A stretch of DNA of 64,000 nucleotides, from the NCBI RefSeq assembly GCF_003762905.1, contig NZ_RJKS01000004.1, positions 1 to 64,000 of the forward strand, written 5' to 3'. Both the position numbers and the translations under genes were made by a program. Below, piece by piece: positions 1 to 64,000 of the stretch; position 1 is the stretch's first letter, and each line of letters begins with the position of its first letter. The notes beneath the pieces are model-generated. The model worked only from the letters and a program-made list of their open reading frames with translations. It was not told where the DNA came from and ran no database searches. The stretch comes from Curtobacterium sp. ZW137. Its GTDB lineage: Bacteria > Actinomycetota > Actinomycetes > Actinomycetales > Microbacteriaceae.

Positions 1-1
1 C

Positions 2-57
2 GAAGACCTCCGGTGACGACGTGGTGTGTGGTAACTCACATCGTCCCGGAGGTCTTC
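2..57. terminator. Long hairpin at the left window edge
   Basis: Bases 2-13 (GAAGACCTCCGG) are the exact reverse complement of 46-57. Allowing one bulged T at 14, pairing continues with 15-19 against 41-45, leaving a loop of about 21 bases that itself can pair TGTG with CACA. It lies about 75 bases past the end of the leftward HerA-like gene and could end its transcript or that of a gene beyond the window. There is no T-run. It could also be one end of a dispersed repeat cut by the window. Confidence 0.4.
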
Positions 58-131
58 ACTTACGTCACCCGTTCACAACGTCCCGGGGAACTACAACTAG
101 CCGTCGCCGCCGCGCTGCGCCGGGCAGCGCG

Positions 132-2228
132 CTACCGTCGCCGTCGCAGGGTGGAGAAGATCCCCTGCACGACCTCCTTCGCGATGGTGCCGCCGAGTCC
201 TCCCCCGAGCAGGTCCGACAGCGGGTCGTCCGCCTTCCGCGATGACGTCGTCCGCCGCGTCGAGGTCGTCCGCGATCGCCGCGACTGCGCCGCGCGCTCG
301 GCCTTCTCGAACTCCCGCTGCGTCCGCTCGTACTCCTTCTGGGCCGCCGCACGCTCCCGCTCCTCCTGCTTCGCCTGCGCTGCCGCTTCCTTCGCGGCCG
401 CGGCGGCGGCACGCGCAGCCTCCTTCGCGGCGTCCGCCGCTGCGGTCGCGGCGGCCTCCTGCACCTCGGCTGCGGCGGACTGCGCGGCTGCGGCCTCCAT
501 CCGGCGGGCGAGCATCTCGTGCGCCGAGTCGGGGTCGACGCGGGTGCCGTAGGTGGCGAGCAGCGGGGACGAGGCGACCCGGGCCTCCATCGCGGCCGAC
601 GGCATCGGGTCCATGGACCCCTGCGGCGCGCGCAGCCGGGTCCACGCGACCGGGGTGGGTGCGCCCTTCTCGTTCATCACGGTGACGATCGCCTCACCGG
701 TGGCCAGGGAGGTGAGGACCTCGCCGAGGTCGTAGTCGCTCGTCGGGTACGTCGACACGGTCGCGCGGAGCGCCTTCGCGTCGTCCGGGGTGTGCGCGCG
801 GAGCTGGTGCTGGATCCGGGAGCCGAGCTGTGCCAGCACGTCGTTCGGTACGTCCTTCGGGGTCTGCGTGACGAAGAAGATCCCGACGCCCTTCGACCGG
901 ATGAGCCGCACGGTCCGGACGATCTGCTCGGTGAAGTCCTTCGACGCCCCGCTGAAGAGCAGGTGCGCCTCGTCGAAGAAGAACACGAGCTTCGGCTTGT
1001 CCTGGTCGCCGACCTCCGGCAGCTCGTTGAACAGGTCCGCGAGGAGCCACATCAGGAACGTCGAGAACACCTCGGGCTGGTCCTGGACCCCGGGCACCTC
1101 GAGCAGGCTCACGATCCCGCGGCCGTCCGGCGCGGTCCGCAGGAACACCTGCGTGTCGATCTCCGGCTCGCCGAAGAACGCGTCGGCGCCCTTGTCGGCG
1201 AAGGTGATGAGCTCGCGGAGGATCACCCCCGCCGTCTGCTTCGACAGGCCACCGAGCTCCGCCAGTTCCGGCTTGCCCTCGTCGCTGACCAGGAACGTCA
1301 GGACGCTCCGCAGGTCCGCGAGGTCGACGAGGGGCAGTCCGGCCCGTTCGGCGTAGTGGAACACCAGCCCGAGCGAGGACTCCTGCGTGTCGTTCAGCCC
1401 GAGGACCTTCGACAGCAGCAGCGGCCCGAAGCCCGACACGGTCGCCCGGATCGGCACGCCCGTGCCCTGCCCGCCGAGCGAGTACAGCTCTGCCTCGCTG
1501 GCGGCTGGGGTCCAGTCCTGCCCGATGCCGGCGGTGCGGGCGAGGAGCTTCTCGTTGCCCTGCCCCGCGACGGCGAGCCCGGACAGGTCCCCCTTGATGT
1601 CCGCGGCGAACACCGGCACCCCGTTCGCCGCGATCTGCTCGGCGAGGACCTGGAGCGTGCGGGTCTTGCCGGTGCCGGTCGCGCCGGCGACGAGCCCGTG
1701 CCGGTTCAGCATCCCGAGCGGGATCCGCACCTGCACGTCGGGGCGTGCCTCCCCGTTCACCAGGGCGCCGAGTTCGAGGGCGCTGCCCTCCACGGCGTAG
1801 CCGTCCCGGATCGCGGCGATCGCCGCGTCCCCGAGTGGGCCGCTCACGCCGTTGGTCGGGTCCGCGCCGCCGGTCGCCTCCACGCCGTTGGTCGGGTCCG
1901 CGCCACCGGTCGCCTCCACGCCGCCGGGAGGCTCGGTGCCGGTCGTCGAAGCCGCCGCCGGTCCCGGGGCGGTCGCGTCAGCCGACCCCGCTGCCGCCAC
2001 GTCCGCGACGGCGGGTTCCGCGACGGGGGCGAGTGGTGCCTCCAGGCCGGAGGGAGCCGGCGACGCTGCGACCGCCGGTTCCGCGTCGGGCACGAGGGGT
2101 GTCTGCGCCAGTGCCGCGGCGAGTTCCTCGGCGCGCGCGGCGGCTTCGTCTGCGAGGCGCCGCGCTTCCTCGGCGGCGACCCGTGCTGCCTCGGCTGCCG
2201 CCCGTGCCTGCTCCACCGCGTCGCTCAT
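132..2228 (-). CDS. HerA-like ATPase (helicase HerA-like/DUF853 family)
   Basis: This 698-residue protein belongs to the DUF853/HerA-like family of P-loop ATPases, which are thought to form hexameric rings acting on DNA or on unknown substrates; the true role is not established. A Walker A motif (GATGTGKT) lies near residues 182-189, and a Walker B-like stretch (LVFFFDEAHLL) is in the centre. The first ~45 residues and the last ~130 are Ala/Glu/Arg-rich and probably coiled coil. Residues 103-130 are low complexity and contain a perfect 12-residue duplication encoded by a 36-base tandem repeat (1846-1917). I chose ATG at 2228 because a TAGGCT box sits exactly 6 bases upstream (2235-2240), the leaderless layout seen elsewhere here; an in-frame GTG at 2234 is the alternative. 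Confidence 0.85.
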   Translation of the reverse strand: MSDAVEQARAAAEAARVAAEEARRLADEAAARAEELAAALAQTPLVPDAEPAVAASPAPSGLEAPLAPVAEPAVADVAAAGSADATAPGPAAASTTGTEPPGGVEATGGADPTNGVEATGGADPTNGVSGPLGDAAIAAIRDGYAVEGSALELGALVNGEARPDVQVRIPLGMLNRHGLVAGATGTGKTRTLQVLAEQIAANGVPVFAADIKGDLSGLAVAGQGNEKLLARTAGIGQDWTPAASEAELYSLGGQGTGVPIRATVSGFGPLLLSKVLGLNDTQESSLGLVFHYAERAGLPLVDLADLRSVLTFLVSDEGKPELAELGGLSKQTAGVILRELITFADKGADAFFGEPEIDTQVFLRTAPDGRGIVSLLEVPGVQDQPEVFSTFLMWLLADLFNELPEVGDQDKPKLVFFFDEAHLLFSGASKDFTEQIVRTVRLIRSKGVGIFFVTQTPKDVPNDVLAQLGSRIQHQLRAHTPDDAKALRATVSTYPTSDYDLGEVLTSLATGEAIVTVMNEKGAPTPVAWTRLRAPQGSMDPMPSAAMEARVASSPLLATYGTRVDPDSAHEMLARRMEAAAAQSAAAEVQEAAATAAADAAKEAARAAAAAAKEAAAQAKQEERERAAAQKEYERTQREFEKAERAAQSRRSRTTSTRRTTSSRKADDPLSDLLGGGLGGTIAKEVVQGIFSTLRRRR
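1846..1917 (-). repeat. 36-bp in-frame tandem repeat inside the HerA-like gene
   Basis: Two 36-base units (1846-1881 and 1882-1917) differ at one base and encode two copies of a 12-residue VEATGGADPTNG-like segment in the linker before the ATPase domain. A third partial copy follows. The length is a multiple of three, so copy number can vary without breaking the frame. Confidence 0.8.
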
Positions 2229-2284
2229 GGGCACAGCCTATGGACGCGGACGCTCCCCGTCCGGGGTCCACCACGAGACCGACC

Positions 2285-2338
2285 GACTCGGAACGACGAC
2301 ATCGTCGTCGTACGACAGCGACCTCGTCGTTCCGAGTC
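2285..2338 (-). terminator. Perfect 15-bp stem terminator after the Bcr-type exporter
   Basis: Bases 2285-2299 (GACTCGGAACGACGA) pair perfectly with 2324-2338. The hairpin lies 21 bases past the stop codon of the leftward exporter gene and before the HerA-like promoter, a position expected for a terminator. There is no clear U-tract, as is usual in high-GC actinobacteria. Confidence 0.7.
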
Positions 2339-2358
2339 AGTCACCGCCGCGCCCCGCG

Positions 2359-3615
2359 TCAGTGCGTCAGCGCCGGCACCGACCGCGGGCGGACGACCAA
2401 CCACAGGAGCAGGATGGCGACCGCCGAGGTGCACGCCATCACCGCGGCCATCGGCGCCGCCTGCGAGATGCCGAGCCACCCGACGATCGGCGAGATCAGC
2501 CCTGCCACGCCGAAGTTCAGCGCGCCGAGCACCGATGCGGCGGTCCCGGCCTCTTTCCCGTGCGCCGCGAGGCCGATCACCTGGACCAGCGGGAACGAGA
2601 ACCCGCACGCCGCGATGAAGAACCACAGCGGCACGAGGACCCCGACGAGCCCTGCCCCGAGCAGGTCCAGCACGATGATCGCCGTCGCGGCCAGGAACAG
2701 CGTCGCCGTCGAGCACGCCAGGATCCACTGCGGCCCGACGCGCTGCGCCAGCCGGGAGGAGATCTGCACCCCGACCACGACCCCGACGGAGTTCACGGCG
2801 AAGAGCAGCCCGTACTGCTGCGCGTCGAGCCCGAAGACGTCCTGGAACAGGAACGGTGACGCGCTGAGGTACGAGAACAGTCCGCTGAAGACCATCGCCC
2901 CGATGAGCGCGACCCCCACGAAGATCCGGTCCGAGAACAGCGCCCGGTACCGCTGGCCGATGGTGGCGTGCCCGGCCTCGTGGCGGCGTGCCGGCGGCAG
3001 CGTCTCGACGATGAGCAGGATGGACGCGATGACGACCGCCAGGCCGTAGCAGGCCAGGAAGACGAAGATGCCGCGCCAGCTGACGAACCGCAGCATCTGC
3101 GAGCCGATGAGCGGGGCGAGGATCGGCGCGAGGCCGTTCACCATCGCCAGACGGGACAGCATCAGCACGAGGGGCTTGCCGCCGAACAGGTCGCGGACCG
3201 TTGCCATCGCGACGACACCGCCGGCAGCTGCGCCCATGCCCTGCAGCACGCGGAACACCGCGAGGACCTCGATGTTCGGGGCCATCGCGGCGCAGATCGA
3301 CGCGGCGACGTGCACGGACGTGGCGATGATCAGCGGCAGCCGTCGGCCGACCTTGTCGCTCCACGGACCGACGAGCAGCTGCCCGACCGCGAAGCCGAGC
3401 GTGGTGGCAGTGAGCGTGAGCTGGACGGCGCCGTCGGTGACGCCGAACTGCTCCTTCAGCGACGGGAACGCCGGCAGGTACAGGTCGATCGTGAACGGAC
3501 CGAGCGCGGTGAGCGCTCCGAGCACGAAGACGTAGACGAGGCGCTGCGCCCGGGACAGGGAGTCCCCGGGGTGCAGGATGACGGTGAGCGAACCAGTGGT
3601 CGCGGGCGCGGTCAC
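2359..3615 (-). CDS. Bcr/CflA-type MFS drug exporter
   Basis: A 418-residue major facilitator of the DHA1 group with twelve predicted membrane segments, probably a proton-coupled exporter of small toxic compounds in the cytoplasmic membrane. The N-terminal stretch GPFTIDLYLPAFPSLKEQF is typical of Bcr/CflA proteins (first helix and loop), and the loop between helices 2 and 3 carries GPWSDKVGRR, the family signature of MFS antiporters. The GTG start at 3615 has AAGGACC 5 bases upstream. It is divergent from a TetR-family gene with a palindrome between them, so repression by that regulator with relief by substrate is likely. The actual substrate cannot be read from the sequence. Confidence 0.88.
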   Translation of the reverse strand: MTAPATTGSLTVILHPGDSLSRAQRLVYVFVLGALTALGPFTIDLYLPAFPSLKEQFGVTDGAVQLTLTATTLGFAVGQLLVGPWSDKVGRRLPLIIATSVHVAASICAAMAPNIEVLAVFRVLQGMGAAAGGVVAMATVRDLFGGKPLVLMLSRLAMVNGLAPILAPLIGSQMLRFVSWRGIFVFLACYGLAVVIASILLIVETLPPARRHEAGHATIGQRYRALFSDRIFVGVALIGAMVFSGLFSYLSASPFLFQDVFGLDAQQYGLLFAVNSVGVVVGVQISSRLAQRVGPQWILACSTATLFLAATAIIVLDLLGAGLVGVLVPLWFFIAACGFSFPLVQVIGLAAHGKEAGTAASVLGALNFGVAGLISPIVGWLGISQAAPMAAVMACTSAVAILLLWLVVRPRSVPALTH

Positions 3616-3669
3616 AACAGGGTCCTTCGACGATTAGGGGCGGTGGGGAGGGGTGATCGCGGGATCGCT

Positions 3670-3681
3670 CGAATCGATTCG
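3670..3681. promoter_or_regulatory. Candidate TetR operator (perfect palindrome)
   Basis: CGAATCGATTCG is a perfect 12-base palindrome in the 227-base gap between the divergent exporter and tetR genes. It lies just downstream of a leftward TAGGAT box (3692-3697), where a bound repressor would block the exporter promoter. Assignment to this TetR protein is inference from position. Confidence 0.45.
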
Positions 3682-3842
3682 TCCGCGCGTTCATCCTACG
3701 GGCCACAACGAGCCGCGCCGACACCCGTTGCCGGGCGTTGCCGCGTGTCGGTTCCCCGGCTTGCTCGCGGGGCGTGCACCTGCGGTACCGTCGGAGGGCT
3801 CGGGGCTCCGGGCGGATCAGCACGGAAGAGGGGGTGGGCGTC

Positions 3843-4424
3843 ATGGTGGACGCTCGGATCCTGCACACGACGGCAGCGCTGCGCGAGGCGATCCTCCGAC
3901 TCGCCGCGGACCGTCCCGTCTCCGAGATCACGGTCGCGGACGTCACGCGCGCCGCCGGGATCAACCGTGCGACCTTCTACTCCCACGCCGTGTCGCCGGG
4001 GTCGCTCCTCGCCGACGTGCTCACCCCGGAACTCGACCGGATCCGTGACGACGACTCCGAGGCACGTCGGGCGGCGTACGAGCGCGGCGCCGACCGTGAC
4101 GAACTCGCGGCGATCACCCGCAAGGGCATCAACGCCGTCGTCGAACACGTGGTGCTGCACCGCGAGATCTACGTCCGGGCACTCCCGGACCCGAACGACG
4201 CCTCGTTGCACCGGCTGCTCGTGGAGCACTTCACGGTGTCGAGTGCGCTGCACATCCGGGAGCTCGACGCGGCCTCCCGGCCCGAGCTCCTCGACGACGT
4301 CGCTGCGGGCTTCGTCGCGCAGGGCTTCGTCGGGGCGATCGAGGCGTGGCTCGCGGGCACGCGGCGCTCCCGGAAGGCCCTGGTCGACACCATCACGCGG
4401 TCCTTCCCCGCGTGGTGGAGCTGA
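3843..4424 (+). CDS. TetR/AcrR family transcriptional regulator
   Basis: A 193-residue DNA-binding repressor. The N-terminal helix-turn-helix region spans roughly residues 8-55 and includes ITVADVTRAAGINRATFYSH, the classic TetR recognition segment; the remainder is an all-helical ligand-binding and dimerisation domain with no diagnostic motif. ATG at 3843 is preceded by GAAGAGGGGG; an open frame continues further upstream but is out of character. The gene is divergent from the Bcr-type exporter and probably controls it and itself. The 3' end is odd: the last ~24 coding bases plus the stop are repeated once more downstream (4401-4435 and 4436-4470, 32 of 35 bases identical). Confidence 0.87.
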   Translation: MVDARILHTTAALREAILRLAADRPVSEITVADVTRAAGINRATFYSHAVSPGSLLADVLTPELDRIRDDDSEARRAAYERGADRDELAAITRKGINAVVEHVVLHREIYVRALPDPNDASLHRLLVEHFTVSSALHIRELDAASRPELLDDVAAGFVAQGFVGAIEAWLAGTRRSRKALVDTITRSFPAWWS

Positions 4425-4470
4425 CCCGCGCGCAGTCCTTCCCCGCCTGGTGGAGCTGGCCCGCGCGCGG
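4401..4470 (+). repeat. 35-bp duplication of the tetR 3' end
   Basis: Unit 4401-4435 covers the last codons and stop of tetR; unit 4436-4470 repeats it with three mismatches, one of which turns TGA into TGG. The second unit runs directly into a 19-base tandem array. Confidence 0.8.
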
Positions 4471-4565
4471 TCCTTCCGCGCGTAGCCAGTCCTTCCGCGC
4501 GTAGGCGGTCCTTCCGCGCGTAGGCGGTCCTTCCGCGCGTAGGAAGTCGTTTCGCGCGTAGGCAG
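4471..4565. repeat. Five 19-bp tandem repeats (TCCTTCCGCGCGTAGGCGG)
   Basis: Units at 4471, 4490, 4509, 4528 and 4547 share the core CGCGCGTAGG. The core is also found, with the same 19-base spacing, at the end of the sensor kinase gene near 16042-16080. The array fills the gap between the convergent tetR and lipoprotein genes. Confidence 0.85.
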
Positions 4566-4592
4566 TCGCTTCTTTCGACCGCCTACGCGCGA
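4551..4592. terminator. Bidirectional hairpin between convergent genes
   Basis: CGCGCGTAGGCAGTCG (4552-4567) can pair with CGACCGCCTACGCGCG (4576-4591) with one mismatch, closing a short TTCT-containing loop. It stands between the ends of tetR (rightward) and the lipoprotein gene (leftward), so it can serve both. Confidence 0.6.
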
Positions 4593-4620
4593 ATCCGCTT
4601 TCCAGCGCGCGCGTGATGGG
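4576..4620 (-). repeat. 45-bp dispersed repeat, copy 1 (inverted to copy 2)
   Basis: The reverse complement of this segment matches 15983-16027 at 43 of 45 positions. Both copies lie next to a gene end and next to CGCGCGTAGG units, as in REP/BIME-like intergenic elements. Confidence 0.8.
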
Positions 4621-4691
4621 TGCGAACGCGCGTGGTCAGCGGCCTGGAGGCGCGGTGCCGGGCCGACACGGGCCTCCCGTCCGGTGGGACC

Positions 4692-4755
4692 GCGACCAGT
4701 GCACCCGGGTCGCGTCAGCCCGGGGCGCGACCAGTGCACCCGGGTCGCGTCAGCC
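4692..4755. repeat. Two identical 29-bp direct repeats overlapping a stop codon
   Basis: 4692-4720 and 4727-4755 are identical (35-base period). The second copy contains the stop codon of the leftward lipoprotein gene (TGA, complement of 4750-4752); the first copy carries the same TGA downstream. Each copy can fold through GCGACC/GGTCGC. Confidence 0.85.
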
Positions 4756-5295
4756 GTCGGCCGGTTTCTCACCCCGCTGCAGTGCGGTGACCGCGTCGAC
4801 GGAGTGCTCCACGAGCGCCGCGTCGGTGTCCCCGGTGACGCGGTAGTCCGCGGAGACGCCGTCCCCGCCGGTGCCGCTCGCCGGCAAGCGGTCTCCGAGC
4901 CCGACGACCACGACCCCGGCGTCGTGCGCTGTCTGGAGCTCCCCGGTCAGTGCCGAGGCGTCCTCGGCCTGGACGAGCAGCGCCTTCGCGCCGGTGCGGA
5001 CGAGTTCACGGACGGCCGTGCGCTGCGACGAGACCGGGTCGGCAGCCGTGGCGACGCGCACATCGGGGCGGAAGCCGGCCTCGGTCAGCTCGGTGCGGAA
5101 CTCCGCGGGCAGGGTGTCCGCGTCCGAGGCCTGCAGGACCACACCGACCACGGCGTGCTGGTCGAACCCGCCGTCGGAGCTGGTGAGGTCCGTGCTCTTG
5201 ACCGGCGTCGGAGCCTGCGACGTGGTGCCGGTGCACCCGGCCAGCACGGCGACGGCACTCACCGCCAGTGCGGCGGCGGCCAGGATGCGGCGCAC
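4750..5295 (-). CDS. Lipoprotein with periplasmic-binding-protein-like fold
   Basis: A 181-residue exported lipoprotein. GTG at 5295 follows a strong GAGGAGGA ribosome site; the N-terminus VRRILAAAALAVSAVAVLAG ends in a lipobox LAGC, so the mature protein would be anchored by Cys near residue 21. The rest resembles half of a sugar-type (type I) periplasmic binding domain: beta-alpha repeats such as HAVVGVVLQASDADTLPAE and AKALLVQAEDASALTGEL. At this size it is shorter than the usual ~330-residue binding proteins, and no ABC permease is adjacent, so it may be a truncated or stand-alone sensor-like protein. The stop codon lies inside a 29-base direct repeat. Confidence 0.65.
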   Translation of the reverse strand: MRRILAAAALAVSAVAVLAGCTGTTSQAPTPVKSTDLTSSDGGFDQHAVVGVVLQASDADTLPAEFRTELTEAGFRPDVRVATAADPVSSQRTAVRELVRTGAKALLVQAEDASALTGELQTAHDAGVVVVGLGDRLPASGTGGDGVSADYRVTGDTDAALVEHSVDAVTALQRGEKPADG

Positions 5296-5357
5296 GGTTC
5301 CTCCTCGATACGGGTCTGCCACGCTACCCGGTCGTCGCAGCGGACGACGGCGGGGCC

Positions 5358-5402
5358 GACGACGGCGCGCCCGACTACGGCGCGCCCGACGACGGCCCGC
5401 CC
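5358..5402 (-). repeat. 15-bp tandem repeat spanning the stop codon of an MFS gene
   Basis: Units 5358-5372, 5373-5387 and 5388-5402 (GACGACGGCGCGCCC and variants) encode Gly-Ala/Pro-Pro-Ser-Ser in the C-terminal tail. In the middle unit one base change creates the TAG stop; the unit beyond it is still readable in frame, so the tail was probably longer before. Confidence 0.7.
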
Positions 5403-6775
5403 GACGACGACGGCGGCGGCACCGGCCCGAGCCGCCGCACCGCGAACAGCCCGACGAGCGCGATGACGATCATCGCGGCGAAGACCGACGCGAACGCGAG
5501 CGCGTCCTCACGGCCCCCGACCGCCGTGAACAGGATCCCCGCGACCGCGAGCCCGACCACGCTGCCGGAGGCGTCCGCGATGGTCAGGGCGGAGCTGGCG
5601 AACCCGTCGTCGCCCTCGCTGGAGAACCGGAGCGTCAGCATCGACGTCCGCGGGTACGCGACGCCCATCCCGGCACCGCCGACGAACCAGCCCGCGACGA
5701 GCACCCACACCGGCAGGTCCGCGACTGCCACGGCCAGAGCGGCGACGAGGCTGACCAGGACCAGCCCGAGGCCGACGCCGAAGGCACGGGCGGCGGCCAG
5801 CCGGCGCTCCCCCATCCGCCCGTGCACCCAGCTCGCACCGGCCCAGCTGAGCGCGGCGACGGTGAGCGCGAGCCCGGCGGCGGACGGCGAGAGCCCGTGC
5901 TGCGCCTGGAGCAGGAAGGGGACGTAGGCCTCGCTGCCGAAGAACCCGGCGGCGAGGACCCCGCGGAGCAGGACCACGGACGGCAGCCCGGGGCCGGCGG
6001 TGAACGTGCGGCGTGGCAGCAGCGGACGGAGTGCGAACCACGCGCCGACCAGCCCGACGACGACCGCGACGGCACCCAGGGCGACGGGCAGGTCCGGTGC
6101 CACGTTGAGGAGCAGGACGGCCACGGCGGCAGCGACCGACCACACGATCCGGCTCCGCTGCCACGGTGGCCGGAGCGCGGCGGCCGGCGCGTGCAGGTGC
6201 CGGAGCGTCGGGACGAGCAGGGAGAACGCGACGACGGCGATCACGAGGGCCCCCGCGAACACCCAGTGCCAGCTCGCGAGCTCGGTGACGAAGCCGGCGA
6301 GCGCCGGACCGACCAGGGCGGGCACCACCCAGGCGGCGGCGAACCCGGCGAAGACCGGGCCGTGCAGGTCCTCCGGGAAGATCCGGGCGACCAGCACGTA
6401 GAGGACGACGTCGATCGCGCCGGCGCCGAACCCCTCGACCAGACGCCCGGCGAGGAACACCGGCATCGTCGGGGCGAGCATCACGATCGCCGTGCCGACG
6501 GCGAAGAGCGCGGCGGACACCCATGCGACCACCCGGCCTCCGGCTCGGTCCGTCCAGTTGCCGGCGAGCACCATCCCGGGCACGCCGGCGGCCAGGGGCG
6601 CGGCGAAGCTCAGCGAGTACAGGGTCTCGCCGTGCAGGTCCCGGCTGATCTCCGGCATGACCGTGGTCATGGCGAGGTTCTGGAACGCGGCGACGGCGAC
6701 GATGGCGACCATCCCGATGGTCGGGAGGGCGTACCCCCTGCTGAACAGGGTCGTCCTCGTCGCCGTCGTGGTCAC
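5375..6775 (-). CDS. MFS transporter (DHA2-like exporter)
   Basis: A 466-residue membrane transporter with about fourteen hydrophobic segments, most like the multidrug/DHA2 branch of the major facilitator superfamily; substrate unknown. The loop after helix 2 reads GNWTDRAGGR, matching the conserved MFS loop, and helix 4-5 region has the glycine-rich GRLVEGFGAGAID typical of this branch. The C-terminus ends in a Ser/Gly/Pro repeat tail. The GTG start at 6775 has TAGCCT six bases upstream (6782-6787), the leaderless arrangement common here. It follows metB by 56 bases on the same strand and could also be read from that transcript. Confidence 0.8.
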   Translation of the reverse strand: MTTTATRTTLFSRGYALPTIGMVAIVAVAAFQNLAMTTVMPEISRDLHGETLYSLSFAAPLAAGVPGMVLAGNWTDRAGGRVVAWVSAALFAVGTAIVMLAPTMPVFLAGRLVEGFGAGAIDVVLYVLVARIFPEDLHGPVFAGFAAAWVVPALVGPALAGFVTELASWHWVFAGALVIAVVAFSLLVPTLRHLHAPAAALRPPWQRSRIVWSVAAAVAVLLLNVAPDLPVALGAVAVVVGLVGAWFALRPLLPRRTFTAGPGLPSVVLLRGVLAAGFFGSEAYVPFLLQAQHGLSPSAAGLALTVAALSWAGASWVHGRMGERRLAAARAFGVGLGLVLVSLVAALAVAVADLPVWVLVAGWFVGGAGMGVAYPRTSMLTLRFSSEGDDGFASSALTIADASGSVVGLAVAGILFTAVGGREDALAFASVFAAMIVIALVGLFAVRRLGPVPPPSSSGGPSSGAP

Positions 6776-6843
6776 CGCATCAGGCTAGCGGCGGAGGGGC
6801 CCGCCGCGCCCGCCGGCTCCACCGCATCGGGCTAGCGGCGGAG
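6773..6843 (-). repeat. 24-bp repeat joining the metB stop and the MFS start
   Basis: 6773-6796 and 6820-6843 match at 23 of 24 bases with a 47-base period. The right copy contains the metB TAG stop; the left copy contains the same TAG as part of a TAGCCT box and the GTG start of the MFS gene. Confidence 0.8.
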
Positions 6844-7977
6844 CGCCTGTCGCACGTCCTCGACCAGGTCGCCGGCGTCCTCGATGCCGACCGACAGCCG
6901 CACGACGTTCTCCGGGACGGCGAGCTCGGTGCCCTTCACCGACGCGTGCGTCATCTCGCTCGGGTACCCGATGAGCGACTCCACCCCGCCGAGCGATTCG
7001 GCGAGCGCGAACAGCTCGGTGGACTCCGCGAACCGCTTGGCTGCGTCGGGCCCGCCGGCGAGCGCCACCGAGAGCATCCCGCCGAAGCCGCGCATCTGCT
7101 TCGCCGCGACGTCGTGCCCCGGGTGGTCGCTGAGGCCCGGGTAGTAGACGCGCTCGACGGCGGGGTCGCCGACGAGCGCCTCGGCCACGGCCTGCGCGTT
7201 CTGCGAGTGCCGCTCCATCCGGATCGGCAGCGTCTTGATGCCGCGGATCGTGAGCCAGGCGTCGAAGGGGGACGAGATCGCACCGCCGCCGAACTGCAGG
7301 AACGCCACCTTGTCGGCGAGCTCCTGGTCGCGCAGGACGATCGCGCCACCGACGACGTCCGAGTGGCCGCCGAGGTACTTCGTGGTGGAGTACGCGACGA
7401 CGTCGGCGCCGAGCGACAGGGGCTGCTGGAGGTACGGCGACGCGAAGGTGTTGTCGACGACCACGAGCGCGCCGGCGTCGTGCCCGAGGGCGGCGAGCGC
7501 CTCGATGTCCGCGATCTTCATGAGCGGGTTCGTCGGCGTCTCGACCCAGAGCACGGTCTGCGCCGGTGCGTCCTGCAGTGCGGCGCGGACCAGGTCGAGG
7601 TCGCTCATGTCGACGACGACGAGCTCGACGCCCCACGGCACGTGCAGCCGGTTCACCAGGCGGTGCGTGCCGCCGTAGACGTCGTTGCCCATCACGACGC
7701 GGGCGCCGGGCGACAGGGTGGCGCGGAGCAGTGCGTCCTCGGCCGCGAGGCCGGAGGCGAACGAGTACGCGGCGACGCCGCCGTCGAGGTCCGCGAGCAT
7801 CGTCTGCAGCGAGTCCCGCGTCGGGTTGCCGGAGCGGGAGTACTCGTAGCCGCCCCGCATCTCCCCGATGCCGTCCTGCACGTACGTGGACGTCAGGTGG
7901 AGCGGCGGGATCACGGCGCCGGTGGCGCCGTCGGGCTCCTGTCCGGCGTGGACGGCTCGGGTGCTGAACTCGGTCAT
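6832..7977 (-). CDS. metB: Cystathionine gamma-synthase / trans-sulfuration PLP enzyme
   Basis: A 381-residue cytosolic PLP enzyme of the Cys/Met metabolism family that joins an activated homoserine to cysteine to give cystathionine (or acts as gamma-lyase; the two are hard to separate by sequence). The PLP lysine is in AYSTTKYLGGHSD, the substrate/PLP region SRSGNPTRDSLQ is near residue 55, and WVETPTNPLMKIADI is intact. ATG at 7977 has GGAGAACGCACC upstream. Directly upstream is cbs (cystathionine beta-synthase), so the pair probably interconverts homocysteine and cysteine. The stop codon lies in a 24-base repeat shared with the start of the next gene. Confidence 0.9.
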   Translation of the reverse strand: MTEFSTRAVHAGQEPDGATGAVIPPLHLTSTYVQDGIGEMRGGYEYSRSGNPTRDSLQTMLADLDGGVAAYSFASGLAAEDALLRATLSPGARVVMGNDVYGGTHRLVNRLHVPWGVELVVVDMSDLDLVRAALQDAPAQTVLWVETPTNPLMKIADIEALAALGHDAGALVVVDNTFASPYLQQPLSLGADVVAYSTTKYLGGHSDVVGGAIVLRDQELADKVAFLQFGGGAISSPFDAWLTIRGIKTLPIRMERHSQNAQAVAEALVGDPAVERVYYPGLSDHPGHDVAAKQMRGFGGMLSVALAGGPDAAKRFAESTELFALAESLGGVESLIGYPSEMTHASVKGTELAVPENVVRLSVGIEDAGDLVEDVRQALRR

Positions 7978-7995
7978 GGTGCGTTCTCCAGGTCG

Positions 7996-8009
7996 GACGG
8001 GAGGCTCGG
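7996..8009. repeat. GACGGGAGGCTCGG dispersed motif
   Basis: One instance of a short motif (core GGGAGGCYCGG) that recurs at 1925, 15926, 18510, 38010, 45454 and 52159. Here it lies upstream of metB, just before the ribosome binding region. Confidence 0.5.
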
Positions 8010-8051
8010 ATCGCGTCGGCCGCGCACCGCTCGCTGGGTGCGCTGCCGCGC

Positions 8052-8123
8052 TCACTCGGACAGGTCGGCTTACTCGGACTGGTCGGCTTACTCGGACTGG
8101 TCGGCTTACTCGGACAGGTAGGT
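8052..8123 (-). repeat. Four 18-bp tandem repeats, each with an in-frame stop
   Basis: Units at 8106, 8088, 8070 and 8052 (leftward order) repeat the last codons of cbs. Read in the cbs frame, each ends Ser-Glu-stop: TAA at 8106-8108, 8088-8090 and 8070-8072 and TGA at 8052-8054. The period equals six codons. Confidence 0.92.
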
Positions 8124-9470
8124 GAGCAGGTCGTGGCGGGTGAGCACGGTCACCGGCTTGCCGTCCTCGACGACGAGCAGCGCGTCCACGCTCTCCAGTG
8201 CGCGACGAGCGGCGGACACCGACTCGCCGACGCCGATGAGCGGCAGCGGGTCGCCGACGAAGCCGGTCAGCGCGTCCGCCATGTTCGCCGCCCCGGTGAA
8301 GACCTGCTCGAGCAGGTCCTTCTCGGCGACCGCGCCGATGACCTCACCGATGACGACGGGCGGCTCGGCGCTGAGGACGGGCATCTGCGAGACGCCGTAC
8401 TTGGTCATGATGTCCACGACCTCGCGCACCGTGTCGGACGGGTGCGCGTGCACGAGGTCCGGCAGGCGGCCGTCCTTGCCGGCGATGAGCGACCCGACGG
8501 TGCGGGCGTCGTCGGTCTCGGCGAAGCCGTAGGAGCGCATCCACCGGTCGTTGAAGATCTTGCCGAGGTACCCGCGGCCGCCGTCCGGCAGGAGCACGAC
8601 GACGACGTCGTCCTCCGTGAGGTCGCGTGCAGCTCGGAGCGCCGCGACGACCGCCATGCCGCTGGAGCCGCCGACGAGCAGCCCTTCTTCGCGGGCGAGC
8701 CGCCGGGTCATCGCGAACGAGTCGGCGTCCGACACGGCGATGATCTCGTCTGGGACCTCGGGGTCGTACGCGGTCGGCCAGAAGTCCTCGCCGACGCCCT
8801 CGACGAGGTACGGGCGACCGGTGCCACCGGAGTAGACGGAGCCCTCCGGGTCCGCGCCGACGATGCGGACGCCGCCGTTCGAGACCTCTTTCAGGTACTT
8901 GCCGGTCCCCGAGATGGTGCCGCCCGTGCCGACACCCGCGACGAAGTGGGTGATGCGCTCCTCGGTGTCGCGCCAGATCTCCGGACCGGTGGTCTCGTAG
9001 TGGCTGCGCGGCCCGTTCGGGTTCGCGTACTGGTTCGGCTTGTACGCCCCCGGGATCTCCCGCACGAGACGGTCCGACACCGAGTAGTACGACTCCGGGT
9101 GCTCCGGCGGGACCGCGGTCGGCGTGACCACGATCTCGGCGCCGTACGCCGTGAGGACGTTGCGCTTGTCCTCGCCGACCTTGTCCGGCAGCACGAAGAC
9201 GCACCGGTAGCCGCGCTGCTGGGCGACGAGCGCCAGGCCGACGCCGGTGTTGCCCGACGTGGGTTCGACGATCGTGCCGCCCGGACGCAGGTCACCCGAC
9301 GCCTCGGCGGCGTCGATGATCCGCGTGGCGATGCGGTCCTTCGAGGAGCCACCGGGGTTCAGGTACTCGACCTTGACGAGCACGGTGGCCCGGACACCCT
9401 CGGTGACACGGTTCAGCTTGACCAGCGGGGTGTCGCCGACGAGGTCGACGACGGAGTTCGCGTAACGCAC
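8106..9470 (-). CDS. cbs: Cystathionine beta-synthase
   Basis: A 454-residue cytosolic PLP enzyme that condenses serine with homocysteine to cystathionine (reverse transsulfuration). The catalytic part (1-~310) has the PLP lysine K44 in NPGGSSKDRI, the asparagine loop PTSGNTGVGLALVA, and the phosphate loop GTGGTISGTGKY. Residues ~330-454 form two CBS domains (TVREVVDIMTKYGVSQMPVL and SVSAARRALESVDALLVVED), the usual allosteric module, so this is cbs rather than cysK. GTG at 9470 is seven bases past a TAGACT box (9478-9483), so the mRNA is probably leaderless. The 3' end is repeated four times in tandem with stops in each copy. It precedes metB on the same strand. Confidence 0.93.
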   Translation of the reverse strand: MRYANSVVDLVGDTPLVKLNRVTEGVRATVLVKVEYLNPGGSSKDRIATRIIDAAEASGDLRPGGTIVEPTSGNTGVGLALVAQQRGYRCVFVLPDKVGEDKRNVLTAYGAEIVVTPTAVPPEHPESYYSVSDRLVREIPGAYKPNQYANPNGPRSHYETTGPEIWRDTEERITHFVAGVGTGGTISGTGKYLKEVSNGGVRIVGADPEGSVYSGGTGRPYLVEGVGEDFWPTAYDPEVPDEIIAVSDADSFAMTRRLAREEGLLVGGSSGMAVVAALRAARDLTEDDVVVVLLPDGGRGYLGKIFNDRWMRSYGFAETDDARTVGSLIAGKDGRLPDLVHAHPSDTVREVVDIMTKYGVSQMPVLSAEPPVVIGEVIGAVAEKDLLEQVFTGAANMADALTGFVGDPLPLIGVGESVSAARRALESVDALLVVEDGKPVTVLTRHDLLTYLSE

Positions 9471-9521
9471 GCGGACGAGTCTAGGCGGCGCACCCGAGTC
9501 CCTCCGGAGCGTGACGGGCGG

Positions 9522-9779
9522 CTACGACGCGAGCGAGGAGGGCGCCCCTGTGGGCGCGACGTGGGCCGTCACCGCTGCCGAGACCTCGGCGCGACGCCGG
9601 TCGATGACGTCGCCCATGTCGCGAGCCAGCGCGGGGGTGGACCGCACGATCTGGTCGAGAGCGGTGGCGGGCACGACCAGCACCGCGACCTCGGTGAGGG
9701 CGACGGCGGTGGTGAGCAGTGCCTCCCGGGTCAGCGCCGTCTGCCCGATGTGGTCGCCGGTCTCGACGCGGGTGGCGGG
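9522..9779 (-). pseudogene. C-terminal fragment of a cyclic-nucleotide-binding-domain protein
   Basis: The leftward frame encodes about 85 residues ending at TAG (complement of 9522-9524): RVETGDHIGQTALTRE, then LLTTAVALTEVAVLVVPATA, then MGDVIDRRRAEVSAAV. This looks like the last beta strands and the C-helix of a CRP-type cNMP-binding domain, as found at the end of some mechanosensitive-channel-like proteins. No start codon with a ribosome site is visible and the upstream part is replaced by a 14-base tandem array, so I read it as the stump of a decayed gene. Confidence 0.5.
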
Positions 9780-9809
9780 GAGGTCCGGGCTCGCCGAACC
9801 GGGTCCGCT

Positions 9810-9893
9810 GGTCCGGATCCGCCGGTCCGGATCCGCCGGTCCGGATCCGCCGGTCCGGATCCGCCGGTCCGGATCCGCCGGTCCGGGTCCGCC
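9810..9893. repeat. Six 14-bp tandem repeats (GGTCCGGATCCGCC)
   Basis: Units start at 9810, 9824, 9838, 9852, 9866 and 9880; the first five are identical and the last has one change. The unit contains the palindromes TCCGGA and GGATCC. The array sits between the ABC exporter stop (9963) and the decayed gene fragment. Confidence 0.95.
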
Positions 9894-9962
9894 TCGGCCT
9901 CGGCCTCCGCCCCGGCATGGAGGCTCGGCCCGCGCCCGCCCCGCTCCTTCCCCCCGGGCGCG

Positions 9963-11843
9963 TCAGGCGTCCAGGGCGTCGACCGGTGCGTTCTGCTGTC
10001 GGTGCAGCGTCGCGTACGTGCCGTCCCGTGCGATGAGTTCGTCGTGCGTGCCCTGCTCCACGATCTGCCCGTGGTCGAGTACGAAGATCACGTCGGCATC
10101 GCGGATCGTCGAGAGTCGGTGCGCGATCGAGATCGTCGTCCGCCCACGTGCGGCCGCGTCGAGCGCGGTCTGCACGACGCGCTCGGAGATCGAGTCCAGC
10201 GCACTCGTCGCCTCGTCGAGCACGAGCACGGGCGGGTCCTTGAGCATCACGCGCGCGATGGCGATCCGCTGCTTCTCGCCGCCGGACAGCCGGTAGCCGC
10301 GCTCCCCCACGATCGTGTCGTACCCGTCGGGGAAGGACGCGATCGTCTCGTGGATGTTCGCCGCCCGCGCGGCTCGCTCGAGCTCTTCGAGCGTGGCGCC
10401 GGGCTTGGCGTACCGGAGGTTGTCACCGATCGTCGCGTGGAACAGGTACGTCTCCTGGGAGACGATGCCGACGTGCCGCATCAGGTCCTCGTGCTCGAGG
10501 TCCCGGACGTCGGCGCCGGCGAAGCGGACCGAGCCCCGCGTCGCCTCGTAGAGTCGCGGAACGAGGTACGAGACCGTCGTCTTGCCCGCGCCGGAGGGTC
10601 CGACGAACGCCGCGAACTGGCCCGGCTGCAGCTCGAAGGACACCCCGCGGAGCGTCGGCTTGTCGGCTTCGCCGTCCGGGTAGGTGAACGTGACGTCGTC
10701 GAAGGCGACGTGTCCCACCCGGGACTCATCGACCTTGCGTGCGGTCGGCGAGTCCGTGATCGCCGGCTTCAGGTCGAGGTACTCGAAGATGCGGGCGAAG
10801 AGTGCACCCGAGGTCTGCAGGTCGAGGACGACCCGGAGGAGCCCCACCGTCGGGAACAGCAGCCGGGACTGCACGGTCGTGAACGCCACGATCGTGCCGG
10901 CCGTGATCGGGATGCCGCCGAGGATCAGGTACGCGGCGACCAGGTAGATGATCGCCGGGATGATCGACAGGAAGATCTGCACGATCGCGAAGAACCACTG
11001 CCCGGACATCTGCTGGCGCACCTGCAGCGCGATCTGGTTCCGGTTCTCGTCGCCGTACCGGTGCGTCTCACTGCGCTGCTGGTTGAAGCTCTTCGCGAGC
11101 AGGATCCCCGAGACGCTCAGGGCTTCCTGCGTGATCGCGGTCATGTCGGAGAGCGACTCCTGCGTCTGTCCGGCGATCTTGGCGCGGACCTGCCCGACCT
11201 TCCGCTGGGCGATGACGAGGAGCGGCAGCAGGACCACCGCGACGAGGGTCATCTGCCAGCTCAGCAGCAGCATCGCGACGACCGCGGCGATGACCGTCAC
11301 GGTGTTGCCGAGCACCGAGGAGATCGTGTTGTTCAGGACACTCGCGACCCCACCGACGTCGTTCTGCAGGCGGGACTGGATGACGCCGGTCTTCGTACGG
11401 GTGAAGAACGCCAGCTCCATGCGCTGCAGGTGCGCGAAGAGCCGCATCCGCATGGCGCCCATCACCTTGTTGCCGACCGTCGCCGTCAGGTAGGTCTGCC
11501 ACACGCCCACCCCGGCGCTCGCGATCCAGAGCACCACCATCGCGGTGACGAGCTCGGCGAGCACCGGGACGTCCGGCGTGCCGGACTTCGGGAACAGCCC
11601 GAGGTCGAACGCCTTCTGCGTCAGGAGCGGTGGGATCACGGACAGCGCGGCACCGATGAGCACCAGCACGGTCGTGAAGATGATCGCCCGACGGTGCGGG
11701 ACGAACAGCCCGGCGATCCGCTTGAGCAGGTGCGGGATCTGCGGAGCTTCGGCGTTCGCCGCCTTCTGCGCGTCGAAGTCACCGCTCGAGATCCGGCCGC
11801 CGCGGCCACCACCGCCACCGCCACGCATCCCCGGCATGCTCAT
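9963..11843 (-). CDS. ABC exporter, fused permease and ATPase
   Basis: A 626-residue half-transporter of the MsbA/LmrA type, expected to dimerise in the membrane and export lipids, peptides or drugs. After a glycine-rich N-terminus (MSMPGMRGGGGGGRGG) come six membrane helices (about residues 45-340) and an ATPase domain with Walker A GPSGAGKTTVSY, Q-loop, signature LSGGEKQRIAIARVM and Walker B PVLVLDEATSALD. ATG at 11843 has AAGGAGCTCGC upstream. It is divergent from an APC permease. The substrate is unknown; there is no partner subunit, so a homodimer is likely. Confidence 0.92.
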   Translation of the reverse strand: MSMPGMRGGGGGGRGGRISSGDFDAQKAANAEAPQIPHLLKRIAGLFVPHRRAIIFTTVLVLIGAALSVIPPLLTQKAFDLGLFPKSGTPDVPVLAELVTAMVVLWIASAGVGVWQTYLTATVGNKVMGAMRMRLFAHLQRMELAFFTRTKTGVIQSRLQNDVGGVASVLNNTISSVLGNTVTVIAAVVAMLLLSWQMTLVAVVLLPLLVIAQRKVGQVRAKIAGQTQESLSDMTAITQEALSVSGILLAKSFNQQRSETHRYGDENRNQIALQVRQQMSGQWFFAIVQIFLSIIPAIIYLVAAYLILGGIPITAGTIVAFTTVQSRLLFPTVGLLRVVLDLQTSGALFARIFEYLDLKPAITDSPTARKVDESRVGHVAFDDVTFTYPDGEADKPTLRGVSFELQPGQFAAFVGPSGAGKTTVSYLVPRLYEATRGSVRFAGADVRDLEHEDLMRHVGIVSQETYLFHATIGDNLRYAKPGATLEELERAARAANIHETIASFPDGYDTIVGERGYRLSGGEKQRIAIARVMLKDPPVLVLDEATSALDSISERVVQTALDAAARGRTTISIAHRLSTIRDADVIFVLDHGQIVEQGTHDELIARDGTYATLHRQQNAPVDALDA

Positions 11844-12005
11844 GCGAGCTCCTTCCGCCCGGCGCGACCCGGACGGTCCGCTCACCCGAGCAAATGTAGC
11901 CCCGCCGTGGGACATCGGCCCCTCCGCTGGACCGATCTGTGGAATTGACCCCTGTTCGGGGCCGTGCGAGCATGACCCGTCCCGTTCCACGCACCACGAG
12001 GTCCC

Positions 12006-13445
12006 ATGCCGTCCGCGCCGTCCCGCCCCGACCCGTCCACCGTCACGTCGCTCCGGCACCAGCTCACGCGCCGCAAGCCCATCGACCAGCTGCAGAGCGA
12101 AGCGGCCTCGGGTGTGGACGGCGAGCCGCTCCGACGGACCCTGGGCGTCTGGCACCTCACGATGATCAGCGTGGGTGCCACGCTCGGCACCGGCATCCTC
12201 GTGGTCCTCGGTACCGCCGTCCCGCTCGCCGGGCCCGCGGTCTGGATCTCGTTCGTCGTCGCCGGGGTCGCCGCCCTGCTCTCCGCACTGTCGTACGCCG
12301 AGATGGCCGGAGCCGTCCCGACGTCCGGGTCGAGCTACTCGTACACCTACGCCACCATGGGCGAGGGCATCGCCTGGGTGTGCGGCTGGTGCCTCGTGCT
12401 CGAGTACGCGGTGTCCGTCGCCGCGGTCGCCGTCGGCGCGAGCGAGTACGTCGACGAGACCCTCCGGGTGTTCGGGCTGCACCTGCCCGCCGCGCTCTCG
12501 GCGCCCCCGGGTGACGGTGGCGTCGTCAACCTGCCAGCGGCGGCACTCGTGCTCATCGCCACCGCCGTCCTGCTGCCGGGAGCCCGCGAGAGCGCCTGGG
12601 TCAACACCCTGATGGTGATGGTGAAGATCGCGCTCCTGGTGTTCTTCGTCATCGTCGCGTTCAGTGCGTTCCGCGCGGGGAACTTCGAGCCGCTCGCACC
12701 CATGGGTGCCGCGGGCGTCACCGCAGCCGCGTCCCGGCTCTTCTTCTCCTACATCGGGTTCGACGCCGCGTCCACCGCCGGCGAAGAGGCGAAGAACCCC
12801 CGCCGTGACCTCCCCCGCGCGATCATCGGCTCGATCGCGCTCATCACGGCGCTGTACATCCTGGTCGCGATCGCCGCGATCGGTGCCCGGCCGTGGACGT
12901 CGTTCTCCTCCACCGAGGCGTCGCTGGTCCGCATCGTCGTCGACGTCACGGGGCAGCCGCTCGTCGCGCTGGTGTTCTCGATCGGCGCCGTGATCGCCAT
13001 CGCCAGCGTGGTGCTCACCGTGCTCTACGGCCAGACACGGATCCTCTTGACGATGGCGCGCGACGGACTGGTGCCGAAGGTCTTCGGCCGGGTTTCGCAC
13101 CGAACCGGGACCCCGATCGCGAACACCCTGATCGTCGGTGTCGTCGTGACGATCGTCGCCGCCCTGGTGCCCCTCGGCGAGCTCGCGGACGCGACGAGCA
13201 TCGGCACCCTCGTGGCCTTCGCGCTGGTGAACGTCTCCGTGATCGTCCTGCGTCGCTCGCAGCCCGGGCTCGAGCGTTCGTACCGCGTCCCGTTCTTCCC
13301 TGTCGTCCCGATCCTCGGCACGCTCAGCTGCGCCCTGCTCGCGGTGTTCCTCGGCGCGGGCACGTGGATCGCATTCGCCATCTGGATGCTCGCCGGCGCC
13401 GCCCTCTACGCGCTCTACGGCCGCCGCCACAGCACGCTGCCCTGA
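12006..13445 (+). CDS. APC-superfamily amino acid permease
   Basis: A 479-residue membrane transporter with about twelve helices, closest to the cationic amino acid transporter (CAT/YfnA-like) branch of the APC superfamily. The substrate-site glycine motif in helix 1 reads VGATLGTGILVVLGTAVP, and helix 6 contains FFSYIGFDAASTAGEEAKNP, which is a hallmark of CAT-like carriers. It probably imports an amino acid by cation symport or exchange. ATG at 12006 follows ACGAGGTCCC. It ends with a hairpin terminator shared with the convergent neighbour. Confidence 0.9.
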   Translation: MPSAPSRPDPSTVTSLRHQLTRRKPIDQLQSEAASGVDGEPLRRTLGVWHLTMISVGATLGTGILVVLGTAVPLAGPAVWISFVVAGVAALLSALSYAEMAGAVPTSGSSYSYTYATMGEGIAWVCGWCLVLEYAVSVAAVAVGASEYVDETLRVFGLHLPAALSAPPGDGGVVNLPAAALVLIATAVLLPGARESAWVNTLMVMVKIALLVFFVIVAFSAFRAGNFEPLAPMGAAGVTAAASRLFFSYIGFDAASTAGEEAKNPRRDLPRAIIGSIALITALYILVAIAAIGARPWTSFSSTEASLVRIVVDVTGQPLVALVFSIGAVIAIASVVLTVLYGQTRILLTMARDGLVPKVFGRVSHRTGTPIANTLIVGVVVTIVAALVPLGELADATSIGTLVAFALVNVSVIVLRRSQPGLERSYRVPFFPVVPILGTLSCALLAVFLGAGTWIAFAIWMLAGAALYALYGRRHSTLP

Positions 13446-13482
13446 CCCCGCCGCCCTCCGCAGTGTCCGGAAGCGGTGCGGC

Positions 13483-13527
13483 AAAGCGACAGTCCTCCCG
13501 TGCTGCCCACCTCACCGCTGTCGCTTT
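13483..13527. terminator. Bidirectional hairpin with AAAGCGACAG arms
   Basis: AAAGCGACAG at 13483-13492 pairs with CTGTCGCTTT at 13518-13527. It lies between the convergent APC permease and AbiEi-like genes. The same arm CTGTCGCTTT recurs in hairpins at 14665-14674 and 40618-40627. Confidence 0.65.
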
Positions 13528-13601
13528 CCTGGACTTCTCCGTTTGCGCCGCCCAGCGCGAGCCAGGCCCGACCTTCCGACCAGTGCGAGCACCGTCCGCT
13601 G

Positions 13602-14516
13602 TCACCGGCACGGCACCCCGTGCACGCGGAACAGCGCGCGCAGCCGTTCCGGCTCGACGAGGTGCCACCAGGTCACGCGGATGAACCCCCGCACGACCGG
13701 GAGCGCGCGGAGCTGGTCCTCCCGCAGCTTCTCCGCCCAGAGCGCATCCGCTCCCGTTCGTCCGTGCAGCATGGAGGCGTCCTCGTATTTCTGCCGCCCG
13801 TCGAACTCGACGACGACGCCGAGTGAGGGCATCCAGAAGTCCACGCGGTGCACCGACCCGCCGATCACGAACTCAGCCTGCGGGACCACCGGCGGGATGC
13901 CCAGTTGCCGGAACCGCGCGGCGGCGAAGGATTCCCCGACCGACTCGTGGGCCGCGTCGCACACGTCCAGCGCCTCGAGCGCGCGAGCGGTCCCCCACCG
14001 CGGCCCGTCGTCCAGCAGCTGCCGGAGCGCGTCGGCATCGACGCCCCTCCGCACGGCGTGGTCCAGCACGACGACCGCCTCGGCGAAGTCGGCGCGCCGA
14101 GCCTGCATCACCGCCGTCACCGGCAGCGCGGCGAACGGCACGCCGTGGAAGGCTCCTCCGTCGAGGTCGACCGGGCCGGCGTGGAGCGTCAGTCCGACGC
14201 GTTGACTGTCCGCTGCTGCCGACGGAAGGGTCGCGTGCACCCGGGACGGCCACGCCGACAGCCGCGGGATTCCGAGCACCGCCGCCGCCGAGTCGTGAGA
14301 GAACACTGCTCCGAATGGGAGCGCCGGCGCAGCGGCTCGCATCCGCACGAGGTGCCGTGCAGCGGGCCCCAGCGCTTCCCACTCCGCGCGCGGGACGTAG
14401 ACACCGTGTCGCACGCGCTCGAGCTCACCGGCGGATCGACGGCGTTGATGCCGGCGTGCCGCAGCACGATCGAGCTCGTCGACTCGGACCAGGAGGATCG
14501 CGTTCGCGGGATGCAC
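13602..14516 (-). CDS. AbiEi antitoxin-like/DUF559-like protein
   Basis: A 304-residue protein of unknown function. The N-terminal ~60 residues (including GELERVRHGVYVPRAEWE) resemble the winged-helix domain of AbiEi-type antitoxins of type IV toxin-antitoxin systems. The C-terminal ~100 residues contain HRVDFWMPSLGVVVEFDG followed by a lysine, a pattern like the Vsr/DUF559 PD-(D/E)XK fold, so a nuclease-type domain is possible. No AbiEii toxin is adjacent: the neighbours are an amino acid permease and ribosomal genes. Such two-domain proteins are common and solitary in Microbacteriaceae. Start at ATG 14516 is by frame only; no strong ribosome site is visible. Confidence 0.7.
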   Translation of the reverse strand: MHPANAILLVRVDELDRAAARRHQRRRSAGELERVRHGVYVPRAEWEALGPAARHLVRMRAAAPALPFGAVFSHDSAAAVLGIPRLSAWPSRVHATLPSAAADSQRVGLTLHAGPVDLDGGAFHGVPFAALPVTAVMQARRADFAEAVVVLDHAVRRGVDADALRQLLDDGPRWGTARALEALDVCDAAHESVGESFAAARFRQLGIPPVVPQAEFVIGGSVHRVDFWMPSLGVVVEFDGRQKYEDASMLHGRTGADALWAEKLREDQLRALPVVRGFIRVTWWHLVEPERLRALFRVHGVPCR

Positions 14517-14629
14517 ACGAGCACCCTGCCGCCCGGCCCCGTCTCACGGGGCGTGGCCACCGTGCCTGTGGACAACGCACTCCGTCCACAACCCAGCCGC
14601 GACGCGGCTCAGGCGTCAACGGGTACGGA

Positions 14630-14674
14630 AAAGCGACAGTGCCCGACCGGAATCCGGCCGAGCACTGTCGCTTT
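14630..14674 (-). terminator. Terminator of the rplJ-rplL operon
   Basis: AAAGCGACAGTGC (14630-14642) pairs perfectly with 14662-14674, and the loop can pair again through CCGG/CCGG. On the leftward transcript the hairpin is followed by TTTT. It is 75 bases past the rplL stop. Confidence 0.8.
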
Positions 14675-14749
14675 GCGCGATCTCTCACACGATGGGCGAT
14701 CCTGACGGAGCAACCCGTGCGCGAGCGAGCGTGGACAGTAGCAGAGCTA

Positions 14750-15133
14750 CTACGCGAGCTCGATCGTGGCGCCAGCGGCCTCGAGGGCAGCCTTCGCCTT
14801 GTCGGCCGTCTCCTTGTTCGCACCCTCGAGGATCTTCGCGTCGGCGGTCTCGACGAGCGCCTTGGCCTCGCCCAGGCCGAGCGACGTGAGGCCACGGACC
14901 TCCTTGATGACCTGGATCTTCTTGTCACCAGCGGACTTGAGGATGACGTCGAACTCGGTCTTCTCCTCAGCGGCCTCGACCGGAGCGGCAGCGCCGGCCG
15001 GAGCGGCAGCGGCGACCGGGGCGGCCGCGGTGACCTCGAAGACCTCTTCGAACTTCTTCACGAAGTCCGAGAGCTCGATGAGCGTGAGCTCCTTGAAGGC
15101 CTCGATGAGCTCGTCCTGCGAAAGCTTCGCCAT
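14750..15133 (-). CDS. rplL: 50S ribosomal protein L7/L12
   Basis: A 127-residue ribosomal stalk protein that binds L10 as dimers and recruits translation factors. It shows the N-terminal dimerisation segment ([20 protein letters not shown]), an Ala/Pro-rich hinge ([15 protein letters not shown]) and the C-terminal factor-binding domain ending in [14 protein letters not shown], with [20 protein letters not shown] conserved. It follows rplJ by 51 bases. Two TAG triplets are adjacent at the end (complements of 14750-14752 and 14747-14749). Confidence 0.98.
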
Positions 15134-15184
15134 GATTTTCTCCTACTACTCAGTACGTGATGTGGTTGTGGAACGCGTGCCGGA

Positions 15185-15700
15185 TCAGGCCGCGGACTCC
15201 TGCTTCTCGCGGAGGGCGTCCACCGTGCGGACGGCCTGCGAGAGGGGTGCGTTGAACAGGTACGCAGCACCGAACAGCGAGGCCTTGAAGGCGCCGGCGA
15301 GCTTGCCGAGCAGAACTTCACGGGACTCGAGGTCGGCGAGCTTGTCCACCTCGGTCGCGGTGAGCGGGTTACCGTCGAAGTAACCGCCCTTCACCACGAG
15401 CTCGGGGTTCGCCTTGGCGAATGCACGCAGCGACTTCGCGACGGCGACGGTGTCACCGTGGACGAAGGCGAGAGCGGACGGACCGGCGAGTTCGTCGTCG
15501 AACGACGAGATGCCGGCGTTGTTCGCCGCGATCTTGGTCAGCGTGTTCTTCACCACGGCGTACGTGGCGTGCTCACGGATCGAGTTGCGGAGCTCCTTGA
15601 GCTGCGCGACCGTGAGACCGCGGTACTCGGTGAGCAGAACGGCGTTCGAGCTACGGAAGGACTCCGTGAGCTCGGCGACCGCAGCTTCCTTGTTCGCCAT
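15185..15700 (-). CDS. rplJ: 50S ribosomal protein L10
   Basis: A 171-residue protein forming the base of the ribosomal stalk; it binds 23S rRNA and L7/L12. Recognisable segments are [19 protein letters not shown] at the N-terminus and [18 protein letters not shown] at 15700 has CCAAGGAGAACC upstream. In bacteria L10 (with L12) represses its own operon by binding the leader RNA, and a long structured leader with an intrinsic terminator is present here. The gene is 18 kb away from rplK-rplA, which often lie next to it. Confidence 0.98.
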
Positions 15701-15884
15701 GGTTCTCCTTGGGGGTCTTGCCGGTAGCCCCAGGTCCGCACACATGAAAAAAGCTCCGGCGCAGAGGCTCGGAGCTGCTTCCACCAGAATGGCGGGAGTC
15801 GTTCTGAACACCTGCGCGGGATGCCTCACGAGTGAGGACCTTCGACCGTCATGCGAGCATGACGACATCCGGCGGTCTTTGGCT
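15701..15884 (-). promoter_or_regulatory. L10 operon leader
   Basis: About 184 bases between the predicted transcription start (TACAGT -10 box at 15891-15896) and rplJ contain no gene but several hairpins, including GTCATGCGAGCATGAC near 15848-15863 and a true terminator at 15747-15776. By analogy with the known L10 leader this is where L10-L12 would bind to regulate expression; the exact binding kink-turn was not verified. Confidence 0.6.
15747..15776 (-). terminator. Attenuator in the rplJ leader
   Basis: On the leftward strand AGCTCCG (15770-15776) pairs with CGGAGCT (15752-15758) and is followed by six T residues (15747-15752), one of very few U-tract terminators in this window. It ends 46 bases before the rplJ start, so read-through must be controlled. 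Confidence 0.75.
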
Positions 15885-15890
15885 TCGAGA

Positions 15891-15896
15891 ACTGTA
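15891..15896 (-). promoter_or_regulatory. Putative -10 box of the rplJ-rplL promoter
   Basis: TACAGT on the leftward strand fits TANNNT and stands upstream of the leader. A matching -35 box is not obvious. Confidence 0.4.
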
Positions 15897-15925
15897 GCAG
15901 ACGCGGTGGGCGCGGCCAAACGGCG

Positions 15926-15965
15926 GACGGGAGGCTCGGTGCCGGCTGGCACCGCGCCTCCCGTC
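15926..15965. repeat. Palindromic GGGAGGCTCGGTGCC element
   Basis: GACGGGAGGCTCGGTGCC (15926-15943) faces GGCACCGCGCCTCCCGTC (15948-15965) with two mismatches, forming a strong hairpin between the sensor kinase end and the rplJ promoter. It is the most complete copy of the GGGAGGCYCGG motif family. Confidence 0.7.
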
Positions 15966-15982
15966 GGGTGGTTGCGAAGGTT

Positions 15983-16027
15983 CCCATCACGCGCGCGCTG
16001 GAAAGTGGAATCGCGCGTAGGCGGTCG
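15983..16027 (+). repeat. 45-bp dispersed repeat, copy 2
   Basis: Matches the reverse complement of 4576-4620 at 43 of 45 positions (both begin CCCATCACGCGCGCGCTGG). It continues into the hairpin and stop codon of the sensor kinase gene. Confidence 0.8.
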
Positions 16028-16053
16028 GAACTTCCGACCTCCTACGCGCGATT
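16009..16053 (-). terminator. 22-bp stem terminator after the sensor kinase
   Basis: 16009-16030 pairs with 16032-16053 with a single mismatch and a one-base centre, an almost perfect palindrome containing CGCGCGTAGG. It lies 8 bases beyond the kinase stop on the leftward strand. Confidence 0.75.
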
Positions 16054-16060
16054 CGACTTC

Positions 16061-17584
16061 CTACGCGCGATTCGGCACGTGGGCCCAGGCATCGTCGGCG
16101 GGCGCGGCGCCAGCGGCGGCGGCGGCGCCGGCGGCCGCGGCGCCGTCGGCGCCCTCCGGCGGCGCAGCCGGCAGGTGCACCGTGAACACGGTGTCCCCCG
16201 GCACGCTCGCCACCGCGACGGACCCGCCGTGCGCCTGCACGACCGCGTCGACGATCGCGAGCCCGAGGCCCGTCGAGCCGGCGCTCCGCGACCGCGAGCT
16301 GTCCGCCCGGGCGAACCGCTCGAACAGCTTCGGCAGGAACTCGGGGTCGATCCCCTGCCCGGTGTCCCGGACGGTGAGGTCCACGCCGTCACCGACGGGG
16401 GTGAGGCCGACCGTGATGCGGGTGCCCTCCGGGGTGTGCGTCCTGGCGTTGGTGACGAGGTTCACGATCACCTGGTGCAGCCGCGCGGCATCCCCCAGCA
16501 CGACGACCGGCGTGGAGGGCACGTCGACGGAGATCTCGTGGTCCGGCGACGCCGCGTGCGCGTCGTTCACCGCGTCGAACACCAGCCCGGTCAGGTCGAC
16601 GTCGTCGAACTGGATCTCCCGGCCCTCGTCGAGGCGGGCGAGGAGCAGCAGGTCCTCGACCATCGACGTCATCCGGACGGACTCGGACTCGATGCGGCTC
16701 ATCGCGTAGACGACGTCCGGCGGCAGGTCGCCGCCCATCCGGCGGGTGAGCTCGGCGTAGCCGCGGACCGAGGCCAGCGGCGTGCGGAGCTCGTGCGAGG
16801 CGTCGGCGACGAACTGCCGGACCTTCTGCTCGGAGCGTTCCCGGGCCTGCATGGCGCCGCCGATGTGTCCGAGCATCCGGTTGAACGCGGCGCCGACGCG
16901 GCCGACCTCGGTGCGTGGATCGGTGTCGGGGACGCGCACGCCGTCGAGGGCGTCGCTGCGTTCCAGCGGCATCCGCGCGACCGTGGACGCGGTCTCCGCG
17001 ACGCGTTCGAGGGGGCGGAGGGAGCGCCGGACGACGACCGCGGCGACGACGGAGGCGACCACGAGGGCGGCACCGACGACGAAGATGACCACCCAGAGCA
17101 GTGACCACACGCTCTGGTAGACCGGCGACATCGGCAGCCCGACCACCAGCACGGCGTCGTCGAGGTACCCGTTGTCCACGCGGACGGCGGCGACACGGTA
17201 GGTCCCGGTGCTGCCGAGGTCGATGGTCGCGGGGGCGATGCCGACCTTGACCTGCCCGAGGCGCTGCAGCTGGTCGGCGCTGAGCGACGAGGGCGAGCCG
17301 TCGTCCTCGATCACGATGCCACCGGCACGACCGCCGGTGAAGTAGTACGCGGTCAGGGTCCCGGCTGCCTGTCCCGCCGGGCGGAGCACGTCGTCACCCG
17401 GGGGCTGGGAGGTCTGCCCCTGCCCGAACTTGTTCGTGGCACGCTTCGTCGCGGTCTGGAGCTGCTGGTCGATCGCGCCCGTCTGGATCGAGGCGAGCGC
17501 GATGATGCTGCCCGCGCCGATCACCGCGCTGACGGCGACGACGAGGGCGACGATGCTCAGGACGAGCCGGCGGCGCAGTGTCAT
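16061..17584 (-). CDS. Two-component sensor histidine kinase
   Basis: A 507-residue membrane kinase. Residues 7-31 and about 160-185 are membrane helices framing a ~130-residue extracellular sensor domain; a HAMP linker follows (about 186-240), then the dimerisation/phosphoacceptor segment FVADASHELRTPLASVRGYA with His264, an N box (VIVNLVTNARTHTPEGTR), and G boxes (DTGQGID, GSTGLGLAIVDAV). The last ~40 residues are an Ala/Gly-rich tail. ATG at 17584 is 13 bases after the stop of the response regulator gene, so the two are cotranscribed. The stimulus is not readable. The stop TAG falls inside a CTACGCGCGATTCG unit that is repeated 19 bases downstream. Confidence 0.93.
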   Translation of the reverse strand: MTLRRRLVLSIVALVVAVSAVIGAGSIIALASIQTGAIDQQLQTATKRATNKFGQGQTSQPPGDDVLRPAGQAAGTLTAYYFTGGRAGGIVIEDDGSPSSLSADQLQRLGQVKVGIAPATIDLGSTGTYRVAAVRVDNGYLDDAVLVVGLPMSPVYQSVWSLLWVVIFVVGAALVVASVVAAVVVRRSLRPLERVAETASTVARMPLERSDALDGVRVPDTDPRTEVGRVGAAFNRMLGHIGGAMQARERSEQKVRQFVADASHELRTPLASVRGYAELTRRMGGDLPPDVVYAMSRIESESVRMTSMVEDLLLLARLDEGREIQFDDVDLTGLVFDAVNDAHAASPDHEISVDVPSTPVVVLGDAARLHQVIVNLVTNARTHTPEGTRITVGLTPVGDGVDLTVRDTGQGIDPEFLPKLFERFARADSSRSRSAGSTGLGLAIVDAVVQAHGGSVAVASVPGDTVFTVHLPAAPPEGADGAAAAGAAAAAGAAPADDAWAHVPNRA

Positions 17585-17597
17585 GGGACGAAGGGTC

Positions 17598-18338
17598 TCA
17601 GGAGGTGGGCTTGATGACGTACCCGACACCGCGCACGGTGTGGATCATCGGGGTCTCCCCGGCGTCGATCTTCTTGCGCAGGTAGGAGATGTAGATCTCG
17701 ACGACGGAGGACTTGCCGCCGAAGTCGTACGACCACACGCGGTCGAGGATCTGCGCCTTGGACAGCACGCGGCGCGGGTTGCGCATCAGGAAGCGGAGCA
17801 GCTCGAACTCGGTGGCGGTCAGCTCGATCGGGCGGCCGGAACGGGACACCTCGTACGACTCCTCGTCGAGCACCAGGTCGCCGACGACGATGCGGGAGTC
17901 ACCGGCCTCGGAGACGGAGATCTGCGATCGGCGGATGAGGCCACGGAGACGCGCGACGACCTCTTCGAGGGAGAACGGCTTGGTGACGTAGTCGTCGCCA
18001 CCAGCGGTGAGCCCGGTGACGCGGTCCTCGACGGAGTCCTTCGCGGTGAGGAACAGCACCGGGGTGTCGTCGTTGTTCTGCCGCAGCCGGCTGAGGACCT
18101 GCAGGCCGTCGAGGTCCGGCATCATCACGTCGAGCACCATCGCGTCCGGCTTGAACTCGCGCGCCTTGGCGAGGGCGTCCTGGCCGCCGTTCGCACTCGT
18201 GACGTCCCAGCCCTCGTAGCGGAGCGCCATCGAGAGGAGGTCGGTGAGGCTGGCCTCGTCGTCGACGACGAGGATGCGCAACGGCGAACCGTCGGCACGC
18301 GTGAGGCGCGGAGCTGCTGCAGGCTGGGAGATGGTCAC
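17598..18338 (-). CDS. OmpR/PhoB-family response regulator
   Basis: A 246-residue DNA-binding regulator paired with the downstream kinase. The receiver domain has the acidic pair D26-D27, phosphoacceptor D70 (MVLDVMMPDLDG), and K120 (DDYVTKPFSLEEVVAR). The C-terminal winged helix reads ELTATEFELLRFLMRNPRRV and ends with IHTVRGVGYVIKP, typical of OmpR/PhoB. Likely it binds direct repeats; such repeats occur in its own promoter (18354-18400) and before the MacB-like permease (21564-21585). The first ~20 residues form a short extra N-terminal extension. It resembles mycobacterial PrrA/MprA/TcrA-type regulators but I cannot name the orthologue. Confidence 0.93.
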   Translation of the reverse strand: MTISQPAAAPRLTRADGSPLRILVVDDEASLTDLLSMALRYEGWDVTSANGGQDALAKAREFKPDAMVLDVMMPDLDGLQVLSRLRQNNDDTPVLFLTAKDSVEDRVTGLTAGGDDYVTKPFSLEEVVARLRGLIRRSQISVSEAGDSRIVVGDLVLDEESYEVSRSGRPIELTATEFELLRFLMRNPRRVLSKAQILDRVWSYDFGGKSSVVEIYISYLRKKIDAGETPMIHTVRGVGYVIKPTS

Positions 18339-18353
18339 GTCTTCGAGTATCGA

Positions 18354-18400
18354 GAGTTTCCTATGAGCGGTCTGTGGAGACCCACTCGGCGGTCTGTGGA
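18354..18400 (-). promoter_or_regulatory. Candidate autoregulatory site of the response regulator
   Basis: On the leftward strand CTCATAGGAAACTC (complement of 18354-18367) lies 16 bases before the start codon, and GCGGTCTGTGGA occurs twice on the top strand (18367-18378 and 18389-18400), exactly 22 bases apart, two helical turns as expected for OmpR-type direct repeats. CTCATAGGRA recurs before the MacB-like operon. Confidence 0.45.
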
Positions 18401-18443
18401 TGAACGGTCAGCCGTCTCGGGGTCGCATCCGTAGGTTGGCAGG

Positions 18444-19481
18444 ATGATCCGATCCACCGCCTGGCCCGCTGACGCACGCGCCGTCGACGTCGGCCGACTG
18501 ACGGACACGGCCGGGAGGCCCGGCGCGGCCCCGGCGGACCGGCTCGCTGTCGCGCGGGCGGTCGCGTCCACCACCCCACCCCTGTCCGCGGGCACGGCCG
18601 GGCGGGCGTTCGTGACGCTCGCAGCCGTCGCCGCGGTCGACGTCGCGCTCGCCAGGACCGTCGAACCGCACCTCGACGCGCTGGGGATCCTGGCCCAGGC
18701 CGGGATCGACGTGCCGGACGGGTCGTCGTGGGGCGTGTTCGCGGCGGAGGGGCCCGGGACGCGGCTGACGGCCACCCCGGGCAGCGACGGGTCCGTCGTG
18801 CTCGACGGGACGAAGCCGTGGTGCTCGCTCGCGTCGACGCTCTCGCACGCACTGGTCACCGCGCACCGCGGCGACGACCGGCAGCTGTTCGCGGTCGACC
18901 TCCGGCAGGACGGCGTCACCACGCACGACGATGCCTGGGTGGCGCGCGGGATGCCGGACGTGCCGAGCGGTCCGGTGGACTTCGACGGGGTCCGCGCGGC
19001 CCCGGTCGGCGATCCCGGCTGGTACCTCACGCGCCCGGGCTTCGCCTGGGGCGGGATCGGTGTCGCCGCGTGCTGGTGGGGTGGCGCCGTCGGGCTCGCC
19101 CGGGTCCTCCGCGACCACGCCGCCGCACGTCCGGACGCCGAACTGCTCCGGGTGGCGCTCGGGGCGGTCGTCGCGGACCTCGCCGACGCCGAGGACGCGC
19201 TGGCGGACGCCGCGGCCAGGATCGACGCCGACTCCGGCGCCTCCGCCGATGACGTCGACTGGGCGCTGCTCGCACAGGTCGTCCGCTCCCGGGTCCGCCG
19301 GGCCGTCGACGGCGTGCGGACACGGGTGATCGGTGCGCTCGGCCCGGCACCGCTGACCTCCGACGCCGCCGTCGCGGCTCGGGTCGCCGACCTCGAGCTC
19401 TACGTCCTCCAGGACCACGGCGACCGGGACCTCGCCCGCATCGGCCGGATGGTCCTCGAGCGCGGCGGTGTCGCGTGGTGA
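18444..19481 (+). CDS. Acyl-CoA dehydrogenase-like flavoprotein
   Basis: A 345-residue protein with the fold pattern of acyl-CoA dehydrogenases: a middle beta domain (WGVFAAEGPGTRLTATPG, then VVLDGTKPWCSLASTLSHAL resembling the FAD/substrate 'G.K.(W/Y)' segment) and a C-terminal helical bundle. It is somewhat shorter than the usual ~380-400 residues and I cannot find the common C-terminal catalytic Glu motif, so the reaction is uncertain. ATG at 18444 follows TAGGTT by six bases, suggesting a leaderless transcript. Its stop overlaps the start of the PIG-L/methyltransferase gene (GTGA), and that gene overlaps a glycosyltransferase in the same way, so the three form one operon. Confidence 0.75.
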   Translation: MIRSTAWPADARAVDVGRLTDTAGRPGAAPADRLAVARAVASTTPPLSAGTAGRAFVTLAAVAAVDVALARTVEPHLDALGILAQAGIDVPDGSSWGVFAAEGPGTRLTATPGSDGSVVLDGTKPWCSLASTLSHALVTAHRGDDRQLFAVDLRQDGVTTHDDAWVARGMPDVPSGPVDFDGVRAAPVGDPGWYLTRPGFAWGGIGVAACWWGGAVGLARVLRDHAAARPDAELLRVALGAVVADLADAEDALADAAARIDADSGASADDVDWALLAQVVRSRVRRAVDGVRTRVIGALGPAPLTSDAAVAARVADLELYVLQDHGDRDLARIGRMVLERGGVAW

Positions 19482-20854
19482 GCTTCGACCACCGGGAACC
19501 CGGGACGCCCGCGGCGACCTGGACCCCGTTCCTCGACGCCGTCACGCCCCTCCCCGTCGAACTCACCGACGTCGCCGCGGTCGTCGTCGTCGCGCCGCAC
19601 CCCGACGACGAGACACTCGGCGCCGGCGGACTGATCGCCACGGCAGCCGACGCCGGGGTCCCCGTGCACGTCGTCCTCGTCACGCTCGGCGAGGGGTCAC
19701 ACCCGGACTCCCCCACCACCACGGCGGACGAACTCGCCGCGGTCCGCGCCGGAGAGTTCCGCGACGCCCTGGTGGCGCTGCACCCGGACGTGACCGCCGG
19801 CTCGCTCGGGGTGCCGGACGTCGGACTCCGCGAGCAGCCGGAGACCCTCCGCGACGCCCTCGTCGCACGGCTGGACGCCACGGCCGAGGCCTCCGGAGGC
19901 CGAACGCTGCTCGTCGCCCCGTGGCGCGGGGACGGGCACCGCGACCACCGCGTCGCCGGCGAGGTCGCCGAGGCCGTCGCCTCCGGACGGCCCGAGGTCG
20001 ACCTGCTGTCCTACCCGATCTGGGCGTGGCACTGGGACCGCCCGGACGCCCCCGCGGCACCGTGGGACACGGCGCACGCCCTCGCCCTGTCCGACGACGT
20101 CCTCGACCGGAAGCGCGCCGCTCTCGCCGCGTACCGCTCGCAGGTCCTGCCGCTCTCCCCGGCACCGGGTGACGAGGCGATCGTCGACGAGCGGCACGCG
20201 GCGCACCACCTCCGCGACGTCGAGTGGTTCTTCGGCACCGCGGTCCGGACGCCGGCGAGCTCGCGGTCACGGGAGTCGTTCGACGCGCACTACGCCCGGA
20301 AGCCCGAGGGGTGGGACTTCGACGGCTCCTGGTACGAGCGCCGGAAGCGTGCCGTCACGCTCGCCGCACTCCCCCGCGAGCGCTACCGCTCCGCGCTCGA
20401 GATCGGCTGCGCGACCGGTGTCCTGACGGCGGCGCTGACCGAGCGCGCGGACGACGTCCTCGGCACCGACATCGCCGCGGCGCCCCTCGACCGTGCTCGT
20501 GCACGCGCACCGCTGGCCCGCTTCCTGCAGGCGGCGCTGCCGGATGACTGGCCCGAGGGGACGTGGGACCTCGTCGTGCTGTCCGAGGTCGGCTACTACC
20601 TCTCCGACGCGGACCTCGACCGGACCGTCGACCGCGTCCTCGGCTCGCTCGCCGACGACGGTGTCCTCGTGGCGTGCCACTGGCGGCACCCCGACGACGA
20701 GGCGGTCTCGAGCGGGGACGCCGTCGACGCCCGCCTCGCCGAACGGTGGCCGCGTCCGGCGCTCGTGCGCCACGTCGAGGAGGACTTCGTGCTGAGCGTC
20801 CTGCCCGGCCCGGGGGTCGTCTCGGTCGCCCGCGCCGAGGGGGTCGTCCGGTGA
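19478..20854 (+). CDS. Bifunctional PIG-L deacetylase / NodS-like SAM methyltransferase
   Basis: A 458-residue fusion. Residues ~30-235 are a PIG-L/LmbE zinc deacetylase domain with the metal motifs APHPDDETLGAGG and GDGHRDHRVAGE; these enzymes remove acetyl groups from N-acetylglucosamine-type sugars. Residues ~265-458 are a class I methyltransferase of the NodS type: FDAHYARKPEGWDF, SWYERRKRAVTLAALP and the SAM-binding LEIGCATGVLTAAL. NodS N-methylates the deacetylated sugar of Nod factors, so the fusion could deacetylate and then methylate one amino sugar; that is inference. GTG at 19478 overlaps the preceding stop. Nothing indicates export, so it acts in the cytosol. Confidence 0.88.
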   Translation: MSFDHREPGTPAATWTPFLDAVTPLPVELTDVAAVVVVAPHPDDETLGAGGLIATAADAGVPVHVVLVTLGEGSHPDSPTTTADELAAVRAGEFRDALVALHPDVTAGSLGVPDVGLREQPETLRDALVARLDATAEASGGRTLLVAPWRGDGHRDHRVAGEVAEAVASGRPEVDLLSYPIWAWHWDRPDAPAAPWDTAHALALSDDVLDRKRAALAAYRSQVLPLSPAPGDEAIVDERHAAHHLRDVEWFFGTAVRTPASSRSRESFDAHYARKPEGWDFDGSWYERRKRAVTLAALPRERYRSALEIGCATGVLTAALTERADDVLGTDIAAAPLDRARARAPLARFLQAALPDDWPEGTWDLVVLSEVGYYLSDADLDRTVDRVLGSLADDGVLVACHWRHPDDEAVSSGDAVDARLAERWPRPALVRHVEEDFVLSVLPGPGVVSVARAEGVVR

Positions 20855-21555
20855 GCGCCCGTCAGCGCATCGACGTCGTCGTCCCCGCGCACGACGAGGA
20901 GGACCGGATCGCCGACTGTCTCGACGCCGTCCTCGTGGCCGCCGAGCGCCTCCGTGCCGAACGCCCCGACGTCGCGGTCGGGGTGACCGTGGTCCTCGAC
21001 GGCTGCACCGACGACACCGCCCGGATCACCCGCGAGTGCCCGGTCGAGGTGCTCGAGACGCCGCGCGTCGGCGTCGGACGAGCACGTTCGCTCGGTGTCG
21101 CACGGGCGCTCCAGCATGCACTCCAGCAGGACCCGGGCACCCGGTGGCTCGCCCACACCGACGCCGACTCCCGCGTCGCGCCGGGCTGGCTCGTGCAGCA
21201 GGCCGATGCCCTGGCCGCCGGTGTCCACGTGCTCGTGGGTGCCGTGGTGCCGGACCCGGACGACCTCGACCCGGTCGTCCTCGCACGCTGGACGACGGCG
21301 CATCCGCCGGGGGCCACCCTCGGCCACGTGCACGGCGCCAACCTCGGGGTGCTCGCCACGGCGTACGTCGCCCTGGGTGGGTTCGACCCCGTGCCGGAGC
21401 ACGAGGACGTCCGGCTCGTCGAACGCGCCCGTGCCCTCGGGCTGCGCGTCGACGCGACGACGGAGCTGCCGGTGGTCACGAGCGGACGCTTCGACGGACG
21501 GACCCCCGGCGGCTACGCCGAGCACCTGCGCCGGAGCTACGGCGACGCGTCCTGA
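20851..21555 (+). CDS. Family 2 glycosyltransferase
   Basis: A 234-residue GT-A fold transferase using a nucleotide sugar. N-terminal VVVPAHDEEDRIADCLDAV is the GT2 nucleotide-binding start; the metal-binding DxD-like site is HTDADSRVAPGWL and the acceptor region has GGFDPVPEHEDVRLVERA. No membrane helices are visible, so it is soluble or peripheral. GTG at 20851 overlaps the stop of the deacetylase/methyltransferase (GTGA), showing translational coupling. Acceptor and donor are unknown; the context suggests modification of an amino-sugar conjugate. Confidence 0.87.
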   Translation: MSARQRIDVVVPAHDEEDRIADCLDAVLVAAERLRAERPDVAVGVTVVLDGCTDDTARITRECPVEVLETPRVGVGRARSLGVARALQHALQQDPGTRWLAHTDADSRVAPGWLVQQADALAAGVHVLVGAVVPDPDDLDPVVLARWTTAHPPGATLGHVHGANLGVLATAYVALGGFDPVPEHEDVRLVERARALGLRVDATTELPVVTSGRFDGRTPGGYAEHLRRSYGDAS

Positions 21556-21563
21556 CCCGGGCC

Positions 21564-21585
21564 CTTAGGGAGCTCATAGGGACGC
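21564..21585 (+). promoter_or_regulatory. Candidate response-regulator site before the MacB-like operon
   Basis: CTTAGGGAGCT and CATAGGGACGC are two imperfect 11-base direct repeats in a row, the spacing preferred by OmpR-family regulators. GCTCATAGGGA resembles CTCATAGGAAA in the promoter of the nearby response regulator. Confidence 0.45.
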
Positions 21586-21691
21586 GAGGGTGCGCCCATA
21601 ACAGCGCTGCCTAGCTTCTCCTCAGTCGGCCCCGCCGCGCTCCCGATGCGCGGCCGGTGACCCGTGTGCCGGCCCACCACCGAGGAGAACC

Positions 21692-23233
21692 ATGTTCCTG
21701 ACCTACCTCAGGCGCGAACTCACGAACCGCAAGAAGCAGACCGTCATCATCGCGATCGGCATGGCACTCGCCATCGCCCTCGTCGTCATCGTGTCCTCGA
21801 TCTCCAGCGGTGTGAAGTCGGCACAGTCGAGCGTGCTGCAGTCCGTCTACGGCGTCGGCACCGACATCACGGTCTCGAAGACCGAGACGCCGACGTCGTC
21901 GAGCACCGGTCGCCCGAGCTTCGACTTCGGCGACCAGAGCGCTTCCGGCTCCTCGGGCAGCACCAACCTGTCGCAGTCGAAGCTCGCCGTCACGCGCGGC
22001 ACGAGCACCCTCACCGCGGCGAACGTGACGACCGTCACGAACACGGCAGGCGTGAAGGCCGCGACCGGGGTCCTCACCCTCGAGAACAGCACGTTCTCCG
22101 GCTCGGTACAGCAGGGCTCGAGCGACAGCAGCAGCTCCACCGACTCCGGGACCTCCACCCAGAACGGTCCGCCGAGCGGCGGCACCGGCGGCGGCGGCTT
22201 CGGCGGCGGTTCCTTCAACGTCGACTCGTTCACCGTGACCGGCATCCCGGTCTCCGGCGACGCCGTCGGGCCGCTGACGAGCACCGAGATCACCAAGGGC
22301 CGGACGTTCACGGCCTCCGACGCCGGCAAGGACGTCGTCGTGCTCGACTCGTCGTACGCCAAGAGCGAGTCGAAGGCGGTCGGTGACACCCTCTCGATCG
22401 GTGGCACCAAGTTCACCGTGATCGGCATCGTCGCCTCGACCGGTTCCGCATCGACCACCGGCTCGAACACCTACGTGCCGCTCGACACCGCCCAGACCCT
22501 CGCGGACCTCAAGGGCAAGGTCACCTCGATCTACGTGTCCGCGCAGTCGTCCTCGGACGTCAGCACCATCAAGACCGCACTGCAGGCGAAGCTCACCAGC
22601 GCCACGGTCTCCACGGAGTCGGACCTCGCCTCGAGCGTCTCGGGCTCGCTCTCGACCGCGTCGAGCCTGGTCTCGAACCTCGGGACGTGGCTCTCGATCC
22701 TGGTCCTCGCGGCGGCGTTCCTCATCGCGATCCTCTTCACGATCTCCGGGGTCACCCGACGCACCCGTGAGTTCGGCACCCTCAAGGCGATCGGCTGGTC
22801 GAACGGCCGCATCACCCGACAGGTCGCCGGGGAGTCCCTCGTCCAGGGCCTCATCGGTGGCGTGATCGGTGCCGCAGCTGGTCTGATCGGCATCCTCGTG
22901 GTCAACGTCATCTCCCCGACGATCTCGGCGAGCGCCACCTCGACCACGGGCCGTGGGGCGGGCGGGACCGGCGGCGCCGGCGGGTTCCCGGGTGGTGCCG
23001 CGACCGCCGCGGCGGGCTCCGGCACGACCGGCGGCGCTCCGGCCGGCGGCTTCGGCGGCGGCGGCGCGAGCACCGCGTCGACCACGGACGTCGTCCTGCA
23101 CGCCCCCGTGACCGTCGAGGTCATCCTGCTGGCGATCGGACTGGCGATCCTCGGCGGCCTCATCGCCGGTGCCCTCGGCGGCTGGCGCGCATCGCGGCTC
23201 CGTCCGGCCGAGGCCCTGCGGAGCGTGGCCTGA
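21692..23233 (+). CDS. MacB/FtsX-type ABC transporter permease
   Basis: A 513-residue membrane subunit with one N-terminal helix (about residues 17-38), a large extracellular domain, and three C-terminal helices (about 325-350, 375-400 and 480-500), the MacB/FtsX layout. The cytoplasmic segment RTREFGTLKAIGWSNGRITRQ is the conserved coupling region. Two Gly/Ser-rich inserts are unusual: one in the extracellular domain near residues 145-175 and one in the loop between helices 3 and 4 (about 415-465). ATG at 21692 follows GAGGAGAACC. It is followed immediately by its ATPase. Such systems act in efflux or cell-envelope stress rather than uptake. Confidence 0.87.
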   Translation: MFLTYLRRELTNRKKQTVIIAIGMALAIALVVIVSSISSGVKSAQSSVLQSVYGVGTDITVSKTETPTSSSTGRPSFDFGDQSASGSSGSTNLSQSKLAVTRGTSTLTAANVTTVTNTAGVKAATGVLTLENSTFSGSVQQGSSDSSSSTDSGTSTQNGPPSGGTGGGGFGGGSFNVDSFTVTGIPVSGDAVGPLTSTEITKGRTFTASDAGKDVVVLDSSYAKSESKAVGDTLSIGGTKFTVIGIVASTGSASTTGSNTYVPLDTAQTLADLKGKVTSIYVSAQSSSDVSTIKTALQAKLTSATVSTESDLASSVSGSLSTASSLVSNLGTWLSILVLAAAFLIAILFTISGVTRRTREFGTLKAIGWSNGRITRQVAGESLVQGLIGGVIGAAAGLIGILVVNVISPTISASATSTTGRGAGGTGGAGGFPGGAATAAAGSGTTGGAPAGGFGGGGASTASTTDVVLHAPVTVEVILLAIGLAILGGLIAGALGGWRASRLRPAEALRSVA

Positions 23234-23286
23234 TGGCCGACGCGCGAACGAGAACCGACCCATCGGACCCGACGACAGGAGCAACC

Positions 23287-24018
23287 GTGACCACCACCGA
23301 GACCGCACCCGCTGCCGGCGAGGCGAGCCGAGCCTCCGTCCCGATGTACAAGCTGACGAACGTCAGCAAGACGTACAAGCAGAAGAACCGCACCGTCACC
23401 GCCCTGACGAACGTGGACCTGACCATCCCCCAGGGGCAGCTCGTCGCGATCCAGGGCCCGACCGGCGGCGGGAAGTCCACGCTGCTGCAGATGCTGGGCG
23501 CGCTGGACCGGCCGAGTGCCGGGTCGGTGAACCTCGGCGAGCGCGACGTCGCCAAGCTCGGTGACGGGGCGCTGACGGACCTCCGGGCGACGGAGATCGG
23601 CTTCGTCTTCCAGAGCTTCAACCTGATCCCGACGCTGACGGCGCTGGAGAACGTCGAGACGGCGTTCGCGGGGTCGCTGGCGAACCGCTCCCGGTCCGAG
23701 ATCCGGCAGCGCGCCACCGACGCCCTGCAGGAGGTCGGCCTCGGCGAGCGGCTCGACCACCTCCCCGCGGAGCTCTCCGGTGGGCAGCAGCAGCGCGTGG
23801 CGATCGCGCGGGCCCTCGTGAAGAACCCGAGCGTGCTGCTCGCGGACGAACCGACCGGTGCCCTCGACGAGGCCACCCGTGACGAGATCATGGGGCTCAT
23901 CGAGCGGCAGTGGAAGGACCGCGGCCTGACGGTCGTGATCGTGACGCACGACTCGTGGGTCGCGAAGCGTGCCGAGCGGCGCCTGCACATCAAGCAGGGG
24001 CAGGTCCGCGAGGTCTAG
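23287..24018 (+). CDS. MacB/LolD-type ABC transporter ATPase
   Basis: A 243-residue ATPase that powers the preceding permease. Walker A is GPTGGGKSTLLQ (the usual S replaced by T), the Q-loop follows FVFQSFNLIPTL, signature LSGGQQQRVAIARAL, Walker B VLLADEPTGALDE, and the H-loop VIVTHDSW. The proposed start is GTG 23287 because AGGAGCAACC precedes it; an in-frame ATG at 23233 overlapping the permease stop (TGATG) would add 18 residues and is a reasonable alternative. It ends 15 bases before a strong bidirectional terminator. Confidence 0.9.
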   Translation: MTTTETAPAAGEASRASVPMYKLTNVSKTYKQKNRTVTALTNVDLTIPQGQLVAIQGPTGGGKSTLLQMLGALDRPSAGSVNLGERDVAKLGDGALTDLRATEIGFVFQSFNLIPTLTALENVETAFAGSLANRSRSEIRQRATDALQEVGLGERLDHLPAELSGGQQQRVAIARALVKNPSVLLADEPTGALDEATRDEIMGLIERQWKDRGLTVVIVTHDSWVAKRAERRLHIKQGQVREV

Positions 24019-24032
24019 TCCCGCGCACCAGG

Positions 24033-24070
24033 ACGACAACTGCGCAGTCGCTCGACTGCGCAGTTGTCGT
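24033..24070. terminator. Perfect 18-bp stem bidirectional terminator
   Basis: ACGACAACTGCGCAGTCG (24033-24050) pairs perfectly with 24053-24070 around a two-base loop. It lies between convergent genes. Confidence 0.85.
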
Positions 24071-24078
24071 TCCGGCGT

Positions 24079-25011
24079 TCAACCGGGGTAGTCGCAGTAC
24101 GCGAACCACGTCGAGTCCGCGGCCCACGGTGGCACGTTGACCGTTCCCTGGCCGCCGTCGAGCGTGACGAGGGTCTCGGGCACGACCGCGATCCGGGCTC
24201 CGCGGACCAGGACGCCCGGCAGCAGCCGCAGCTCCACGCGGTGATCGGCCGGGTGGCCCTGCACGCCCGGCTCGTACGACAGGTACAGCAGGTGCGCACC
24301 GTCCGGCGACACGTGCGGGAACCAGTTCACCCGGTCGTCGTTCGTGATCCGGACGGGGTCGGTCGCACCGGGCCACAGCGACACCAGCTGTGCGGTGCCC
24401 GGGGTGAACCGCTCCGAGTTCCAGACGAGCTGGTCGCCGGCGAACGAGACGCCGTCGTCCGGGTGCTCGTCGCGGGTCAGGAACGTCGGGTGCCCCGTGG
24501 CTGGATCGACGAGCGCGACGTCGGTCGTCCAGACGCCGTCCTCGGTCCGCTCCCCCACGATCGCCGCGAGCGACGAGCCGTCGGCGGCGATCCCGTGCAG
24601 GTAGAACTTGCGGAACACCGGCAGCGCTGCCGCGGTGTCCGTGATGCGTTCCCCGGTGCCGCCGGCCGGCAGCGGGACGCGGTACAGCTCGCCGTCGCGG
24701 CCGCTCACCACGACGGCCTGGCCGGACGGGTCGAGCACGTGGTCGTTGTTGATCTCGGGCACGCCGTGCATCGGGACGCGCTCGAGCGCGGTCTCGTCCA
24801 GGACGGTGTCCGTGCCCCGCTCGGGCAGGCGCAGCAGCCAGAGGTCGCCGTCGGCGTTCAGCACCAGCGTCTGCTCGTCGAGCACGTTCGGCGCCTCGAC
24901 GAGCACCGTGCCGGACTCGAACACGAGCCGGCTGGACCGGGCGTCGACGTCGTACACGTGCACGCGGCTGCGCTGCCCCGGCCGGAGCTGTCGTCCCCTT
25001 GTGTCGCTCAT
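24079..25011 (-). CDS. TolB-like beta-propeller protein, function unknown
   Basis: A 310-residue protein built of repeated beta-propeller blades: LVFESGTVLVEAPNVLDE, DPSGQAVVVSGRDGELYRV and NWFPHVSPDGAHLLYLSY are WD40/TolB-like 'DPDG..' blades. There is no signal peptide, so it is likely cytosolic. Similar proteins sit next to sugar utilisation genes and are annotated as biopolymer transporter Tol-like; the role is unknown. ATG at 25011 has AGGATGG upstream. It is separated from the sugar ABC operon upstream by a strong terminator but may have been part of the same functional island. Confidence 0.75.
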   Translation of the reverse strand: MSDTRGRQLRPGQRSRVHVYDVDARSSRLVFESGTVLVEAPNVLDEQTLVLNADGDLWLLRLPERGTDTVLDETALERVPMHGVPEINNDHVLDPSGQAVVVSGRDGELYRVPLPAGGTGERITDTAAALPVFRKFYLHGIAADGSSLAAIVGERTEDGVWTTDVALVDPATGHPTFLTRDEHPDDGVSFAGDQLVWNSERFTPGTAQLVSLWPGATDPVRITNDDRVNWFPHVSPDGAHLLYLSYEPGVQGHPADHRVELRLLPGVLVRGARIAVVPETLVTLDGGQGTVNVPPWAADSTWFAYCDYPG

Positions 25012-25065
25012 GCGTCCATCCTGTCGTGCGCGGCGCGGCGTCGCGCCCGGTTCGGCCCGGCGTCG

Positions 25066-25123
25066 CACAACGGAAGACGGTCCGCACCACGGGAAACCGT
25101 GGTGCGAACCGTCTTGGGTTGTG
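25066..25123 (-). terminator. Long-stem terminator of the sugar ABC operon
   Basis: Arms from 25066-25092 and 25097-25123 pair over about 22 bases with small symmetrical mismatches around a GAAA tetraloop. It is 35 bases beyond the last permease gene on the leftward strand. Confidence 0.8.
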
Positions 25124-25157
25124 CGGTGCCGATCAGCGCCGCCGCTGCCGTCGGCGC

Positions 25158-25997
25158 TTACTTCACCGCACCCGCGGTGAGGCCGGCGACGAACTGGCGC
25201 TGCACGACGAGGAACGCGATGACGACCGGGATCGAGACCACGAGCGACGCGGCCATGATCTGGTTCCAGTACACGTTCGTCTGCGTCGAGTACTGCTGCA
25301 GACCGACCGCGAGCGTCTGCCCGTTGCCGTTCGTCATCACCGAGGCGAAGAGCACCTCGCCCCATGCCGTCATGAAGGAGTAGATCCCCACGGCGACCAG
25401 ACCCGGACGGGCCGAGGGCAGGATGATCCGGAACAGCGCACCCATCGGGCCCGAGCCGTCGACCATCGCGGCCTCGTCGAGCTCACGCGGGATGGTCTCG
25501 AAGTACCCGGCGAGCATCCAGATCGAGAACGGGAGCGTGAACGTCAGGTAGGTGATGATCAGGCCGAGCCAGCTGCCGACGAGCTGGATGCCGAGGGTCT
25601 GCCCGAGGTTCGTGAAGATGAGGAACAGCGGGAGCAGGAACAGCACGCCGGGGAACATCTGCGTCGAGAGCACCGTCGTGGTGAAGGCGCTCTTGCCCTT
25701 GAAGTTCCACCGCGACACCGCGTAGGCGGCGAAGGTGGCGATGATCAGCGAGAACACCGTCGCGACCGTGCAGACCACGAGCGAGTTGATGAAGTACCGG
25801 CCGAGCGGAACCGTCGACCACATGTCGATGAACGGCTGGAAGGTGATGTTGGTCGGAATCCACGTGAAGTCGTTCTGCACGTCACCGAGCGGCTTGATGG
25901 CCGTGGTGATCATCACGTAGAGGGGCACGACCGTGAAGACGGTCAGGAGTGCCAGGACGATGACCTTGAAGGACTTGGCGCCCATTGTTTCACGCAC
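25158..25997 (-). CDS. Sugar ABC transporter permease (MalG/LacG type)
   Basis: A 279-residue inner-membrane subunit with six helices. The conserved cytoplasmic loop that contacts the ATPase is PRELDEAAMVDGSGPMGALF (EAAxxDGxG), and the N-terminal part shows the MalG-like ITTAIKPLGDV. GTG at 25997 overlaps the end of the preceding permease gene by 8 bases and has GGAGGT before it. Substrate is set by the binding protein; a sugar or sugar alcohol is likely. No ATPase gene is present, so a shared MsiK-type ATPase is expected. Confidence 0.93.
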   Translation of the reverse strand: MRETMGAKSFKVIVLALLTVFTVVPLYVMITTAIKPLGDVQNDFTWIPTNITFQPFIDMWSTVPLGRYFINSLVVCTVATVFSLIIATFAAYAVSRWNFKGKSAFTTTVLSTQMFPGVLFLLPLFLIFTNLGQTLGIQLVGSWLGLIITYLTFTLPFSIWMLAGYFETIPRELDEAAMVDGSGPMGALFRIILPSARPGLVAVGIYSFMTAWGEVLFASVMTNGNGQTLAVGLQQYSTQTNVYWNQIMAASLVVSIPVVIAFLVVQRQFVAGLTAGAVK

Positions 25998-26985
25998 GGA
26001 CGGACCTCCGGTTGGTGACGGCGAGGTAGATGCCGGTGACGACGAGCAGGAAGAGGAGGAGGAGCACGCTCATCGCGGCACCGGAGCCGAAGTTCCAGGT
26101 GATGAACGAGGCGTTGTAGATGTGGAAGCTGAGCAGGTCGGCTGCCGGGGGCTGCGCCGTCGAACCGAAGAGGACGTACGGCGTGTTGAAGTCGTTGAAG
26201 GTCCAGAGGAACATCACGAGCACGAGGGTCACGTTCACCGGGCGGACCATCGGCAGCGTGATCGAACGCCACTGGCGGAACGGCTTCGCACCGTCGACCG
26301 AAGCGGCCTCGTACACGTCAGCGGGGACCGACTGCAGGCCGGCCATGAGCATCAGGAACGCGAACGGCCAGGTCTTCCAGATCGCGACGACGACGACGGC
26401 CACGAAGGCGTTGTTGCCGATGAGCCAGAACGGGGCGACACCGTTGAAGAGGTGCAGCTGGTCGACGAGCAGGTGGTTCAGGGCACCCGAGTCACGCTGG
26501 AACATGAACTTCCAGGTGATGACGCCGGCGTACATCGGCAGCGCGTAGGGCACCAGGAACAGGGTGCGGAACAGGCCGCGGCCCTTGAACGGCTTCTGCA
26601 GCGCGACGGCCGCCATCATGCCGAAGCCCCACGACAGGCCGACCACCAGGACCGTGAACGCGCAGGTGATGAGGAACGAGTTGAGGAGTCCCTTGCCGAT
26701 CGCCTGGTTGAAGTCCACGGCGACCGCGTAGTTGTGCAGGCCTGCCCAGGGCGCAGCGCCCCAGTTCGCGATGAAGTACTTGGTGAGCTGCACGAAGCTG
26801 ATCCAGATGCCGACGAGCATCGGCACGATGTGGATCAGCAGCTCGAAGAGGATGGCGGGACCGACGAGCGCGTACGGCAGCCACTGCAGGCGGCGCTTCC
26901 CACGCGGCGGTGGACCCGACAGGGTCGGCGCCTTCGTGTGCGTCAGGTCGATGGCCTCGGAGTCAGGCAGGACCGTCGTGGACAT
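25990..26985 (-). CDS. Sugar ABC transporter permease (MalF/LacF type)
   Basis: A 331-residue membrane subunit with six or seven helices, first of the two permeases. The EAA loop reads PADVYEAASVDGAKPFRQW, matching the family. A ~45-residue N-terminal cytoplasmic segment precedes the first helix (LPYALVGPAILFELLIHIV). It follows the binding protein gene with a 129-base gap holding a hairpin, and overlaps the next permease. Confidence 0.93.
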   Translation of the reverse strand: MSTTVLPDSEAIDLTHTKAPTLSGPPPRGKRRLQWLPYALVGPAILFELLIHIVPMLVGIWISFVQLTKYFIANWGAAPWAGLHNYAVAVDFNQAIGKGLLNSFLITCAFTVLVVGLSWGFGMMAAVALQKPFKGRGLFRTLFLVPYALPMYAGVITWKFMFQRDSGALNHLLVDQLHLFNGVAPFWLIGNNAFVAVVVVAIWKTWPFAFLMLMAGLQSVPADVYEAASVDGAKPFRQWRSITLPMVRPVNVTLVLVMFLWTFNDFNTPYVLFGSTAQPPAADLLSFHIYNASFITWNFGSGAAMSVLLLLFLLVVTGIYLAVTNRRSVRA

Positions 26986-27059
26986 GGGCAGGGCCTTTCG
27001 GCTTCAGGTGGTTTTCGGGTGCTGTGCCAGCCGTGGCAGCGGCTGTGGAGCTGAGGGGT

Positions 27060-27100
27060 GGAGACCCGGGGCGCGCCCTGCGGACGCGCCCCGGGCCTCC
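27060..27100 (-). terminator. Hairpin between the binding-protein and permease genes
   Basis: GGAGACCCGGGGCGCG (27060-27075) pairs with CGCGCCCCGGGCCTCC (27085-27100) with one mismatch. An intra-operon hairpin here would let the binding protein be made in excess over the permeases, as is common for such operons, by partial termination or 3'-end protection. Confidence 0.65.
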
Positions 27101-27114
27101 AGGCTGGGTGTGGA

Positions 27115-28416
27115 TCAGCCGTTCGCCTGGGACACCTGGTCCTGGGCGGTCTGGAGCGCGGACTTGATGTCAGCAGTGGACACGGTGCCACCGGTTGCCA
27201 TCTTGGCGAACATGTCGTTCATCGCCTTGCCGACCGTGGACTCGAACTGGTCCTCGGCGGGCACCAGCGGGAGCGGCTTCGCCTTGTTGTTGTAGATGTC
27301 GAGGAACGTCTTCGTCTGCTCGTCGGTGACCGAGTCAGCCGCAGCAGCGAGCACCGGCAGCGCCGAGTACGGCTTGTCGAGCGTCGTCTGCGTGGATGCG
27401 CTGGTCATGTACTTGACGAACTTGAGGGCGCCGTCCTTGTTCTTCGTGTTCTTGAAGATCGACAGGTTGATGCCGGCGGGGAAGGACGCGATGTCCTTCG
27501 CGCCGGTCGGGGCGGGGAGTGCCACGACGCCGTACTCGTCCGACTTCATGCCGAGCGACTCGATCGTCGCGTTCGCGTTGTTCTGGTTGAGGATGAACGC
27601 GGCCTTCTTGTTCGCGAAGTCCGTCACCGACTGGGTGGCGTTGTCGTACTGCGCGTTCGACGGGTTCGCGACCTTGGAGACCTGCATGAGGTCGAGGTAG
27701 CGCTTGATGCCGTCGACGTTCGCCTTGGACGTGAAGGTCGGCTTGCCGTCCTTGTCGAACCACTCGCCACCGTTCTGGGCCGAGTTGATGAACGCGAAGT
27801 GCGAGTTCTCCGTGTACGAACCGCCGGCGAGGCTGAACCCGTAGGTGCTGCCGGTGGTCAGCTTCTTGGCGTCGGTGACCAGGTCCTCCCACGTGGTGGG
27901 CGGGGTGATCCCGGCGTCCTTCAGCATCGCCTTGTTGTAGTACAGGCCGTAGGCGAGGCCGTAGAGCGGGACGCTCGTGACGGTCTTGCCGGGGGCGCCA
28001 CCGGTCGAGAGCGCGACCTTGCCGAACTTGTCGGACCCGCCGATCGCCTTCATCTCCGAGGAACCGAACTCCTGGAAGGCGCCGGTGGCCTGGAGCGAGG
28101 TCGCCCACGTGTTGCCGATGTTGACGACGTCCGGGCCCTGGCCCGAGGTGACGGCGGTCTGGATCTTCGTCTGCAGGTCGTTCCACCCGATGACCTGGAG
28201 GTTGACCTTGATCCCGGTCTCCTTGGTGAACTTCTTGAGGACGGGGGTCAGCACCTCCTTGTCGTTCTGGAGGGACGTGCCCTGGTTCGACGCCCAGTAG
28301 GTGAGCGTCTTGGAGTCGCCGGAGGAACCGGACGACCCGGAGGAGCAGGCTGCGAGGCCGGTCACGGTGAGTGCCGCGGCCGCGGTGATGGCCAGTGCGC
28401 GGATGGCAGTGCGCAT
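27115..28416 (-). CDS. Sugar ABC transporter substrate-binding lipoprotein
   Basis: A 433-residue extracytoplasmic binding protein of the family 1 (MalE-like) type. The signal peptide ends in the lipobox LAAC (MRTAIRALAITAAAALTVTG then LAAC), giving a lipid-anchored Cys near residue 24 followed by a Ser/Gly linker. The mature part has KKFTKETGIKVNLQVIGWND, QGPDVVNIGNTWATSLQATG and GLYYNKAMLKDAGITPPTTW, all typical of this family. It is the first transporter gene, preceded by the dehydrogenase and isomerase genes of the same operon, which suggests a sugar or inositol-like ligand. Confidence 0.94.
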   Translation of the reverse strand: MRTAIRALAITAAAALTVTGLAACSSGSSGSSGDSKTLTYWASNQGTSLQNDKEVLTPVLKKFTKETGIKVNLQVIGWNDLQTKIQTAVTSGQGPDVVNIGNTWATSLQATGAFQEFGSSEMKAIGGSDKFGKVALSTGGAPGKTVTSVPLYGLAYGLYYNKAMLKDAGITPPTTWEDLVTDAKKLTTGSTYGFSLAGGSYTENSHFAFINSAQNGGEWFDKDGKPTFTSKANVDGIKRYLDLMQVSKVANPSNAQYDNATQSVTDFANKKAAFILNQNNANATIESLGMKSDEYGVVALPAPTGAKDIASFPAGINLSIFKNTKNKDGALKFVKYMTSASTQTTLDKPYSALPVLAAAADSVTDEQTKTFLDIYNNKAKPLPLVPAEDQFESTVGKAMNDMFAKMATGGTVSTADIKSALQTAQDQVSQANG

Positions 28417-28487
28417 GACTCTCTACTTTCTCGTCGTTGAGATGGTGCAGTGGGTGGTGCTTCGGGTACTTGCTGTGTGGTGTTGCG

Positions 28488-28537
28488 GGTCAGACCAGGG
28501 TCTGCCCCGCGGTCCCGCAGGTCAGACCAGGGTCTGC
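28488..28537 (-). repeat. 18-bp palindromic repeat duplicated at a stop codon
   Basis: GGTCAGACCAGGGTCTGC occurs at 28488-28505 and 28520-28537. The right copy contains the TGA stop of the Gfo/Idh/MocA gene. Each copy is a hairpin CAGACC-AG-GGTCTG. Confidence 0.85.
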
Positions 28538-29667
28538 TCTGCGGGGTCCCAGCCCTCGTCGAGGGTCTGGGAGGGCGACACGGTGCTCGCAACGAGCACC
28601 GCCTCGCCACGTTCGGCGCTCTCGGCGATGGAGACCATCACGTCGAGGGCGTGGAAGGCGAGCGCACCGGGAACCCGGTTCGTCTCGCCCGCACGGAGGG
28701 AGCGGGCCAGGTCGACCACGCCGGTGCCGCGCGAGTAGGTGGAGCCGACGGCCGCGATGGTCTCGGGCTCGTCGGCACCGAGCGAGTACAGCTCGGTGTC
28801 GCCGTCGAAGTTGTTCGGGTCCGGGAACACGACGGTCCCGGTCTCACCGGCGATCTCGACGACACCGGTGCGGCCGCGGTCGGACTCGAACGAGAAGACG
28901 CTCTGGGCGCTCCCGCCGTTCTCGAACTCGATGAGGGCCGAGTGGTTCGTCGGGACCTCGACCGGGAACTCGGTGCCGGCCTTCGGACCCGAGCCGATGG
29001 TCCGCGTGGCACGCGACTTCGACGAGGTCGCGGTGACCTTGGCGACCGGGCCGAACACCTGCACGAGGGTCGTGATGTAGTACGGGCCGATGTCGAACAG
29101 CGGGCCGGCGCCGTAGGCGAAGAGGAACTCGGGGCTCGGGTGCCAGGACTCCGGGCCGGGGCTCTGGAAGAGCGTCAGGCCGTTGAGGGGCGTGCCGATC
29201 CGGCCGTCGCGGATGGTGCGGAGCGCGGTCTGCAGGCCGGCGCCGAGGAACGTGTCCGGGGCGACGGAGACCGTGAGGCCGGCGGCAGCTGCGGCGTCGC
29301 GGAGCTGCGCGGCGCTCTCGCGGTCGAGAGCGTAGGGCTTCTCGCCCCAGACGTGCTTGCCGGCGGCGATGGCCTGCAGGGCGACCTCGACGTGGGCGGC
29401 CGGGATGGTCAGGTTCACGACGATCTCGATGTCGTCGTCGGCGAGGAGCTCCGCCACCGAACCCGAGCGAGCGACGCCCCACTTGGCGGCCTGCTCCGCG
29501 GCGCGGGGCTCGTCGATGTCGGCGATGAAGCGGACCTCGACGTCGGGGAAGACGGTGAGGTTGCCGAGGTACTGGTCCGAGATGACCCCGGCGCCGATGA
29601 CGCCGACGCCGACCGGGCCGGTCTTGGTGGACTTGCTGACCGCGGGGGTCACAGCGGTGTCGGTCAT
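28522..29667 (-). CDS. Gfo/Idh/MocA-family oxidoreductase
   Basis: A 381-residue NAD(P)-dependent sugar/inositol dehydrogenase-like enzyme. The dinucleotide motif GVIGAGVISDQYLGNL lies near residue 20 of the Rossmann domain, and GKHVWGEKPYALDRES contains the EKP motif with the conserved lysine. The C-terminal beta domain is intact to the end. It overlaps the isomerase/epimerase gene by four bases (ATGA), so the two probably act on the same sugar. The TGA stop sits in a duplicated 18-base palindrome. Confidence 0.92.
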   Translation of the reverse strand: MTDTAVTPAVSKSTKTGPVGVGVIGAGVISDQYLGNLTVFPDVEVRFIADIDEPRAAEQAAKWGVARSGSVAELLADDDIEIVVNLTIPAAHVEVALQAIAAGKHVWGEKPYALDRESAAQLRDAAAAAGLTVSVAPDTFLGAGLQTALRTIRDGRIGTPLNGLTLFQSPGPESWHPSPEFLFAYGAGPLFDIGPYYITTLVQVFGPVAKVTATSSKSRATRTIGSGPKAGTEFPVEVPTNHSALIEFENGGSAQSVFSFESDRGRTGVVEIAGETGTVVFPDPNNFDGDTELYSLGADEPETIAAVGSTYSRGTGVVDLARSLRAGETNRVPGALAFHALDVMVSIAESAERGEAVLVASTVSPSQTLDEGWDPAEQTLV

Positions 29668-30410
29668 GCGTTGGCTCCCTGCAGGAAGGTGTAGGAGTCG
29701 GCGACGGCCTGGAACACGTCACCCTCGTGGTCGTCGAGCTCGATAACGTGCAGCGCGTTCGGCGCCGCCGCGATGATCTCGCGGATCGGCATGATGCCGT
29801 TGCCGACCGCGACCTGCTTCTTGTCGTCGTGCGAGCCGTCGCCGTCCTTGACGTGCAGGAACTGGACCTTGTCGCCGAGCTGCTCGATGACGGCCACCGG
29901 GTCGTCGCCGCCGACCTTCACCCAGTACGTGTCGAGCTCGAGCACGACGTCGTCGGACAGCGCGCCGGCGAAGACCTCGTAGGCGCTGACGCCGTCGATG
30001 CGGTTCGAGAACTCGAACGCGTGGTTGTGGTAGCCGATGGTCAGACCGTGGTCCGCCGCACGCGGGGCCAGTGCGCTGAGTTCGCGGGCGATCGCCTCGA
30101 CGTCCTCGCGGGTGGTCCAGCGGGCCTCGTCGATGTGCGGGTCGATCAGCGTCTCGGTGCCGATCGTCGCCGTGGCGTGGAAGATGCGCTCGAGGTCCTG
30201 CTCGCCCGCGTCCAGCAGCCGGGCGTGGCCGCTCGGCGCGGCGAGGCCGGCGTCCTTCAGTGCGGCTGCGTACTCGTCGGCGCGGTCCACGTAGCCGAAG
30301 AGTTCGACGTTCGTGAATCCGATGCCGGCGATGCGCTGCAGGGTGCCGGGCAGATCGGCACTGAGCGCGTCGCGGACCGTGTAGAGCTGGACCGAAAGCG
30401 GTTGGGTCAC
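29664..30410 (-). CDS. TIM-barrel sugar phosphate isomerase/epimerase
   Basis: A 248-residue AP-endonuclease-2/xylose-isomerase-like TIM barrel. It starts MTQPLSVQLYTVRDALSADL; putative metal ligands are in GYHNHAFEF (HNH), VVLELDTYWVKVGG (E..D) and VQFLHVKDGDG (H.KD), the family's usual pattern. It probably isomerises or epimerises a keto-sugar made by the neighbouring dehydrogenase. It is the first gene of the leftward operon, downstream of a TTGACC/TAGTGT promoter. Confidence 0.9.
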   Translation of the reverse strand: MTQPLSVQLYTVRDALSADLPGTLQRIAGIGFTNVELFGYVDRADEYAAALKDAGLAAPSGHARLLDAGEQDLERIFHATATIGTETLIDPHIDEARWTTREDVEAIARELSALAPRAADHGLTIGYHNHAFEFSNRIDGVSAYEVFAGALSDDVVLELDTYWVKVGGDDPVAVIEQLGDKVQFLHVKDGDGSHDDKKQVAVGNGIMPIREIIAAAPNALHVIELDDHEGDVFQAVADSYTFLQGANA

Positions 30411-30455
30411 CAGGTTCTCCTCATCGAGTGGTGTGGTCGACGTCGACCGTGCGTC

Positions 30456-30484
30456 ACACTACGAGGACTTCTGTCGGCGGTCAA
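30456..30484 (-). promoter_or_regulatory. Promoter of the sugar operon
   Basis: On the leftward strand TTGACC (complement of 30479-30484) and TAGTGT (complement of 30456-30461) are spaced by 17 bases, a good sigma70-type promoter 45 bases upstream of the isomerase gene. Confidence 0.75.
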
Positions 30485-30492
30485 GCAGAAGT
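30467..30492. promoter_or_regulatory. Probable ROK repressor operator
   Basis: ACTTCTG (30467-30473) and CAGAAGT (30486-30492) form an inverted repeat with a 12-base spacer that straddles the -35 box of the sugar operon. Its position between the operon and the divergent ROK regulator suggests direct repression. Confidence 0.6.
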
Positions 30493-30551
30493 TCGCAAAT
30501 CTTCGACGGACTTCGTTGCGCGTCTCGTTCGATGTGTGTTTCACTCCCTCC

Positions 30552-31763
30552 ATGGTCGACTTGACACGGACGGCAGCGTCGCCTCCGGTCGGGACGAGCG
30601 AGCTCTTCCAGATCCTCCGCGACGGTGTGCCGCGGACCCGGGCAGAGCTCGCCGCACTGACAGGGGCAGCACGCTCGACGATCGGCGTGCGCCTCGACGC
30701 CCTCAGCGAGGTCGGACTGGTCGGTCCGGTCCAGACGGCCGCGTCCACCGGCGGCCGCCCGCCGGCGCAGGTCGCCCTGCGCCCGACGTCACGCCTGGTG
30801 ATCGCCGCCGACCTCGGCGCCTCCCACGGACGCGTCGCCGTCACGGACCTCGTCGCCGCGCCGCTCGCCACCCGCGAGGCACGCATCGACATCGCCGCCG
30901 GCCCGGTCCCCACGCTCACCTGGCTCGTGCAGGCCATCGACGAGCTCCTCGACGAGGTCGGCCGCGCCCGCGACGACGTCATCGCGATCGGCATCGGCGT
31001 CCCCGGACCGGTCGAGTTCTCCACGGGCCGACCGGCGAACCCGCCGATCATGCCCGGGTGGGACGGCTTCGACGTCCCCGCGTGGCTCCGGCAGCACATC
31101 CAGGCGCACGTCCTCCTCGACAACGACGTGAACATCGCCGCGCTCGGCGAGCGGGAGCACGGGTGGCCGGACGTCGACCACCTGCTGTTCGTCAAGGTCG
31201 CGACGGGCATCGGCTCCGGGATCGTGTCCGACGGCACCCTCCAGCGCGGCGCGCAGGGCACGGCGGGCGACATCGGCCACGTCCGGGTCTCGCGCGCCGG
31301 CGACATGCCGTGCCACTGCGGCAACACCGGCTGCCTGGAGGCGGTCGCGTCCGGCCCGGCGATCGCCCGTGCGCTCCGCGCCAGGGGCCACGACGTGCAC
31401 ACCAGCGCCGACGTCATCGAGCTGGTGAACCGGTCGGACCTCGACGCGATCGGCGCCGTGCGGCAGGCCGGTCGGGACATCGGCGAGGTCCTCGCGACGT
31501 GCATCTCGCTCATCAACCCGTCGGTCATCGTCCTCGGCGGTTCGATGACGCAGGCCGGGGAGCACCTCCTCGCCGGTGTGCGAGAGGTGGTCTACTCCCG
31601 CTCGATGCCGCTCGCGACCGAGCACCTGGTGATCGCGCCGTCCCGGGCGGGCGGCATCGCGGCACTGCAGGGAGCGGCGGCGCTGGCGATCGGCTACGCG
31701 CTCTCCCCCGCCGGGGTCGACGAGCTCGTCGCGTTCGCCGAGGGGCGCGAGCTGGTCTCCTGA
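30552..31763 (+). CDS. ROK-family transcriptional repressor
   Basis: A 403-residue XylR/NagC-type regulator. Residues ~15-75 are a winged helix (RAELAALTGAARSTIGVRLD), and the rest is a ROK sugar-kinase-like domain with the zinc site CHCGNTGCLEA and phosphate motifs (VIAADLGASHGRVAVTDL, IGIGVPGPVEF). The DxGx(T/K) site is altered to DLGASHG, as expected for regulators rather than kinases. ATG at 30552 was chosen as the first in-frame ATG before the HTH. It is divergent from the sugar operon and likely represses it until a sugar binds. Confidence 0.92.
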   Translation: MVDLTRTAASPPVGTSELFQILRDGVPRTRAELAALTGAARSTIGVRLDALSEVGLVGPVQTAASTGGRPPAQVALRPTSRLVIAADLGASHGRVAVTDLVAAPLATREARIDIAAGPVPTLTWLVQAIDELLDEVGRARDDVIAIGIGVPGPVEFSTGRPANPPIMPGWDGFDVPAWLRQHIQAHVLLDNDVNIAALGEREHGWPDVDHLLFVKVATGIGSGIVSDGTLQRGAQGTAGDIGHVRVSRAGDMPCHCGNTGCLEAVASGPAIARALRARGHDVHTSADVIELVNRSDLDAIGAVRQAGRDIGEVLATCISLINPSVIVLGGSMTQAGEHLLAGVREVVYSRSMPLATEHLVIAPSRAGGIAALQGAAALAIGYALSPAGVDELVAFAEGRELVS

Positions 31764-31830
31764 CCACGCGGTCCGGCGCGGCGCGGTGCGCCGGTTTCGT
31801 CCTGACGGTGGTCGGGGTGAGAATCGACGG

Positions 31831-32505
31831 GTGACGATCGTGCAGCCCACCCTGTGGGGCGACAGCCTGGAGGCCGTGCCCGGCCCGGGTGCGTCGGCTG
31901 CGGCCGTCCACGACACCTTCACCGCCCTGCGCGGCCACTCGGAACGGATCGTCGCGCACTCGTCCGACCGGGTCGCCTGGCTCCGCGCCCGCGCCGCCGG
32001 CATCACCGCCACGGACGTCGCCCGGCTCGCGTCCCTGCGGGCGGTCGAAGCGGTCGTGATGGACAAGCGCTACGGGTCCCGGTTCTCCGGCAACGCGTAC
32101 ACCGAGCACGGCAAGGACCGCGAACCCGTCATCGCCGCGTGGGTCGCCGCCACACACGGCATCCTCCCGTCGGCGCACCTGTTCCACGCGGCCGCGAACC
32201 GCGCACACCTCGCCACCCCCGACGGCGTCGGCCACGACCGTGACGGCCGGCTCCTGCTCGCCGAGATCAAGACGACCTCGACCGGCTGGAAACGCGTCCC
32301 CCGGCACTACCTCCGGCAGGTCTGGTGGCAGCAGTACGTCCTCGGCGCCGAGCGCACCCTGTTCGTCTGGGAGCACCACGACGACTTCGTGCCGATCGCC
32401 GACGAGCCCGAGTGCCGGTGGATCGACCGCGACGACGACCAGATCCGCGGCCTCATCACCCTCGCGGACATGGTGCTCGACCGGCTCCGCAACGCCCGCT
32501 CGTAG
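31831..32505 (+). CDS. YqaJ-type exonuclease domain protein
   Basis: A 224-residue protein with the YqaJ/lambda-exonuclease PD-(D/E)XK fold. Catalytic-type residues are Glu in AYTEHGKDREPVIAAWV, Asp in ATPDGVG and the ExK in LLLAEIKTTSTGWKRVP. Members normally come from phage recombination modules, but no phage genes are nearby. GTG at 31831 lies six bases after GAGAAT, so a leaderless start is plausible. It follows the ROK gene by 67 bases on the same strand but probably has its own promoter. Confidence 0.82.
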   Translation: MTIVQPTLWGDSLEAVPGPGASAAAVHDTFTALRGHSERIVAHSSDRVAWLRARAAGITATDVARLASLRAVEAVVMDKRYGSRFSGNAYTEHGKDREPVIAAWVAATHGILPSAHLFHAAANRAHLATPDGVGHDRDGRLLLAEIKTTSTGWKRVPRHYLRQVWWQQYVLGAERTLFVWEHHDDFVPIADEPECRWIDRDDDQIRGLITLADMVLDRLRNARS

Positions 32506-32840
32506 TCCCCCTGGACCAGCCCGGCCCGTGCGTCGTATGCTGACCTCCACAGCAGCCCCGGACCCCGGCCGCAGTCATCACTCCACGTGCTCCGACGTCG
32601 TCGGCGTGCGTGGTTCGAGCTGGCCGAGTGCTCCTGATCCGTCCTCGACCGGTAGACCCGTCGTGTCCCGGAGTGCAACGGAGCGCCCCGTCCATCGGAC
32701 ACCGCGGGAGGGTGCACCCCGCGTCCAGGGGGACGGTGCGGACTGCACCCCGGGTCGGCGGAGTCCCGGACCCGACGGGGCTCCGCCGGTTCCCGGTGAC
32801 GCCACCGCGTCGGCGGCTCCCGGTGACGCCACGGCGTCGC
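32506..32840. other. Gene-free spacer with a promoter-like box and 27-bp repeats
   Basis: No convincing gene is present. TATGCT at 32535-32540 could be a rightward -10 box. Near the right end two 27-base-period copies of CCCGGTGACGCCAC (32793 and 32820) lie just beyond the stop of the leftward Pr6Pr gene and in a frame read as DAVASPGAA, which might be leftover coding sequence. The rest is GC-rich without clear signals. Confidence 0.4.
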
Positions 32841-33455
32841 TCAGAGCTTGACCAGACGGAGCCGGCTCATGCCGACCACCAGGACGCCCATCAGCGCGAT
32901 GAAGACCGCCACCCCGAGCGAGTACAGCGCCACGACGCCGTAGCCCTGCGCCGGGTCGAGGAACGGGTACGGCACCCAGCCGTCGGTCGCGCCGCGGATC
33001 AGGATGACGACGAGCCACACCGCCGGGTAGAGCAGGAACCACCAGACGTGCCGGAGCAGGAGCTTCGCACGGTCGGAGAAGAGCAGCCAGTCGAGCACGG
33101 CGTACACCGGCAGGATCTTGTGCAGGACGTCGTTCGACCACTGCACGGTGAACGAGTTGTCGAGGGCGGCGTTCACGAGCAGGGTGTTGTAGACGATTCC
33201 CGTGGTGGCGATGTACACCGTCGCGGCGCCGCGGAACACCGAGACCCCGAGCCCGTCGCGCTTCCGTCGCGCCGCAGCCACCAGCGTGATCGCGAACGCC
33301 GCGGCGATGAACACGTTCGACTGGATCGTGAAGTAGCCGAAGAAGTTGAAGAAGGCGTACGTGGGGCTCCCGACGCTCCGGATGAACTGCGCGACGATCG
33401 CGGCGACGACGGCGATCACGGCGATGAGCCGCAGGGCGTTGACCAGGGTGCGCAC
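32841..33455 (-). CDS. Pr6Pr-family membrane protein
   Basis: A 204-residue integral membrane protein with six hydrophobic helices, matching the actinobacterial Pr6Pr (six-helix) family of unknown function. Conserved-looking segments are FFNFFGYFTIQSNVFIAAAF and NDVLHKILPVYAVLDWLLF with buried His and Asp. GTG at 33455 has TAGCGT six bases upstream (33462-33467), so the transcript is likely leaderless. It is transcribed away from rplA, not in its operon because a terminator separates them. Confidence 0.85.
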   Translation of the reverse strand: MRTLVNALRLIAVIAVVAAIVAQFIRSVGSPTYAFFNFFGYFTIQSNVFIAAAFAITLVAAARRKRDGLGVSVFRGAATVYIATTGIVYNTLLVNAALDNSFTVQWSNDVLHKILPVYAVLDWLLFSDRAKLLLRHVWWFLLYPAVWLVVILIRGATDGWVPYPFLDPAQGYGVVALYSLGVAVFIALMGVLVVGMSRLRLVKL

Positions 33456-33498
33456 GATGCAACGCTACCGGGCGGTGCCGCGCCGCGCCGTGGACGCA

Positions 33499-33532
33499 GC
33501 AAGGCCCGCACCGAAACCGGTGCGGGCCTTGC
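33499..33532 (-). terminator. Terminator of the rplK-rplA operon
   Basis: GCAAGGCCCGCACCG (33499-33513) pairs perfectly with 33518-33532 around GAAAC. It lies 80 bases past the rplA stop on the leftward strand, before the Pr6Pr promoter. Confidence 0.85.
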
Positions 33533-33555
33533 TGGAGCAGATCAGATCAGATCGA

Positions 33556-33655
33556 TCAGATGCCGTTGACGCCCAGCGGGATGGGTCCTGTGAACCCTGT
33601 GCCGAAGGTCGTCAGATGCTGTTGACGTCGAGCGGGATGCCCGGGCCGAAGGTCG
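33556..33655 (-). repeat. Degenerate second copy of the rplA 3' end
   Basis: Bases 33556-33611 repeat the last ~44 bases of rplA (33612-33655) with a 12-base insertion and a few changes. Read in its own frame it gives TFGTGFTGPIPLGVNGI-stop, against [18 protein letters not shown] for the real gene. The copy lies directly beyond the stop. Confidence 0.85.
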
Positions 33656-34301
33656 TCGAGACGGCGCCCTTCATGACGTAACGGCCCTTCGAGGCGGACG
33701 GCTTGAGGCGGTTGATCTCCTCGAGCGCGGTCGTGATGTTCTCGTCGAGCTGCTCCGGGGTGAACGAGGCCTTGCCGACGACGAAGTGCACGTTGGAGTG
33801 CTTGTCGACGCGGAACTCGATCTTGCCGCCCTTGATGTCGTTGACGGCCTGCGCGACGTTCGGGGTCACGGTGCCGGTCTTCGGGTTCGGCATGAGGCCA
33901 CGCGGGCCGAGCACCTTGCCGAGACGACCGACCTTGCCCATGAGCTCCGGGGTCGAGACCGCGGAGTCGAACGAGGTGTAGCCCTCGGCGACCTTCGCGA
34001 TGAGCTCGTCGCCACCGACCTCGTCGGCGCCGGCGGCGATGGCGGCCTCAGCCGCGGCACCCGTCGCGAAGACGATGACGCGGGAGGTCTTGCCGGTGCC
34101 GTGCGGCAGGATGACGGTGCCACGGACCATCTGGTCCGCCTTGCGGGGGTCGACGCCGAGCTTGAGCGCGACCTCGACCGTGGAGTCGGTCTTCGCAGAG
34201 CCGGTCTCCTTGGCCAGGGCGACGGCCTCGGTCGGGGTGTAGAACTTGTCGGCCTCGATCTTCGCGGCCGCGGCCTGGTAGGCCTTGGACTTCTTCGCCA
34301 T
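33612..34301 (-). CDS. rplA: 50S ribosomal protein L1
   Basis: A 229-residue ribosomal protein binding 23S rRNA at the E-site stalk. Family hallmarks are [19 protein letters not shown] at the start and the signature [23 protein letters not shown] at 34301 has AAGGAGACCACC upstream. It follows rplK by 88 bases. The last codons are partly repeated past the stop (33556-33611). Confidence 0.98.
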
Positions 34302-34389
34302 GGTGGTCTCCTTGCGAGATACGTGGTTGGCGAGCCGGCGAGGCTCTCCCACGGAAGTGTTGGGGGTGTGGACCTGAGTGGGGTGAGGC

Positions 34390-34821
34390 TTACGCCTCGA
34401 CCGTGATGCCCATCGAGCGAGCAGTGCCGGCGATGATCTTCGCGGCCTGGTCGATGTCGTTGGCGTTCAGGTCGGCCTGCTTGGTCTCGGCGATCTGACG
34501 GACCTGGTCCATCGAGATCTTCGCGACCTTGACCGTGTGCGGGGTCGCGGACCCCTTCTGCACACCCGCAGCCTTCTTGATGAGCTCAGCAGCCGGCGGG
34601 GTCTTGAGGACGAACGTGAACGAACGGTCCTCGTAGACGGTGATCTCCACCGGGACGACGTTGCCGCGCTGCGACTCGGTCGCGGCGTTGTACGCCTTGC
34701 AGAACTCCATGATGTTCACGCCGTGCTGACCGAGCGCCGGACCGATCGGCGGGGCCGGGTTGGCGGCTCCCGCGTTGATCTGCAGCTTGATCAGGCCCGT
34801 GACCTTCTTCTTCGGTGCCAT
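34390..34821 (-). CDS. rplK: 50S ribosomal protein L11
   Basis: A 143-residue protein of the GTPase-associated centre. It begins [20 protein letters not shown] with the conserved [23 protein letters not shown] at 34821 has CCAGGAGGAAACAG upstream, a strong ribosome site. It lies after nusG on the same strand. Confidence 0.98.
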
Positions 34822-34937
34822 GTCTGTTTCCTCCTGGTTGCGAACGCACGGGGATCCGTGCACTCTCCCGCGTGGTCGGCGGATCCGACTCGCGGTGACG
34901 AGCCCGACGCACGAGGCGTTCGGACCCAAACTCGATG

Positions 34938-34943
34938 AGTGTA
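34938..34943 (-). promoter_or_regulatory. Putative -10 box before rplK
   Basis: TACACT on the leftward strand fits TANNNT and lies about 117 bases before rplK, just beyond the nusG stop. It would give rplK-rplA a promoter separate from secE-nusG. Confidence 0.4.
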
Positions 34944-34960
34944 GTCGATCTTTCGGAGCG

Positions 34961-36040
34961 CTACAGCTTGGTGACCTGGTCGAAGCTGAGCTCGACCGGG
35001 GTCTCGCGCTCGAAGAGCGAGACGAGGACCGTGAGCTTGCCGCTCTCCGGCTTGATCTCCGAGATCGACCCGGGCAGACCCGCGAACGAGCCTTCCTTGA
35101 TGGTGATCGTCTCGCCGACCTCGAAGTCGACCTCTGCCGCCGGCTGGGCCTGCGTGAGGCCGGAGCCCTTGCCGCCCTTGGTGGGCGCTGCCTCCGCGAC
35201 CTGGACGAGCGACTTCAGCATGCCGAACGCCTCGTCGAAGCGGAGCGGCGTGGGGTTGTGCGCGTTGCCGACGAAGCCGGTGACACCCGGGGTGTGCCGG
35301 ACGACGGACCACGAGTCCTCGTTGAGGTCGAGGCGCACGAGCACGTAGCCGGGGATCCGGACGCGCGTGACGAGCTTGCGCTGACCGTTCTTGATCTCGA
35401 CGACGTCCTCCATCGGGACCTCGACCTGGTAGATGTAGTCCTCCATCGACATCGACACCATGCGGTTCTCGATGTTCGACTTCACGCGGCGCTCGAAGCC
35501 CGCGTAGGAGTGGATGACGTACCACTTGCCCGGCTTCATCCGCAGCTCGGCCTTGAATGCCTCGTACGGGTCGACCTCGGCCTCTTCGGCCTCGTCGTCG
35601 CCCTCGGCCGCGTCACCCTCGGCGTCGTCCTCGAGCGCGTCCGCGGCTTCCTCGGCGGCGATCGTGGCGTTCGCCTCGTCGGCGGACTCTTCCTCGAGCT
35701 CGGACTCTTCTTCGTCCTCGACGGCCTCGACGGCGGCCTCTGCCTCGTCGGCGGTGTCGATCTCGAGCGCGTCGTCGACGACGGCGTCGGCTTCGGCGTC
35801 GCGGGACTCGGCGAGGGCGGTCAGCGTCTCGTCGATGCCGTCGACGTCACCGTCGTCGGGCTCGGCGCTGAGGCCGAGGGACTCGTCGTCCTCGTCCTCG
35901 ACCTCGATCGCACGCTCTTCGGCGGACTCGGCCGAACGGAGCTCGCCCGTCTCGACGTCGCCTTCCTGGTTCTCTTCCACCTCGGAGGACTGCTCTGCAG
36001 CGGTCGCGAGGTCGATGTCGTCGCGGGAGTTGTCAGACAC
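34961..36040 (-). CDS. nusG: Transcription termination/antitermination protein NusG with acidic extension
   Basis: A 359-residue NusG. The NGN domain starts near residue 170 ([20 protein letters not shown]) and the KOW domain is [20 protein letters not shown]. NusG binds RNA polymerase and Rho or ribosomal S10. Residues 1-155 are an extremely acidic, Ala/Glu/Asp-rich, low-complexity tail, common but variable in actinobacteria; the catalytic core is complete. GTG at 36040 follows AAAGAACCGACA. It lies between secE and rplK, the classic order. Confidence 0.96.
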
Positions 36041-36184
36041 TGTCGGTTCTTTCCGTTCGGTGGTGCGGATCGGGTTGGCGTTCGGCCCTGGTGACTGTAC
36101 GTGCACGGTCCGTCGGCGGGATCTTCGATCTGCGCCGGAGATGAACCGGGCGGCCTGCCAGTGGTGGTCGGGTGGCTGACCCGA

Positions 36185-36463
36185 TCAGGCGGTCGGGCCG
36201 TTGCCGAAGACGTAGCCGACGCCGAGGCCGAACACGAAGTCGAGCACCGACACGAGGATCATCATCACGACGACGAACACCAGCACGACGCCGGTGTAGC
36301 TGAAGAGCTCCTTGCGGGTCGGCGTCACGACCTTGCGCAGTTCGCCGATCACCTGGCGGATGAACAGGGCGATGGCAGCGAAGGGACCGCGGCGCCCGGC
36401 CCGGTCGTGCTTCGCCTTGGCGACGACGTCATCCGCCGTCGTCTCCATGTCTTTGCTCGCCAA
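36185..36463 (-). CDS. secE: Preprotein translocase subunit SecE
   Basis: A 92-residue single-pass SecE that clamps SecY. The amphipathic cytoplasmic helix (IALFIRQVIGELRKVVTPTR) and the membrane helix (ELFSYTGVVLVFVVVMMILV) are both intact. The frame opens with TTG at 36463, preceded by GGAAGGGTAGAAG; ATG at 36448 is a possible internal start. It follows tRNA-Trp and precedes nusG. Confidence 0.95.
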   Translation of the reverse strand: MASKDMETTADDVVAKAKHDRAGRRGPFAAIALFIRQVIGELRKVVTPTRKELFSYTGVVLVFVVVMMILVSVLDFVFGLGVGYVFGNGPTA

Positions 36464-36483
36464 CTTCTACCCTTCCAGAGTTG

Positions 36484-36556
36484 CAGGGCGGACAGGACTC
36501 GAACCTGCAACCTGCGGTTTTGGAGACCGCTGCTCTACCAATTGAGCCACCGCCCT
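36484..36556 (-). tRNA. tRNA-Trp (CCA)
   Basis: 73 bases with acceptor AGGGCGG paired to CCGCCCT and discriminator G. The anticodon loop reads CTCCAAA (anticodon CCA) and the T-loop is GGTTCGAGTCC. It sits just upstream of secE, as in many actinobacteria. CCA is not encoded. Confidence 0.98.
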
Positions 36557-36692
36557 TCAGAAGGAGAGACCTTCTGTGTGGCACGGTTCCGCTACCAGCG
36601 GGCCGTGACCACCGCAGACGAGTGTACGGGAGTGCGTCACACGGTGTCCACTTGAGGGGTGCTCCGGCGTGCCGCGCCGATAGGCTTGGCCC

Positions 36693-37925
36693 GTGAGCAC
36701 CGCAGCCGAAGGCCCCGAGTCCACCACCACCCAGCGTCCCCGGATCGCGTCCCGCATCGCCGCGATCGCGGAGTCCGCGACGCTCAAGGTCGACGCCAAG
36801 GCGAAGGCCCTCAAGGCCGCCGGACGCCCGGTGATCTCCTTCGCCGCCGGCGAGCCGGACTTCGCGACGCCCGGGCATGTCGTCGACGCCGCCGTCGCCG
36901 CCGCCCAGGACCCGAAGAACCACCGCTACACGCCCGCGACGGGCCTCCCCGAGCTCAAGCAGGCCGTCGCGGAGAAGACCGCCCGCGAGTCCGGCATCAC
37001 CGTCGACCCGTCCCAGGTGATCATCACCAACGGCGGCAAGCAGGCCGTCTACCAGGCGTTCCAGACCATCGTCGACGCCGGCGACGAGGTCATCCTCCCC
37101 GCCCCCTTCTGGACCACCTACCCCGAGGCGATCCGGCTCGCGGGTGGCGAACCCGTCGAGGTCTTCGCCGGCAGCGACCAGGACTACCTCGTCACGGTCG
37201 AGCAACTCGAGGCAGCGCGCACCCCGAAGACCAAGGCACTGCTGTTCTGCTCCCCCTCGAACCCGACCGGCGCCGTGTACTCCGCCGAGCAGACCCGCGC
37301 CATCGGCGAGTGGGCGCTCGAGCACGGCATCTGGGTGATCAGCGACGAGATCTACCAGGACCTGGTCTACGACGGCATCGCGTTCACCGGCATCCTCGAC
37401 GCCGTCCCCGCACTCGCCGACACCACCATCCTGGTGAACGGGGTGGCGAAGACGTACGCGATGACCGGGTGGCGGGTCGGCTGGTTCATCGGCCCGGCCG
37501 ACGCTGTGAAGGCCGCGTCGAACCTGCAGTCGCACCTGTCGTCGAACGTCTCCAACGTCTCGCAGCGCGCCGCGATCGCCGCACTCACCGGCCCGCAGGA
37601 GCCGGTGACCGCCATGCGCGAGGCGTTCGACCGCCGCCGCAAGGCGATCGTCGCGGGGCTGAACGCGATCCCGGGCTTCGTGACGCCGACGCCGGAAGGC
37701 GCCTTCTACGTCTACCCCGACGTCACGGCGCTGCTCGGCCGCGAGTGGGCCGGTTCCACGCCCACCACGACGCTCGAGCTCGCGGACCTCATCCTCGAGC
37801 ACGCCGAGGTCGCGGTCGTCCCCGGAGAGGCGTTCGGTCCCTCCGGCTACCTCCGGCTGTCGTACGCGCTCGGCGACGACGACATCGCCGAGGGCGTCGC
37901 ACGCCTGGCGGCGTTCTTCGCCTAG
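36693..37925 (+). CDS. aspC: Aspartate aminotransferase (PLP class I)
   Basis: A 410-residue cytosolic transaminase of the AspC/thermophile aspartate aminotransferase group, interconverting aspartate and oxaloacetate. Motifs: [14 protein letters not shown], the aromatic/PLP site ([25 protein letters not shown]), and catalytic K253 in [20 protein letters not shown] at 36693 is six bases after TAGGCT (36681-36686), so the mRNA is probably leaderless. It is divergent from the tRNA-Trp gene and convergent with murB. Confidence 0.92.
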
Positions 37926-37942
37926 CGGTCCTCCCCGAAGAC

Positions 37943-37977
37943 GACAGTCCCCGTCCGACTTCCGGACGGGGACTGTC
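37943..37977. terminator. Bidirectional terminator
   Basis: GACAGTCCCCGTCCG (37943-37957) pairs perfectly with 37963-37977 around ACTTC. It stands between convergent aspC and murB. Confidence 0.85.
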
Positions 37978-38029
37978 TCGTTCCGGCACGAGACGGTGCG
38001 GACGGCACGGCCGGGAGGCCCGGTGCGGG

Positions 38030-39058
38030 TCAGGCGAGCAGGTCGCCGACCACGACGGGTTCCGGCACGAGCGTCACTCCGAAGCGGTTGAGGACGCTCA
38101 CCTGGACGAACCGGGCGAGCTCCGCGACCTGTGCCGCGGTGGCGCCGCCCCGGTTGGTGAGCGCGAGCGTGTGCTTCGACGAGATCCCCGCGCGGGACCC
38201 CGCGAGCGCGTACCCGCGGTGCACCCCGGCGCGCTCGATGAGCCAGGCGGCGCTGAGCTTGACGTCGTCGCCGGCGGGCCAGCGCGGCGCGTCGGCGGGC
38301 AGGGACTCGGCGAACCCCGCGGACACGATCGGGTTCGTGAAGAAGGACCCCGCGCTCCGGGTGTCCGCGTCGCCGGCGTCGAGGACCATGCCCTTCGAGG
38401 CACGGAGCGCCAACACCGTCGATCGGATCTCGGCCGGGGCGACGCGGGCGCCGAGTTCGACCCCGAGCGACCCGGCGAGCTGGGCGTACCGCACCGGGAC
38501 TCCCCCGTCGGTGTCGGTGCCGAGCGCGAACTCCACGGTGAGGACGACGCCGCGACGCCCGTGCTTCAGTGTCGAGGTGCGGTAGCCGAGCGCCAGCTCG
38601 GATGCCGGGACCCACGCGCGCTCCCCCGATTCCGCATCGAGGAACTCGACCCGGGTGAGCACGTCGGAGAGCTCGACCCCGTAGGCGCCGATGTTCTGCA
38701 CGGGGGACGCACCGATGGTGCCCGGGATGCCGCTGAGGGCCTCCAGGCCGGTCCACCCGTGCTCGACGGTCGACGCGACGAACGCGTCCCAGGGTTCGCC
38801 GGCGGCGACCCGGACGGTGACGCCGTCCGCGGTCTCCTCGTGCTCCACACCGCGGGTGCGGACCAGGACGACCGTGCCGTCGAAGCCGGCGTCCGCGACC
38901 AGCAGGTTGCTCCCGCCGCCGACGACGAGCCAGTCGTCGTCGGACCAGGCGTCCTGGACGTGCGCGACGAGCTCGTCGGTGGTCTCGGCGACGAGCAGCC
39001 GTGACGCCGCCCCGCCGACGCCGAGCGTCGTGAGGTCCGCGAGGACGGTCGATGCCAC
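38030..39058 (-). CDS. murB: UDP-N-acetylenolpyruvoylglucosamine reductase
   Basis: A 342-residue flavoenzyme of peptidoglycan synthesis reducing UDP-GlcNAc-enolpyruvate with NADPH. FAD-binding LVVGGGSNLLVADAGFDG, substrate segment GIPGTIGASPVQNIGAYG, and the catalytic serine in SAGSFFTNPIVS are present. GTG at 39058 begins two bases after the hadB stop, so it is cotranscribed with hadA-hadB. It is the long type I/IIa-like MurB expected in actinobacteria. Confidence 0.95.
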   Translation of the reverse strand: MASTVLADLTTLGVGGAASRLLVAETTDELVAHVQDAWSDDDWLVVGGGSNLLVADAGFDGTVVLVRTRGVEHEETADGVTVRVAAGEPWDAFVASTVEHGWTGLEALSGIPGTIGASPVQNIGAYGVELSDVLTRVEFLDAESGERAWVPASELALGYRTSTLKHGRRGVVLTVEFALGTDTDGGVPVRYAQLAGSLGVELGARVAPAEIRSTVLALRASKGMVLDAGDADTRSAGSFFTNPIVSAGFAESLPADAPRWPAGDDVKLSAAWLIERAGVHRGYALAGSRAGISSKHTLALTNRGGATAAQVAELARFVQVSVLNRFGVTLVPEPVVVGDLLA

Positions 39059-39060
39059 GG

Positions 39061-39504
39061 TCAGTGGAACGCCACCGTGACCTGCGCCTTGCCGAGCACG
39101 GTCTGCCCGGCGGCGGTCACGGTGAGGTCGATGCGCTGCGGACGGCCCTCGTCGTCGACGGTCCCGACCTTGGCGACGACGCCGACGGACGCGCCCTGCT
39201 CCGGGTCGACGACGACGGGACGGGTGAAGCGGACGCCGTACGAGCGCACCCAGCCGCGGTCGCCGAGCCACTCGGAGACCGGCTGGACCGCGAGGCCCAT
39301 CGTGAGCATGCCGTGCGCCAGGACGCCCGGGAGCCCGACGGACGCGGCCACGTCGTCGCGGTAGTGGATCGGGTTGAAGTCACCCGAGGCACCGGCGTAG
39401 CGGACGAGCGAGTCACGGGTGATGTGCACGTCGCGCTCGGCGACGATCGTGCCGACCTCGGTCACGGGGACGGTCTGTGCGCGCTGCGCGGCCTGGGCGG
39501 TCAT
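39061..39504 (-). CDS. MaoC-type (3R)-hydroxyacyl dehydratase, HadB-like
   Basis: A 147-residue hot-dog fold protein. YAGASGDFNPIHYRDDVAAS contains the hydratase motif with Asp and His of the catalytic site; AHGMLTMGLAVQPVSEW is the following helix. It matches HadB of mycobacterial-type systems in context: it overlaps the HadA-like gene (ATGA) and is followed by murB. In this family it would dehydrate 3-hydroxyacyl intermediates of fatty acid elongation. ATG at 39504. Confidence 0.85.
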   Translation of the reverse strand: MTAQAAQRAQTVPVTEVGTIVAERDVHITRDSLVRYAGASGDFNPIHYRDDVAASVGLPGVLAHGMLTMGLAVQPVSEWLGDRGWVRSYGVRFTRPVVVDPEQGASVGVVAKVGTVDDEGRPQRIDLTVTAAGQTVLGKAQVTVAFH

Positions 39505-39950
39505 GCGTCATCTCCTCGGACGACGAGGGTGGACGTTGCCGTGACGACGTGCTCGCCGTGCGCGTCCACCACGGCGGACTCGGCGGTGACCATCGCGTTG
39601 CCGCCGAGGGTCTTGACGCTCGTGACCGTCAGGGTCGCGGTGAGCTCGTCGCCGGCGACGATCGGGCGGTCGTAGGTGAACTTCTGCTCACCGTGCACCA
39701 CGCGGGAGAAGTCGATGCCGGCGTCCGGCTCCGCGAGGAGCTGCGCGAGCGTGGCTTCCTGCACGACGACCGCGAAGGTGGCCGGTGCGACGACGTCGTC
39801 GTACCCGGCGGCACGGGCGGCGTCGGCTTCGTGGTGGATCGGGTTCGTCGCGAACGTGGCGCGGGCGAACTCGCGCACCTTCTCACGACCGACCAGGTAC
39901 GGCGGGGCCGGCGGGAACGTCCTGCCGACGAGCTCGGGGTTCACTGACAC
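39501..39950 (-). CDS. FAS1-like dehydratase domain protein (UPF0336/HadA-like)
   Basis: A 149-residue hot-dog protein of the HadA/UPF0336 type, lacking most of the catalytic hydratase loop, and normally the partner of HadB in a heterodimer. Recognisable segments: GRTFPPAPPYLVGREKVREF, HHEADAARAAGYDDVVAPAT. GTG at 39950 lies seven bases after TAGACT (39958-39963), which both supports this start and suggests a leaderless transcript; GTG 39944 is an alternative. It heads the hadA-hadB-murB operon. Confidence 0.83.
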   Translation of the reverse strand: MSVNPELVGRTFPPAPPYLVGREKVREFARATFATNPIHHEADAARAAGYDDVVAPATFAVVVQEATLAQLLAEPDAGIDFSRVVHGEQKFTYDRPIVAGDELTATLTVTSVKTLGGNAMVTAESAVVDAHGEHVVTATSTLVVRGDDA

Positions 39951-40073
39951 GACGGGCAGTCTACCGACGCCGGGTCCGCACTCGGGGTGCTCGCCGTCAC
40001 CCTTGTGGTTCATGAGTATGCATCGGCTATGCTGTTCATCCGGCGCCGGGGGGCGCGCTCGTCTTCGAGGGGG

Positions 40074-40457
40074 ATGCAAGTGGACAGCACGATCGAGTTC
40101 GCCGTGCACACCGGTGACCGGTACACGGCGATGGAGCTCGCGGGGGCCGCGCTGCGCTCCGCGGGACACCGGGTGGACGCGACGCCGGGGGCCATCGTCG
40201 CGGAGTCCGGGAACCGGCTGCTCACCGTGCTCCTCGGCGCACTCGTGCACCCGTCGCGGGAGTACCGCCGCTACGAGCTCGTCGTCTCCACGTTCGGGGG
40301 TCGCTCCACGCTGACGCTGCGGCACGCGGCGCCCGGCACGGCCGTGGCGGGCGGGTCGATCGGCGCCGCGCGGCGGCGGGCGGGGTGGCACCACGTCACC
40401 GGGCTCGTCGAGGGGGCGCTCCGCGCCGCCGGCGTGCTCGTCGCGCCGCCGCGGTAG
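40074..40457 (+). CDS. Hypothetical protein, 127 aa
   Basis: Not recognised. The sequence (FAVHTGDRYTAMELAGAALR near the start, LTVLLGALVHPSREYRRYEL in the middle) looks like a small soluble alpha/beta protein without membrane or signal segments. ATG at 40074 is four bases after GAGGGG; GTG at 40080 is better spaced from that ribosome site and may be the true start. A TATGCT box is at 40028-40033. It stands alone between the hadA promoter and tRNA-Met, where rpmG is often found in related genomes. Directly after the stop come 21-base tandem repeats. Confidence 0.6.
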   Translation: MQVDSTIEFAVHTGDRYTAMELAGAALRSAGHRVDATPGAIVAESGNRLLTVLLGALVHPSREYRRYELVVSTFGGRSTLTLRHAAPGTAVAGGSIGAARRRAGWHHVTGLVEGALRAAGVLVAPPR

Positions 40458-40519
40458 CGCTGCCGCGAGCCGCGCGGGCGCTGCCGCGAGCCGCGCGGGC
40501 GCTGCCGCGAGCCGCGGGC
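40458..40519. repeat. 21-bp tandem repeats after the hypothetical gene
   Basis: CGCTGCCGCGAGCCGCGCGGG at 40458-40478 and 40479-40499 is followed by a partial third copy. The array begins at the first base after the stop codon. The remaining spacer to 40715 is GC-rich with a GCGACA/TGTCGC hairpin at 40576-40624. Confidence 0.85.
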
Positions 40520-40687
40520 CGCGCGGCCGCTGCGCTCGCGCCGGGCCGTTCGCACCGGGGCCGTTCGCACCCCGAGCGACAAGTCACGGCGGAATGCGCC
40601 GCGCATCTGGCTGCACGCTGTCGCTTTCGTCGCGGGCGGCTCCCCGAGACGGACAGCGCCGAGACGGACAGCCCCCGGAAACGACGA

Positions 40688-40711
40688 AAGCCCGGCGCGG
40701 ACGCCGGGCTT
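40688..40711 (-). terminator. Terminator of the tRNA-Thr/tRNA-Met transcript
   Basis: AAGCCCGGCG (40688-40697) pairs with CGCCGGGCTT (40702-40711). On the leftward strand it is followed by TTTCG and begins 4 bases past tRNA-Met. Confidence 0.85.
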
Positions 40712-40715
40712 GCGG

Positions 40716-40789
40716 TAGCGAGGGCGGGACTTGAACCCGCGACCCCACGATTATGAGTCGTGTGCTCTAACCAACTGAGCTACCCCGCC
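40716..40789 (-). tRNA. tRNA-Met (CAT, elongator)
   Basis: 74 bases; acceptor GGCGGGG pairs with CCTCGCT through two G-T pairs, discriminator A; anticodon loop CTCATAA (CAT). The first acceptor base pair and D-arm fit an elongator rather than an initiator tRNA. Confidence 0.96.
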
Positions 40790-40821
40790 ACAGATCCGGC
40801 GATGAGTTCTCGCCGGGTCGG

Positions 40822-40893
<72 letters not shown>

Positions 40894-40983
40894 GTGTACC
40901 GCGAGCGGCACCACACGAGGATAGCAGAACCCGGACGGTGGTCTTGAACCGGCCGTGACGCCCGGGCGTGCCGCCCCGCGAGG

Positions 40984-42159
40984 CTAGTTCGCGTTGGCCT
41001 TGAGCCACGCCAGCGGGTCCACCGGGACACCGTCCACGTGGACCTCGAGGTGCAGGTGCGGGCCCGTCGAGTTGCCCGTCGAACCCACGAGACCGAGCTC
41101 GTCACCGACCTCGACGTGCTGGCCCTCGACGACCTTGAAGGAGTTGTCCTCCATGTGGCCGTAGACACTCGTGAACTGCTTGCCGTCGACGTCGTGCTCG
41201 ACCCAGACGTCGTTGCCGAACCCGCCGTCGTCCGCCTGCACCTTGGTGACGGTGCCGGCGGCGATGACGCGGATCGGGGTGCCCTCACCCGGGGCGAAGT
41301 CGACGCCCTGGTGGTTCGTCGAGCAGAACGAGCAGCCCTCGACCTGACGGCCGCCGAACCCGGAGGTGATCGGCACGCCCGTGAGGAACGGCCACTGGAT
41401 GGTGCCGGTGGGGTCGTTCGTGAAGGACGAGGAGTCGACGTTCTTGTACTGCGTCGCGTCGGAGACCGTGTACGCGTCGCGGTTGGTCTCACCCTCGGTG
41501 GCGGCGCCGACGCTGAGCGACTGCGTCTCCCCCGCGACGGTGGTGCCGCGGACCGTGGTCGATCCCGGCTCGGGCGTGTAGAGCGCCTGCGCGGGGAGGG
41601 AGGTCGAGACGACGAGGCCGGCGACGAAGAGGAGCGCGCCGAGTGCCGTCACGCGGGAGGCGTTCCGGCGGAAGGCCGAACCCCGCTGCGGGGCGGTGGT
41701 GGACACGGGCCGTGTCGTGGGACGGCCGGCACCGAGGTGCCGGGTCGCGCGGTCGACTCGCGCTGCCTCGACGCGGGCACCCTGCGGGGTCGAGCGGCGA
41801 GCCGCCGGACGGACGGGAGCGGCGACGGACGGCGCTGCCGCGGGACGAGCCGGGGTGGTCGGACGCGCTGCGACCGGAGCCACGACGGGCGAACTCGGAG
41901 CCGGCGGCGTCTCCGGTGCGAGCGTCGACGCCGGCAGGACCGGGGACGCGGGCGCCGGCGGAGTCACGGGCATCGCTGCTTCGTCCGCAACGGCGGCCGT
42001 TGCCCGAGCAGGCCCGGTGCCGAGCGCGTCGACCCGCTGCACGTCGTGCTTCACTGCCGCGCGTTCCGCTTCGATCCGTGCCCGTCGGGTCAGGTGCACA
42101 GCGGGGGCCGGGGCATCGGAACGGTCGGTGGACATGGGCGTGGCGGGAGCTTCGGGCAT
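40984..42159 (-). CDS. M23-family peptidoglycan endopeptidase
   Basis: A 391-residue membrane-anchored or secreted cell-wall hydrolase. Residues 1-165 are a disordered Ala/Pro-rich cytoplasmic region, ~168-190 one membrane helix (VTALGALLFVAGLVVSTSLP), then a linker and the LytM domain with zinc ligands in NHQGVDFAPG (HxxxD), YGHM and GPHLHLEV. A CSFC pair near the active site may form a disulfide. The start is ATG 42159; ATG 42135 is in frame and equally possible. It probably trims cross-links during growth or division. Confidence 0.9.
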   Translation of the reverse strand: MPEAPATPMSTDRSDAPAPAVHLTRRARIEAERAAVKHDVQRVDALGTGPARATAAVADEAAMPVTPPAPASPVLPASTLAPETPPAPSSPVVAPVAARPTTPARPAAAPSVAAPVRPAARRSTPQGARVEAARVDRATRHLGAGRPTTRPVSTTAPQRGSAFRRNASRVTALGALLFVAGLVVSTSLPAQALYTPEPGSTTVRGTTVAGETQSLSVGAATEGETNRDAYTVSDATQYKNVDSSSFTNDPTGTIQWPFLTGVPITSGFGGRQVEGCSFCSTNHQGVDFAPGEGTPIRVIAAGTVTKVQADDGGFGNDVWVEHDVDGKQFTSVYGHMEDNSFKVVEGQHVEVGDELGLVGSTGNSTGPHLHLEVHVDGVPVDPLAWLKANAN

Positions 42160-42296
42160 GCGTTTCGGCGAGGATCCTGATCGAGGCAGTGGCGCTCGTG
42201 TGTAACGAGCAGATAACGGGACCCGAGCGACGGTACCAGGGGTCGTAGCGTGACGCCAGTCGTGGTCATGACCACACGGACGCCCCAGAGCGGGGG

Positions 42297-43118
42297 TCAG
42301 CTGCCGAGCGCTTCGGTCTCCGCTGCACGGACCAGCGCCTCGAGCGGGTCGGCGATCGCGGGCGACCCGAACAGGAACGACCGCGTCCCACCGGCGTCCC
42401 ACGTGCGGACCACGGCACCGGCCGCGGCGGCGACGATCGACCCGGCGGCCATGTCCCACGGGTTGATCCCACGCTCGTAGTAGGCGTCGACGACCCCGGT
42501 GCCGACGGCGCAGCAGTCGAGCGCAGCCGATCCCCCGCGGCGGATGTCCCGGACCTCGCCGAGGAGCCCGGCGAGGACGGCGACCTGCTCGCGCCGTCGT
42601 TCCACCGTGTAGCCGAAGCCGGTCGCCACGAGGGCCTCGGCCAGCGACGCAGGCTGGGCGACGCGCACCGGAACGCCGTTCAGGAGCGCCGGTCCCCCGG
42701 CGACGGCGCGGTACACGTCGCCCGTGGCCGGCGCGACGACCACGCCCGCGATCGGTTCCCACACCGCCGGGTCGGGCTCGCCGCGGACCACGCCGATGCT
42801 GACGGCGTAGAGCGGGCTGCCGTAGAGGTAGTTGACGGTGCCGTCGATCGGGTCGACGACCCAGGTGATGCCGGAGGTGCCGGTGCTGGCCCCGGTCTCC
42901 TCCCCGAAGAAGCCGTCGTCGGGGCGGGCCTCGGCGAGGCGGGTCCGCACCAGCGCCTCGACCTCCTGGTCGGCGGCCGTGACGACGTCGACGATGCTCG
43001 ACTTCCGCTCCGCGACCTCGACACCCTCCGCTCGTCGGCGGGCGGCGAGCGCCGCGGCTTCCGTGGCGATCGCTTCGGCGAGGTCGGCGAGCTCGGTCGG
43101 GGTCGGCGCAGCAGTCAT
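42297..43118 (-). CDS. Inositol monophosphatase family protein
   Basis: A 273-residue Mg-dependent phosphatase of the IMPase/HisN superfamily. Metal ligands are in FFGEETGASTGTSG (E), VDPIDGTVNYLYG (DPxDGTxN) and GINPWDMAAGSIV (WD), all intact. Substrate could be inositol phosphate, histidinol phosphate or another; not resolved here. ATG at 43118 has TGGGAGGATCGGGGC upstream. It lies after a tRNA-Tyr terminator and three 16-base repeats. Confidence 0.92.
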   Translation of the reverse strand: MTAAPTPTELADLAEAIATEAAALAARRRAEGVEVAERKSSIVDVVTAADQEVEALVRTRLAEARPDDGFFGEETGASTGTSGITWVVDPIDGTVNYLYGSPLYAVSIGVVRGEPDPAVWEPIAGVVVAPATGDVYRAVAGGPALLNGVPVRVAQPASLAEALVATGFGYTVERRREQVAVLAGLLGEVRDIRRGGSAALDCCAVGTGVVDAYYERGINPWDMAAGSIVAAAAGAVVRTWDAGGTRSFLFGSPAIADPLEALVRAAETEALGS

Positions 43119-43152
43119 GCCCCGATCCTCCCAGGACGACCCGGCGCCTCGC

Positions 43153-43198
43153 ACGGGACCAATCAGACACGGGACCAATCAGACACGGGACCAATGAG
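43153..43198. repeat. Three 16-bp tandem repeats (ACGGGACCAATCAGAC)
   Basis: Copies at 43153-43168, 43169-43184 and 43185-43198 (last one partial) lie between the tRNA-Tyr terminator and the IMPase gene. Confidence 0.95.
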
Positions 43199-43200
43199 AA

Positions 43201-43224
43201 AGGGCCCCGTCGAAACGGGGCCCT
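43201..43224 (-). terminator. Terminator after tRNA-Tyr
   Basis: AGGGCCCCGT (43201-43210) pairs with ACGGGGCCCT (43215-43224) around CGAA; on the leftward strand TTTC follows. Confidence 0.9.
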
Positions 43225-43272
43225 GTTGTATCTCGTCACCATGCGCAGTGAGTTCTTCAGCACATGGACACG

Positions 43273-43354
43273 TGGCGAGTGAGGGATTCGAACCCCCGAA
43301 GGCTACGCCGGCTGATTTACAGTCAGATCCCTTTGGCCGCTTGGGTAACTCGCC
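43273..43354 (-). tRNA. tRNA-Tyr (GTA)
   Basis: 82 bases with the long variable arm expected for bacterial tRNA-Tyr; acceptor GGCGAGT/ACTCGCC, discriminator A; anticodon loop CTGTAAA (GTA). Its own terminator follows. Confidence 0.97.
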
Positions 43355-43467
43355 ATGTGCGCACCCAGCCCGTGTAGTCACCAACCGGAGGCGCCACAAC
43401 AGCATACCGGATGGCCGAACGTGCTCGTGACCAACCGACCTCCGCGCCGCCGGATAGGCTGTCGGGC

Positions 43468-43956
43468 ATGGCAGACAGCTCCTTTGACGTGGTCAGCAAG
43501 GTCGACAAGATGGAGGCGGACAACGCCCTCAACCAGGCCGCCAAGGAGATCGAGCAGCGCTACGACTTCAAGGGTGTCGGCGCCTCGATCGCGTTCAGCG
43601 GCGAGGACGTCCTCATCAAGGCGAACTCCGCCGAGCGCGCCAAGGCCGTTCTCGACGTCTTCGAGTCCAAGGCCATCAAGCGCGGCATCAGCCTGAAGAG
43701 CATCGACGCCGGCGAGCCGTACGCCTCCGGCAAGGAGTTCCGGATCGAGGCGAAGTTCAAGAACGGCATCGAGCAGGACGTTGCGAAGAAGATCGGTGCG
43801 TTCCTCCGGGCCGAGGCACCGAAGAGCGTGAAGAGCCAGATCCAGGGTGATGAGCTCCGGGTCTCCTCGAAGAGCCGCGACGACCTGCAGAACACCATCC
43901 AGCTGCTCAAGGGCGAAGAGTTCGACGTCCCCTTGCAGTTCATCAACTTCCGCTGA
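43468..43956 (+). CDS. yajQ: YajQ-family nucleotide (c-di-GMP)-binding protein
   Basis: A 162-residue two-domain protein of the UPF0234/YajQ family, some of which bind cyclic-di-GMP and affect transcription. MADSSFDVVSKVDKMEADNA at the start and EIEQRYDFKGVGASIAFSGE are characteristic; the C-terminus ends PLQFINFR. ATG at 43468 is seven bases after TAGGCT (43455-43460), so the transcript is probably leaderless. It lies 30 bases upstream of cls on the same strand. Confidence 0.95.
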   Translation: MADSSFDVVSKVDKMEADNALNQAAKEIEQRYDFKGVGASIAFSGEDVLIKANSAERAKAVLDVFESKAIKRGISLKSIDAGEPYASGKEFRIEAKFKNGIEQDVAKKIGAFLRAEAPKSVKSQIQGDELRVSSKSRDDLQNTIQLLKGEEFDVPLQFINFR

Positions 43957-43986
43957 CGCGCGCAGCACCGACGACTCGACATCCCC

Positions 43987-45447
43987 GTGGAGCACTGGCT
44001 CACCGTCACCCTGACCGTCCTGCTCGTCCTGCTCGACCTGGCGATCCGTGCGTTCTCGATCATCTACGTGCCGATCAACCGGAAGCCGCAGACGGCGACC
44101 GGCTGGTTGCTCGCGATCTTCCTCATCCCCTACATCGGGTTCATCGTCTTCCTGGTCATCGGGTCGACGAAGCTGCCGAAGGCGCGGCGTGAGAAGCAGA
44201 CCGAGATCAACGCGTACATCCTCGAACAGACCGAGGGGATCGAGCGCGTCCGCCGTGACCACCCCCGTCCGCCGTGGTTCGAGAGCATCACGGAGCTGAA
44301 CCGCAAGCTGGGCGCGATGCCCCTCGTCGGTGGCAACTCCGCGGAGCTGTACCCGGACTACGAGGAGTCCATCGCCGAGATGACGCGGGCGATCGACGAC
44401 TCCCGCCGGTTCGTCCACGTCGAGTTCTACATCGCGACGATGGACGCGACGACGCAGGACTTCTTCGACGCCCTCGCCCGTGCGCAGGCCCGTGGCGTGA
44501 CGGTCCGGTTCCTCATGGACCACTGGGCGAGCCGCGGGTACCCCGGGTACAAGGACACGCTGGCGTTCCTCGACCGGGCCGGCATCGAGTGGCACCTGAT
44601 GCTCCCCCTGCAGCCGCTGCAGGGGAAGTTCCAGCGCCCCGACCTCCGGAACCACCGCAAGATCATGGTGATCGACGGCTCGGTCGCGTTCACCGGGTCG
44701 CAGAACCTCATCGACAAGTCGTACGACCTCAAGGCGCACATCGAGAAGGGCCTGGCGTACAAGGACCTCTTCGCCCGCTTCGAGGGTCCGGTCGTCGCCG
44801 GCATCAACGCGCTCTTCGTGACGGACTGGTACAGCGAGACCGACGAGCTGCTGCTCCGCGAGAGCGACCCCGTGCAGCGTGCGGACCGCGGGGACGCCCT
44901 GGACTGCCAGGTGGTCCCGTCCGGCCCTGGCTTCGACGGTGAGAACAACCTGCGCCTGTTCAACGCGCTGCTCTACTCGGCGCAGAAGAAGGTGTCGATC
45001 ACCTCGCCGTACTTCGTCCCGGACGACTCGATGCTCTACGCCATCACGACGACCGCGCAGCGCGGGGTCGAGGTCGAGCTCTTCGTCGGCGAGATCGGCG
45101 ACCACGCGATGACGTGGCACGCCCAGCGCTCCTACTACGAGGGACTCCTCCGCGCCGGCGTGAAGATCTGGCTGTACAAGGCACCGACGATCCTGCACGC
45201 GAAGCACTTCACGATCGACGACGACGTCGCGGTCATCGGCTCGAGCAACATGGACATGCGCTCGTTCAGCCTGAACCTCGAGATCTCGGTGATGGTGCGC
45301 GGGGAGCGCTTCGTGAACGCGCTCCGCAGCGTGCAGAGCTCCTACCGGCAGGAGAGCACGGAGCTCGACCTCGACACCTGGCTCGCCCGGACGCGTCGCT
45401 CGCAGGTACTCGACAACGTCGCGCGGCTCACCGCCGCCCTGCAGTAG
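43987..45447 (+). CDS. cls: Cardiolipin synthase
   Basis: A 486-residue membrane enzyme that joins phosphatidyl groups to make cardiolipin (diphosphatidylglycerol). Two N-terminal helices (residues ~5-25 and ~40-60) anchor two phospholipase D active sites: LRNHRKIMVIDGSVAFTGSQ and LHAKHFTIDDDVAVIGSSN, each HxKx4D. GTG at 43987 follows yajQ by 30 bases, so cotranscription is possible. Confidence 0.94.
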   Translation: MEHWLTVTLTVLLVLLDLAIRAFSIIYVPINRKPQTATGWLLAIFLIPYIGFIVFLVIGSTKLPKARREKQTEINAYILEQTEGIERVRRDHPRPPWFESITELNRKLGAMPLVGGNSAELYPDYEESIAEMTRAIDDSRRFVHVEFYIATMDATTQDFFDALARAQARGVTVRFLMDHWASRGYPGYKDTLAFLDRAGIEWHLMLPLQPLQGKFQRPDLRNHRKIMVIDGSVAFTGSQNLIDKSYDLKAHIEKGLAYKDLFARFEGPVVAGINALFVTDWYSETDELLLRESDPVQRADRGDALDCQVVPSGPGFDGENNLRLFNALLYSAQKKVSITSPYFVPDDSMLYAITTTAQRGVEVELFVGEIGDHAMTWHAQRSYYEGLLRAGVKIWLYKAPTILHAKHFTIDDDVAVIGSSNMDMRSFSLNLEISVMVRGERFVNALRSVQSSYRQESTELDLDTWLARTRRSQVLDNVARLTAALQ

Positions 45448-45451
45448 TCGA

Positions 45452-45473
45452 CCGCCGGGAGGCCCGGCTCGCC
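45452..45473. repeat. GGGAGGCCCGG dispersed motif after cls
   Basis: CCGCCGGGAGGCCCGG lies in the short gap between the convergent cls and acyltransferase-like genes; one of several intergenic copies of the GGGAGGCYCGG family. Confidence 0.5.
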
Positions 45474-45492
45474 GCCGTCCCGCCGGCTGCGG

Positions 45493-46587
45493 TCAGCGCG
45501 CGAGCGCCGTCAGGCGGGTGATCAAGCGCTCGGCGGGGCCGCGGCCGAGGAAGCGGCGCCAGAGCATCGCGAACAGGATCGTCCCGATCGCGAACCACCA
45601 CCACGTCCCGGCGGAGTCGGGCAGCGGCGGCAGCACGGCGAGCACGACGAGGTGCAGCGCGTAGATCGTCAGCGGCATCGACCCGACCGCCGCGAGCGGG
45701 AACGCGATGCGCTCGAGCAGACGCCCGCGCCCGTCGAACACCAGCGAGCAGAGCCCGATCACCGCGACCGCGATCCCCGCGGTGCCGACGACGTCGACGA
45801 TCGAAGACGAGTGGTCCCGCGGCGACAGGAACACCTGCGCGAACGCCTGCTCGGACGACGAACCGAGGGGCACGAACGGCACCCCCGGGAACGCACTCGC
45901 CGCATCCGGCGGGACCGGCGCCGCGAGCACGCCGAGCACGTACGCCGCGGTGGCGACCAGTGCGCCGATCGCGACGAGCGCGACCTGGGTGATCCGGGCC
46001 TCCACACCGGATCTGGCGACCGCGAGCCCGACCAGGACGTACGCCAGGAAGGTGACCACCGGGTACACCAGCCCGAGCTGCGCCCCGAACACCCCGCCGC
46101 CCGCGTAGAGCGGGACGATCGCGAGCGCGACCGGAGCCGACAGCAGCGCGCAGACACCGGCCGCGACGAGCAGTGTCCGTCGACGCCACCGGAGCGCCGG
46201 GATCACCAGGAGGAACAGCGCGCCGTAGGTCGGCAGGATCACGTAGACGTCGGTGCCGAGTGCCATCAGCAGGATGCCGATGACCACCACGACCACCGCT
46301 CGGAGCGCGAGCCGGACGCGGATCCGGGTGATCTCCGGCGGACCGGGCGGTGACGTCCGACCGCTCACCAGGCCGACGGACACCCCGGCGAGCACCGCGA
46401 ACAGCGTCGAGGAGCGGCCGTTCACGACCGCGTCCCAGGCCGACGGGTCCGACCAGTCCAGCTGCTCGGCGGCCCCGCCGACGTGCGCGACCATCATCCC
46501 GAGCAGGGCGATCGCGCGTGCGACGTCGACCCCGGTCAGACGCACGCCCCGCACCTCGGTGGCGAGGGCGGGGCGCACGGTGGTCAC
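45493..46587 (-). CDS. Acyltransferase-like membrane protein (HGSNAT/DUF1624/DUF418 type)
   Basis: A 364-residue multispan membrane protein with about ten helices. GVDVARAIALLGMMVAHVGG near the start is the hallmark of the heparan-alpha-glucosaminide acetyltransferase/DUF418 superfamily, with the conserved His; GRSSTLFAVLAGVSVGLVSG follows. These proteins are thought to acetylate cell-wall or surface sugars, but the substrate is unknown. GTG at 46587 lies 12 bases after the fprA stop, so it is the last gene of menG-polyprenyl synthase-fprA. Confidence 0.8.
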   Translation of the reverse strand: MTTVRPALATEVRGVRLTGVDVARAIALLGMMVAHVGGAAEQLDWSDPSAWDAVVNGRSSTLFAVLAGVSVGLVSGRTSPPGPPEITRIRVRLALRAVVVVVIGILLMALGTDVYVILPTYGALFLLVIPALRWRRRTLLVAAGVCALLSAPVALAIVPLYAGGGVFGAQLGLVYPVVTFLAYVLVGLAVARSGVEARITQVALVAIGALVATAAYVLGVLAAPVPPDAASAFPGVPFVPLGSSSEQAFAQVFLSPRDHSSSIVDVVGTAGIAVAVIGLCSLVFDGRGRLLERIAFPLAAVGSMPLTIYALHLVVLAVLPPLPDSAGTWWWFAIGTILFAMLWRRFLGRGPAERLITRLTALAR

Positions 46588-46599
46588 GGGCCGGACCCG

Positions 46600-47967
46600 T
46601 CAGACCCGGTCGGAGGTGCGTCCGAGCGACGCGTCGATCATCTCGTCACGCGGGACGACCTTGACGCGGGCGCGACCGTGCGGCTCGCCGAGCGCGATCT
46701 CGTGCTCGTCGAGGCGGTGCCAGCCCTCGAGGTCGGTGTACTCCACGCCACGCTCGGCCAGGAGCGCCGGGATCGCCTCGTCGGAGGGGTCCTCGGGCGT
46801 CCACCAGCTGGCCTGGTCGTTGACGATGTGCTGCACCGTCTCCATCGCGTCGGACTTCGTGTGCCCGATGAGCCCGACCGGTCCGCGCTTGATCCAGCCG
46901 GTGGCGTAGATGCCCGGGATCTGGCGGTTGTCGTCGTCGAGGACCTTGCCCTCGTGGTTCGGGATGACGCCGTGCCGGTCGTCGAAGGGGACCCCCGGCA
47001 GCGGCGAGCCGAAGTAGCCGACCGCGCGGTAGGCGGCCTGGATCGGGATCTCGCGGATCTCGCCCGTGCCCTCGACGCCGCCCTGGCCGTTCGGCCGGGT
47101 GCGCTCGTACCGGATCGCGGTGAGCTTGCCGTCCTCGCCGACGAACTCGAGGGGCTTCGCGTAGAAGTGCAGGTGCAGACGACGGCTGGCCTGCCCGACC
47201 TCACGCTTCCGCCACTGCTCGAGCACGCGGTTGATGACCATGACCTGCTTGTTCGTCTGGATCGCGGTCAGCGAGGCCTCGTCGTGGTCGAAGTCCTCGT
47301 CGTACACGACCATGTCGACGTCCCGGACCTCGCCGAGCTCGCGGAGCTCCAGCGGGGTGAACTTCACCTGCGCCGGGCCACGACGTCCGAAGACGTGGAC
47401 GTCGGTGACCGGGGACGCCTTGAGACCCTGGTAGACGTTGTCCGGGACCTCGGTCGGGAGCAGGTCGTCGGCGTGCTTCGCGAGGATGCGGGACACGTCG
47501 AGGGCGACGTTGCCGTTGCCGATGACCGCGACGCTCTCCGCGGTGAGCGGCCAGGTGCGCGGGACGTCCGGGTGGCCGTCGAACCAGCTCACGAACTCCG
47601 CGGCGCCGTACGAGCCCTCGAGCGCGACGCCGGGGATGTCGAGGTCAGCGTCCTTGATCGCGCCGGTGGAGAAGACGACCGCGTTGTAGTGCTTCTTGAG
47701 GTCGTCGAGGGTGATGTCCTTGCCGAACTCGACGTTGCCGAAGATCCGGATGTCCCCGCGGTCGAGCACGTCGCGGAGCGCGTTGATGATGCCCTTGATG
47801 CGGGGGTGGTCCGGCGCGACGCCGTAGCGGACGAGACCGTACGGGGCCGGGAGCTGCTCGAAGAGGTCGATCGACACGTCGTACGCGTGCGCTTCCCTCA
47901 GGAGGATGTCCGCGGCGTAGATGCCGGCGGGGCCGGCGCCGACGATGGCGAGGCGGAGGGTGGGCAC
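46600..47967 (-). CDS. fprA: Ferredoxin--NADP(+) reductase
   Basis: A 455-residue two-dinucleotide flavoenzyme of the adrenodoxin-reductase-like FprA type, passing electrons between NADPH and ferredoxin. FAD motif LAIVGAGPAGIYAADILL, NADP motif VAVIGNGNVALDVSRIL, and the C-terminal GWIKRGPVGLIGHTKSDA with the ATG-like motif are clear. GTG at 47967 has GGAGACGATCA upstream. It follows the polyprenyl synthase gene by 87 bases, within a menaquinone-related operon. Confidence 0.93.
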   Translation of the reverse strand: MPTLRLAIVGAGPAGIYAADILLREAHAYDVSIDLFEQLPAPYGLVRYGVAPDHPRIKGIINALRDVLDRGDIRIFGNVEFGKDITLDDLKKHYNAVVFSTGAIKDADLDIPGVALEGSYGAAEFVSWFDGHPDVPRTWPLTAESVAVIGNGNVALDVSRILAKHADDLLPTEVPDNVYQGLKASPVTDVHVFGRRGPAQVKFTPLELRELGEVRDVDMVVYDEDFDHDEASLTAIQTNKQVMVINRVLEQWRKREVGQASRRLHLHFYAKPLEFVGEDGKLTAIRYERTRPNGQGGVEGTGEIREIPIQAAYRAVGYFGSPLPGVPFDDRHGVIPNHEGKVLDDDNRQIPGIYATGWIKRGPVGLIGHTKSDAMETVQHIVNDQASWWTPEDPSDEAIPALLAERGVEYTDLEGWHRLDEHEIALGEPHGRARVKVVPRDEMIDASLGRTSDRV

Positions 47968-48029
47968 TGATCGTCTCCAGTTCGTTCGGGTGGGGTGCTC
48001 CCGGTGGCTGTGCTGGTCTGTGGGGTGCG

Positions 48030-48070
48030 GCGTCAGCGGCTGCGGTCGGCCGCGTCAGCGGCTGCGGTCG
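48030..48070 (-). repeat. 19-bp repeat duplicated at the polyprenyl synthase stop
   Basis: GCGTCAGCGGCTGCGGTCG at 48030-48048 and 48052-48070 (22-base period). The right copy contains the TGA stop of the polyprenyl synthase gene; the left copy repeats it downstream. Confidence 0.85.
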
Positions 48071-49131
48071 ACCACGGACTCCGCGAAGCGGGTGAGCGCG
48101 CGCTTGACGACGCCGTCCGGCAGCGGTGCGAGGGCCACGACGGCCTCCGTCGCCCACTGCGCGGCGAGCGCCCGCGTGGCGGCCGTGGCCTCGTGCTCGC
48201 GGAGCGCGGCGACCGCGGAGAGGTACGTGTCGGTCGTGACCGCGTCGTCCGGGGCGCCGGTGACGTCCCGTTCGATGCGCGCCACGAGCTCTGCGGCGCC
48301 CGGCTCGGTGGCCGCGCGGCGACGGAGCTGGAGCAACGGCAGGGTGTCGACGCCGGCGCGGAGGTCGTTGCCGGCGATCTTCCCCGTCTTGTCCTTGGCG
48401 GGAGCGAGGTCGATGACGTCGTCGACGAGCTGGAAGGCGACGCCGACCTTCTCGCCGAAGGTCCCGACCGCTTCGAGGTAGGCACGGTCGGCGCCGGAGA
48501 ACAGGATCCCAGCGCGGGCGGCGGTCGCGATGAGCGATCCGGTCTTGTCGCTGAGGACCTGGATGTAGTGCTCGACGGGGTCGTCGTCCGGCTGCGGCCC
48601 GGTGGTCTCGTGCAGCTGGCCCATGCAGAGGCGCTGGAAGGTCTCGGCCTGCATCCGGATGCCTTCGGGCCCGAGGTCGGCGGTGATCAGGCTGGCACGG
48701 GCGAAGAGCAGGTCGCCGGTGAGGATCGCGACGTTGTTGCCGTAGGTCACGTGCGCTGCCGGGACCCCGCGGCGGACGGGCGCTTCGTCCATCACGTCGT
48801 CGTGGTACAGCGAGGCGAGGTGGGTCGTCTCCACGCTCACCGCAGCCTTCACGACGTGGTCGGTGACGCCGTTGCCGAGCTGTGCGATGAGCAGGGTCAG
48901 CGTCGGCCGGATGCGCTTGCCACCCGCGGAGAGCAGGTACCGGCTGGTCGTGTCGGCCAGGGTGTCGGCGGAACGCATCGCGTCCTCGAGCCCCTGCTCG
49001 ACGAGCTCGAGCCCGTCGTCCACGGCGGTGATGAACCGACGCTCGGCCGGGCTGGCGAACAACCGCTCGCCGATGCCGAGCGAGGCTCGGAGACTCGGTG
49101 CGCGACGTGCGACCGGGACGCTCGGGTTCAA
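48055..49131 (-). CDS. Trans-polyprenyl diphosphate synthase (menaquinone side chain)
   Basis: A 358-residue prenyl chain elongase. First Asp-rich motif is in LYHDDVMDEAPVRRG (DDxxD), the second in FQLVDDVIDLAPAKD, with GGKRIRPTLTLLIAQ at the isopentenyl site. The length and genome position next to menG indicate synthesis of the menaquinone polyprenyl tail rather than carotenoid precursors. TTG at 49131 follows GGAGCAGCAC. Its stop lies in a duplicated 19-base segment. Confidence 0.92.
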   Translation of the reverse strand: MNPSVPVARRAPSLRASLGIGERLFASPAERRFITAVDDGLELVEQGLEDAMRSADTLADTTSRYLLSAGGKRIRPTLTLLIAQLGNGVTDHVVKAAVSVETTHLASLYHDDVMDEAPVRRGVPAAHVTYGNNVAILTGDLLFARASLITADLGPEGIRMQAETFQRLCMGQLHETTGPQPDDDPVEHYIQVLSDKTGSLIATAARAGILFSGADRAYLEAVGTFGEKVGVAFQLVDDVIDLAPAKDKTGKIAGNDLRAGVDTLPLLQLRRRAATEPGAAELVARIERDVTGAPDDAVTTDTYLSAVAALREHEATAATRALAAQWATEAVVALAPLPDGVVKRALTRFAESVVDRSR

Positions 49132-49177
49132 GTGCTGCTCCGTGGTTCGGGGGTCCGTGTGCGGATGGAGGGGCAGG

Positions 49178-49969
49178 TCAGCCGTCGGTCGGCTCGACGC
49201 GCGGCTGTTCGCCGGTGGCCTGGTGCTCGCGCCGGGCCTTCGCGCGGCGTGCGACCGATTCGCGGACCGTGCCGGCGACCGGCTTCCGGCCGCGGTGCAG
49301 CGCGACGATGCCGGCAGTCAGGTTTCGGTACGCCACCATCGTGAACCCGACGCCGCGGAGCCACTGGCTGAGCACCTGCTGCTCCGGCCATGCCTCGATC
49401 GACTCGGCGAGGTAGCGGTACGCCGCCGGGTTGCTGCTCGACAGGCGCGCGATGCCCGGGAGGACGCGCTTGAGGTACGTGCCGTAGCCGAACCGGAGCG
49501 CGGCGAGCGGCGGGGTGGAGAACTCGCAGATGACGACGCGGCCGCCGGGCTTCAGGACCCGGAGCATCTCGCCGAGCGCCTGCATCGGGTCGTTCACGTT
49601 GCGGAGACCGAACGAGATCGTGACGGCGTCGAAGGTGTCGTCGTCGAACGGGAGGTGTTCCGCGTCCCCCTCGACGAAGGTGATCTCCGGGTGGCGTTCA
49701 CGGCCGACGGCGATCATCCCGGCCGACAGGTCGAGCGCGCTCACCTCTGCGCCCTTCTTCGCCAGGGCCGCGGCGCTGGTGCCGGTGCCGGCCGCGATGT
49801 CGAGCACGCGCTCGCCGGGCTGGGGATCGACGGCGCGCACGGTGGCGACCCGCCACAGCGGGGCGTTGCCGGCGGAGAGGATGTCGTTGGTCAGGTCGTA
49901 CTTCTCCGCGACGTCGTCGAACATGGCCGCCACCTCGTCCGGCCGCTTGTGCATGTCCGCTCTGCTCAC
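49178..49969 (-). CDS. menG: Demethylmenaquinone methyltransferase
   Basis: A 263-residue SAM methyltransferase of the UbiE/MenG family, making the last methylation of menaquinone. Motifs: DIAAGTGTSAAALAKKGAEV (SAM), LPFDDDTFDAVTISFGLRNV and EMLRVLKPGGRVVICEFSTP. GTG at 49969 is seven bases after TAGGAT (49977-49982), so it is probably leaderless. It heads the leftward menG-polyprenyl synthase-fprA-acyltransferase operon and is divergent from menF. Confidence 0.95.
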   Translation of the reverse strand: MSRADMHKRPDEVAAMFDDVAEKYDLTNDILSAGNAPLWRVATVRAVDPQPGERVLDIAAGTGTSAAALAKKGAEVSALDLSAGMIAVGRERHPEITFVEGDAEHLPFDDDTFDAVTISFGLRNVNDPMQALGEMLRVLKPGGRVVICEFSTPPLAALRFGYGTYLKRVLPGIARLSSSNPAAYRYLAESIEAWPEQQVLSQWLRGVGFTMVAYRNLTAGIVALHRGRKPVAGTVRESVARRAKARREHQATGEQPRVEPTDG

Positions 49970-50016
49970 CCGACCAATCCTAGAGGTCCGTCCCGTACGT
50001 TGCCGGTACACCCGCC

Positions 50017-50088
50017 GCGGCGCTGTCCGGCGAATCCGGCGCGGCGCTGCCCGGCAGGTCCGGCGCGGCGCTGCCCGGCAGGTCCGGC
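50017..50088. repeat. Three 24-bp tandem repeats between menG and menF
   Basis: Units at 50017, 50041 and 50065 (GCGGCGCTGCCCGGCAGGTC plus four bases; first copy diverged) fill the gap between the two divergent -10 boxes and overlap the region where the menF -35 element should be. Confidence 0.92.
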
Positions 50089-50103
50089 GCGTACGATCGG
50101 TCC

Positions 50104-51363
50104 GTGACCCGTACCGCCACGGCGGCTCCGCCGCTCACGGTCTCGACCCGGATCCTCGACGACCCGGGCGCCGTGCTCCGACACACCCTCCCCGACCAGC
50201 CGCTCGCCTTCGTGCGCAACGGCGACGGCATCATCGGGATCGGTGAGGCGCTGCGGTTCGAGTTCACCGGCCCGTCCCGGATGCGCGACGCCGCCGAGGT
50301 GTGGCGCGACATCGTCGAGCGTGCCGTCGTCGACGACCCGGTGCAGCTCCGCGGTTCCGGGCTCGTGGCCTTCGGCGCCTTCGCGTTCGCCGACGACTCC
50401 GCGGCGACGAGCGTGCTCATCGTCCCCCGTGTCGTCGTGGGGCGCCGCCGCGGCAAGGCGTGGCTGACCGCGATCGACACGACGCCGGACCCCGCTCCCC
50501 TGACCTTCACGCGTACCTCGTTACCGGTGCCGCACGTCGGCCCGCACCTGTCGGTCGCGCTCGTTCCCGGCCGGATCGACGAGGACGCCTACGCCGCGTC
50601 CGTCGCCGAGGCCGTCCGCCGCATCACCGCAGGCGATGCCCGCAAGGTGGTGCTCGCCCGCGACCTGGTCGGCACCCTCCCTGCCGGCGCCGACCGCCGC
50701 GCGCTGCTCCTCGACCTCGCCGCGACGTACCCGCAGTGCGTGACGTTCGCGGTGGACGGGCTCGTCGGCGCGACCCCCGAGACCCTCGCCCGCACCGACG
50801 GCACCCGTCTGACCGCGCGGGTCCTCGCGGGCAGCGCGGCCCGTGGGAGCGACGCCGTCTCGGACCGTGCCGCCGCCGAGGCGCTGGCATCCAGCGCGAA
50901 GGACGTCGAGGAGCACACGTTCGCCATCGCGTCCCTCGTCGACGCGCTCCGACCGCTCGCCGCGGACCTCCGCGTCGACCCGGAGCCGTTCCGGCTGCAG
51001 CTGCCGAACCTGTGGCACCTCGCCAGCGACGTGCAGGCCACCCTGCCGGAGGACACGACGTCCCTCGACATCGCCGACGCGCTGCACCCGACGGCCGCGG
51101 TCGCGGGGACCCCGACCGACGTCGCGGTGCGGCTCGTCGCGGAGCTCGAGGGCATCGACCGCGGACGCTACGCCGGGCCGGTCGGCTGGCTCGGTGCGTC
51201 GGGTGACGGCGAGTGGATGCTCGCGCTCCGCAGCGCCCAGATCGACGACGACGGGACGGTCACCGCGTGGGCCGGTGCCGGCATCGTCGGCGGGTCGGAC
51301 CCGGCGCGCGAGGTCGCCGAGACCGCGCTGAAGTTCCGCCCGATCCGCGACGCACTGGCGTAG
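50104..51363 (+). CDS. menF: Isochorismate synthase
   Basis: A 419-residue chorismate-utilising enzyme that converts chorismate to isochorismate at the start of menaquinone synthesis. The C-terminal chorismate-binding domain carries GDARKVVLARDLVG, TARVLAGSAARG (T/S for isochorismate over anthranilate), LHPTAAVAGTPTDVAVRL and YAGPVGWLGASGDGEW. GTG at 50104 is six bases after TACGAT (50092-50097). It is convergent with menD. Confidence 0.94.
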   Translation: MTRTATAAPPLTVSTRILDDPGAVLRHTLPDQPLAFVRNGDGIIGIGEALRFEFTGPSRMRDAAEVWRDIVERAVVDDPVQLRGSGLVAFGAFAFADDSAATSVLIVPRVVVGRRRGKAWLTAIDTTPDPAPLTFTRTSLPVPHVGPHLSVALVPGRIDEDAYAASVAEAVRRITAGDARKVVLARDLVGTLPAGADRRALLLDLAATYPQCVTFAVDGLVGATPETLARTDGTRLTARVLAGSAARGSDAVSDRAAAEALASSAKDVEEHTFAIASLVDALRPLAADLRVDPEPFRLQLPNLWHLASDVQATLPEDTTSLDIADALHPTAAVAGTPTDVAVRLVAELEGIDRGRYAGPVGWLGASGDGEWMLALRSAQIDDDGTVTAWAGAGIVGGSDPAREVAETALKFRPIRDALA

Positions 51364-51407
51364 CGGAACGGCGCCGACGCGCACCGCCCGGCCCGCCGCA
51401 GCGCCGC

Positions 51408-53291
51408 TCAGTCGGCCAGCGGCACCTCGATGACGACCCGTTCGGCGGGGTCGGTGAGCACCCGTTCGAGGTCGCCCCAGGTCGCGGCCCGGCGGTACTC
51501 CCACCCGAGCCCCGTGACGACCCGCTCGACGTCGACGTGCTGCGGCGTCGTCATCATCCGCCGCATGTCCGCGGCCGGGGTGGTCTCCGCCACCTCGAGC
51601 CCGCGGAAGATCGCGCCGCCCTCGTCGTTGCCGAGGACCACCTGGACCCGCTGGGTCCGTTCCTCGGTGCCCGTGACCAGTGCACCGACGTCGTGCAGCA
51701 GGGTCAGGTCGCCGAGCAGCACCCGTGTCGTTCCGCCCGCCGCCTGTGTCGTCTCGAGCGCAGCGGCGATGCCGAGCGCCGTCGAGACGGTGCCGTCGAT
51801 GCCGGCGAGCCCACGGTTGGCGTGCACCCGGATCTTCTTGCCGGCGACGCGGCCGTCCGCGACGCGGATGATCTGCGACGCGCCGAGCACGAGCCGGTCG
51901 TGCGGCCAGGTCACACCCCACACGGCGTCGGCGAGCATGGCGCGGTCGACGGGTCGACGACGGAGCGCCACCTCGTCCTTGAGGAACCGGTTCCGCTCGG
52001 CGCGGTCCTCGGACCGCTTCGCGTCGAGGTCTGGCCCGGCGTCGCCGTCGCCGAGTACGGCACGGCTGGCAGCGACCCAGCGTCCCACCCACGCACGGTG
52101 TCCGGGGCTGGTCCGGCCCGTCACGCGGACGTCGGACACGAGCGTGGTCGGTTCGTCCGGACGGGAGGCTCGGCTCGGCTCGTACGGGTCGGCCCCCGCC
52201 CCACGGACGGTCACCACCTCGACGTCGTCGCGCTGCAGGAGCGCCGGGACCTCTCGGCTGAGCGTCGGGTGTCCGAGCACGACGGCGCGGCGGACCCGGC
52301 CGCCGAACTCCGGGTCGCGGAGCAGCTCGCGGTAGGTGACGACGAGGTTCCGGCCGTAGCGCGCCCCGCTCGACACCTCCGCCAGCAGCGGCGCTCCGAG
52401 CTCCCACGCGACCCGCTCGGCGTCCTCGCCGGCGTCGTGCCCGGCGATCACCACGGTCGCGGGGTCGTCGTCCGGCGTGAGTTCCGCGACGGGCAGGCCG
52501 GTGTGCACGCGTCGGGTGGCGTAGGCGGTGTCGATCTCGTCGTCGGGGACGCCCGCGACGTCGTGCAGTGTGGCCGACAGGGGTTCACGGAACGCCACGT
52601 TCACCTGGGCCGGACCGGGCTGACCGGTGTGTCCGGAGGCGGCGGCCACGGCTTCGCGGGCGATGCCCCGGACGACCTCGCGGGTGCCGTCGTCGACGCC
52701 GTGGGCGGTCGGCGCCTCGACTTCCCGGACGAACGACACCGCGTCGGCGAAGATGCCGGGCTGCACGGTGGTCTGGTTGCTGCCGATGCCGCGGAGTTCG
52801 CTCGGCCGGTCGGCGGACACGACGAGCATCGGCACGCCGGAGTGGTGCGCTTCGAGCACGGCCGGGTGCAGGTTCGCGACGGCGGTGCCCGAGGTCGTGA
52901 CGACCAGCGCGGGTCGGCCGGTCTCGATCGCCAGGCCGAGCGCGAAGAACCCGGCGGTCCGCTCGTCGAGACGGACGTGCACGGTGATGCCGCCGGCGCG
53001 TTCGAGCGCGACGGCGGCGAGGGCCAGCGCCTGGGAGCGTGAGCCCGGGCTGACCACGACCTCGGTCACACCGGCGCGGGCGAACTCCTGCAGCAGCGCG
53101 AGGGCGAAGTCCGACGCCGGACTGCCGGACGCGGGGTGTCCGTCGCCGTCAGCGATCGGTGCGGCCGTCGTCGTCCGTGTCGTGGAACTGTTCTTCGAGG
53201 TTTCGGAGGGTCGCGTCGTCCTGGTCCTTGTCCGTGCGGGGCCGCTCGGGAGCCTGCTCGCCGAGGAAGTCCGGGTCGTCTTCGGGACCAC
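51408..53291 (-). CDS. menD: 2-succinyl-5-enolpyruvyl-6-hydroxy-3-cyclohexene-1-carboxylate synthase
   Basis: A thiamine-diphosphate enzyme joining isochorismate and 2-oxoglutarate in menaquinone synthesis. The conserved protein starts near 53115 (ASDFALALLQEFARAGVTEV), with SPGSRSQALALAAVALE, DERTAGFFALGLAIETGRPA, TTSGTAVANLHPAVLEA and the ThDP/Mg motif GDLTLLHDVGALVTG followed by VVLGNDEGGAIF. The start is a puzzle: from GTG 53291 there is no in-frame ATG, GTG or TTG down to the conserved part, and the intervening ~58 residues are Thr/Ser/Arg-rich and antisense-like, overlapping the PLDc_N gene by 143 bases. An ATC at 53156 overlapping the PLDc_N stop is a possible non-standard start. The body of the enzyme is intact. 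Confidence 0.93.
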   Translation of the reverse strand: MVPKTTRTSSASRLPSGPARTRTRTTRPSETSKNSSTTRTTTAAPIADGDGHPASGSPASDFALALLQEFARAGVTEVVVSPGSRSQALALAAVALERAGGITVHVRLDERTAGFFALGLAIETGRPALVVTTSGTAVANLHPAVLEAHHSGVPMLVVSADRPSELRGIGSNQTTVQPGIFADAVSFVREVEAPTAHGVDDGTREVVRGIAREAVAAASGHTGQPGPAQVNVAFREPLSATLHDVAGVPDDEIDTAYATRRVHTGLPVAELTPDDDPATVVIAGHDAGEDAERVAWELGAPLLAEVSSGARYGRNLVVTYRELLRDPEFGGRVRRAVVLGHPTLSREVPALLQRDDVEVVTVRGAGADPYEPSRASRPDEPTTLVSDVRVTGRTSPGHRAWVGRWVAASRAVLGDGDAGPDLDAKRSEDRAERNRFLKDEVALRRRPVDRAMLADAVWGVTWPHDRLVLGASQIIRVADGRVAGKKIRVHANRGLAGIDGTVSTALGIAAALETTQAAGGTTRVLLGDLTLLHDVGALVTGTEERTQRVQVVLGNDEGGAIFRGLEVAETTPAADMRRMMTTPQHVDVERVVTGLGWEYRRAATWGDLERVLTDPAERVVIEVPLAD

Positions 53292-53502
53292 GGTACCGGG
53301 CCGTGCGCTCCGGAGCGGCAGGTGCACGACCGAGGACGAACCACAGCAGGCTGCCGACGACGGGCAGGATCACGATGAGCAGCAGCCAGAGACCGCGACG
53401 GAGCGACCGGATGCGCTGCTTCGGCATCGTCGCACAGTCGATGAGCGCGTACACCGTGAACGCCACGGCGGCGACGACGACGACGAGCCACAAGCGGATC
53501 AT
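53149..53502 (-). CDS. PLDc_N-domain membrane protein
   Basis: A 117-residue small membrane protein. Two N-terminal helices (MIRLWLVVVVAAVAFTVYAL and LWLLLIVILPVVGSLLWFVL) flank the LIDCATMPKQRIRSLRRG loop; this is the phospholipase-D N-terminal-like (PLDc_N) module often found alone, function unknown. The C-terminal ~60 residues are acidic and disordered. ATG at 53502 is seven bases after TACGCT, leaderless style. Its end lies just before the conserved part of menD, which is probably translationally coupled to it. Confidence 0.8.
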   Translation of the reverse strand: MIRLWLVVVVAAVAFTVYALIDCATMPKQRIRSLRRGLWLLLIVILPVVGSLLWFVLGRAPAAPERTARYRGPEDDPDFLGEQAPERPRTDKDQDDATLRNLEEQFHDTDDDGRTDR

Positions 53503-53566
53503 GCGGTGCAGCGTACGTCGTGAGGCTGTGACCGACCTCACGGTCGGGCGTCCGTAGACTTGCCGC

Positions 53567-53893
53567 GTGAAAGCGTGGCTCGTCTACACCCTCGCCCGTC
53601 TCGGCATCTTCGCGGCGGCGCTCGTCGTGCTGTTCGTGATCGGGCTGCCCTGGTACTGGGCCACGATCGGCGCGGCCCTCATCGGGCTGCTCGTGTCGTA
53701 CATCGCACTGCCCCGGTTGCGCGGCCAGGTCACGACGAACCTCGCGAACCGGCGCGGGCGTCCGGAGCACGACGCCGACTCGGACTTCGAGGACGACTTC
53801 GTCGACGCCGAGGACACCGACGCTCCCACCGCGCGGCCGGTCTCGGATGCCGATCGGCACGCCGAGCGCCGGGACCACCCGGCCGCCGACTGA
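53567..53893 (+). CDS. DUF4229 membrane protein
   Basis: A 108-residue protein with two helices (IFAAALVVLFVIGLPWYWAT, AALIGLLVSYIALPRLRGQV) and an acidic, disordered C-terminus; it matches the actinobacterial DUF4229 family, function unknown. GTG at 53567 follows TAGACT (53555-53560) by six bases, so it is likely leaderless. It is convergent with menA and divergent from the PLDc_N gene. Confidence 0.8.
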   Translation: MKAWLVYTLARLGIFAAALVVLFVIGLPWYWATIGAALIGLLVSYIALPRLRGQVTTNLANRRGRPEHDADSDFEDDFVDAEDTDAPTARPVSDADRHAERRDHPAAD

Positions 53894-53941
53894 GCCGCTA
53901 CCGCTCCCGCGCCCAGGCTCCGGCGTCAACAGCCGCAGGGC

Positions 53942-53986
53942 TTGCGGCTGCAGGGCTTACGGCTGCAGGGCCTACGGCTGCAGGGC
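53942..53986 (-). repeat. 15-bp tandem repeats of the menA 3' end with stops
   Basis: Units 53972-53986, 53957-53971 and 53942-53956 repeat the last five codons of menA (Ala-Leu-Gln-Pro-stop). In the menA frame the first has TAG, the second TAA and the third CAA. A fourth, degenerate unit follows at 53927-53941. Confidence 0.92.
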
Positions 53987-54967
53987 CAGCGTGATGCCGA
54001 GCACCAGGCCGAATGCCAGCGACGCGAACGACGACAGCTGGAGCGCCGTGATGAGCTCGCGCGGCTTCCGCGAGGACACCCCGATCGCGAGCGCCGGCAG
54101 TGCCAGCAGCAGCGAGAAGTACGTGAAGCCGGTCCGGAAGTACAGCAGCACGAACCAGAGCAGCGCGACGTACGGCAGCATCAGGAACACGCCGTAGAGC
54201 ACGCGGGCGACCGGACGGCCGACGACGACCGCCAGGGTCCGCTTGCCGGCGAGCCGGTCCTCGTCGATGTCGCGGATGTTGTTCACCATCAGGACCGCGC
54301 AGGCGAAGAACCCGGCCGCGATCGCCGCCGCCCAGCCGCTGTGCGTGATCTCCCGGATCTGCACGTACTGGGTGCCGAGGACCGCGACGAGGCCGAAGAA
54401 CACGAAGACGAAGACCTCGCCGAGCGCGTTGTAGCCGTAGGGCTTCTTGCCGCCGGTGTAGAACCAGGCAGCGACGATCGCTGCGGCACCGACGAGGAGC
54501 AGCCACCACAGCTGGGTGAGCACCACGATGACGATGCCGGCGACGGCCGCGAGGCCGAAGAACGTCAGCGCGACGGTCAGCACCGTGCGGGGCTTCGCCA
54601 GGCCGGCGCCGGTGAGCCGGGCGGGGCCGACGCGGAACTCGTCCGTGCCCCGGACCCCGTCGGAGTAGTCGTTGCTGTAGTTCACACCGATCTGCAGGAA
54701 CAGTGCCACGGCGAGGGCGAGCAGGGCGATCGCGAGGTGACCGTCCTTCGCGATGTAGTCGCCGAAGTCGCCGGTGATCCCGCTGTCCACGAAGGCCACG
54801 GCGGTGCCGAGCACGACCGGGACGACACCGAGCGTCAGGGTGCGGAGCCGTGCGCCGCCGATCCAGTCGCTGGCGGTCGCCCGTCGCTTCGTGCGTGCCG
54901 GGGCAGCTGCCTTCGCCGGGTTGCCGGAGCGGCCCTGCTTCTGGGTCTCGTTCTTCGATCGTGCCAC
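53972..54967 (-). CDS. menA: 1,4-dihydroxy-2-naphthoate polyprenyltransferase
   Basis: A 331-residue UbiA-superfamily enzyme with about nine helices that attaches the polyprenyl chain to DHNA, giving demethylmenaquinone. The Asp-rich motifs NYSNDYSDGVRGTD and NNIRDIDEDRLAGKRTLAV bind prenyl diphosphate through Mg. The N-terminal ~30 residues are basic and cytosolic. GTG at 54967 is eight bases after TAGGAT. The last codons with the stop are repeated three times in tandem. Confidence 0.95.
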   Translation of the reverse strand: MARSKNETQKQGRSGNPAKAAAPARTKRRATASDWIGGARLRTLTLGVVPVVLGTAVAFVDSGITGDFGDYIAKDGHLAIALLALAVALFLQIGVNYSNDYSDGVRGTDEFRVGPARLTGAGLAKPRTVLTVALTFFGLAAVAGIVIVVLTQLWWLLLVGAAAIVAAWFYTGGKKPYGYNALGEVFVFVFFGLVAVLGTQYVQIREITHSGWAAAIAAGFFACAVLMVNNIRDIDEDRLAGKRTLAVVVGRPVARVLYGVFLMLPYVALLWFVLLYFRTGFTYFSLLLALPALAIGVSSRKPRELITALQLSSFASLAFGLVLGITLALQP

Positions 54968-55013
54968 GACCGTCAATCCTATTCGGGCTGCGCGGACGCG
55001 ACGCCCCGCACCG

Positions 55014-56156
55014 CTATGAAGCCGCTGACGGATCGGCGATCGAGCGGATCGCGCGGCGGTCCGGCTTGCCCGATGCGAGCATCGGCACCTCGTCCAGCAC
55101 CAGGACATCGGCCGGTCGGGCAGCCCGGCCGAGGGCGGCACCGACGTGGGCCCGGACGCGCTCCAGGTCGAGCGGGCGTGCCGTGACGACGACCGGCACC
55201 TCGCCCCACTCCCCCGACGCCCGCCGGGTCACCACCGCGGACTCCTGACCGGGCAGCTCGCGGACGAGGCGCTCGACCAGACCGAGCGGGACCTTCTCGC
55301 CGCCGGAGATGACGACGTCGTCGAGGCGTCCGAGCACCCGCACCGTGCCGTCCTCGATCGTCGCGGCGTCCCCCGTGCGGTACCACCGGTGGCCGTCCCG
55401 CTCCACGAACGTCGATGCGGTGCGCTCGTCGTCACCGAGGTACCCCTCGGCGAGCATCGGACCGCGGAGCCAGAGCTCCCCGTCGACGAGCTCGGTGCCG
55501 ACGGTGCCGAACGGGACGCCGTCGTACACGCAGCCCCCGCTCGTCTCGCTCGCGCCGTACGTGGTGACGACGTGCACGCCCGCGTCGACGGCGCGCTGCC
55601 GGAGCGGGGCCGGCGTCGCCTGCCCACCGACGAGCACCGCGTCGAACCCGGCGAGGGCGGACGTCGCACGCTCGTCGTCGAGCACCCGGGCGAGCTGCAC
55701 CGGCACGAGCGAGGTGTACCGACGCGGCGCGGCCGGTCCGGTGACGAGCCGGTCGGCGGCGTCCGCGAACGCCGCCGCGTCGAAGTGCCCCGGTGCCACG
55801 ATCGACGGGGTGGTCCCCGCGGCGACCGACCGCGTCAGGACGTTGAGGCCCGCGATGTAGTGGGTCGGCAACGCCAGCACCCAGCCACCCGGGCCGCCGA
55901 GCGCCGCGTCGGCGGCGGCCGCACCGGCGAGGAGCGCCTCGGAGGACAGCGCCACGCGCTTGCCGGTGCCGGTGGACCCACTCGTCTCGACGACCAGGGC
56001 GACCCGCCGCGGGACGTCGGCCGGGGCCGGCGTCGGCAGTGCCGGAGCGCTCTCGGCGACGGGCAGCAGCGCGGGGCCGCCGGCGAGGGCAGCCTCCAGG
56101 CCGCGGAGCACCGCCGACGGGTCCGACGTGCCCAGCGCGACCAGTGGCCGGACCAT
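55014..56156 (-). CDS. menE: o-Succinylbenzoate--CoA ligase
   Basis: A 380-residue AMP-forming ligase, activating o-succinylbenzoate with CoA. The P-loop-like VVETSGSTGTGKRVALSSE, TYGASETSGGCVYDGVPFGT and the C-terminal hinge GRLDDVVISGGEKVPLGLVE (with the adenylating K near ASGKPDRRAI) are present. At 380 residues it lacks most of the N-terminal subdomain of typical ligases, as usual for actinobacterial MenE. ATG at 56156 overlaps the menB stop (TGATG). Confidence 0.92.
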   Translation of the reverse strand: MVRPLVALGTSDPSAVLRGLEAALAGGPALLPVAESAPALPTPAPADVPRRVALVVETSGSTGTGKRVALSSEALLAGAAAADAALGGPGGWVLALPTHYIAGLNVLTRSVAAGTTPSIVAPGHFDAAAFADAADRLVTGPAAPRRYTSLVPVQLARVLDDERATSALAGFDAVLVGGQATPAPLRQRAVDAGVHVVTTYGASETSGGCVYDGVPFGTVGTELVDGELWLRGPMLAEGYLGDDERTASTFVERDGHRWYRTGDAATIEDGTVRVLGRLDDVVISGGEKVPLGLVERLVRELPGQESAVVTRRASGEWGEVPVVVTARPLDLERVRAHVGAALGRAARPADVLVLDEVPMLASGKPDRRAIRSIADPSAAS

Positions 56157-57085
56157 CAGTAGTGCCAGGGGAAGGACGTCCACTCGGGCTTGCGCTTCTC
56201 GAGGAAGGAGTCGCGGCCCTCGACCGCCTCGTCGGTGCCGTAGGCGAGACGGGTGGCCTCGCCCGCGAAGACCTGCTGGCCGACCATGCCGTCGTCGACC
56301 GCGTTGAACGCGTACTTGAGCATCCGGATCGCCGTCGGGGACTTGCCGAGGATGATCTCGCCCCAGCGGATGGCCTCCCGCTCCAGGTCCTCGTGCGGGA
56401 CGACCCGGTTGACGGCACCCATCTCGTAGGCGCGCTGTGCGGAGTACTCCTCGGCGAGGAAGAAGACCTCTCTCGCGAGCTTCTGCCCGATCTGCTTGGC
56501 GTAGTAGGCGCTGCCGTACCCGCCGTCGAACGAGCCCACGTCGGCATCGGTCTGCTTGAACTTCCCGTGCTCGGCGCTGGCGATCGTCAGGTCGCAGATC
56601 GCGTGCAGCGAGTGCCCACCGCCGGCCGCCCACCCGGGGACCACCGCGATGACGACCTTCGGCATCATCCGGATGAGCCGCTGGACCTCGAGGATGTGCA
56701 GCCGGCCCATCGACGCCTGCGCCGCAGCGGGGTCGACGCCCTCCGGCGGAGCACCCTCGTCGCCGACGTACTGGTAGCCGCTCCGTCCACGGATCCGCTG
56801 GTCGCCGCCGGAGCAGAAGGCCCAGCCGCCGTCCTTCGGGCTCGGGCCGTTGCCCGTGAGCAGGACGACACCGACGCGGGGGTCCTGCCGGGCGTCGTCG
56901 AGTGCGCGGTAGAGCTCGTCGACGGTGCGGGGACGGAAGGCGTTGCGCACCTCGGGGCGATCGAACGCGATGCGCACGATGCCCTGCGACACGTGCTTGT
57001 GGTACGTGATGTCGGTGAAGGACGCCGCCGCGGGGGCGGTCGTCCAGACGTCGGGGTCGAACAGGTCGGACACGGTGTCGGGCAT
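56156..57085 (-). CDS. menB: 1,4-dihydroxy-2-naphthoyl-CoA synthase
   Basis: A 309-residue crotonase-fold enzyme that cyclises OSB-CoA to DHNA-CoA. Segments: VRIAFDRPEVRNAFRPRTVD, CSGGDQRIRGRSGYQYVGDE with the oxyanion hole, VVPGWAAGGGHSLHAICDLT and TDADVGSFDGGYGSAYYAKQ. ATG at 57085 lies six bases after TAGGTT (57092-57097). It is followed directly by menE, overlapping by one base. Confidence 0.95.
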   Translation of the reverse strand: MPDTVSDLFDPDVWTTAPAAASFTDITYHKHVSQGIVRIAFDRPEVRNAFRPRTVDELYRALDDARQDPRVGVVLLTGNGPSPKDGGWAFCSGGDQRIRGRSGYQYVGDEGAPPEGVDPAAAQASMGRLHILEVQRLIRMMPKVVIAVVPGWAAGGGHSLHAICDLTIASAEHGKFKQTDADVGSFDGGYGSAYYAKQIGQKLAREVFFLAEEYSAQRAYEMGAVNRVVPHEDLEREAIRWGEIILGKSPTAIRMLKYAFNAVDDGMVGQQVFAGEATRLAYGTDEAVEGRDSFLEKRKPEWTSFPWHY

Positions 57086-57108
57086 GCACCCAACCTATCG
57101 CCGGTGCC

Positions 57109-57591
57109 CTAGGCCCCCATGTCGGTGAGGAGTTCGGGAGCCACCATCACGACGAGCACGATGAGGATCACCGGGTTCGCGAAGAACGCCACGACGACGC
57201 CGATCGCGCCGTACCAGCGGCCGAATCCGCCGACCGCGGCGATGAACCCGAGGACCGCGGCGATGAGGGTCAGGAACACCACGACGAAGCAGATCCCGAA
57301 CGCGAACTTCGTGTCGCCGCCCATGAACACCGCGAACGCGCTGGCGTCCACCGCGGCGGAGACGATCGCCAGACCGAAGGCGATCTTGCCGACCACCGGG
57401 TTCCGGCGGCGGCGGGTCCGACCCTGCTGCCGGACGTCGACGGTGTTGCTCCGCATGAGCCGGGCGAACTCGTCCGTGCCGGCGCGCGGCTGGCCCGTCC
57501 GGGGCGTCCCGCTTCGGGCTCCGGGTGCCCGTGCGCCCGACGCTCCGGCTCCGGATGCGCGTGACGACCGCTGCTGCGGATCAGGCGCCAC
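57109..57591 (-). CDS. Hypothetical membrane protein
   Basis: A 160-residue protein not recognised as a named family. The N-terminal ~65 residues are Arg/Gly/Ala-rich and cytosolic; three or four hydrophobic helices follow (IAFGLAIVSAAVDASAFAVF, GICFVVVFLTLIAAVLGFIA, GVVVAFFANPVILIVLVVMV). It resembles DUF4190-type small membrane proteins of actinobacteria. GTG at 57591 has GGGAGGCTCC before it, which is also the dispersed GGGAGGCYC motif. It lies between menB and the divergent menC; no functional link is implied. Confidence 0.7.
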   Translation of the reverse strand: MAPDPQQRSSRASGAGASGARAPGARSGTPRTGQPRAGTDEFARLMRSNTVDVRQQGRTRRRRNPVVGKIAFGLAIVSAAVDASAFAVFMGGDTKFAFGICFVVVFLTLIAAVLGFIAAVGGFGRWYGAIGVVVAFFANPVILIVLVVMVAPELLTDMGA

Positions 57592-57707
57592 GGAGCCTCC
57601 CTCTGGTCGTCGTGTCGGCCGTCGACCGAGGCCGACCGATGCATGCTAATGCCCCGCCCTGGCGGTCGGCTCCGAGGAACCGTGAGGTCCGCTGCGAGGA
57701 TGGGAGC

Positions 57708-58691
57708 GTGCTCCCCGACCTCGCCGAACTCCTCGCCGACGCCCACGTCGTGGCCCTCCCGATGCGGGTCCGGTTCCGCGGCATCACCACGAGGGAAGCC
57801 GTCGTCCTCCGCGGCCCGGAAGGCTGGACGGAGTTCTCCCCGTTCGTCGAGTACGACGACGCCGAGGCCGCCGCCTGGCTCCGTGGCACGATCGACTTCG
57901 GCTGGACGGCGCATGCTCCGGCGGCGGCGTCCGTCCCGGTGAACGCCACCGTCCCGGCGATCGACCCCGGTGCCGTCGAGGACCTGCTCGCGCGCTACCC
58001 CGGCTGCACGACCGCGAAGGTCAAGGTCGCCGAACCGGGAACCACGATCGCGGACGACGTCGCCCGGGTCGCCGAGGTGCGCCGCGTGATGGGACCCACC
58101 GCTGCCGTCCGCGTCGACGCGAACGGCCTGTGGAGCGTCGAGCAGGCCACGGCCGCGCTCGAGCAGCTCGCTCCGTTCGACCTGCAGTACGCCGAACAGC
58201 CCTGCCGCACCGTTCCCGAGCTCGCGGAGCTCCGGGCCCGGATCGCCGGCCTCGGCGTGCCGATCGCGGCGGATGAGAGCGTCCGGAAGGCCTCCGATCC
58301 GCTCGCCGTCGCCCGAGCCGGAGCCGCCGACGTCCTCGTCGTCAAGGCGCAGCCCCTCGGTGGGATCACCGCTGCGCGCTCGGTGATCGCGGCGGCGGGG
58401 CTCCCCTGCGTGGTGTCCAGCGCGCTGGACACGTCCGTCGGGCTCGGGATGGGGGCGTTCCTCGCCGCGGCGGCGATGAGCCCGGGCTACGCCGCGGGCC
58501 TCGGGACCGCCGTGATGTTCGAGGGTGACGTCACCGCCGACCCGCTGCTGCCCACCGACGGGAGGATCGGGGTGCGCCGCGTCGACGTCGCACCCGAGCT
58601 GCTGGCCCGGTTCGGTGCCCCGCCCGAGCGGGACGCGTGGTGGCGCGCCCGCCTCGCGCGCGTGTACGCGGCGCTGCGCGCCGCCGCGTAG
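57708..58691 (+). CDS. menC: o-Succinylbenzoate synthase
   Basis: A 327-residue enolase-superfamily enzyme dehydrating SHCHC to o-succinylbenzoate. Metal ligands: RVDANGLWSVEQ (D), YAEQPCRTV (E), IAADESVRKASD (D/E), and catalytic lysines in TAKVKVAEPG and VVKAQPLGG are visible. It is shorter than proteobacterial MenC but typical for actinobacteria. GTG at 57708 follows GAGGATGGGAGC, which may act either as a ribosome site or as a leaderless GAGGAT box. It ends before a GC-rich low-complexity stretch. Confidence 0.92.
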   Translation: MLPDLAELLADAHVVALPMRVRFRGITTREAVVLRGPEGWTEFSPFVEYDDAEAAAWLRGTIDFGWTAHAPAAASVPVNATVPAIDPGAVEDLLARYPGCTTAKVKVAEPGTTIADDVARVAEVRRVMGPTAAVRVDANGLWSVEQATAALEQLAPFDLQYAEQPCRTVPELAELRARIAGLGVPIAADESVRKASDPLAVARAGAADVLVVKAQPLGGITAARSVIAAAGLPCVVSSALDTSVGLGMGAFLAAAAMSPGYAAGLGTAVMFEGDVTADPLLPTDGRIGVRRVDVAPELLARFGAPPERDAWWRARLARVYAALRAAA

Positions 58692-58770
58692 CGCGCCGCG
58701 CCGCGCGCCCGCGCGCCCGCGCGCCGCGCGCCCGCGCCGCGCCGCGCGCCCAGCGCGCCGCGCCCCCTGC
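58692..58770. repeat. CG-rich low-complexity tract after menC
   Basis: About 80 bases consisting almost only of GCGC/CCGCG runs, with no coding or regulatory signal; likely produced by slippage of the GCCGCC codons at the menC end. Confidence 0.7.
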
Positions 58771-58772
58771 GC

Positions 58773-58829
58773 TGAGATCGCACTTTCTGTCGGTCCGGCG
58801 CTGCCGAGGCGACGCGAACTGCGATCTCA
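58773..58829. terminator. Hairpin between menC and ccsB
   Basis: TGAGATCGCA (58773-58782) pairs with TGCGATCTCA (58820-58829). Convergent genes on both sides; a second hairpin (58869-58904) follows. Confidence 0.6.
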
Positions 58830-58868
58830 CCACGGGGGTGAGGCCGGGGGCGTGGGCGGGGGAACGAC

Positions 58869-58904
58869 GGAGGCGCGGTGCGGGACGGACCCGCACCGCG
58901 CCTC
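58869..58904. terminator. Strong hairpin before the ccsB end
   Basis: GGAGGCGCGGTGCGGG (58869-58884) pairs perfectly with CCCGCACCGCGCCTCC (58889-58904); also a member of the GGAGGC(C/G)CGG repeat family. It is 37 bases past the ccsB stop on the leftward strand. Confidence 0.8.
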
Positions 58905-58940
58905 CAGGCCGGTGCCGACATGTCGGCGGACCTCAGCTGC

Positions 58941-59945
58941 TCACAGGCCGGAGTAGCTGTGCAGCCCCTTGAAGAACACGTTGACGACGGAGAAGTTGAA
59001 CATCACCGCGGCGAACCCGATCAGGGCCAGCCAGGACGACCGCGCCCCACGCCAGCCGCGCGTCGCACGAGCGTGGATGTAGCCCGCGTAGACCACCCAG
59101 ATGATGAAGGTCCAGACTTCCTTGGTGTCCCAGCCCCAGTAGCGACCCCACGCACGCTCGGCCCAGATGGCGCCCGCGATGAGCGTGAAGGTCCAGAGCA
59201 CGAAGCCGACGAGCAGCACGCGGTAGGTCAGTACCTCCAGCCGGTCGGCGTCGGGCAGCGTCTCCATGAAGCGGAGCTTCTTGGCGGCGCCGGAGTGCCC
59301 GAGGCGGTACGTCTGCACGAGCTGCGACACCGCGAGCCCCGCGCCGAGCGCGAAGAACCCGGTGCCGGAGATGGCGACGAAGACGTGGATCACAAGCCAG
59401 TAGGACTGCAGTGCGGGCTGCAGCGGGACGACGGGCACGTAGTAGTTCACCGTGGCGATGCCGAGCAGGATCAGCGTCAGGCCGGTGATGAACACCCCGA
59501 GGAACTTGAGGTTCTGCCAGAACTGGACGAGCAGGAAGATCGCGATGATCAGGCCGGTGCCCGTCAGCGAGAACTCGAACATGTTGCCCCACGGCACACG
59601 GTCGGCGGCGATGCCCCGGAGGACGATCGAGCCGATGTGCAGCACGAGCGCCAGGATCGTCATCGCCATGCCGACGCGTTCGAACCGCGACCCGCGACGA
59701 CCGGAACCGGTCTTCGCGGGGGCTTCGACGCGCTCGAGCACGACGGTGCCGCCCTGCACGGTGGCGACGGTCTTCGCCTGGCGTTCCACCGCGGGGGCGG
59801 CGGCGTCGGTCGCGGCGACCGTCACTTCGCCCGCGCGCTTGGCCATGTCCAGCGCGAACGCGATGAACGCGACCACGTAGACGGCCATCGCCGAGTACGT
59901 GAGCACGACCGAGTAGGTCGCGAGGGTCGTCGTCATGTCGTTCAC
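58941..59945 (-). CDS. ccsB: Cytochrome c biogenesis protein CcsB
   Basis: A 334-residue multispan membrane protein of system II cytochrome c maturation, which with ResB moves and attaches haem to apocytochrome outside the cell. The tryptophan-rich haem-handling region AWGRYWGWDTKEVWTFIIW (WWD-like) lies in the fifth or sixth helix and His residues are in SYWLVIHVFVAISGTGFF and YAGYIHARATRGWRGA. ATG at 59945 overlaps the resB stop (ATGA). It is the last gene of the resA-ccdA-resB-ccsB operon. Confidence 0.93.
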   Translation of the reverse strand: MNDMTTTLATYSVVLTYSAMAVYVVAFIAFALDMAKRAGEVTVAATDAAAPAVERQAKTVATVQGGTVVLERVEAPAKTGSGRRGSRFERVGMAMTILALVLHIGSIVLRGIAADRVPWGNMFEFSLTGTGLIIAIFLLVQFWQNLKFLGVFITGLTLILLGIATVNYYVPVVPLQPALQSYWLVIHVFVAISGTGFFALGAGLAVSQLVQTYRLGHSGAAKKLRFMETLPDADRLEVLTYRVLLVGFVLWTFTLIAGAIWAERAWGRYWGWDTKEVWTFIIWVVYAGYIHARATRGWRGARSSWLALIGFAAVMFNFSVVNVFFKGLHSYSGL

Positions 59946-61651
59946 GAGGGCATCCTAACTCCGAGGTCCGACACGTGCCGCGTGGCGATGTCCGCCACGG
60001 CCCGTTCGAGATTGGGGTCCTCGCCGCGGGCCAGCCCCGCGTACTCGAGGTCGTACTCGCCGTGCTCGGCGCCCGTGCGGGGCACGACCTTCATCCACAC
60101 GCGACGACGCGGGACGAAGAGCGACGTCAGCAGCCCGAGGACGCTGAGGATCGCGAACCCGCCGACGAACAGCTGCGACGGGTCGTGGTGGACGTCGAGG
60201 GAGACGTAGCGCTTGACGCCGTCGAAGGTGATCGACCCGGCGCCCTTCGGCAGCGTCTTGGTCTGCCCCGGCTTCAGCTCGATGCTCTTCGTGTCCGCCT
60301 TGGTGCCGGCGATCTGCGTCAGCCCCTTGGTGTCGAGCTGGTACACGCTGCGCGGGACGCCGTCGTCGAGGCCGAGGTCACCCTCGTACACCTGCAGCGT
60401 CAGCAGCGGGTTCTCGGTGTCCGGGTAGGTCGACGCGTACGCACCGGTGGTCTGCTTGACCGCCGTCGGGTAGAAGAACCCGACCATGCCGAGCTGGTCC
60501 GGTGACGCGTCCGGCACCTTGATGACGCCCGTGGAGGTGTAGTTCGCGTCCGCGGGCAAGAATGGCACGTCGTCCTTGAACGCCACGTTGCCGTCGCCGT
60601 CGCGGATCGTGACCTGCATCGCGTAGCCGTTGCCGAGGAGGTAGACGTTCGTGCCGCCGATCGACAGCGGCTCGTTGACGCCGAGACGGCTGGTCTTCGA
60701 CTCGCCGCCCTTCTCCTTGCTCGTCACGGTGGCCGAGTAGTCCGTCGCCTGGCCGAGGGCGTTGAGGTTCCGCTCCTCGTACTTCGTGACGAACTTGTCG
60801 AGCGTCAGGTTGTAGCCCTTGAGGTCGGTCTGCTGGAACCAGCGGCCCGGGTTGAACGAGTCGTACGAGCCGAGCACGTTCGAGAAGGTCTGGCCCTCGA
60901 CCAGCAGGCGCTGACCGGTGTAGCCGAAGCCACCGCCGATGCCGACGGCCACGAGGACCCCGACGAGCGCCGCGTGGAACACCAGGTTGCCGGTCTCCCG
61001 GAGGTAGCCGCGCTCCGCGCTCACCGAGTCGCCGAACCGCTCGACGCGGTACCCGGAGCGCTTCAGCAGCGCCATCGCGCGCGTCACGGCGCGTTCGACC
61101 GACGGGAGGCCCGTGGCCGGGTCCGTCTCCGCGGCGCCGTCCGCCATCGTGTCCGGCTCCACGGCCACGGTGCGGAACCCGGCGAGTCGCGTCAGGCGGA
61201 CCGGCGTCTTCGGCGGGCGGGTGCGGAGCGCCTGCCAGTGGTGCCTAGTGCGGGGGATGATGCAGCCGATGAGCGACACGAAGAGCAGCAGGTAGATCGC
61301 CGAGAACCACACCGAGGTGTAGGTGTCGAAGACCTGCAGCTTGTCGAGGATCGGGTAGAGCGTCGCGTGGTCGGCCTTGTACTGGACGACACCGTTCGGG
61401 TCCGCGGTGCGCTGCGGCACGAGGGACCCGGGGATCGCCGCGAGGGCGAGCATCATCAGCAGGAACAGCGCGGTGCGCATGCTGGTCAGCTGGCGCCAGA
61501 AGAAGCGGACGTAGCCGACGAAGCCGAGCTTCGGCTGGTTCACGCCGCCGTCGCCGGGGCCGGCGCCGTCGACGTGGTCGGACGGGCGCATCGGGTCGGA
61601 CTCGGTGCCGTTCTCGACCCTGCTCGCGTCGGTGTCAGACTGCCGGGACAT
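59942..61651 (-). CDS. resB: Cytochrome c biogenesis protein ResB
   Basis: A 569-residue membrane partner of CcsB. Residues ~1-45 are disordered; FFWRQLTSMRTALFLLMMLA starts the first helix, with more helices near 120-140, 205-230 and one at ~490-510 framing a large extracellular domain. The family markers IPGSLVPQ and GCIIPRTRHHWQAL are present. ATG at 61651 lies inside the ccdA end (overlap of 17 bases) and is preceded by no clear ribosome site, which points to translational coupling. Confidence 0.9.
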   Translation of the reverse strand: MSRQSDTDASRVENGTESDPMRPSDHVDGAGPGDGGVNQPKLGFVGYVRFFWRQLTSMRTALFLLMMLALAAIPGSLVPQRTADPNGVVQYKADHATLYPILDKLQVFDTYTSVWFSAIYLLLFVSLIGCIIPRTRHHWQALRTRPPKTPVRLTRLAGFRTVAVEPDTMADGAAETDPATGLPSVERAVTRAMALLKRSGYRVERFGDSVSAERGYLRETGNLVFHAALVGVLVAVGIGGGFGYTGQRLLVEGQTFSNVLGSYDSFNPGRWFQQTDLKGYNLTLDKFVTKYEERNLNALGQATDYSATVTSKEKGGESKTSRLGVNEPLSIGGTNVYLLGNGYAMQVTIRDGDGNVAFKDDVPFLPADANYTSTGVIKVPDASPDQLGMVGFFYPTAVKQTTGAYASTYPDTENPLLTLQVYEGDLGLDDGVPRSVYQLDTKGLTQIAGTKADTKSIELKPGQTKTLPKGAGSITFDGVKRYVSLDVHHDPSQLFVGGFAILSVLGLLTSLFVPRRRVWMKVVPRTGAEHGEYDLEYAGLARGEDPNLERAVADIATRHVSDLGVRMPS

Positions 61652-62378
61652 AGCTCTGGATCACCGCCCCGACGCTCGACATGACGGCCGACCAGATGCC
61701 GGTGACCATGAGCAGACCGATGACGATCAGGATCGCTCCTCCGATGATGTTGACGATGCGCATGTGGCGCTTCACGACGCGGATCGCTCCCGCTGCCCAC
61801 CCGGCGCCGAGTGCCACGAGCAGGAACGGGATGCCGAGACCGAGGCAGTACGCCACCCCGAGCCACATCCCCTGCCAGGCGCTGCCGGACTGGACGCTGA
61901 GCAGGTTGATCGCGGCGAGGGTCGGGCCGAGGCACGGGGTCCAGCCGAGGCCGAACACGATGCCGAGGAGCGGCGCCCCGACGAGTCCGGTCGCGGGGGT
62001 CCACGACGGCTTCAGCGTGCGCTGCAGGAACGTGAACCGCCCGATGAACACGAGGCCCATCAGGATGACGACGACGCCGAGGACCTGGGTGATGAGGTCA
62101 CGCCAGCGCACCAGCCAGAAGCCGAGTGCGCCGAAGACGGTCGTGTACGCCACGAAGACCGCGGTGAAGCCGAGGACGAAGAGCAGCACCCCGAGGACGA
62201 CACGTCCGCGTGACCTCGAGCCGCCGTCGGCGACGCCGCTGACGTACCCGAGGTACCCGGGGACGAGCGGCAGCACGCACGGCGAGAGGAACGACACGAG
62301 CCCGGCGAGCAGTGCGACGGGCAGCGCCACGTACATCTGACCACTGAGGATCGCGTCGGAGAAGGGGTTGCTGTCCAC
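61635..62378 (-). CDS. ccdA: Thiol-disulfide interchange protein CcdA
   Basis: A 247-residue six-helix membrane protein that passes electrons from cytosolic thioredoxin to extracytoplasmic ResA. The two redox cysteines are in FLSPCVLPLVPGYLGYVSG and GLGWTPCLGPTLAAINLL. ATG at 62378. It overlaps resB and follows resA by three bases. Confidence 0.95.
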   Translation of the reverse strand: MDSNPFSDAILSGQMYVALPVALLAGLVSFLSPCVLPLVPGYLGYVSGVADGGSRSRGRVVLGVLLFVLGFTAVFVAYTTVFGALGFWLVRWRDLITQVLGVVVILMGLVFIGRFTFLQRTLKPSWTPATGLVGAPLLGIVFGLGWTPCLGPTLAAINLLSVQSGSAWQGMWLGVAYCLGLGIPFLLVALGAGWAAGAIRVVKRHMRIVNIIGGAILIVIGLLMVTGIWSAVMSSVGAVIQSYVPAV

Positions 62379-62381
62379 AGG

Positions 62382-63005
62382 TCAGGAGGCCTTGCCGCCG
62401 TCGAGCTCGTCGCCCACCAGGGTCTCGAGGATGCTCGTGCCGTCGACCGCGCCGAGGACGCGGGCGGCGACCCGGCCCTTCGTGTCGAGGACGATCGTGG
62501 CGGGCACGGCGTTCGGCGCGATCTGCCCGGAGAGCGCGAGCTGCATGGTGCCCTTGTCGGCGTCGAGCACCGTCGGGTACTGCACGCCGAACGTCCGCTC
62601 GAACGCGGCCGCGGTGGCCTTCTGGTCACGGACGTTCACGCCGATGAACTGGACGTCCTCGTCTGCGTACTCCGCCTGCACCTTGTTGAGGTACTTCGCC
62701 TCGGCACGGCAGGGCGGGCAGCTGGCGTACCAGAAGTTCAGGACGACGACCTTGCCGCGCAGGGCCTTCGCCGAGACGGTGTCGCCGTCGGAGGTCGTCG
62801 CGGAGAAGTCGACCGCGTCGGTGCGCTTGTCGGCGGCGACCTCGGTCACCGCACCGTCACCGGAGATGTAGTTCTGCGTCGTGCCGCTGCCGTACTGCTT
62901 CGACAGCGAGTCGCTGCCACCCGAGCACCCCGTGAGGGCGATCGCGGCGACGACGGCGAGCGCCCCGGCCGCGACGAACCGCTTCTTGAGACTGCGGACG
63001 ATCAC
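62382..63005 (-). CDS. resA: Thioredoxin-like lipoprotein ResA/TlpA
   Basis: A 207-residue extracytoplasmic thiol-disulfide protein that keeps apocytochrome c cysteines reduced. The lipobox LTGC gives a lipid-anchored Cys near residue 27, followed by a ~45-residue linker and a TlpA domain with the active site FWYASCPPCRAE (CPPC) and VLDADKGTMQLALSG near the cis-proline. GTG at 63005 overlaps the stop of the histidine phosphatase gene. It is first of the resA-ccdA-resB-ccsB group. Confidence 0.94.
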   Translation of the reverse strand: MIVRSLKKRFVAAGALAVVAAIALTGCSGGSDSLSKQYGSGTTQNYISGDGAVTEVAADKRTDAVDFSATTSDGDTVSAKALRGKVVVLNFWYASCPPCRAEAKYLNKVQAEYADEDVQFIGVNVRDQKATAAAFERTFGVQYPTVLDADKGTMQLALSGQIAPNAVPATIVLDTKGRVAARVLGAVDGTSILETLVGDELDGGKAS

Positions 63006-63658
63006 ACTGCTCCTTCGTCGATGGCGGTCCCCCGGAGTTCCTGCGCGGGGTCGGCGTACCCGACCTCGGTGAACCGGCCGCCCAGGGTGGCGGGCACGCG
63101 CTCCAGCGTCGTGATGCTCGACAGGTCGCAGCGGCGCTTCCGGGGGTCGTGCCAGAGCGGCTCCCCCGCCAGGCGCCGGTGCACCATCCAGATCGGGAGC
63201 TGGTGGCTGACGAGGACGACATCGCCCTCATCGACGCTCTCCCACGCGGTGGCGACCGCGGCGAGCATGCGGTTGGCGATGGACTCGTAGGCCTCGCCCC
63301 AGCTCGGTCGCAGCGGGTTCGCGATCCACGGCCACTCCGACGGCTTCCGGATGGATCGCTTCGTGAAGCCGGGAGGCTGTCCCTCGTACCGGTTCGTCGG
63401 CTCGATGAGCCGTTCGTCCAGGGTGACGTCGAGGCCGTACGCGGCGGACCACGGTGCCGCGGACTCCTGCGTGCGCTGGAGCGGCGAGGCCACGATCCGG
63501 CGGACGTCGACGCCGGCGTCCTTCCACGCGGTGGCGGACGCTGCGGCCATCCGGTGCCCGAGCTCGCTCAGTCCGAAGCCCGGGAGTCGCCCGTAGAGCA
63601 CACGGTCCGGGTTGTGTACCTCGCCGTGCCGCACGAGGTGGATTCGGGTCGCGGGCAT
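63002..63658 (-). CDS. Histidine phosphatase family protein
   Basis: A 218-residue phosphatase or mutase-like enzyme. The catalytic RHG is in TRIHLVRHGEVHNPDRVL, a second arginine in ASPLQRTQESAAP and the C-terminal His in LVSHQLPIWMVHR. Such proteins handle phosphorylated metabolites and cannot be named more precisely. ATG at 63658 is seven bases after TAGACT (63666-63671). It is cotranscribed with resA, whose GTG start overlaps its end by four bases. Confidence 0.9.
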   Translation of the reverse strand: MPATRIHLVRHGEVHNPDRVLYGRLPGFGLSELGHRMAAASATAWKDAGVDVRRIVASPLQRTQESAAPWSAAYGLDVTLDERLIEPTNRYEGQPPGFTKRSIRKPSEWPWIANPLRPSWGEAYESIANRMLAAVATAWESVDEGDVVLVSHQLPIWMVHRRLAGEPLWHDPRKRRCDLSSITTLERVPATLGGRFTEVGYADPAQELRGTAIDEGAV

Positions 63659-63725
63659 GGGTTCCAGTCTAGGTCGCGCAGCTGTTCCCACTGCCCACAC
63701 AGGCGATTGACGGCTTCGGGACCGT

Positions 63726-64000
63726 TCAGCCGAGGTGTCCGGAGAGCCTGCCGTGCAGCGCGACCGAACCCGTGTTCAGGTTCACCACCTCGACGCTCGA
63801 GCCGTGCTTCGCGAACCGCTGCTCGACCCCGTCGAGGGCGGCCACCGTGCTGGCGTCGAACACGTGCGCCTCGGACATGTCGATGACGACGTGCTCCGGG
63901 TCCTCGGCGTAGGAGAACCGGGTGACGAGGTCGTTCGACGACGCGAAGAACAGCGCACCGCGGACCCGGTACCGCACGGTCCGCTCGTCCACCGGCTCGC
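63726..64000 (-). CDS. SulP-type anion transporter, C-terminal STAS domain (partial)
   Basis: Only the last ~91 codons are in the window; the rest lies beyond base 64000. The segment shows the STAS fold: VRGALFFASSNDLVTRFSY, HVVIDMSEAHVFDASTVAAL with the conserved Ser/Thr region and EQRFAKHGSSVEVVNLNTGS. This is the cytosolic anti-sigma-antagonist-like tail of a SulP/SLC26 carrier of sulfate, bicarbonate or similar anions. A methionine codon near 63992 is internal rather than the start. Confidence 0.8.
   Translation of the reverse strand, partial: EPVDERTVRYRVRGALFFASSNDLVTRFSYAEDPEHVVIDMSEAHVFDASTVAALDGVEQRFAKHGSSVEVVNLNTGSVALHGRLSGHLG

Follow-up and report, generated by a model that had tools for sequence, protein, structure and literature searches.

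Short tandem duplications around gene ends in a Curtobacterium chromosome

Duplications at the gene ends of the window

The stretch of DNA analysed here, called the window, comprises positions 1-64000 (64,000 nucleotides) of contig C4 from a genome of 3.90 Mb in nine contigs, and the top relatives of its metB gene belong to Curtobacterium. Our own codon-based gene caller places 60 genes in it. The genic fraction is 87% in the window and 84% in the first sample, composed of the window and 40 further 20-kb stretches (864 kb and 768 genes in all), and falls to 38-39% in two stretches and 64% in two genomes of the relatives, so that stops can be trusted more than gene starts and long gaps. At the family level Pfam agrees with eight of the ten gene names used below (menA, for instance, falls in UbiA and metB among the Cys/Met PLP enzymes); no Pfam match at 1e-8 was obtained for the products of tetR and the lipoprotein gene, and both names, like HerA, are those of the original prediction. 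An Rfam scan of the window returned four tRNAs and nothing else, and known RNA families were therefore rejected as a source of the repeats.

Duplications were sought by gap-free self-alignment (period 9-80, match +1, mismatch -2, score of at least 16). The ten main gene-end duplications originally predicted were all recovered in place, and all cross the stop codon. The TetR-like gene (3843-4424, plus strand) carries a 35-bp tandem duplication across its stop (4396..4481), the second copy of which has no stop triplet. The other nine cases are on the minus strand. The lipoprotein-like gene (4750-5295) has a duplication spaced at 35 bp just past the stop (4691..4755), with six bases, including the stop, inside the gene. 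A 15-bp array occupies the C-terminus of the MFS gene (5375-6712; array 5343..5409), the stop lying within one copy; in two relatives, L049 and L051, the MFS gene ends at a point matching a window site further downstream, in the same frame as judged by eye. A 24-bp sequence recurs at 47-bp spacing across the stop of metB (6832) and the MFS leader (6773..6843). At the end of cbs (stop 8106-8108) there is an 18-bp in-frame array, each copy with a stop (8050..8119). The histidine kinase gene (16061-17584) ends in a duplication of 19-bp period (16035-16074) lying within a dispersed element, termed element A (15990..16074). The Gfo/Idh/MocA gene (28522-29667) has a duplication spaced at 32 bp across the stop (28488..28544), rplA (stop 33612) a 28-bp match at 56-bp spacing across the stop (33556..33639), and the polyprenyl synthase gene (48055-49062) a 19-bp match at 22-bp spacing, also across the stop (48030..48070). 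Finally, menA, of the UbiA family (stop 53972), bears a 15-bp in-frame array at its end (53935..53987). The ten cases are thus heterogeneous: one is part of the dispersed palindrome with the 19-bp unit, one a repeat in coding sequence that includes the stop, and eight are local duplications.

A weaker case assigned to the HerA-like gene (97-147) did not emerge from the self-alignment scan; Tandem Repeats Finder makes a single 23-bp call there, with a score of 32 (108-130). Within the HerA-like gene itself (132-2228) there is a 36-bp repeat at 1845-1923. It is also worth mentioning that several gaps of the window contain arrays. The gap 5' of cbs holds a 14-bp array of 6.8 near-perfect copies (9799-9893), and others lie at 40457-40516, 43152-43199, 50012-50091 and 58692-58751; the first of these four shares a single base with a called stop, and the last starts directly after such a stop.

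That such duplications exceed chance is borne out: 188 were found in the 864 kb of the first sample, window included, against two in a control consisting of one shuffled copy, with genes shuffled by codon and gaps by dinucleotide. The window appears rich even within this sample, with stop-spanning duplications at 10 of its 60 genes where the 708 genes of the remaining stretches have 16 duplications (Fisher p 8e-6), a comparison that is unfair because the window was picked for looking rich. Coverage of the 3' flanks is 18% in the window and 11% in the other first-sample stretches, and four neighbouring stretches of the same contig (L209-L212) are unremarkable, with three duplications in 78 genes. 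The excess of the window is probably mostly a matter of ascertainment. Tandem arrays are hard to assemble from short reads, and the genome is in nine contigs; similar duplications, albeit less frequent, nevertheless occur in the single-contig chromosomes G015 and G017, and we consider an assembly artefact extremely improbable. Long G and C runs resembling an assembly fault were noticed in L049 past the lipoprotein gene.

Several of the copies had also been described as keeping an in-frame stop, with selection for duplicated stops as a possible cause. By eye, a stop triplet is present in a further copy in eight of the ten cases, the exceptions being tetR and MFS; it is in frame only in cbs and menA. 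These two in-frame cases are what might be expected if duplicated stop codons were kept as a safeguard against readthrough. The frame distribution goes against it, since periods that are multiples of 3 make up 10 of the 25 stop-spanning cases found outside the window and 3 of the 10 in it, near one third, and so does the rarity of stop-spanning duplications at the ends of these genes in relatives (4 of 42 cbs ends, window included, and 1 of 29 menA relatives). Selection for duplicated stops is accordingly highly improbable.

Distribution around gene ends, gene starts and gaps

The first-sample duplications comprise 92 intergenic and 62 intragenic ones, 24 crossing a stop, two crossing both a stop and a start, one crossing a start, and seven at edges. 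In the 62 intragenic duplications the period is divisible by 3 without exception. Coding DNA more than 30 bp before the stop is covered to 0.3-1.2% and the last 30 bp to 1.5-3.1%; coverage past the stop is 8.7% at 0-15 bp and 13-14% at 30-75 bp, and in the 15 bp preceding starts it is 0.6%.

Gene ends far exceed gene starts, as the original prediction implied. In the 1.196 Mb outside the window stop-spanning duplications were found at 28 of 1088 genes and start-spanning ones at 4 of 1088, and a duplication was present in 91 of 531 3' flanks of 60 bp against 24 of 616 5' flanks of the same length. The hold-out sample alone (20 stretches, 396 kb, 380 genes) gave 11/380 and 1/380 for spanning duplications and 32/187 and 11/221 for 3' and 5' flanks, respectively. 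The 3' bias is real and repeats in the hold-out stretches.

The comparison with other intergenic DNA gave a different result, and the supposed targeting of gene ends found no support in it. At intergenic intensity 32.6 stop-spanning duplications would be expected in the first sample, window included, and 26 were seen, an expectation which includes placements reaching far into the gene and which a stricter rule would lower; for start-spanning duplications three were seen against 35.5 expected, the two duplications that cross both a stop and a start being counted in both the 26 and the three. Outside the window the density is 2.33/kb in convergent gaps (70 in 30.0 kb), 0.74/kb in codirectional gaps (60 in 81.2 kb) and 0.18/kb in divergent gaps (6 in 32.6 kb). 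In convergent gaps of 60-300 bp the values are 2.29/kb in the 30 bp next to a stop, 5.14/kb in the following 30 bp and 3.44/kb deeper, and no end bias of placement was detected there (KS p=0.41, n=38, which gives modest power). Codirectional gaps of the same size are flat at 1.35-1.38/kb and then drop to 0-0.48/kb once the next start is less than 60 bp away, and divergent gaps have 0-0.5/kb.

A sign to the contrary comes from pooling all gaps, where the density of duplication junctions peaks at about 3/kb 15-45 bp past the stop and is 1-2/kb further out. Similarly, codirectional gaps of at least 150 bp have 1.4-2.3/kb in the 90 bp nearest the stop and 0.4/kb beyond them. In gaps of 150-350 bp the effect is missing (1.52/kb in the middle, 0.88/kb within 30 bp of the stop), which is why the pooled peak is put down to the content of long gaps; we think that their poor interiors may reflect uncalled genes and regulatory DNA.

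Both the pooled peak and the order of gap types would fit a local process that duplicates DNA preferentially at the 3' ends of transcripts, for example where transcription and replication collide, or polymerases stall, in convergent gaps. Convergent gaps, however, are also those without promoters, and constraint alone would give an identical order; moreover, placement in these gaps shows no bias towards their ends, and in-frame duplications are present within genes too (62). Such a process is in our estimation rather unlikely.

Dispersed palindromes and 3' hairpins

Element A occurs twice in the window. Beside tetR (4470..4615, plus strand) it consists of tandem 19-bp units (4470-4572), next to which come an inverted unit and an outer arm, and at the histidine kinase gene (minus strand) the stop codon of the gene lies inside the 19-bp unit. 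The genome of the window, G000, contains 69 exact matches to the unit, against none for the reversed pattern, and 18 of the 19 clusters in 1.26 Mb are intergenic. Of 60 Curtobacterium genomes, 25 have at least one match to the unit and 15 of these have three or more; single matches occur in 8 of 147 other Microbacteriaceae genomes. Within the first sample the motif accounts for 13 of the 126 duplications not wholly inside genes. Further sites were noticed at L016 2822-2932 and L036 17947-18061, and at L048 3497-3961 there is another gene with its stop codon inside the unit, like the histidine kinase gene of the window. The Y1 transposase (PF01797) is absent from G000 and 23 other Curtobacterium genomes and was found in 5 of 14 control genomes; a RAYT-borne REP origin of element A was rejected because none of these 24 Curtobacterium genomes has it. 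A second dispersed palindrome, around TGTCGTACGACA, forms 10 clusters in 1.26 Mb, seven of them in convergent gaps and five multi-copy; its sites include L016 18028-18112 and L023 5450-5534, and a variant lies at about 2280-2335 of the window.

The palindromic nature of element A (one of the ten cases, and beside tetR), together with the position of 15 of its 18 intergenic clusters closer to a stop than to a start, would be in keeping with repeats preserved by selection as 3' hairpins or terminators, as had been suggested. The folding of duplicated flanks points the other way: the median z is -0.47 for 82 duplicated 3' flanks and -0.96 for 150 sampled unduplicated ones (Mann-Whitney p 0.024), so duplicated flanks fold more weakly, not more strongly. 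This test used flanks of at least 70 bp with partial overlaps excluded and kept four flanks with the 19-bp motif separate; the GC content of the folded flanks was 0.82 for duplicated and 0.71 for unduplicated ones. Selection for hairpins thus appears very unlikely.

Relatives, proposed explanation and known systems

Relatives were collected through metB; 80 of 298 matching loci were retained, and tblastn matches stopping short of 75% of the query were excluded. In the Curtobacterium group a stop-spanning duplication is present at 9 of 43 gene ends for metB (counting the window), 4 of 42 for cbs, 4 of 39 for the lipoprotein gene, 5 of 40 for MFS and 2 of 36 for tetR. At all five ends the repeat units are species-specific; the periods at metB ends run from 13 to 70 among the matches listed. 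There are pairs of species with 95-96% DNA identity in metB or cbs whose duplication states differ. Not all of these cases are independent, since some close relatives have a common state and two MFS ends share period 39. The cbs array is not present in L049, the closest relative by metB (93%), whose cbs product has identical final residues and whose sequence continues directly with that following the last copy in the window; this suggests insertion of the copies at the stop. In 29 relatives menA ends, by eye, at the position of the window gene and none has the array of the window, L232 having its own weak 23-bp stop-spanning duplication and L240, L248 and L256 duplications just downstream. In both menA and cbs the end of the protein is unchanged despite the duplication. 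In L084, an uncultured Curtobacterium genome, at least 14 copies of an 8-bp repeat were seen directly at the metB stop.

In the metB neighbourhood stop-spanning duplications affect 20 of 362 genes at 42 Curtobacterium-group loci and 5 of 379 at 38 other loci, mostly from named Microbacteriaceae genera, about four times as many per gene in Curtobacterium. The first set of stretches from relatives' genomes came from contig starts, presumed to lie often near the replication origin, with L139, L151 and L163 left out for their short contigs, and gave 3/302 and 1/295 (coverage of 3.4% and 3.0%). Mid-genome stretches, added later, gave 7/352 in ten Curtobacterium genomes and 1/364 in ten others, with coverage of the first 100 bp past stops at 7.8% and 4.2%, respectively. 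The genus effect stands out at metB, is weak in the other samples and may be due in part to base composition, as the metB neighbourhood has a GC content of 0.718 in the Curtobacterium group and 0.683 in the others, and duplicated noncoding DNA is richer in GC (0.784 against 0.687). The excess at metB also speaks for the 3'-end process discussed above. A version of it restricted to the genus, with a raised rate of short tandem duplication at transcript 3' ends, mostly of convergent genes, perhaps through transcription-replication conflict, and gene tails remade in each species, is unlikely as well, slightly more so than the general form. If upheld at matched GC, the genus effect would offer a clue to the determinants of tandem-duplication rates, and the arrays might be of use as strain markers.

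A loss of mismatch repair peculiar to Curtobacterium was rejected: all 39 genomes searched lack MutS (PF00488) and have NucS (PF01939). Of these, 24 are Curtobacterium and 15 represent other families of the order, with no other Microbacteriaceae genus in the set. NucS reportedly acts on transitions (PMC8228993, PMC5290159). We infer that slippage loops of 10-80 bases escape it. Duplication of gene ends by an integrase was set aside on the grounds that the copies are adjacent and differ between loci.

The duplications are, with good probability, ordinary short tandem duplications that occur genome-wide in GC-rich, duplication-prone DNA and are filtered by selection. They would arise throughout the GC-rich genome, the mutational step presumably being replication misalignment (slippage), and selection rather than mutation would shape the profile of positions. 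Within genes only in-frame duplications would survive, those near starts and promoters would be eliminated, and those in the 3' flank would be nearly neutral; a duplication crossing the stop would leave the protein unaltered, the first stop copy remaining in use. Gene ends would then seem special simply for lying at the border of the tolerated zone. A selective filter can in this way mimic targeting: neutral duplications gather where they are harmless, and the stop is the edge of that zone. Among 172 duplications not wholly inside genes the median divergence between copies is 5.9% and 49% have more than 2.5 copies; perfect two-copy cases number nine, a small n for the study of microhomology at duplication ends.

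Among known systems, the mycobacterial MIRU/VNTR loci are similar in being tandem repeats in actinobacterial gaps that differ between isolates, as described in PMC2734929; there, the rnc stop and the fpg1 start are reported to be separated by direct repeats of 279-358 bp in the tuberculosis complex, and by no more than a few bases in other species. As in intergenic VNTRs or minisatellites, the Curtobacterium copies lie head to tail with few mismatches, and their state differs between close species. MIRUs, however, measure 40-100 bp and occupy 41 places, whereas the Curtobacterium repeats are mostly unrelated, locally made units of 9-80 bp; one dispersed family common to the loci was not found, most units looking unrelated by eye, and dispersed repeat families other than the 19-bp motif are present. 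The Beggiatoaceae TAACTGA repeat differs in being a single fixed heptamer mostly facing the start codon, while the Curtobacterium units vary by locus and avoid starts. Tandem repeats of archaeal Borgs, characterized in PMC9879509 as rapidly evolving, recent and independently arising, are alike in these respects, but Borgs are extrachromosomal and the Curtobacterium repeats are on a bacterial chromosome. Element A alone resembles the REP/BIME sequences, short dispersed extragenic palindromes in many copies according to PMC2817692, and differs from them in that its genome lacks a Y1 transposase and its 19-bp unit is amplified in tandem. A search for literature on Curtobacterium and intergenic tandem repeats brought up nothing on the subject by title, which does not prove absence in print. 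On the best reading, the duplications at these gene ends are of a known kind: intergenic tandem duplications of ordinary cause, tolerated past the stop.
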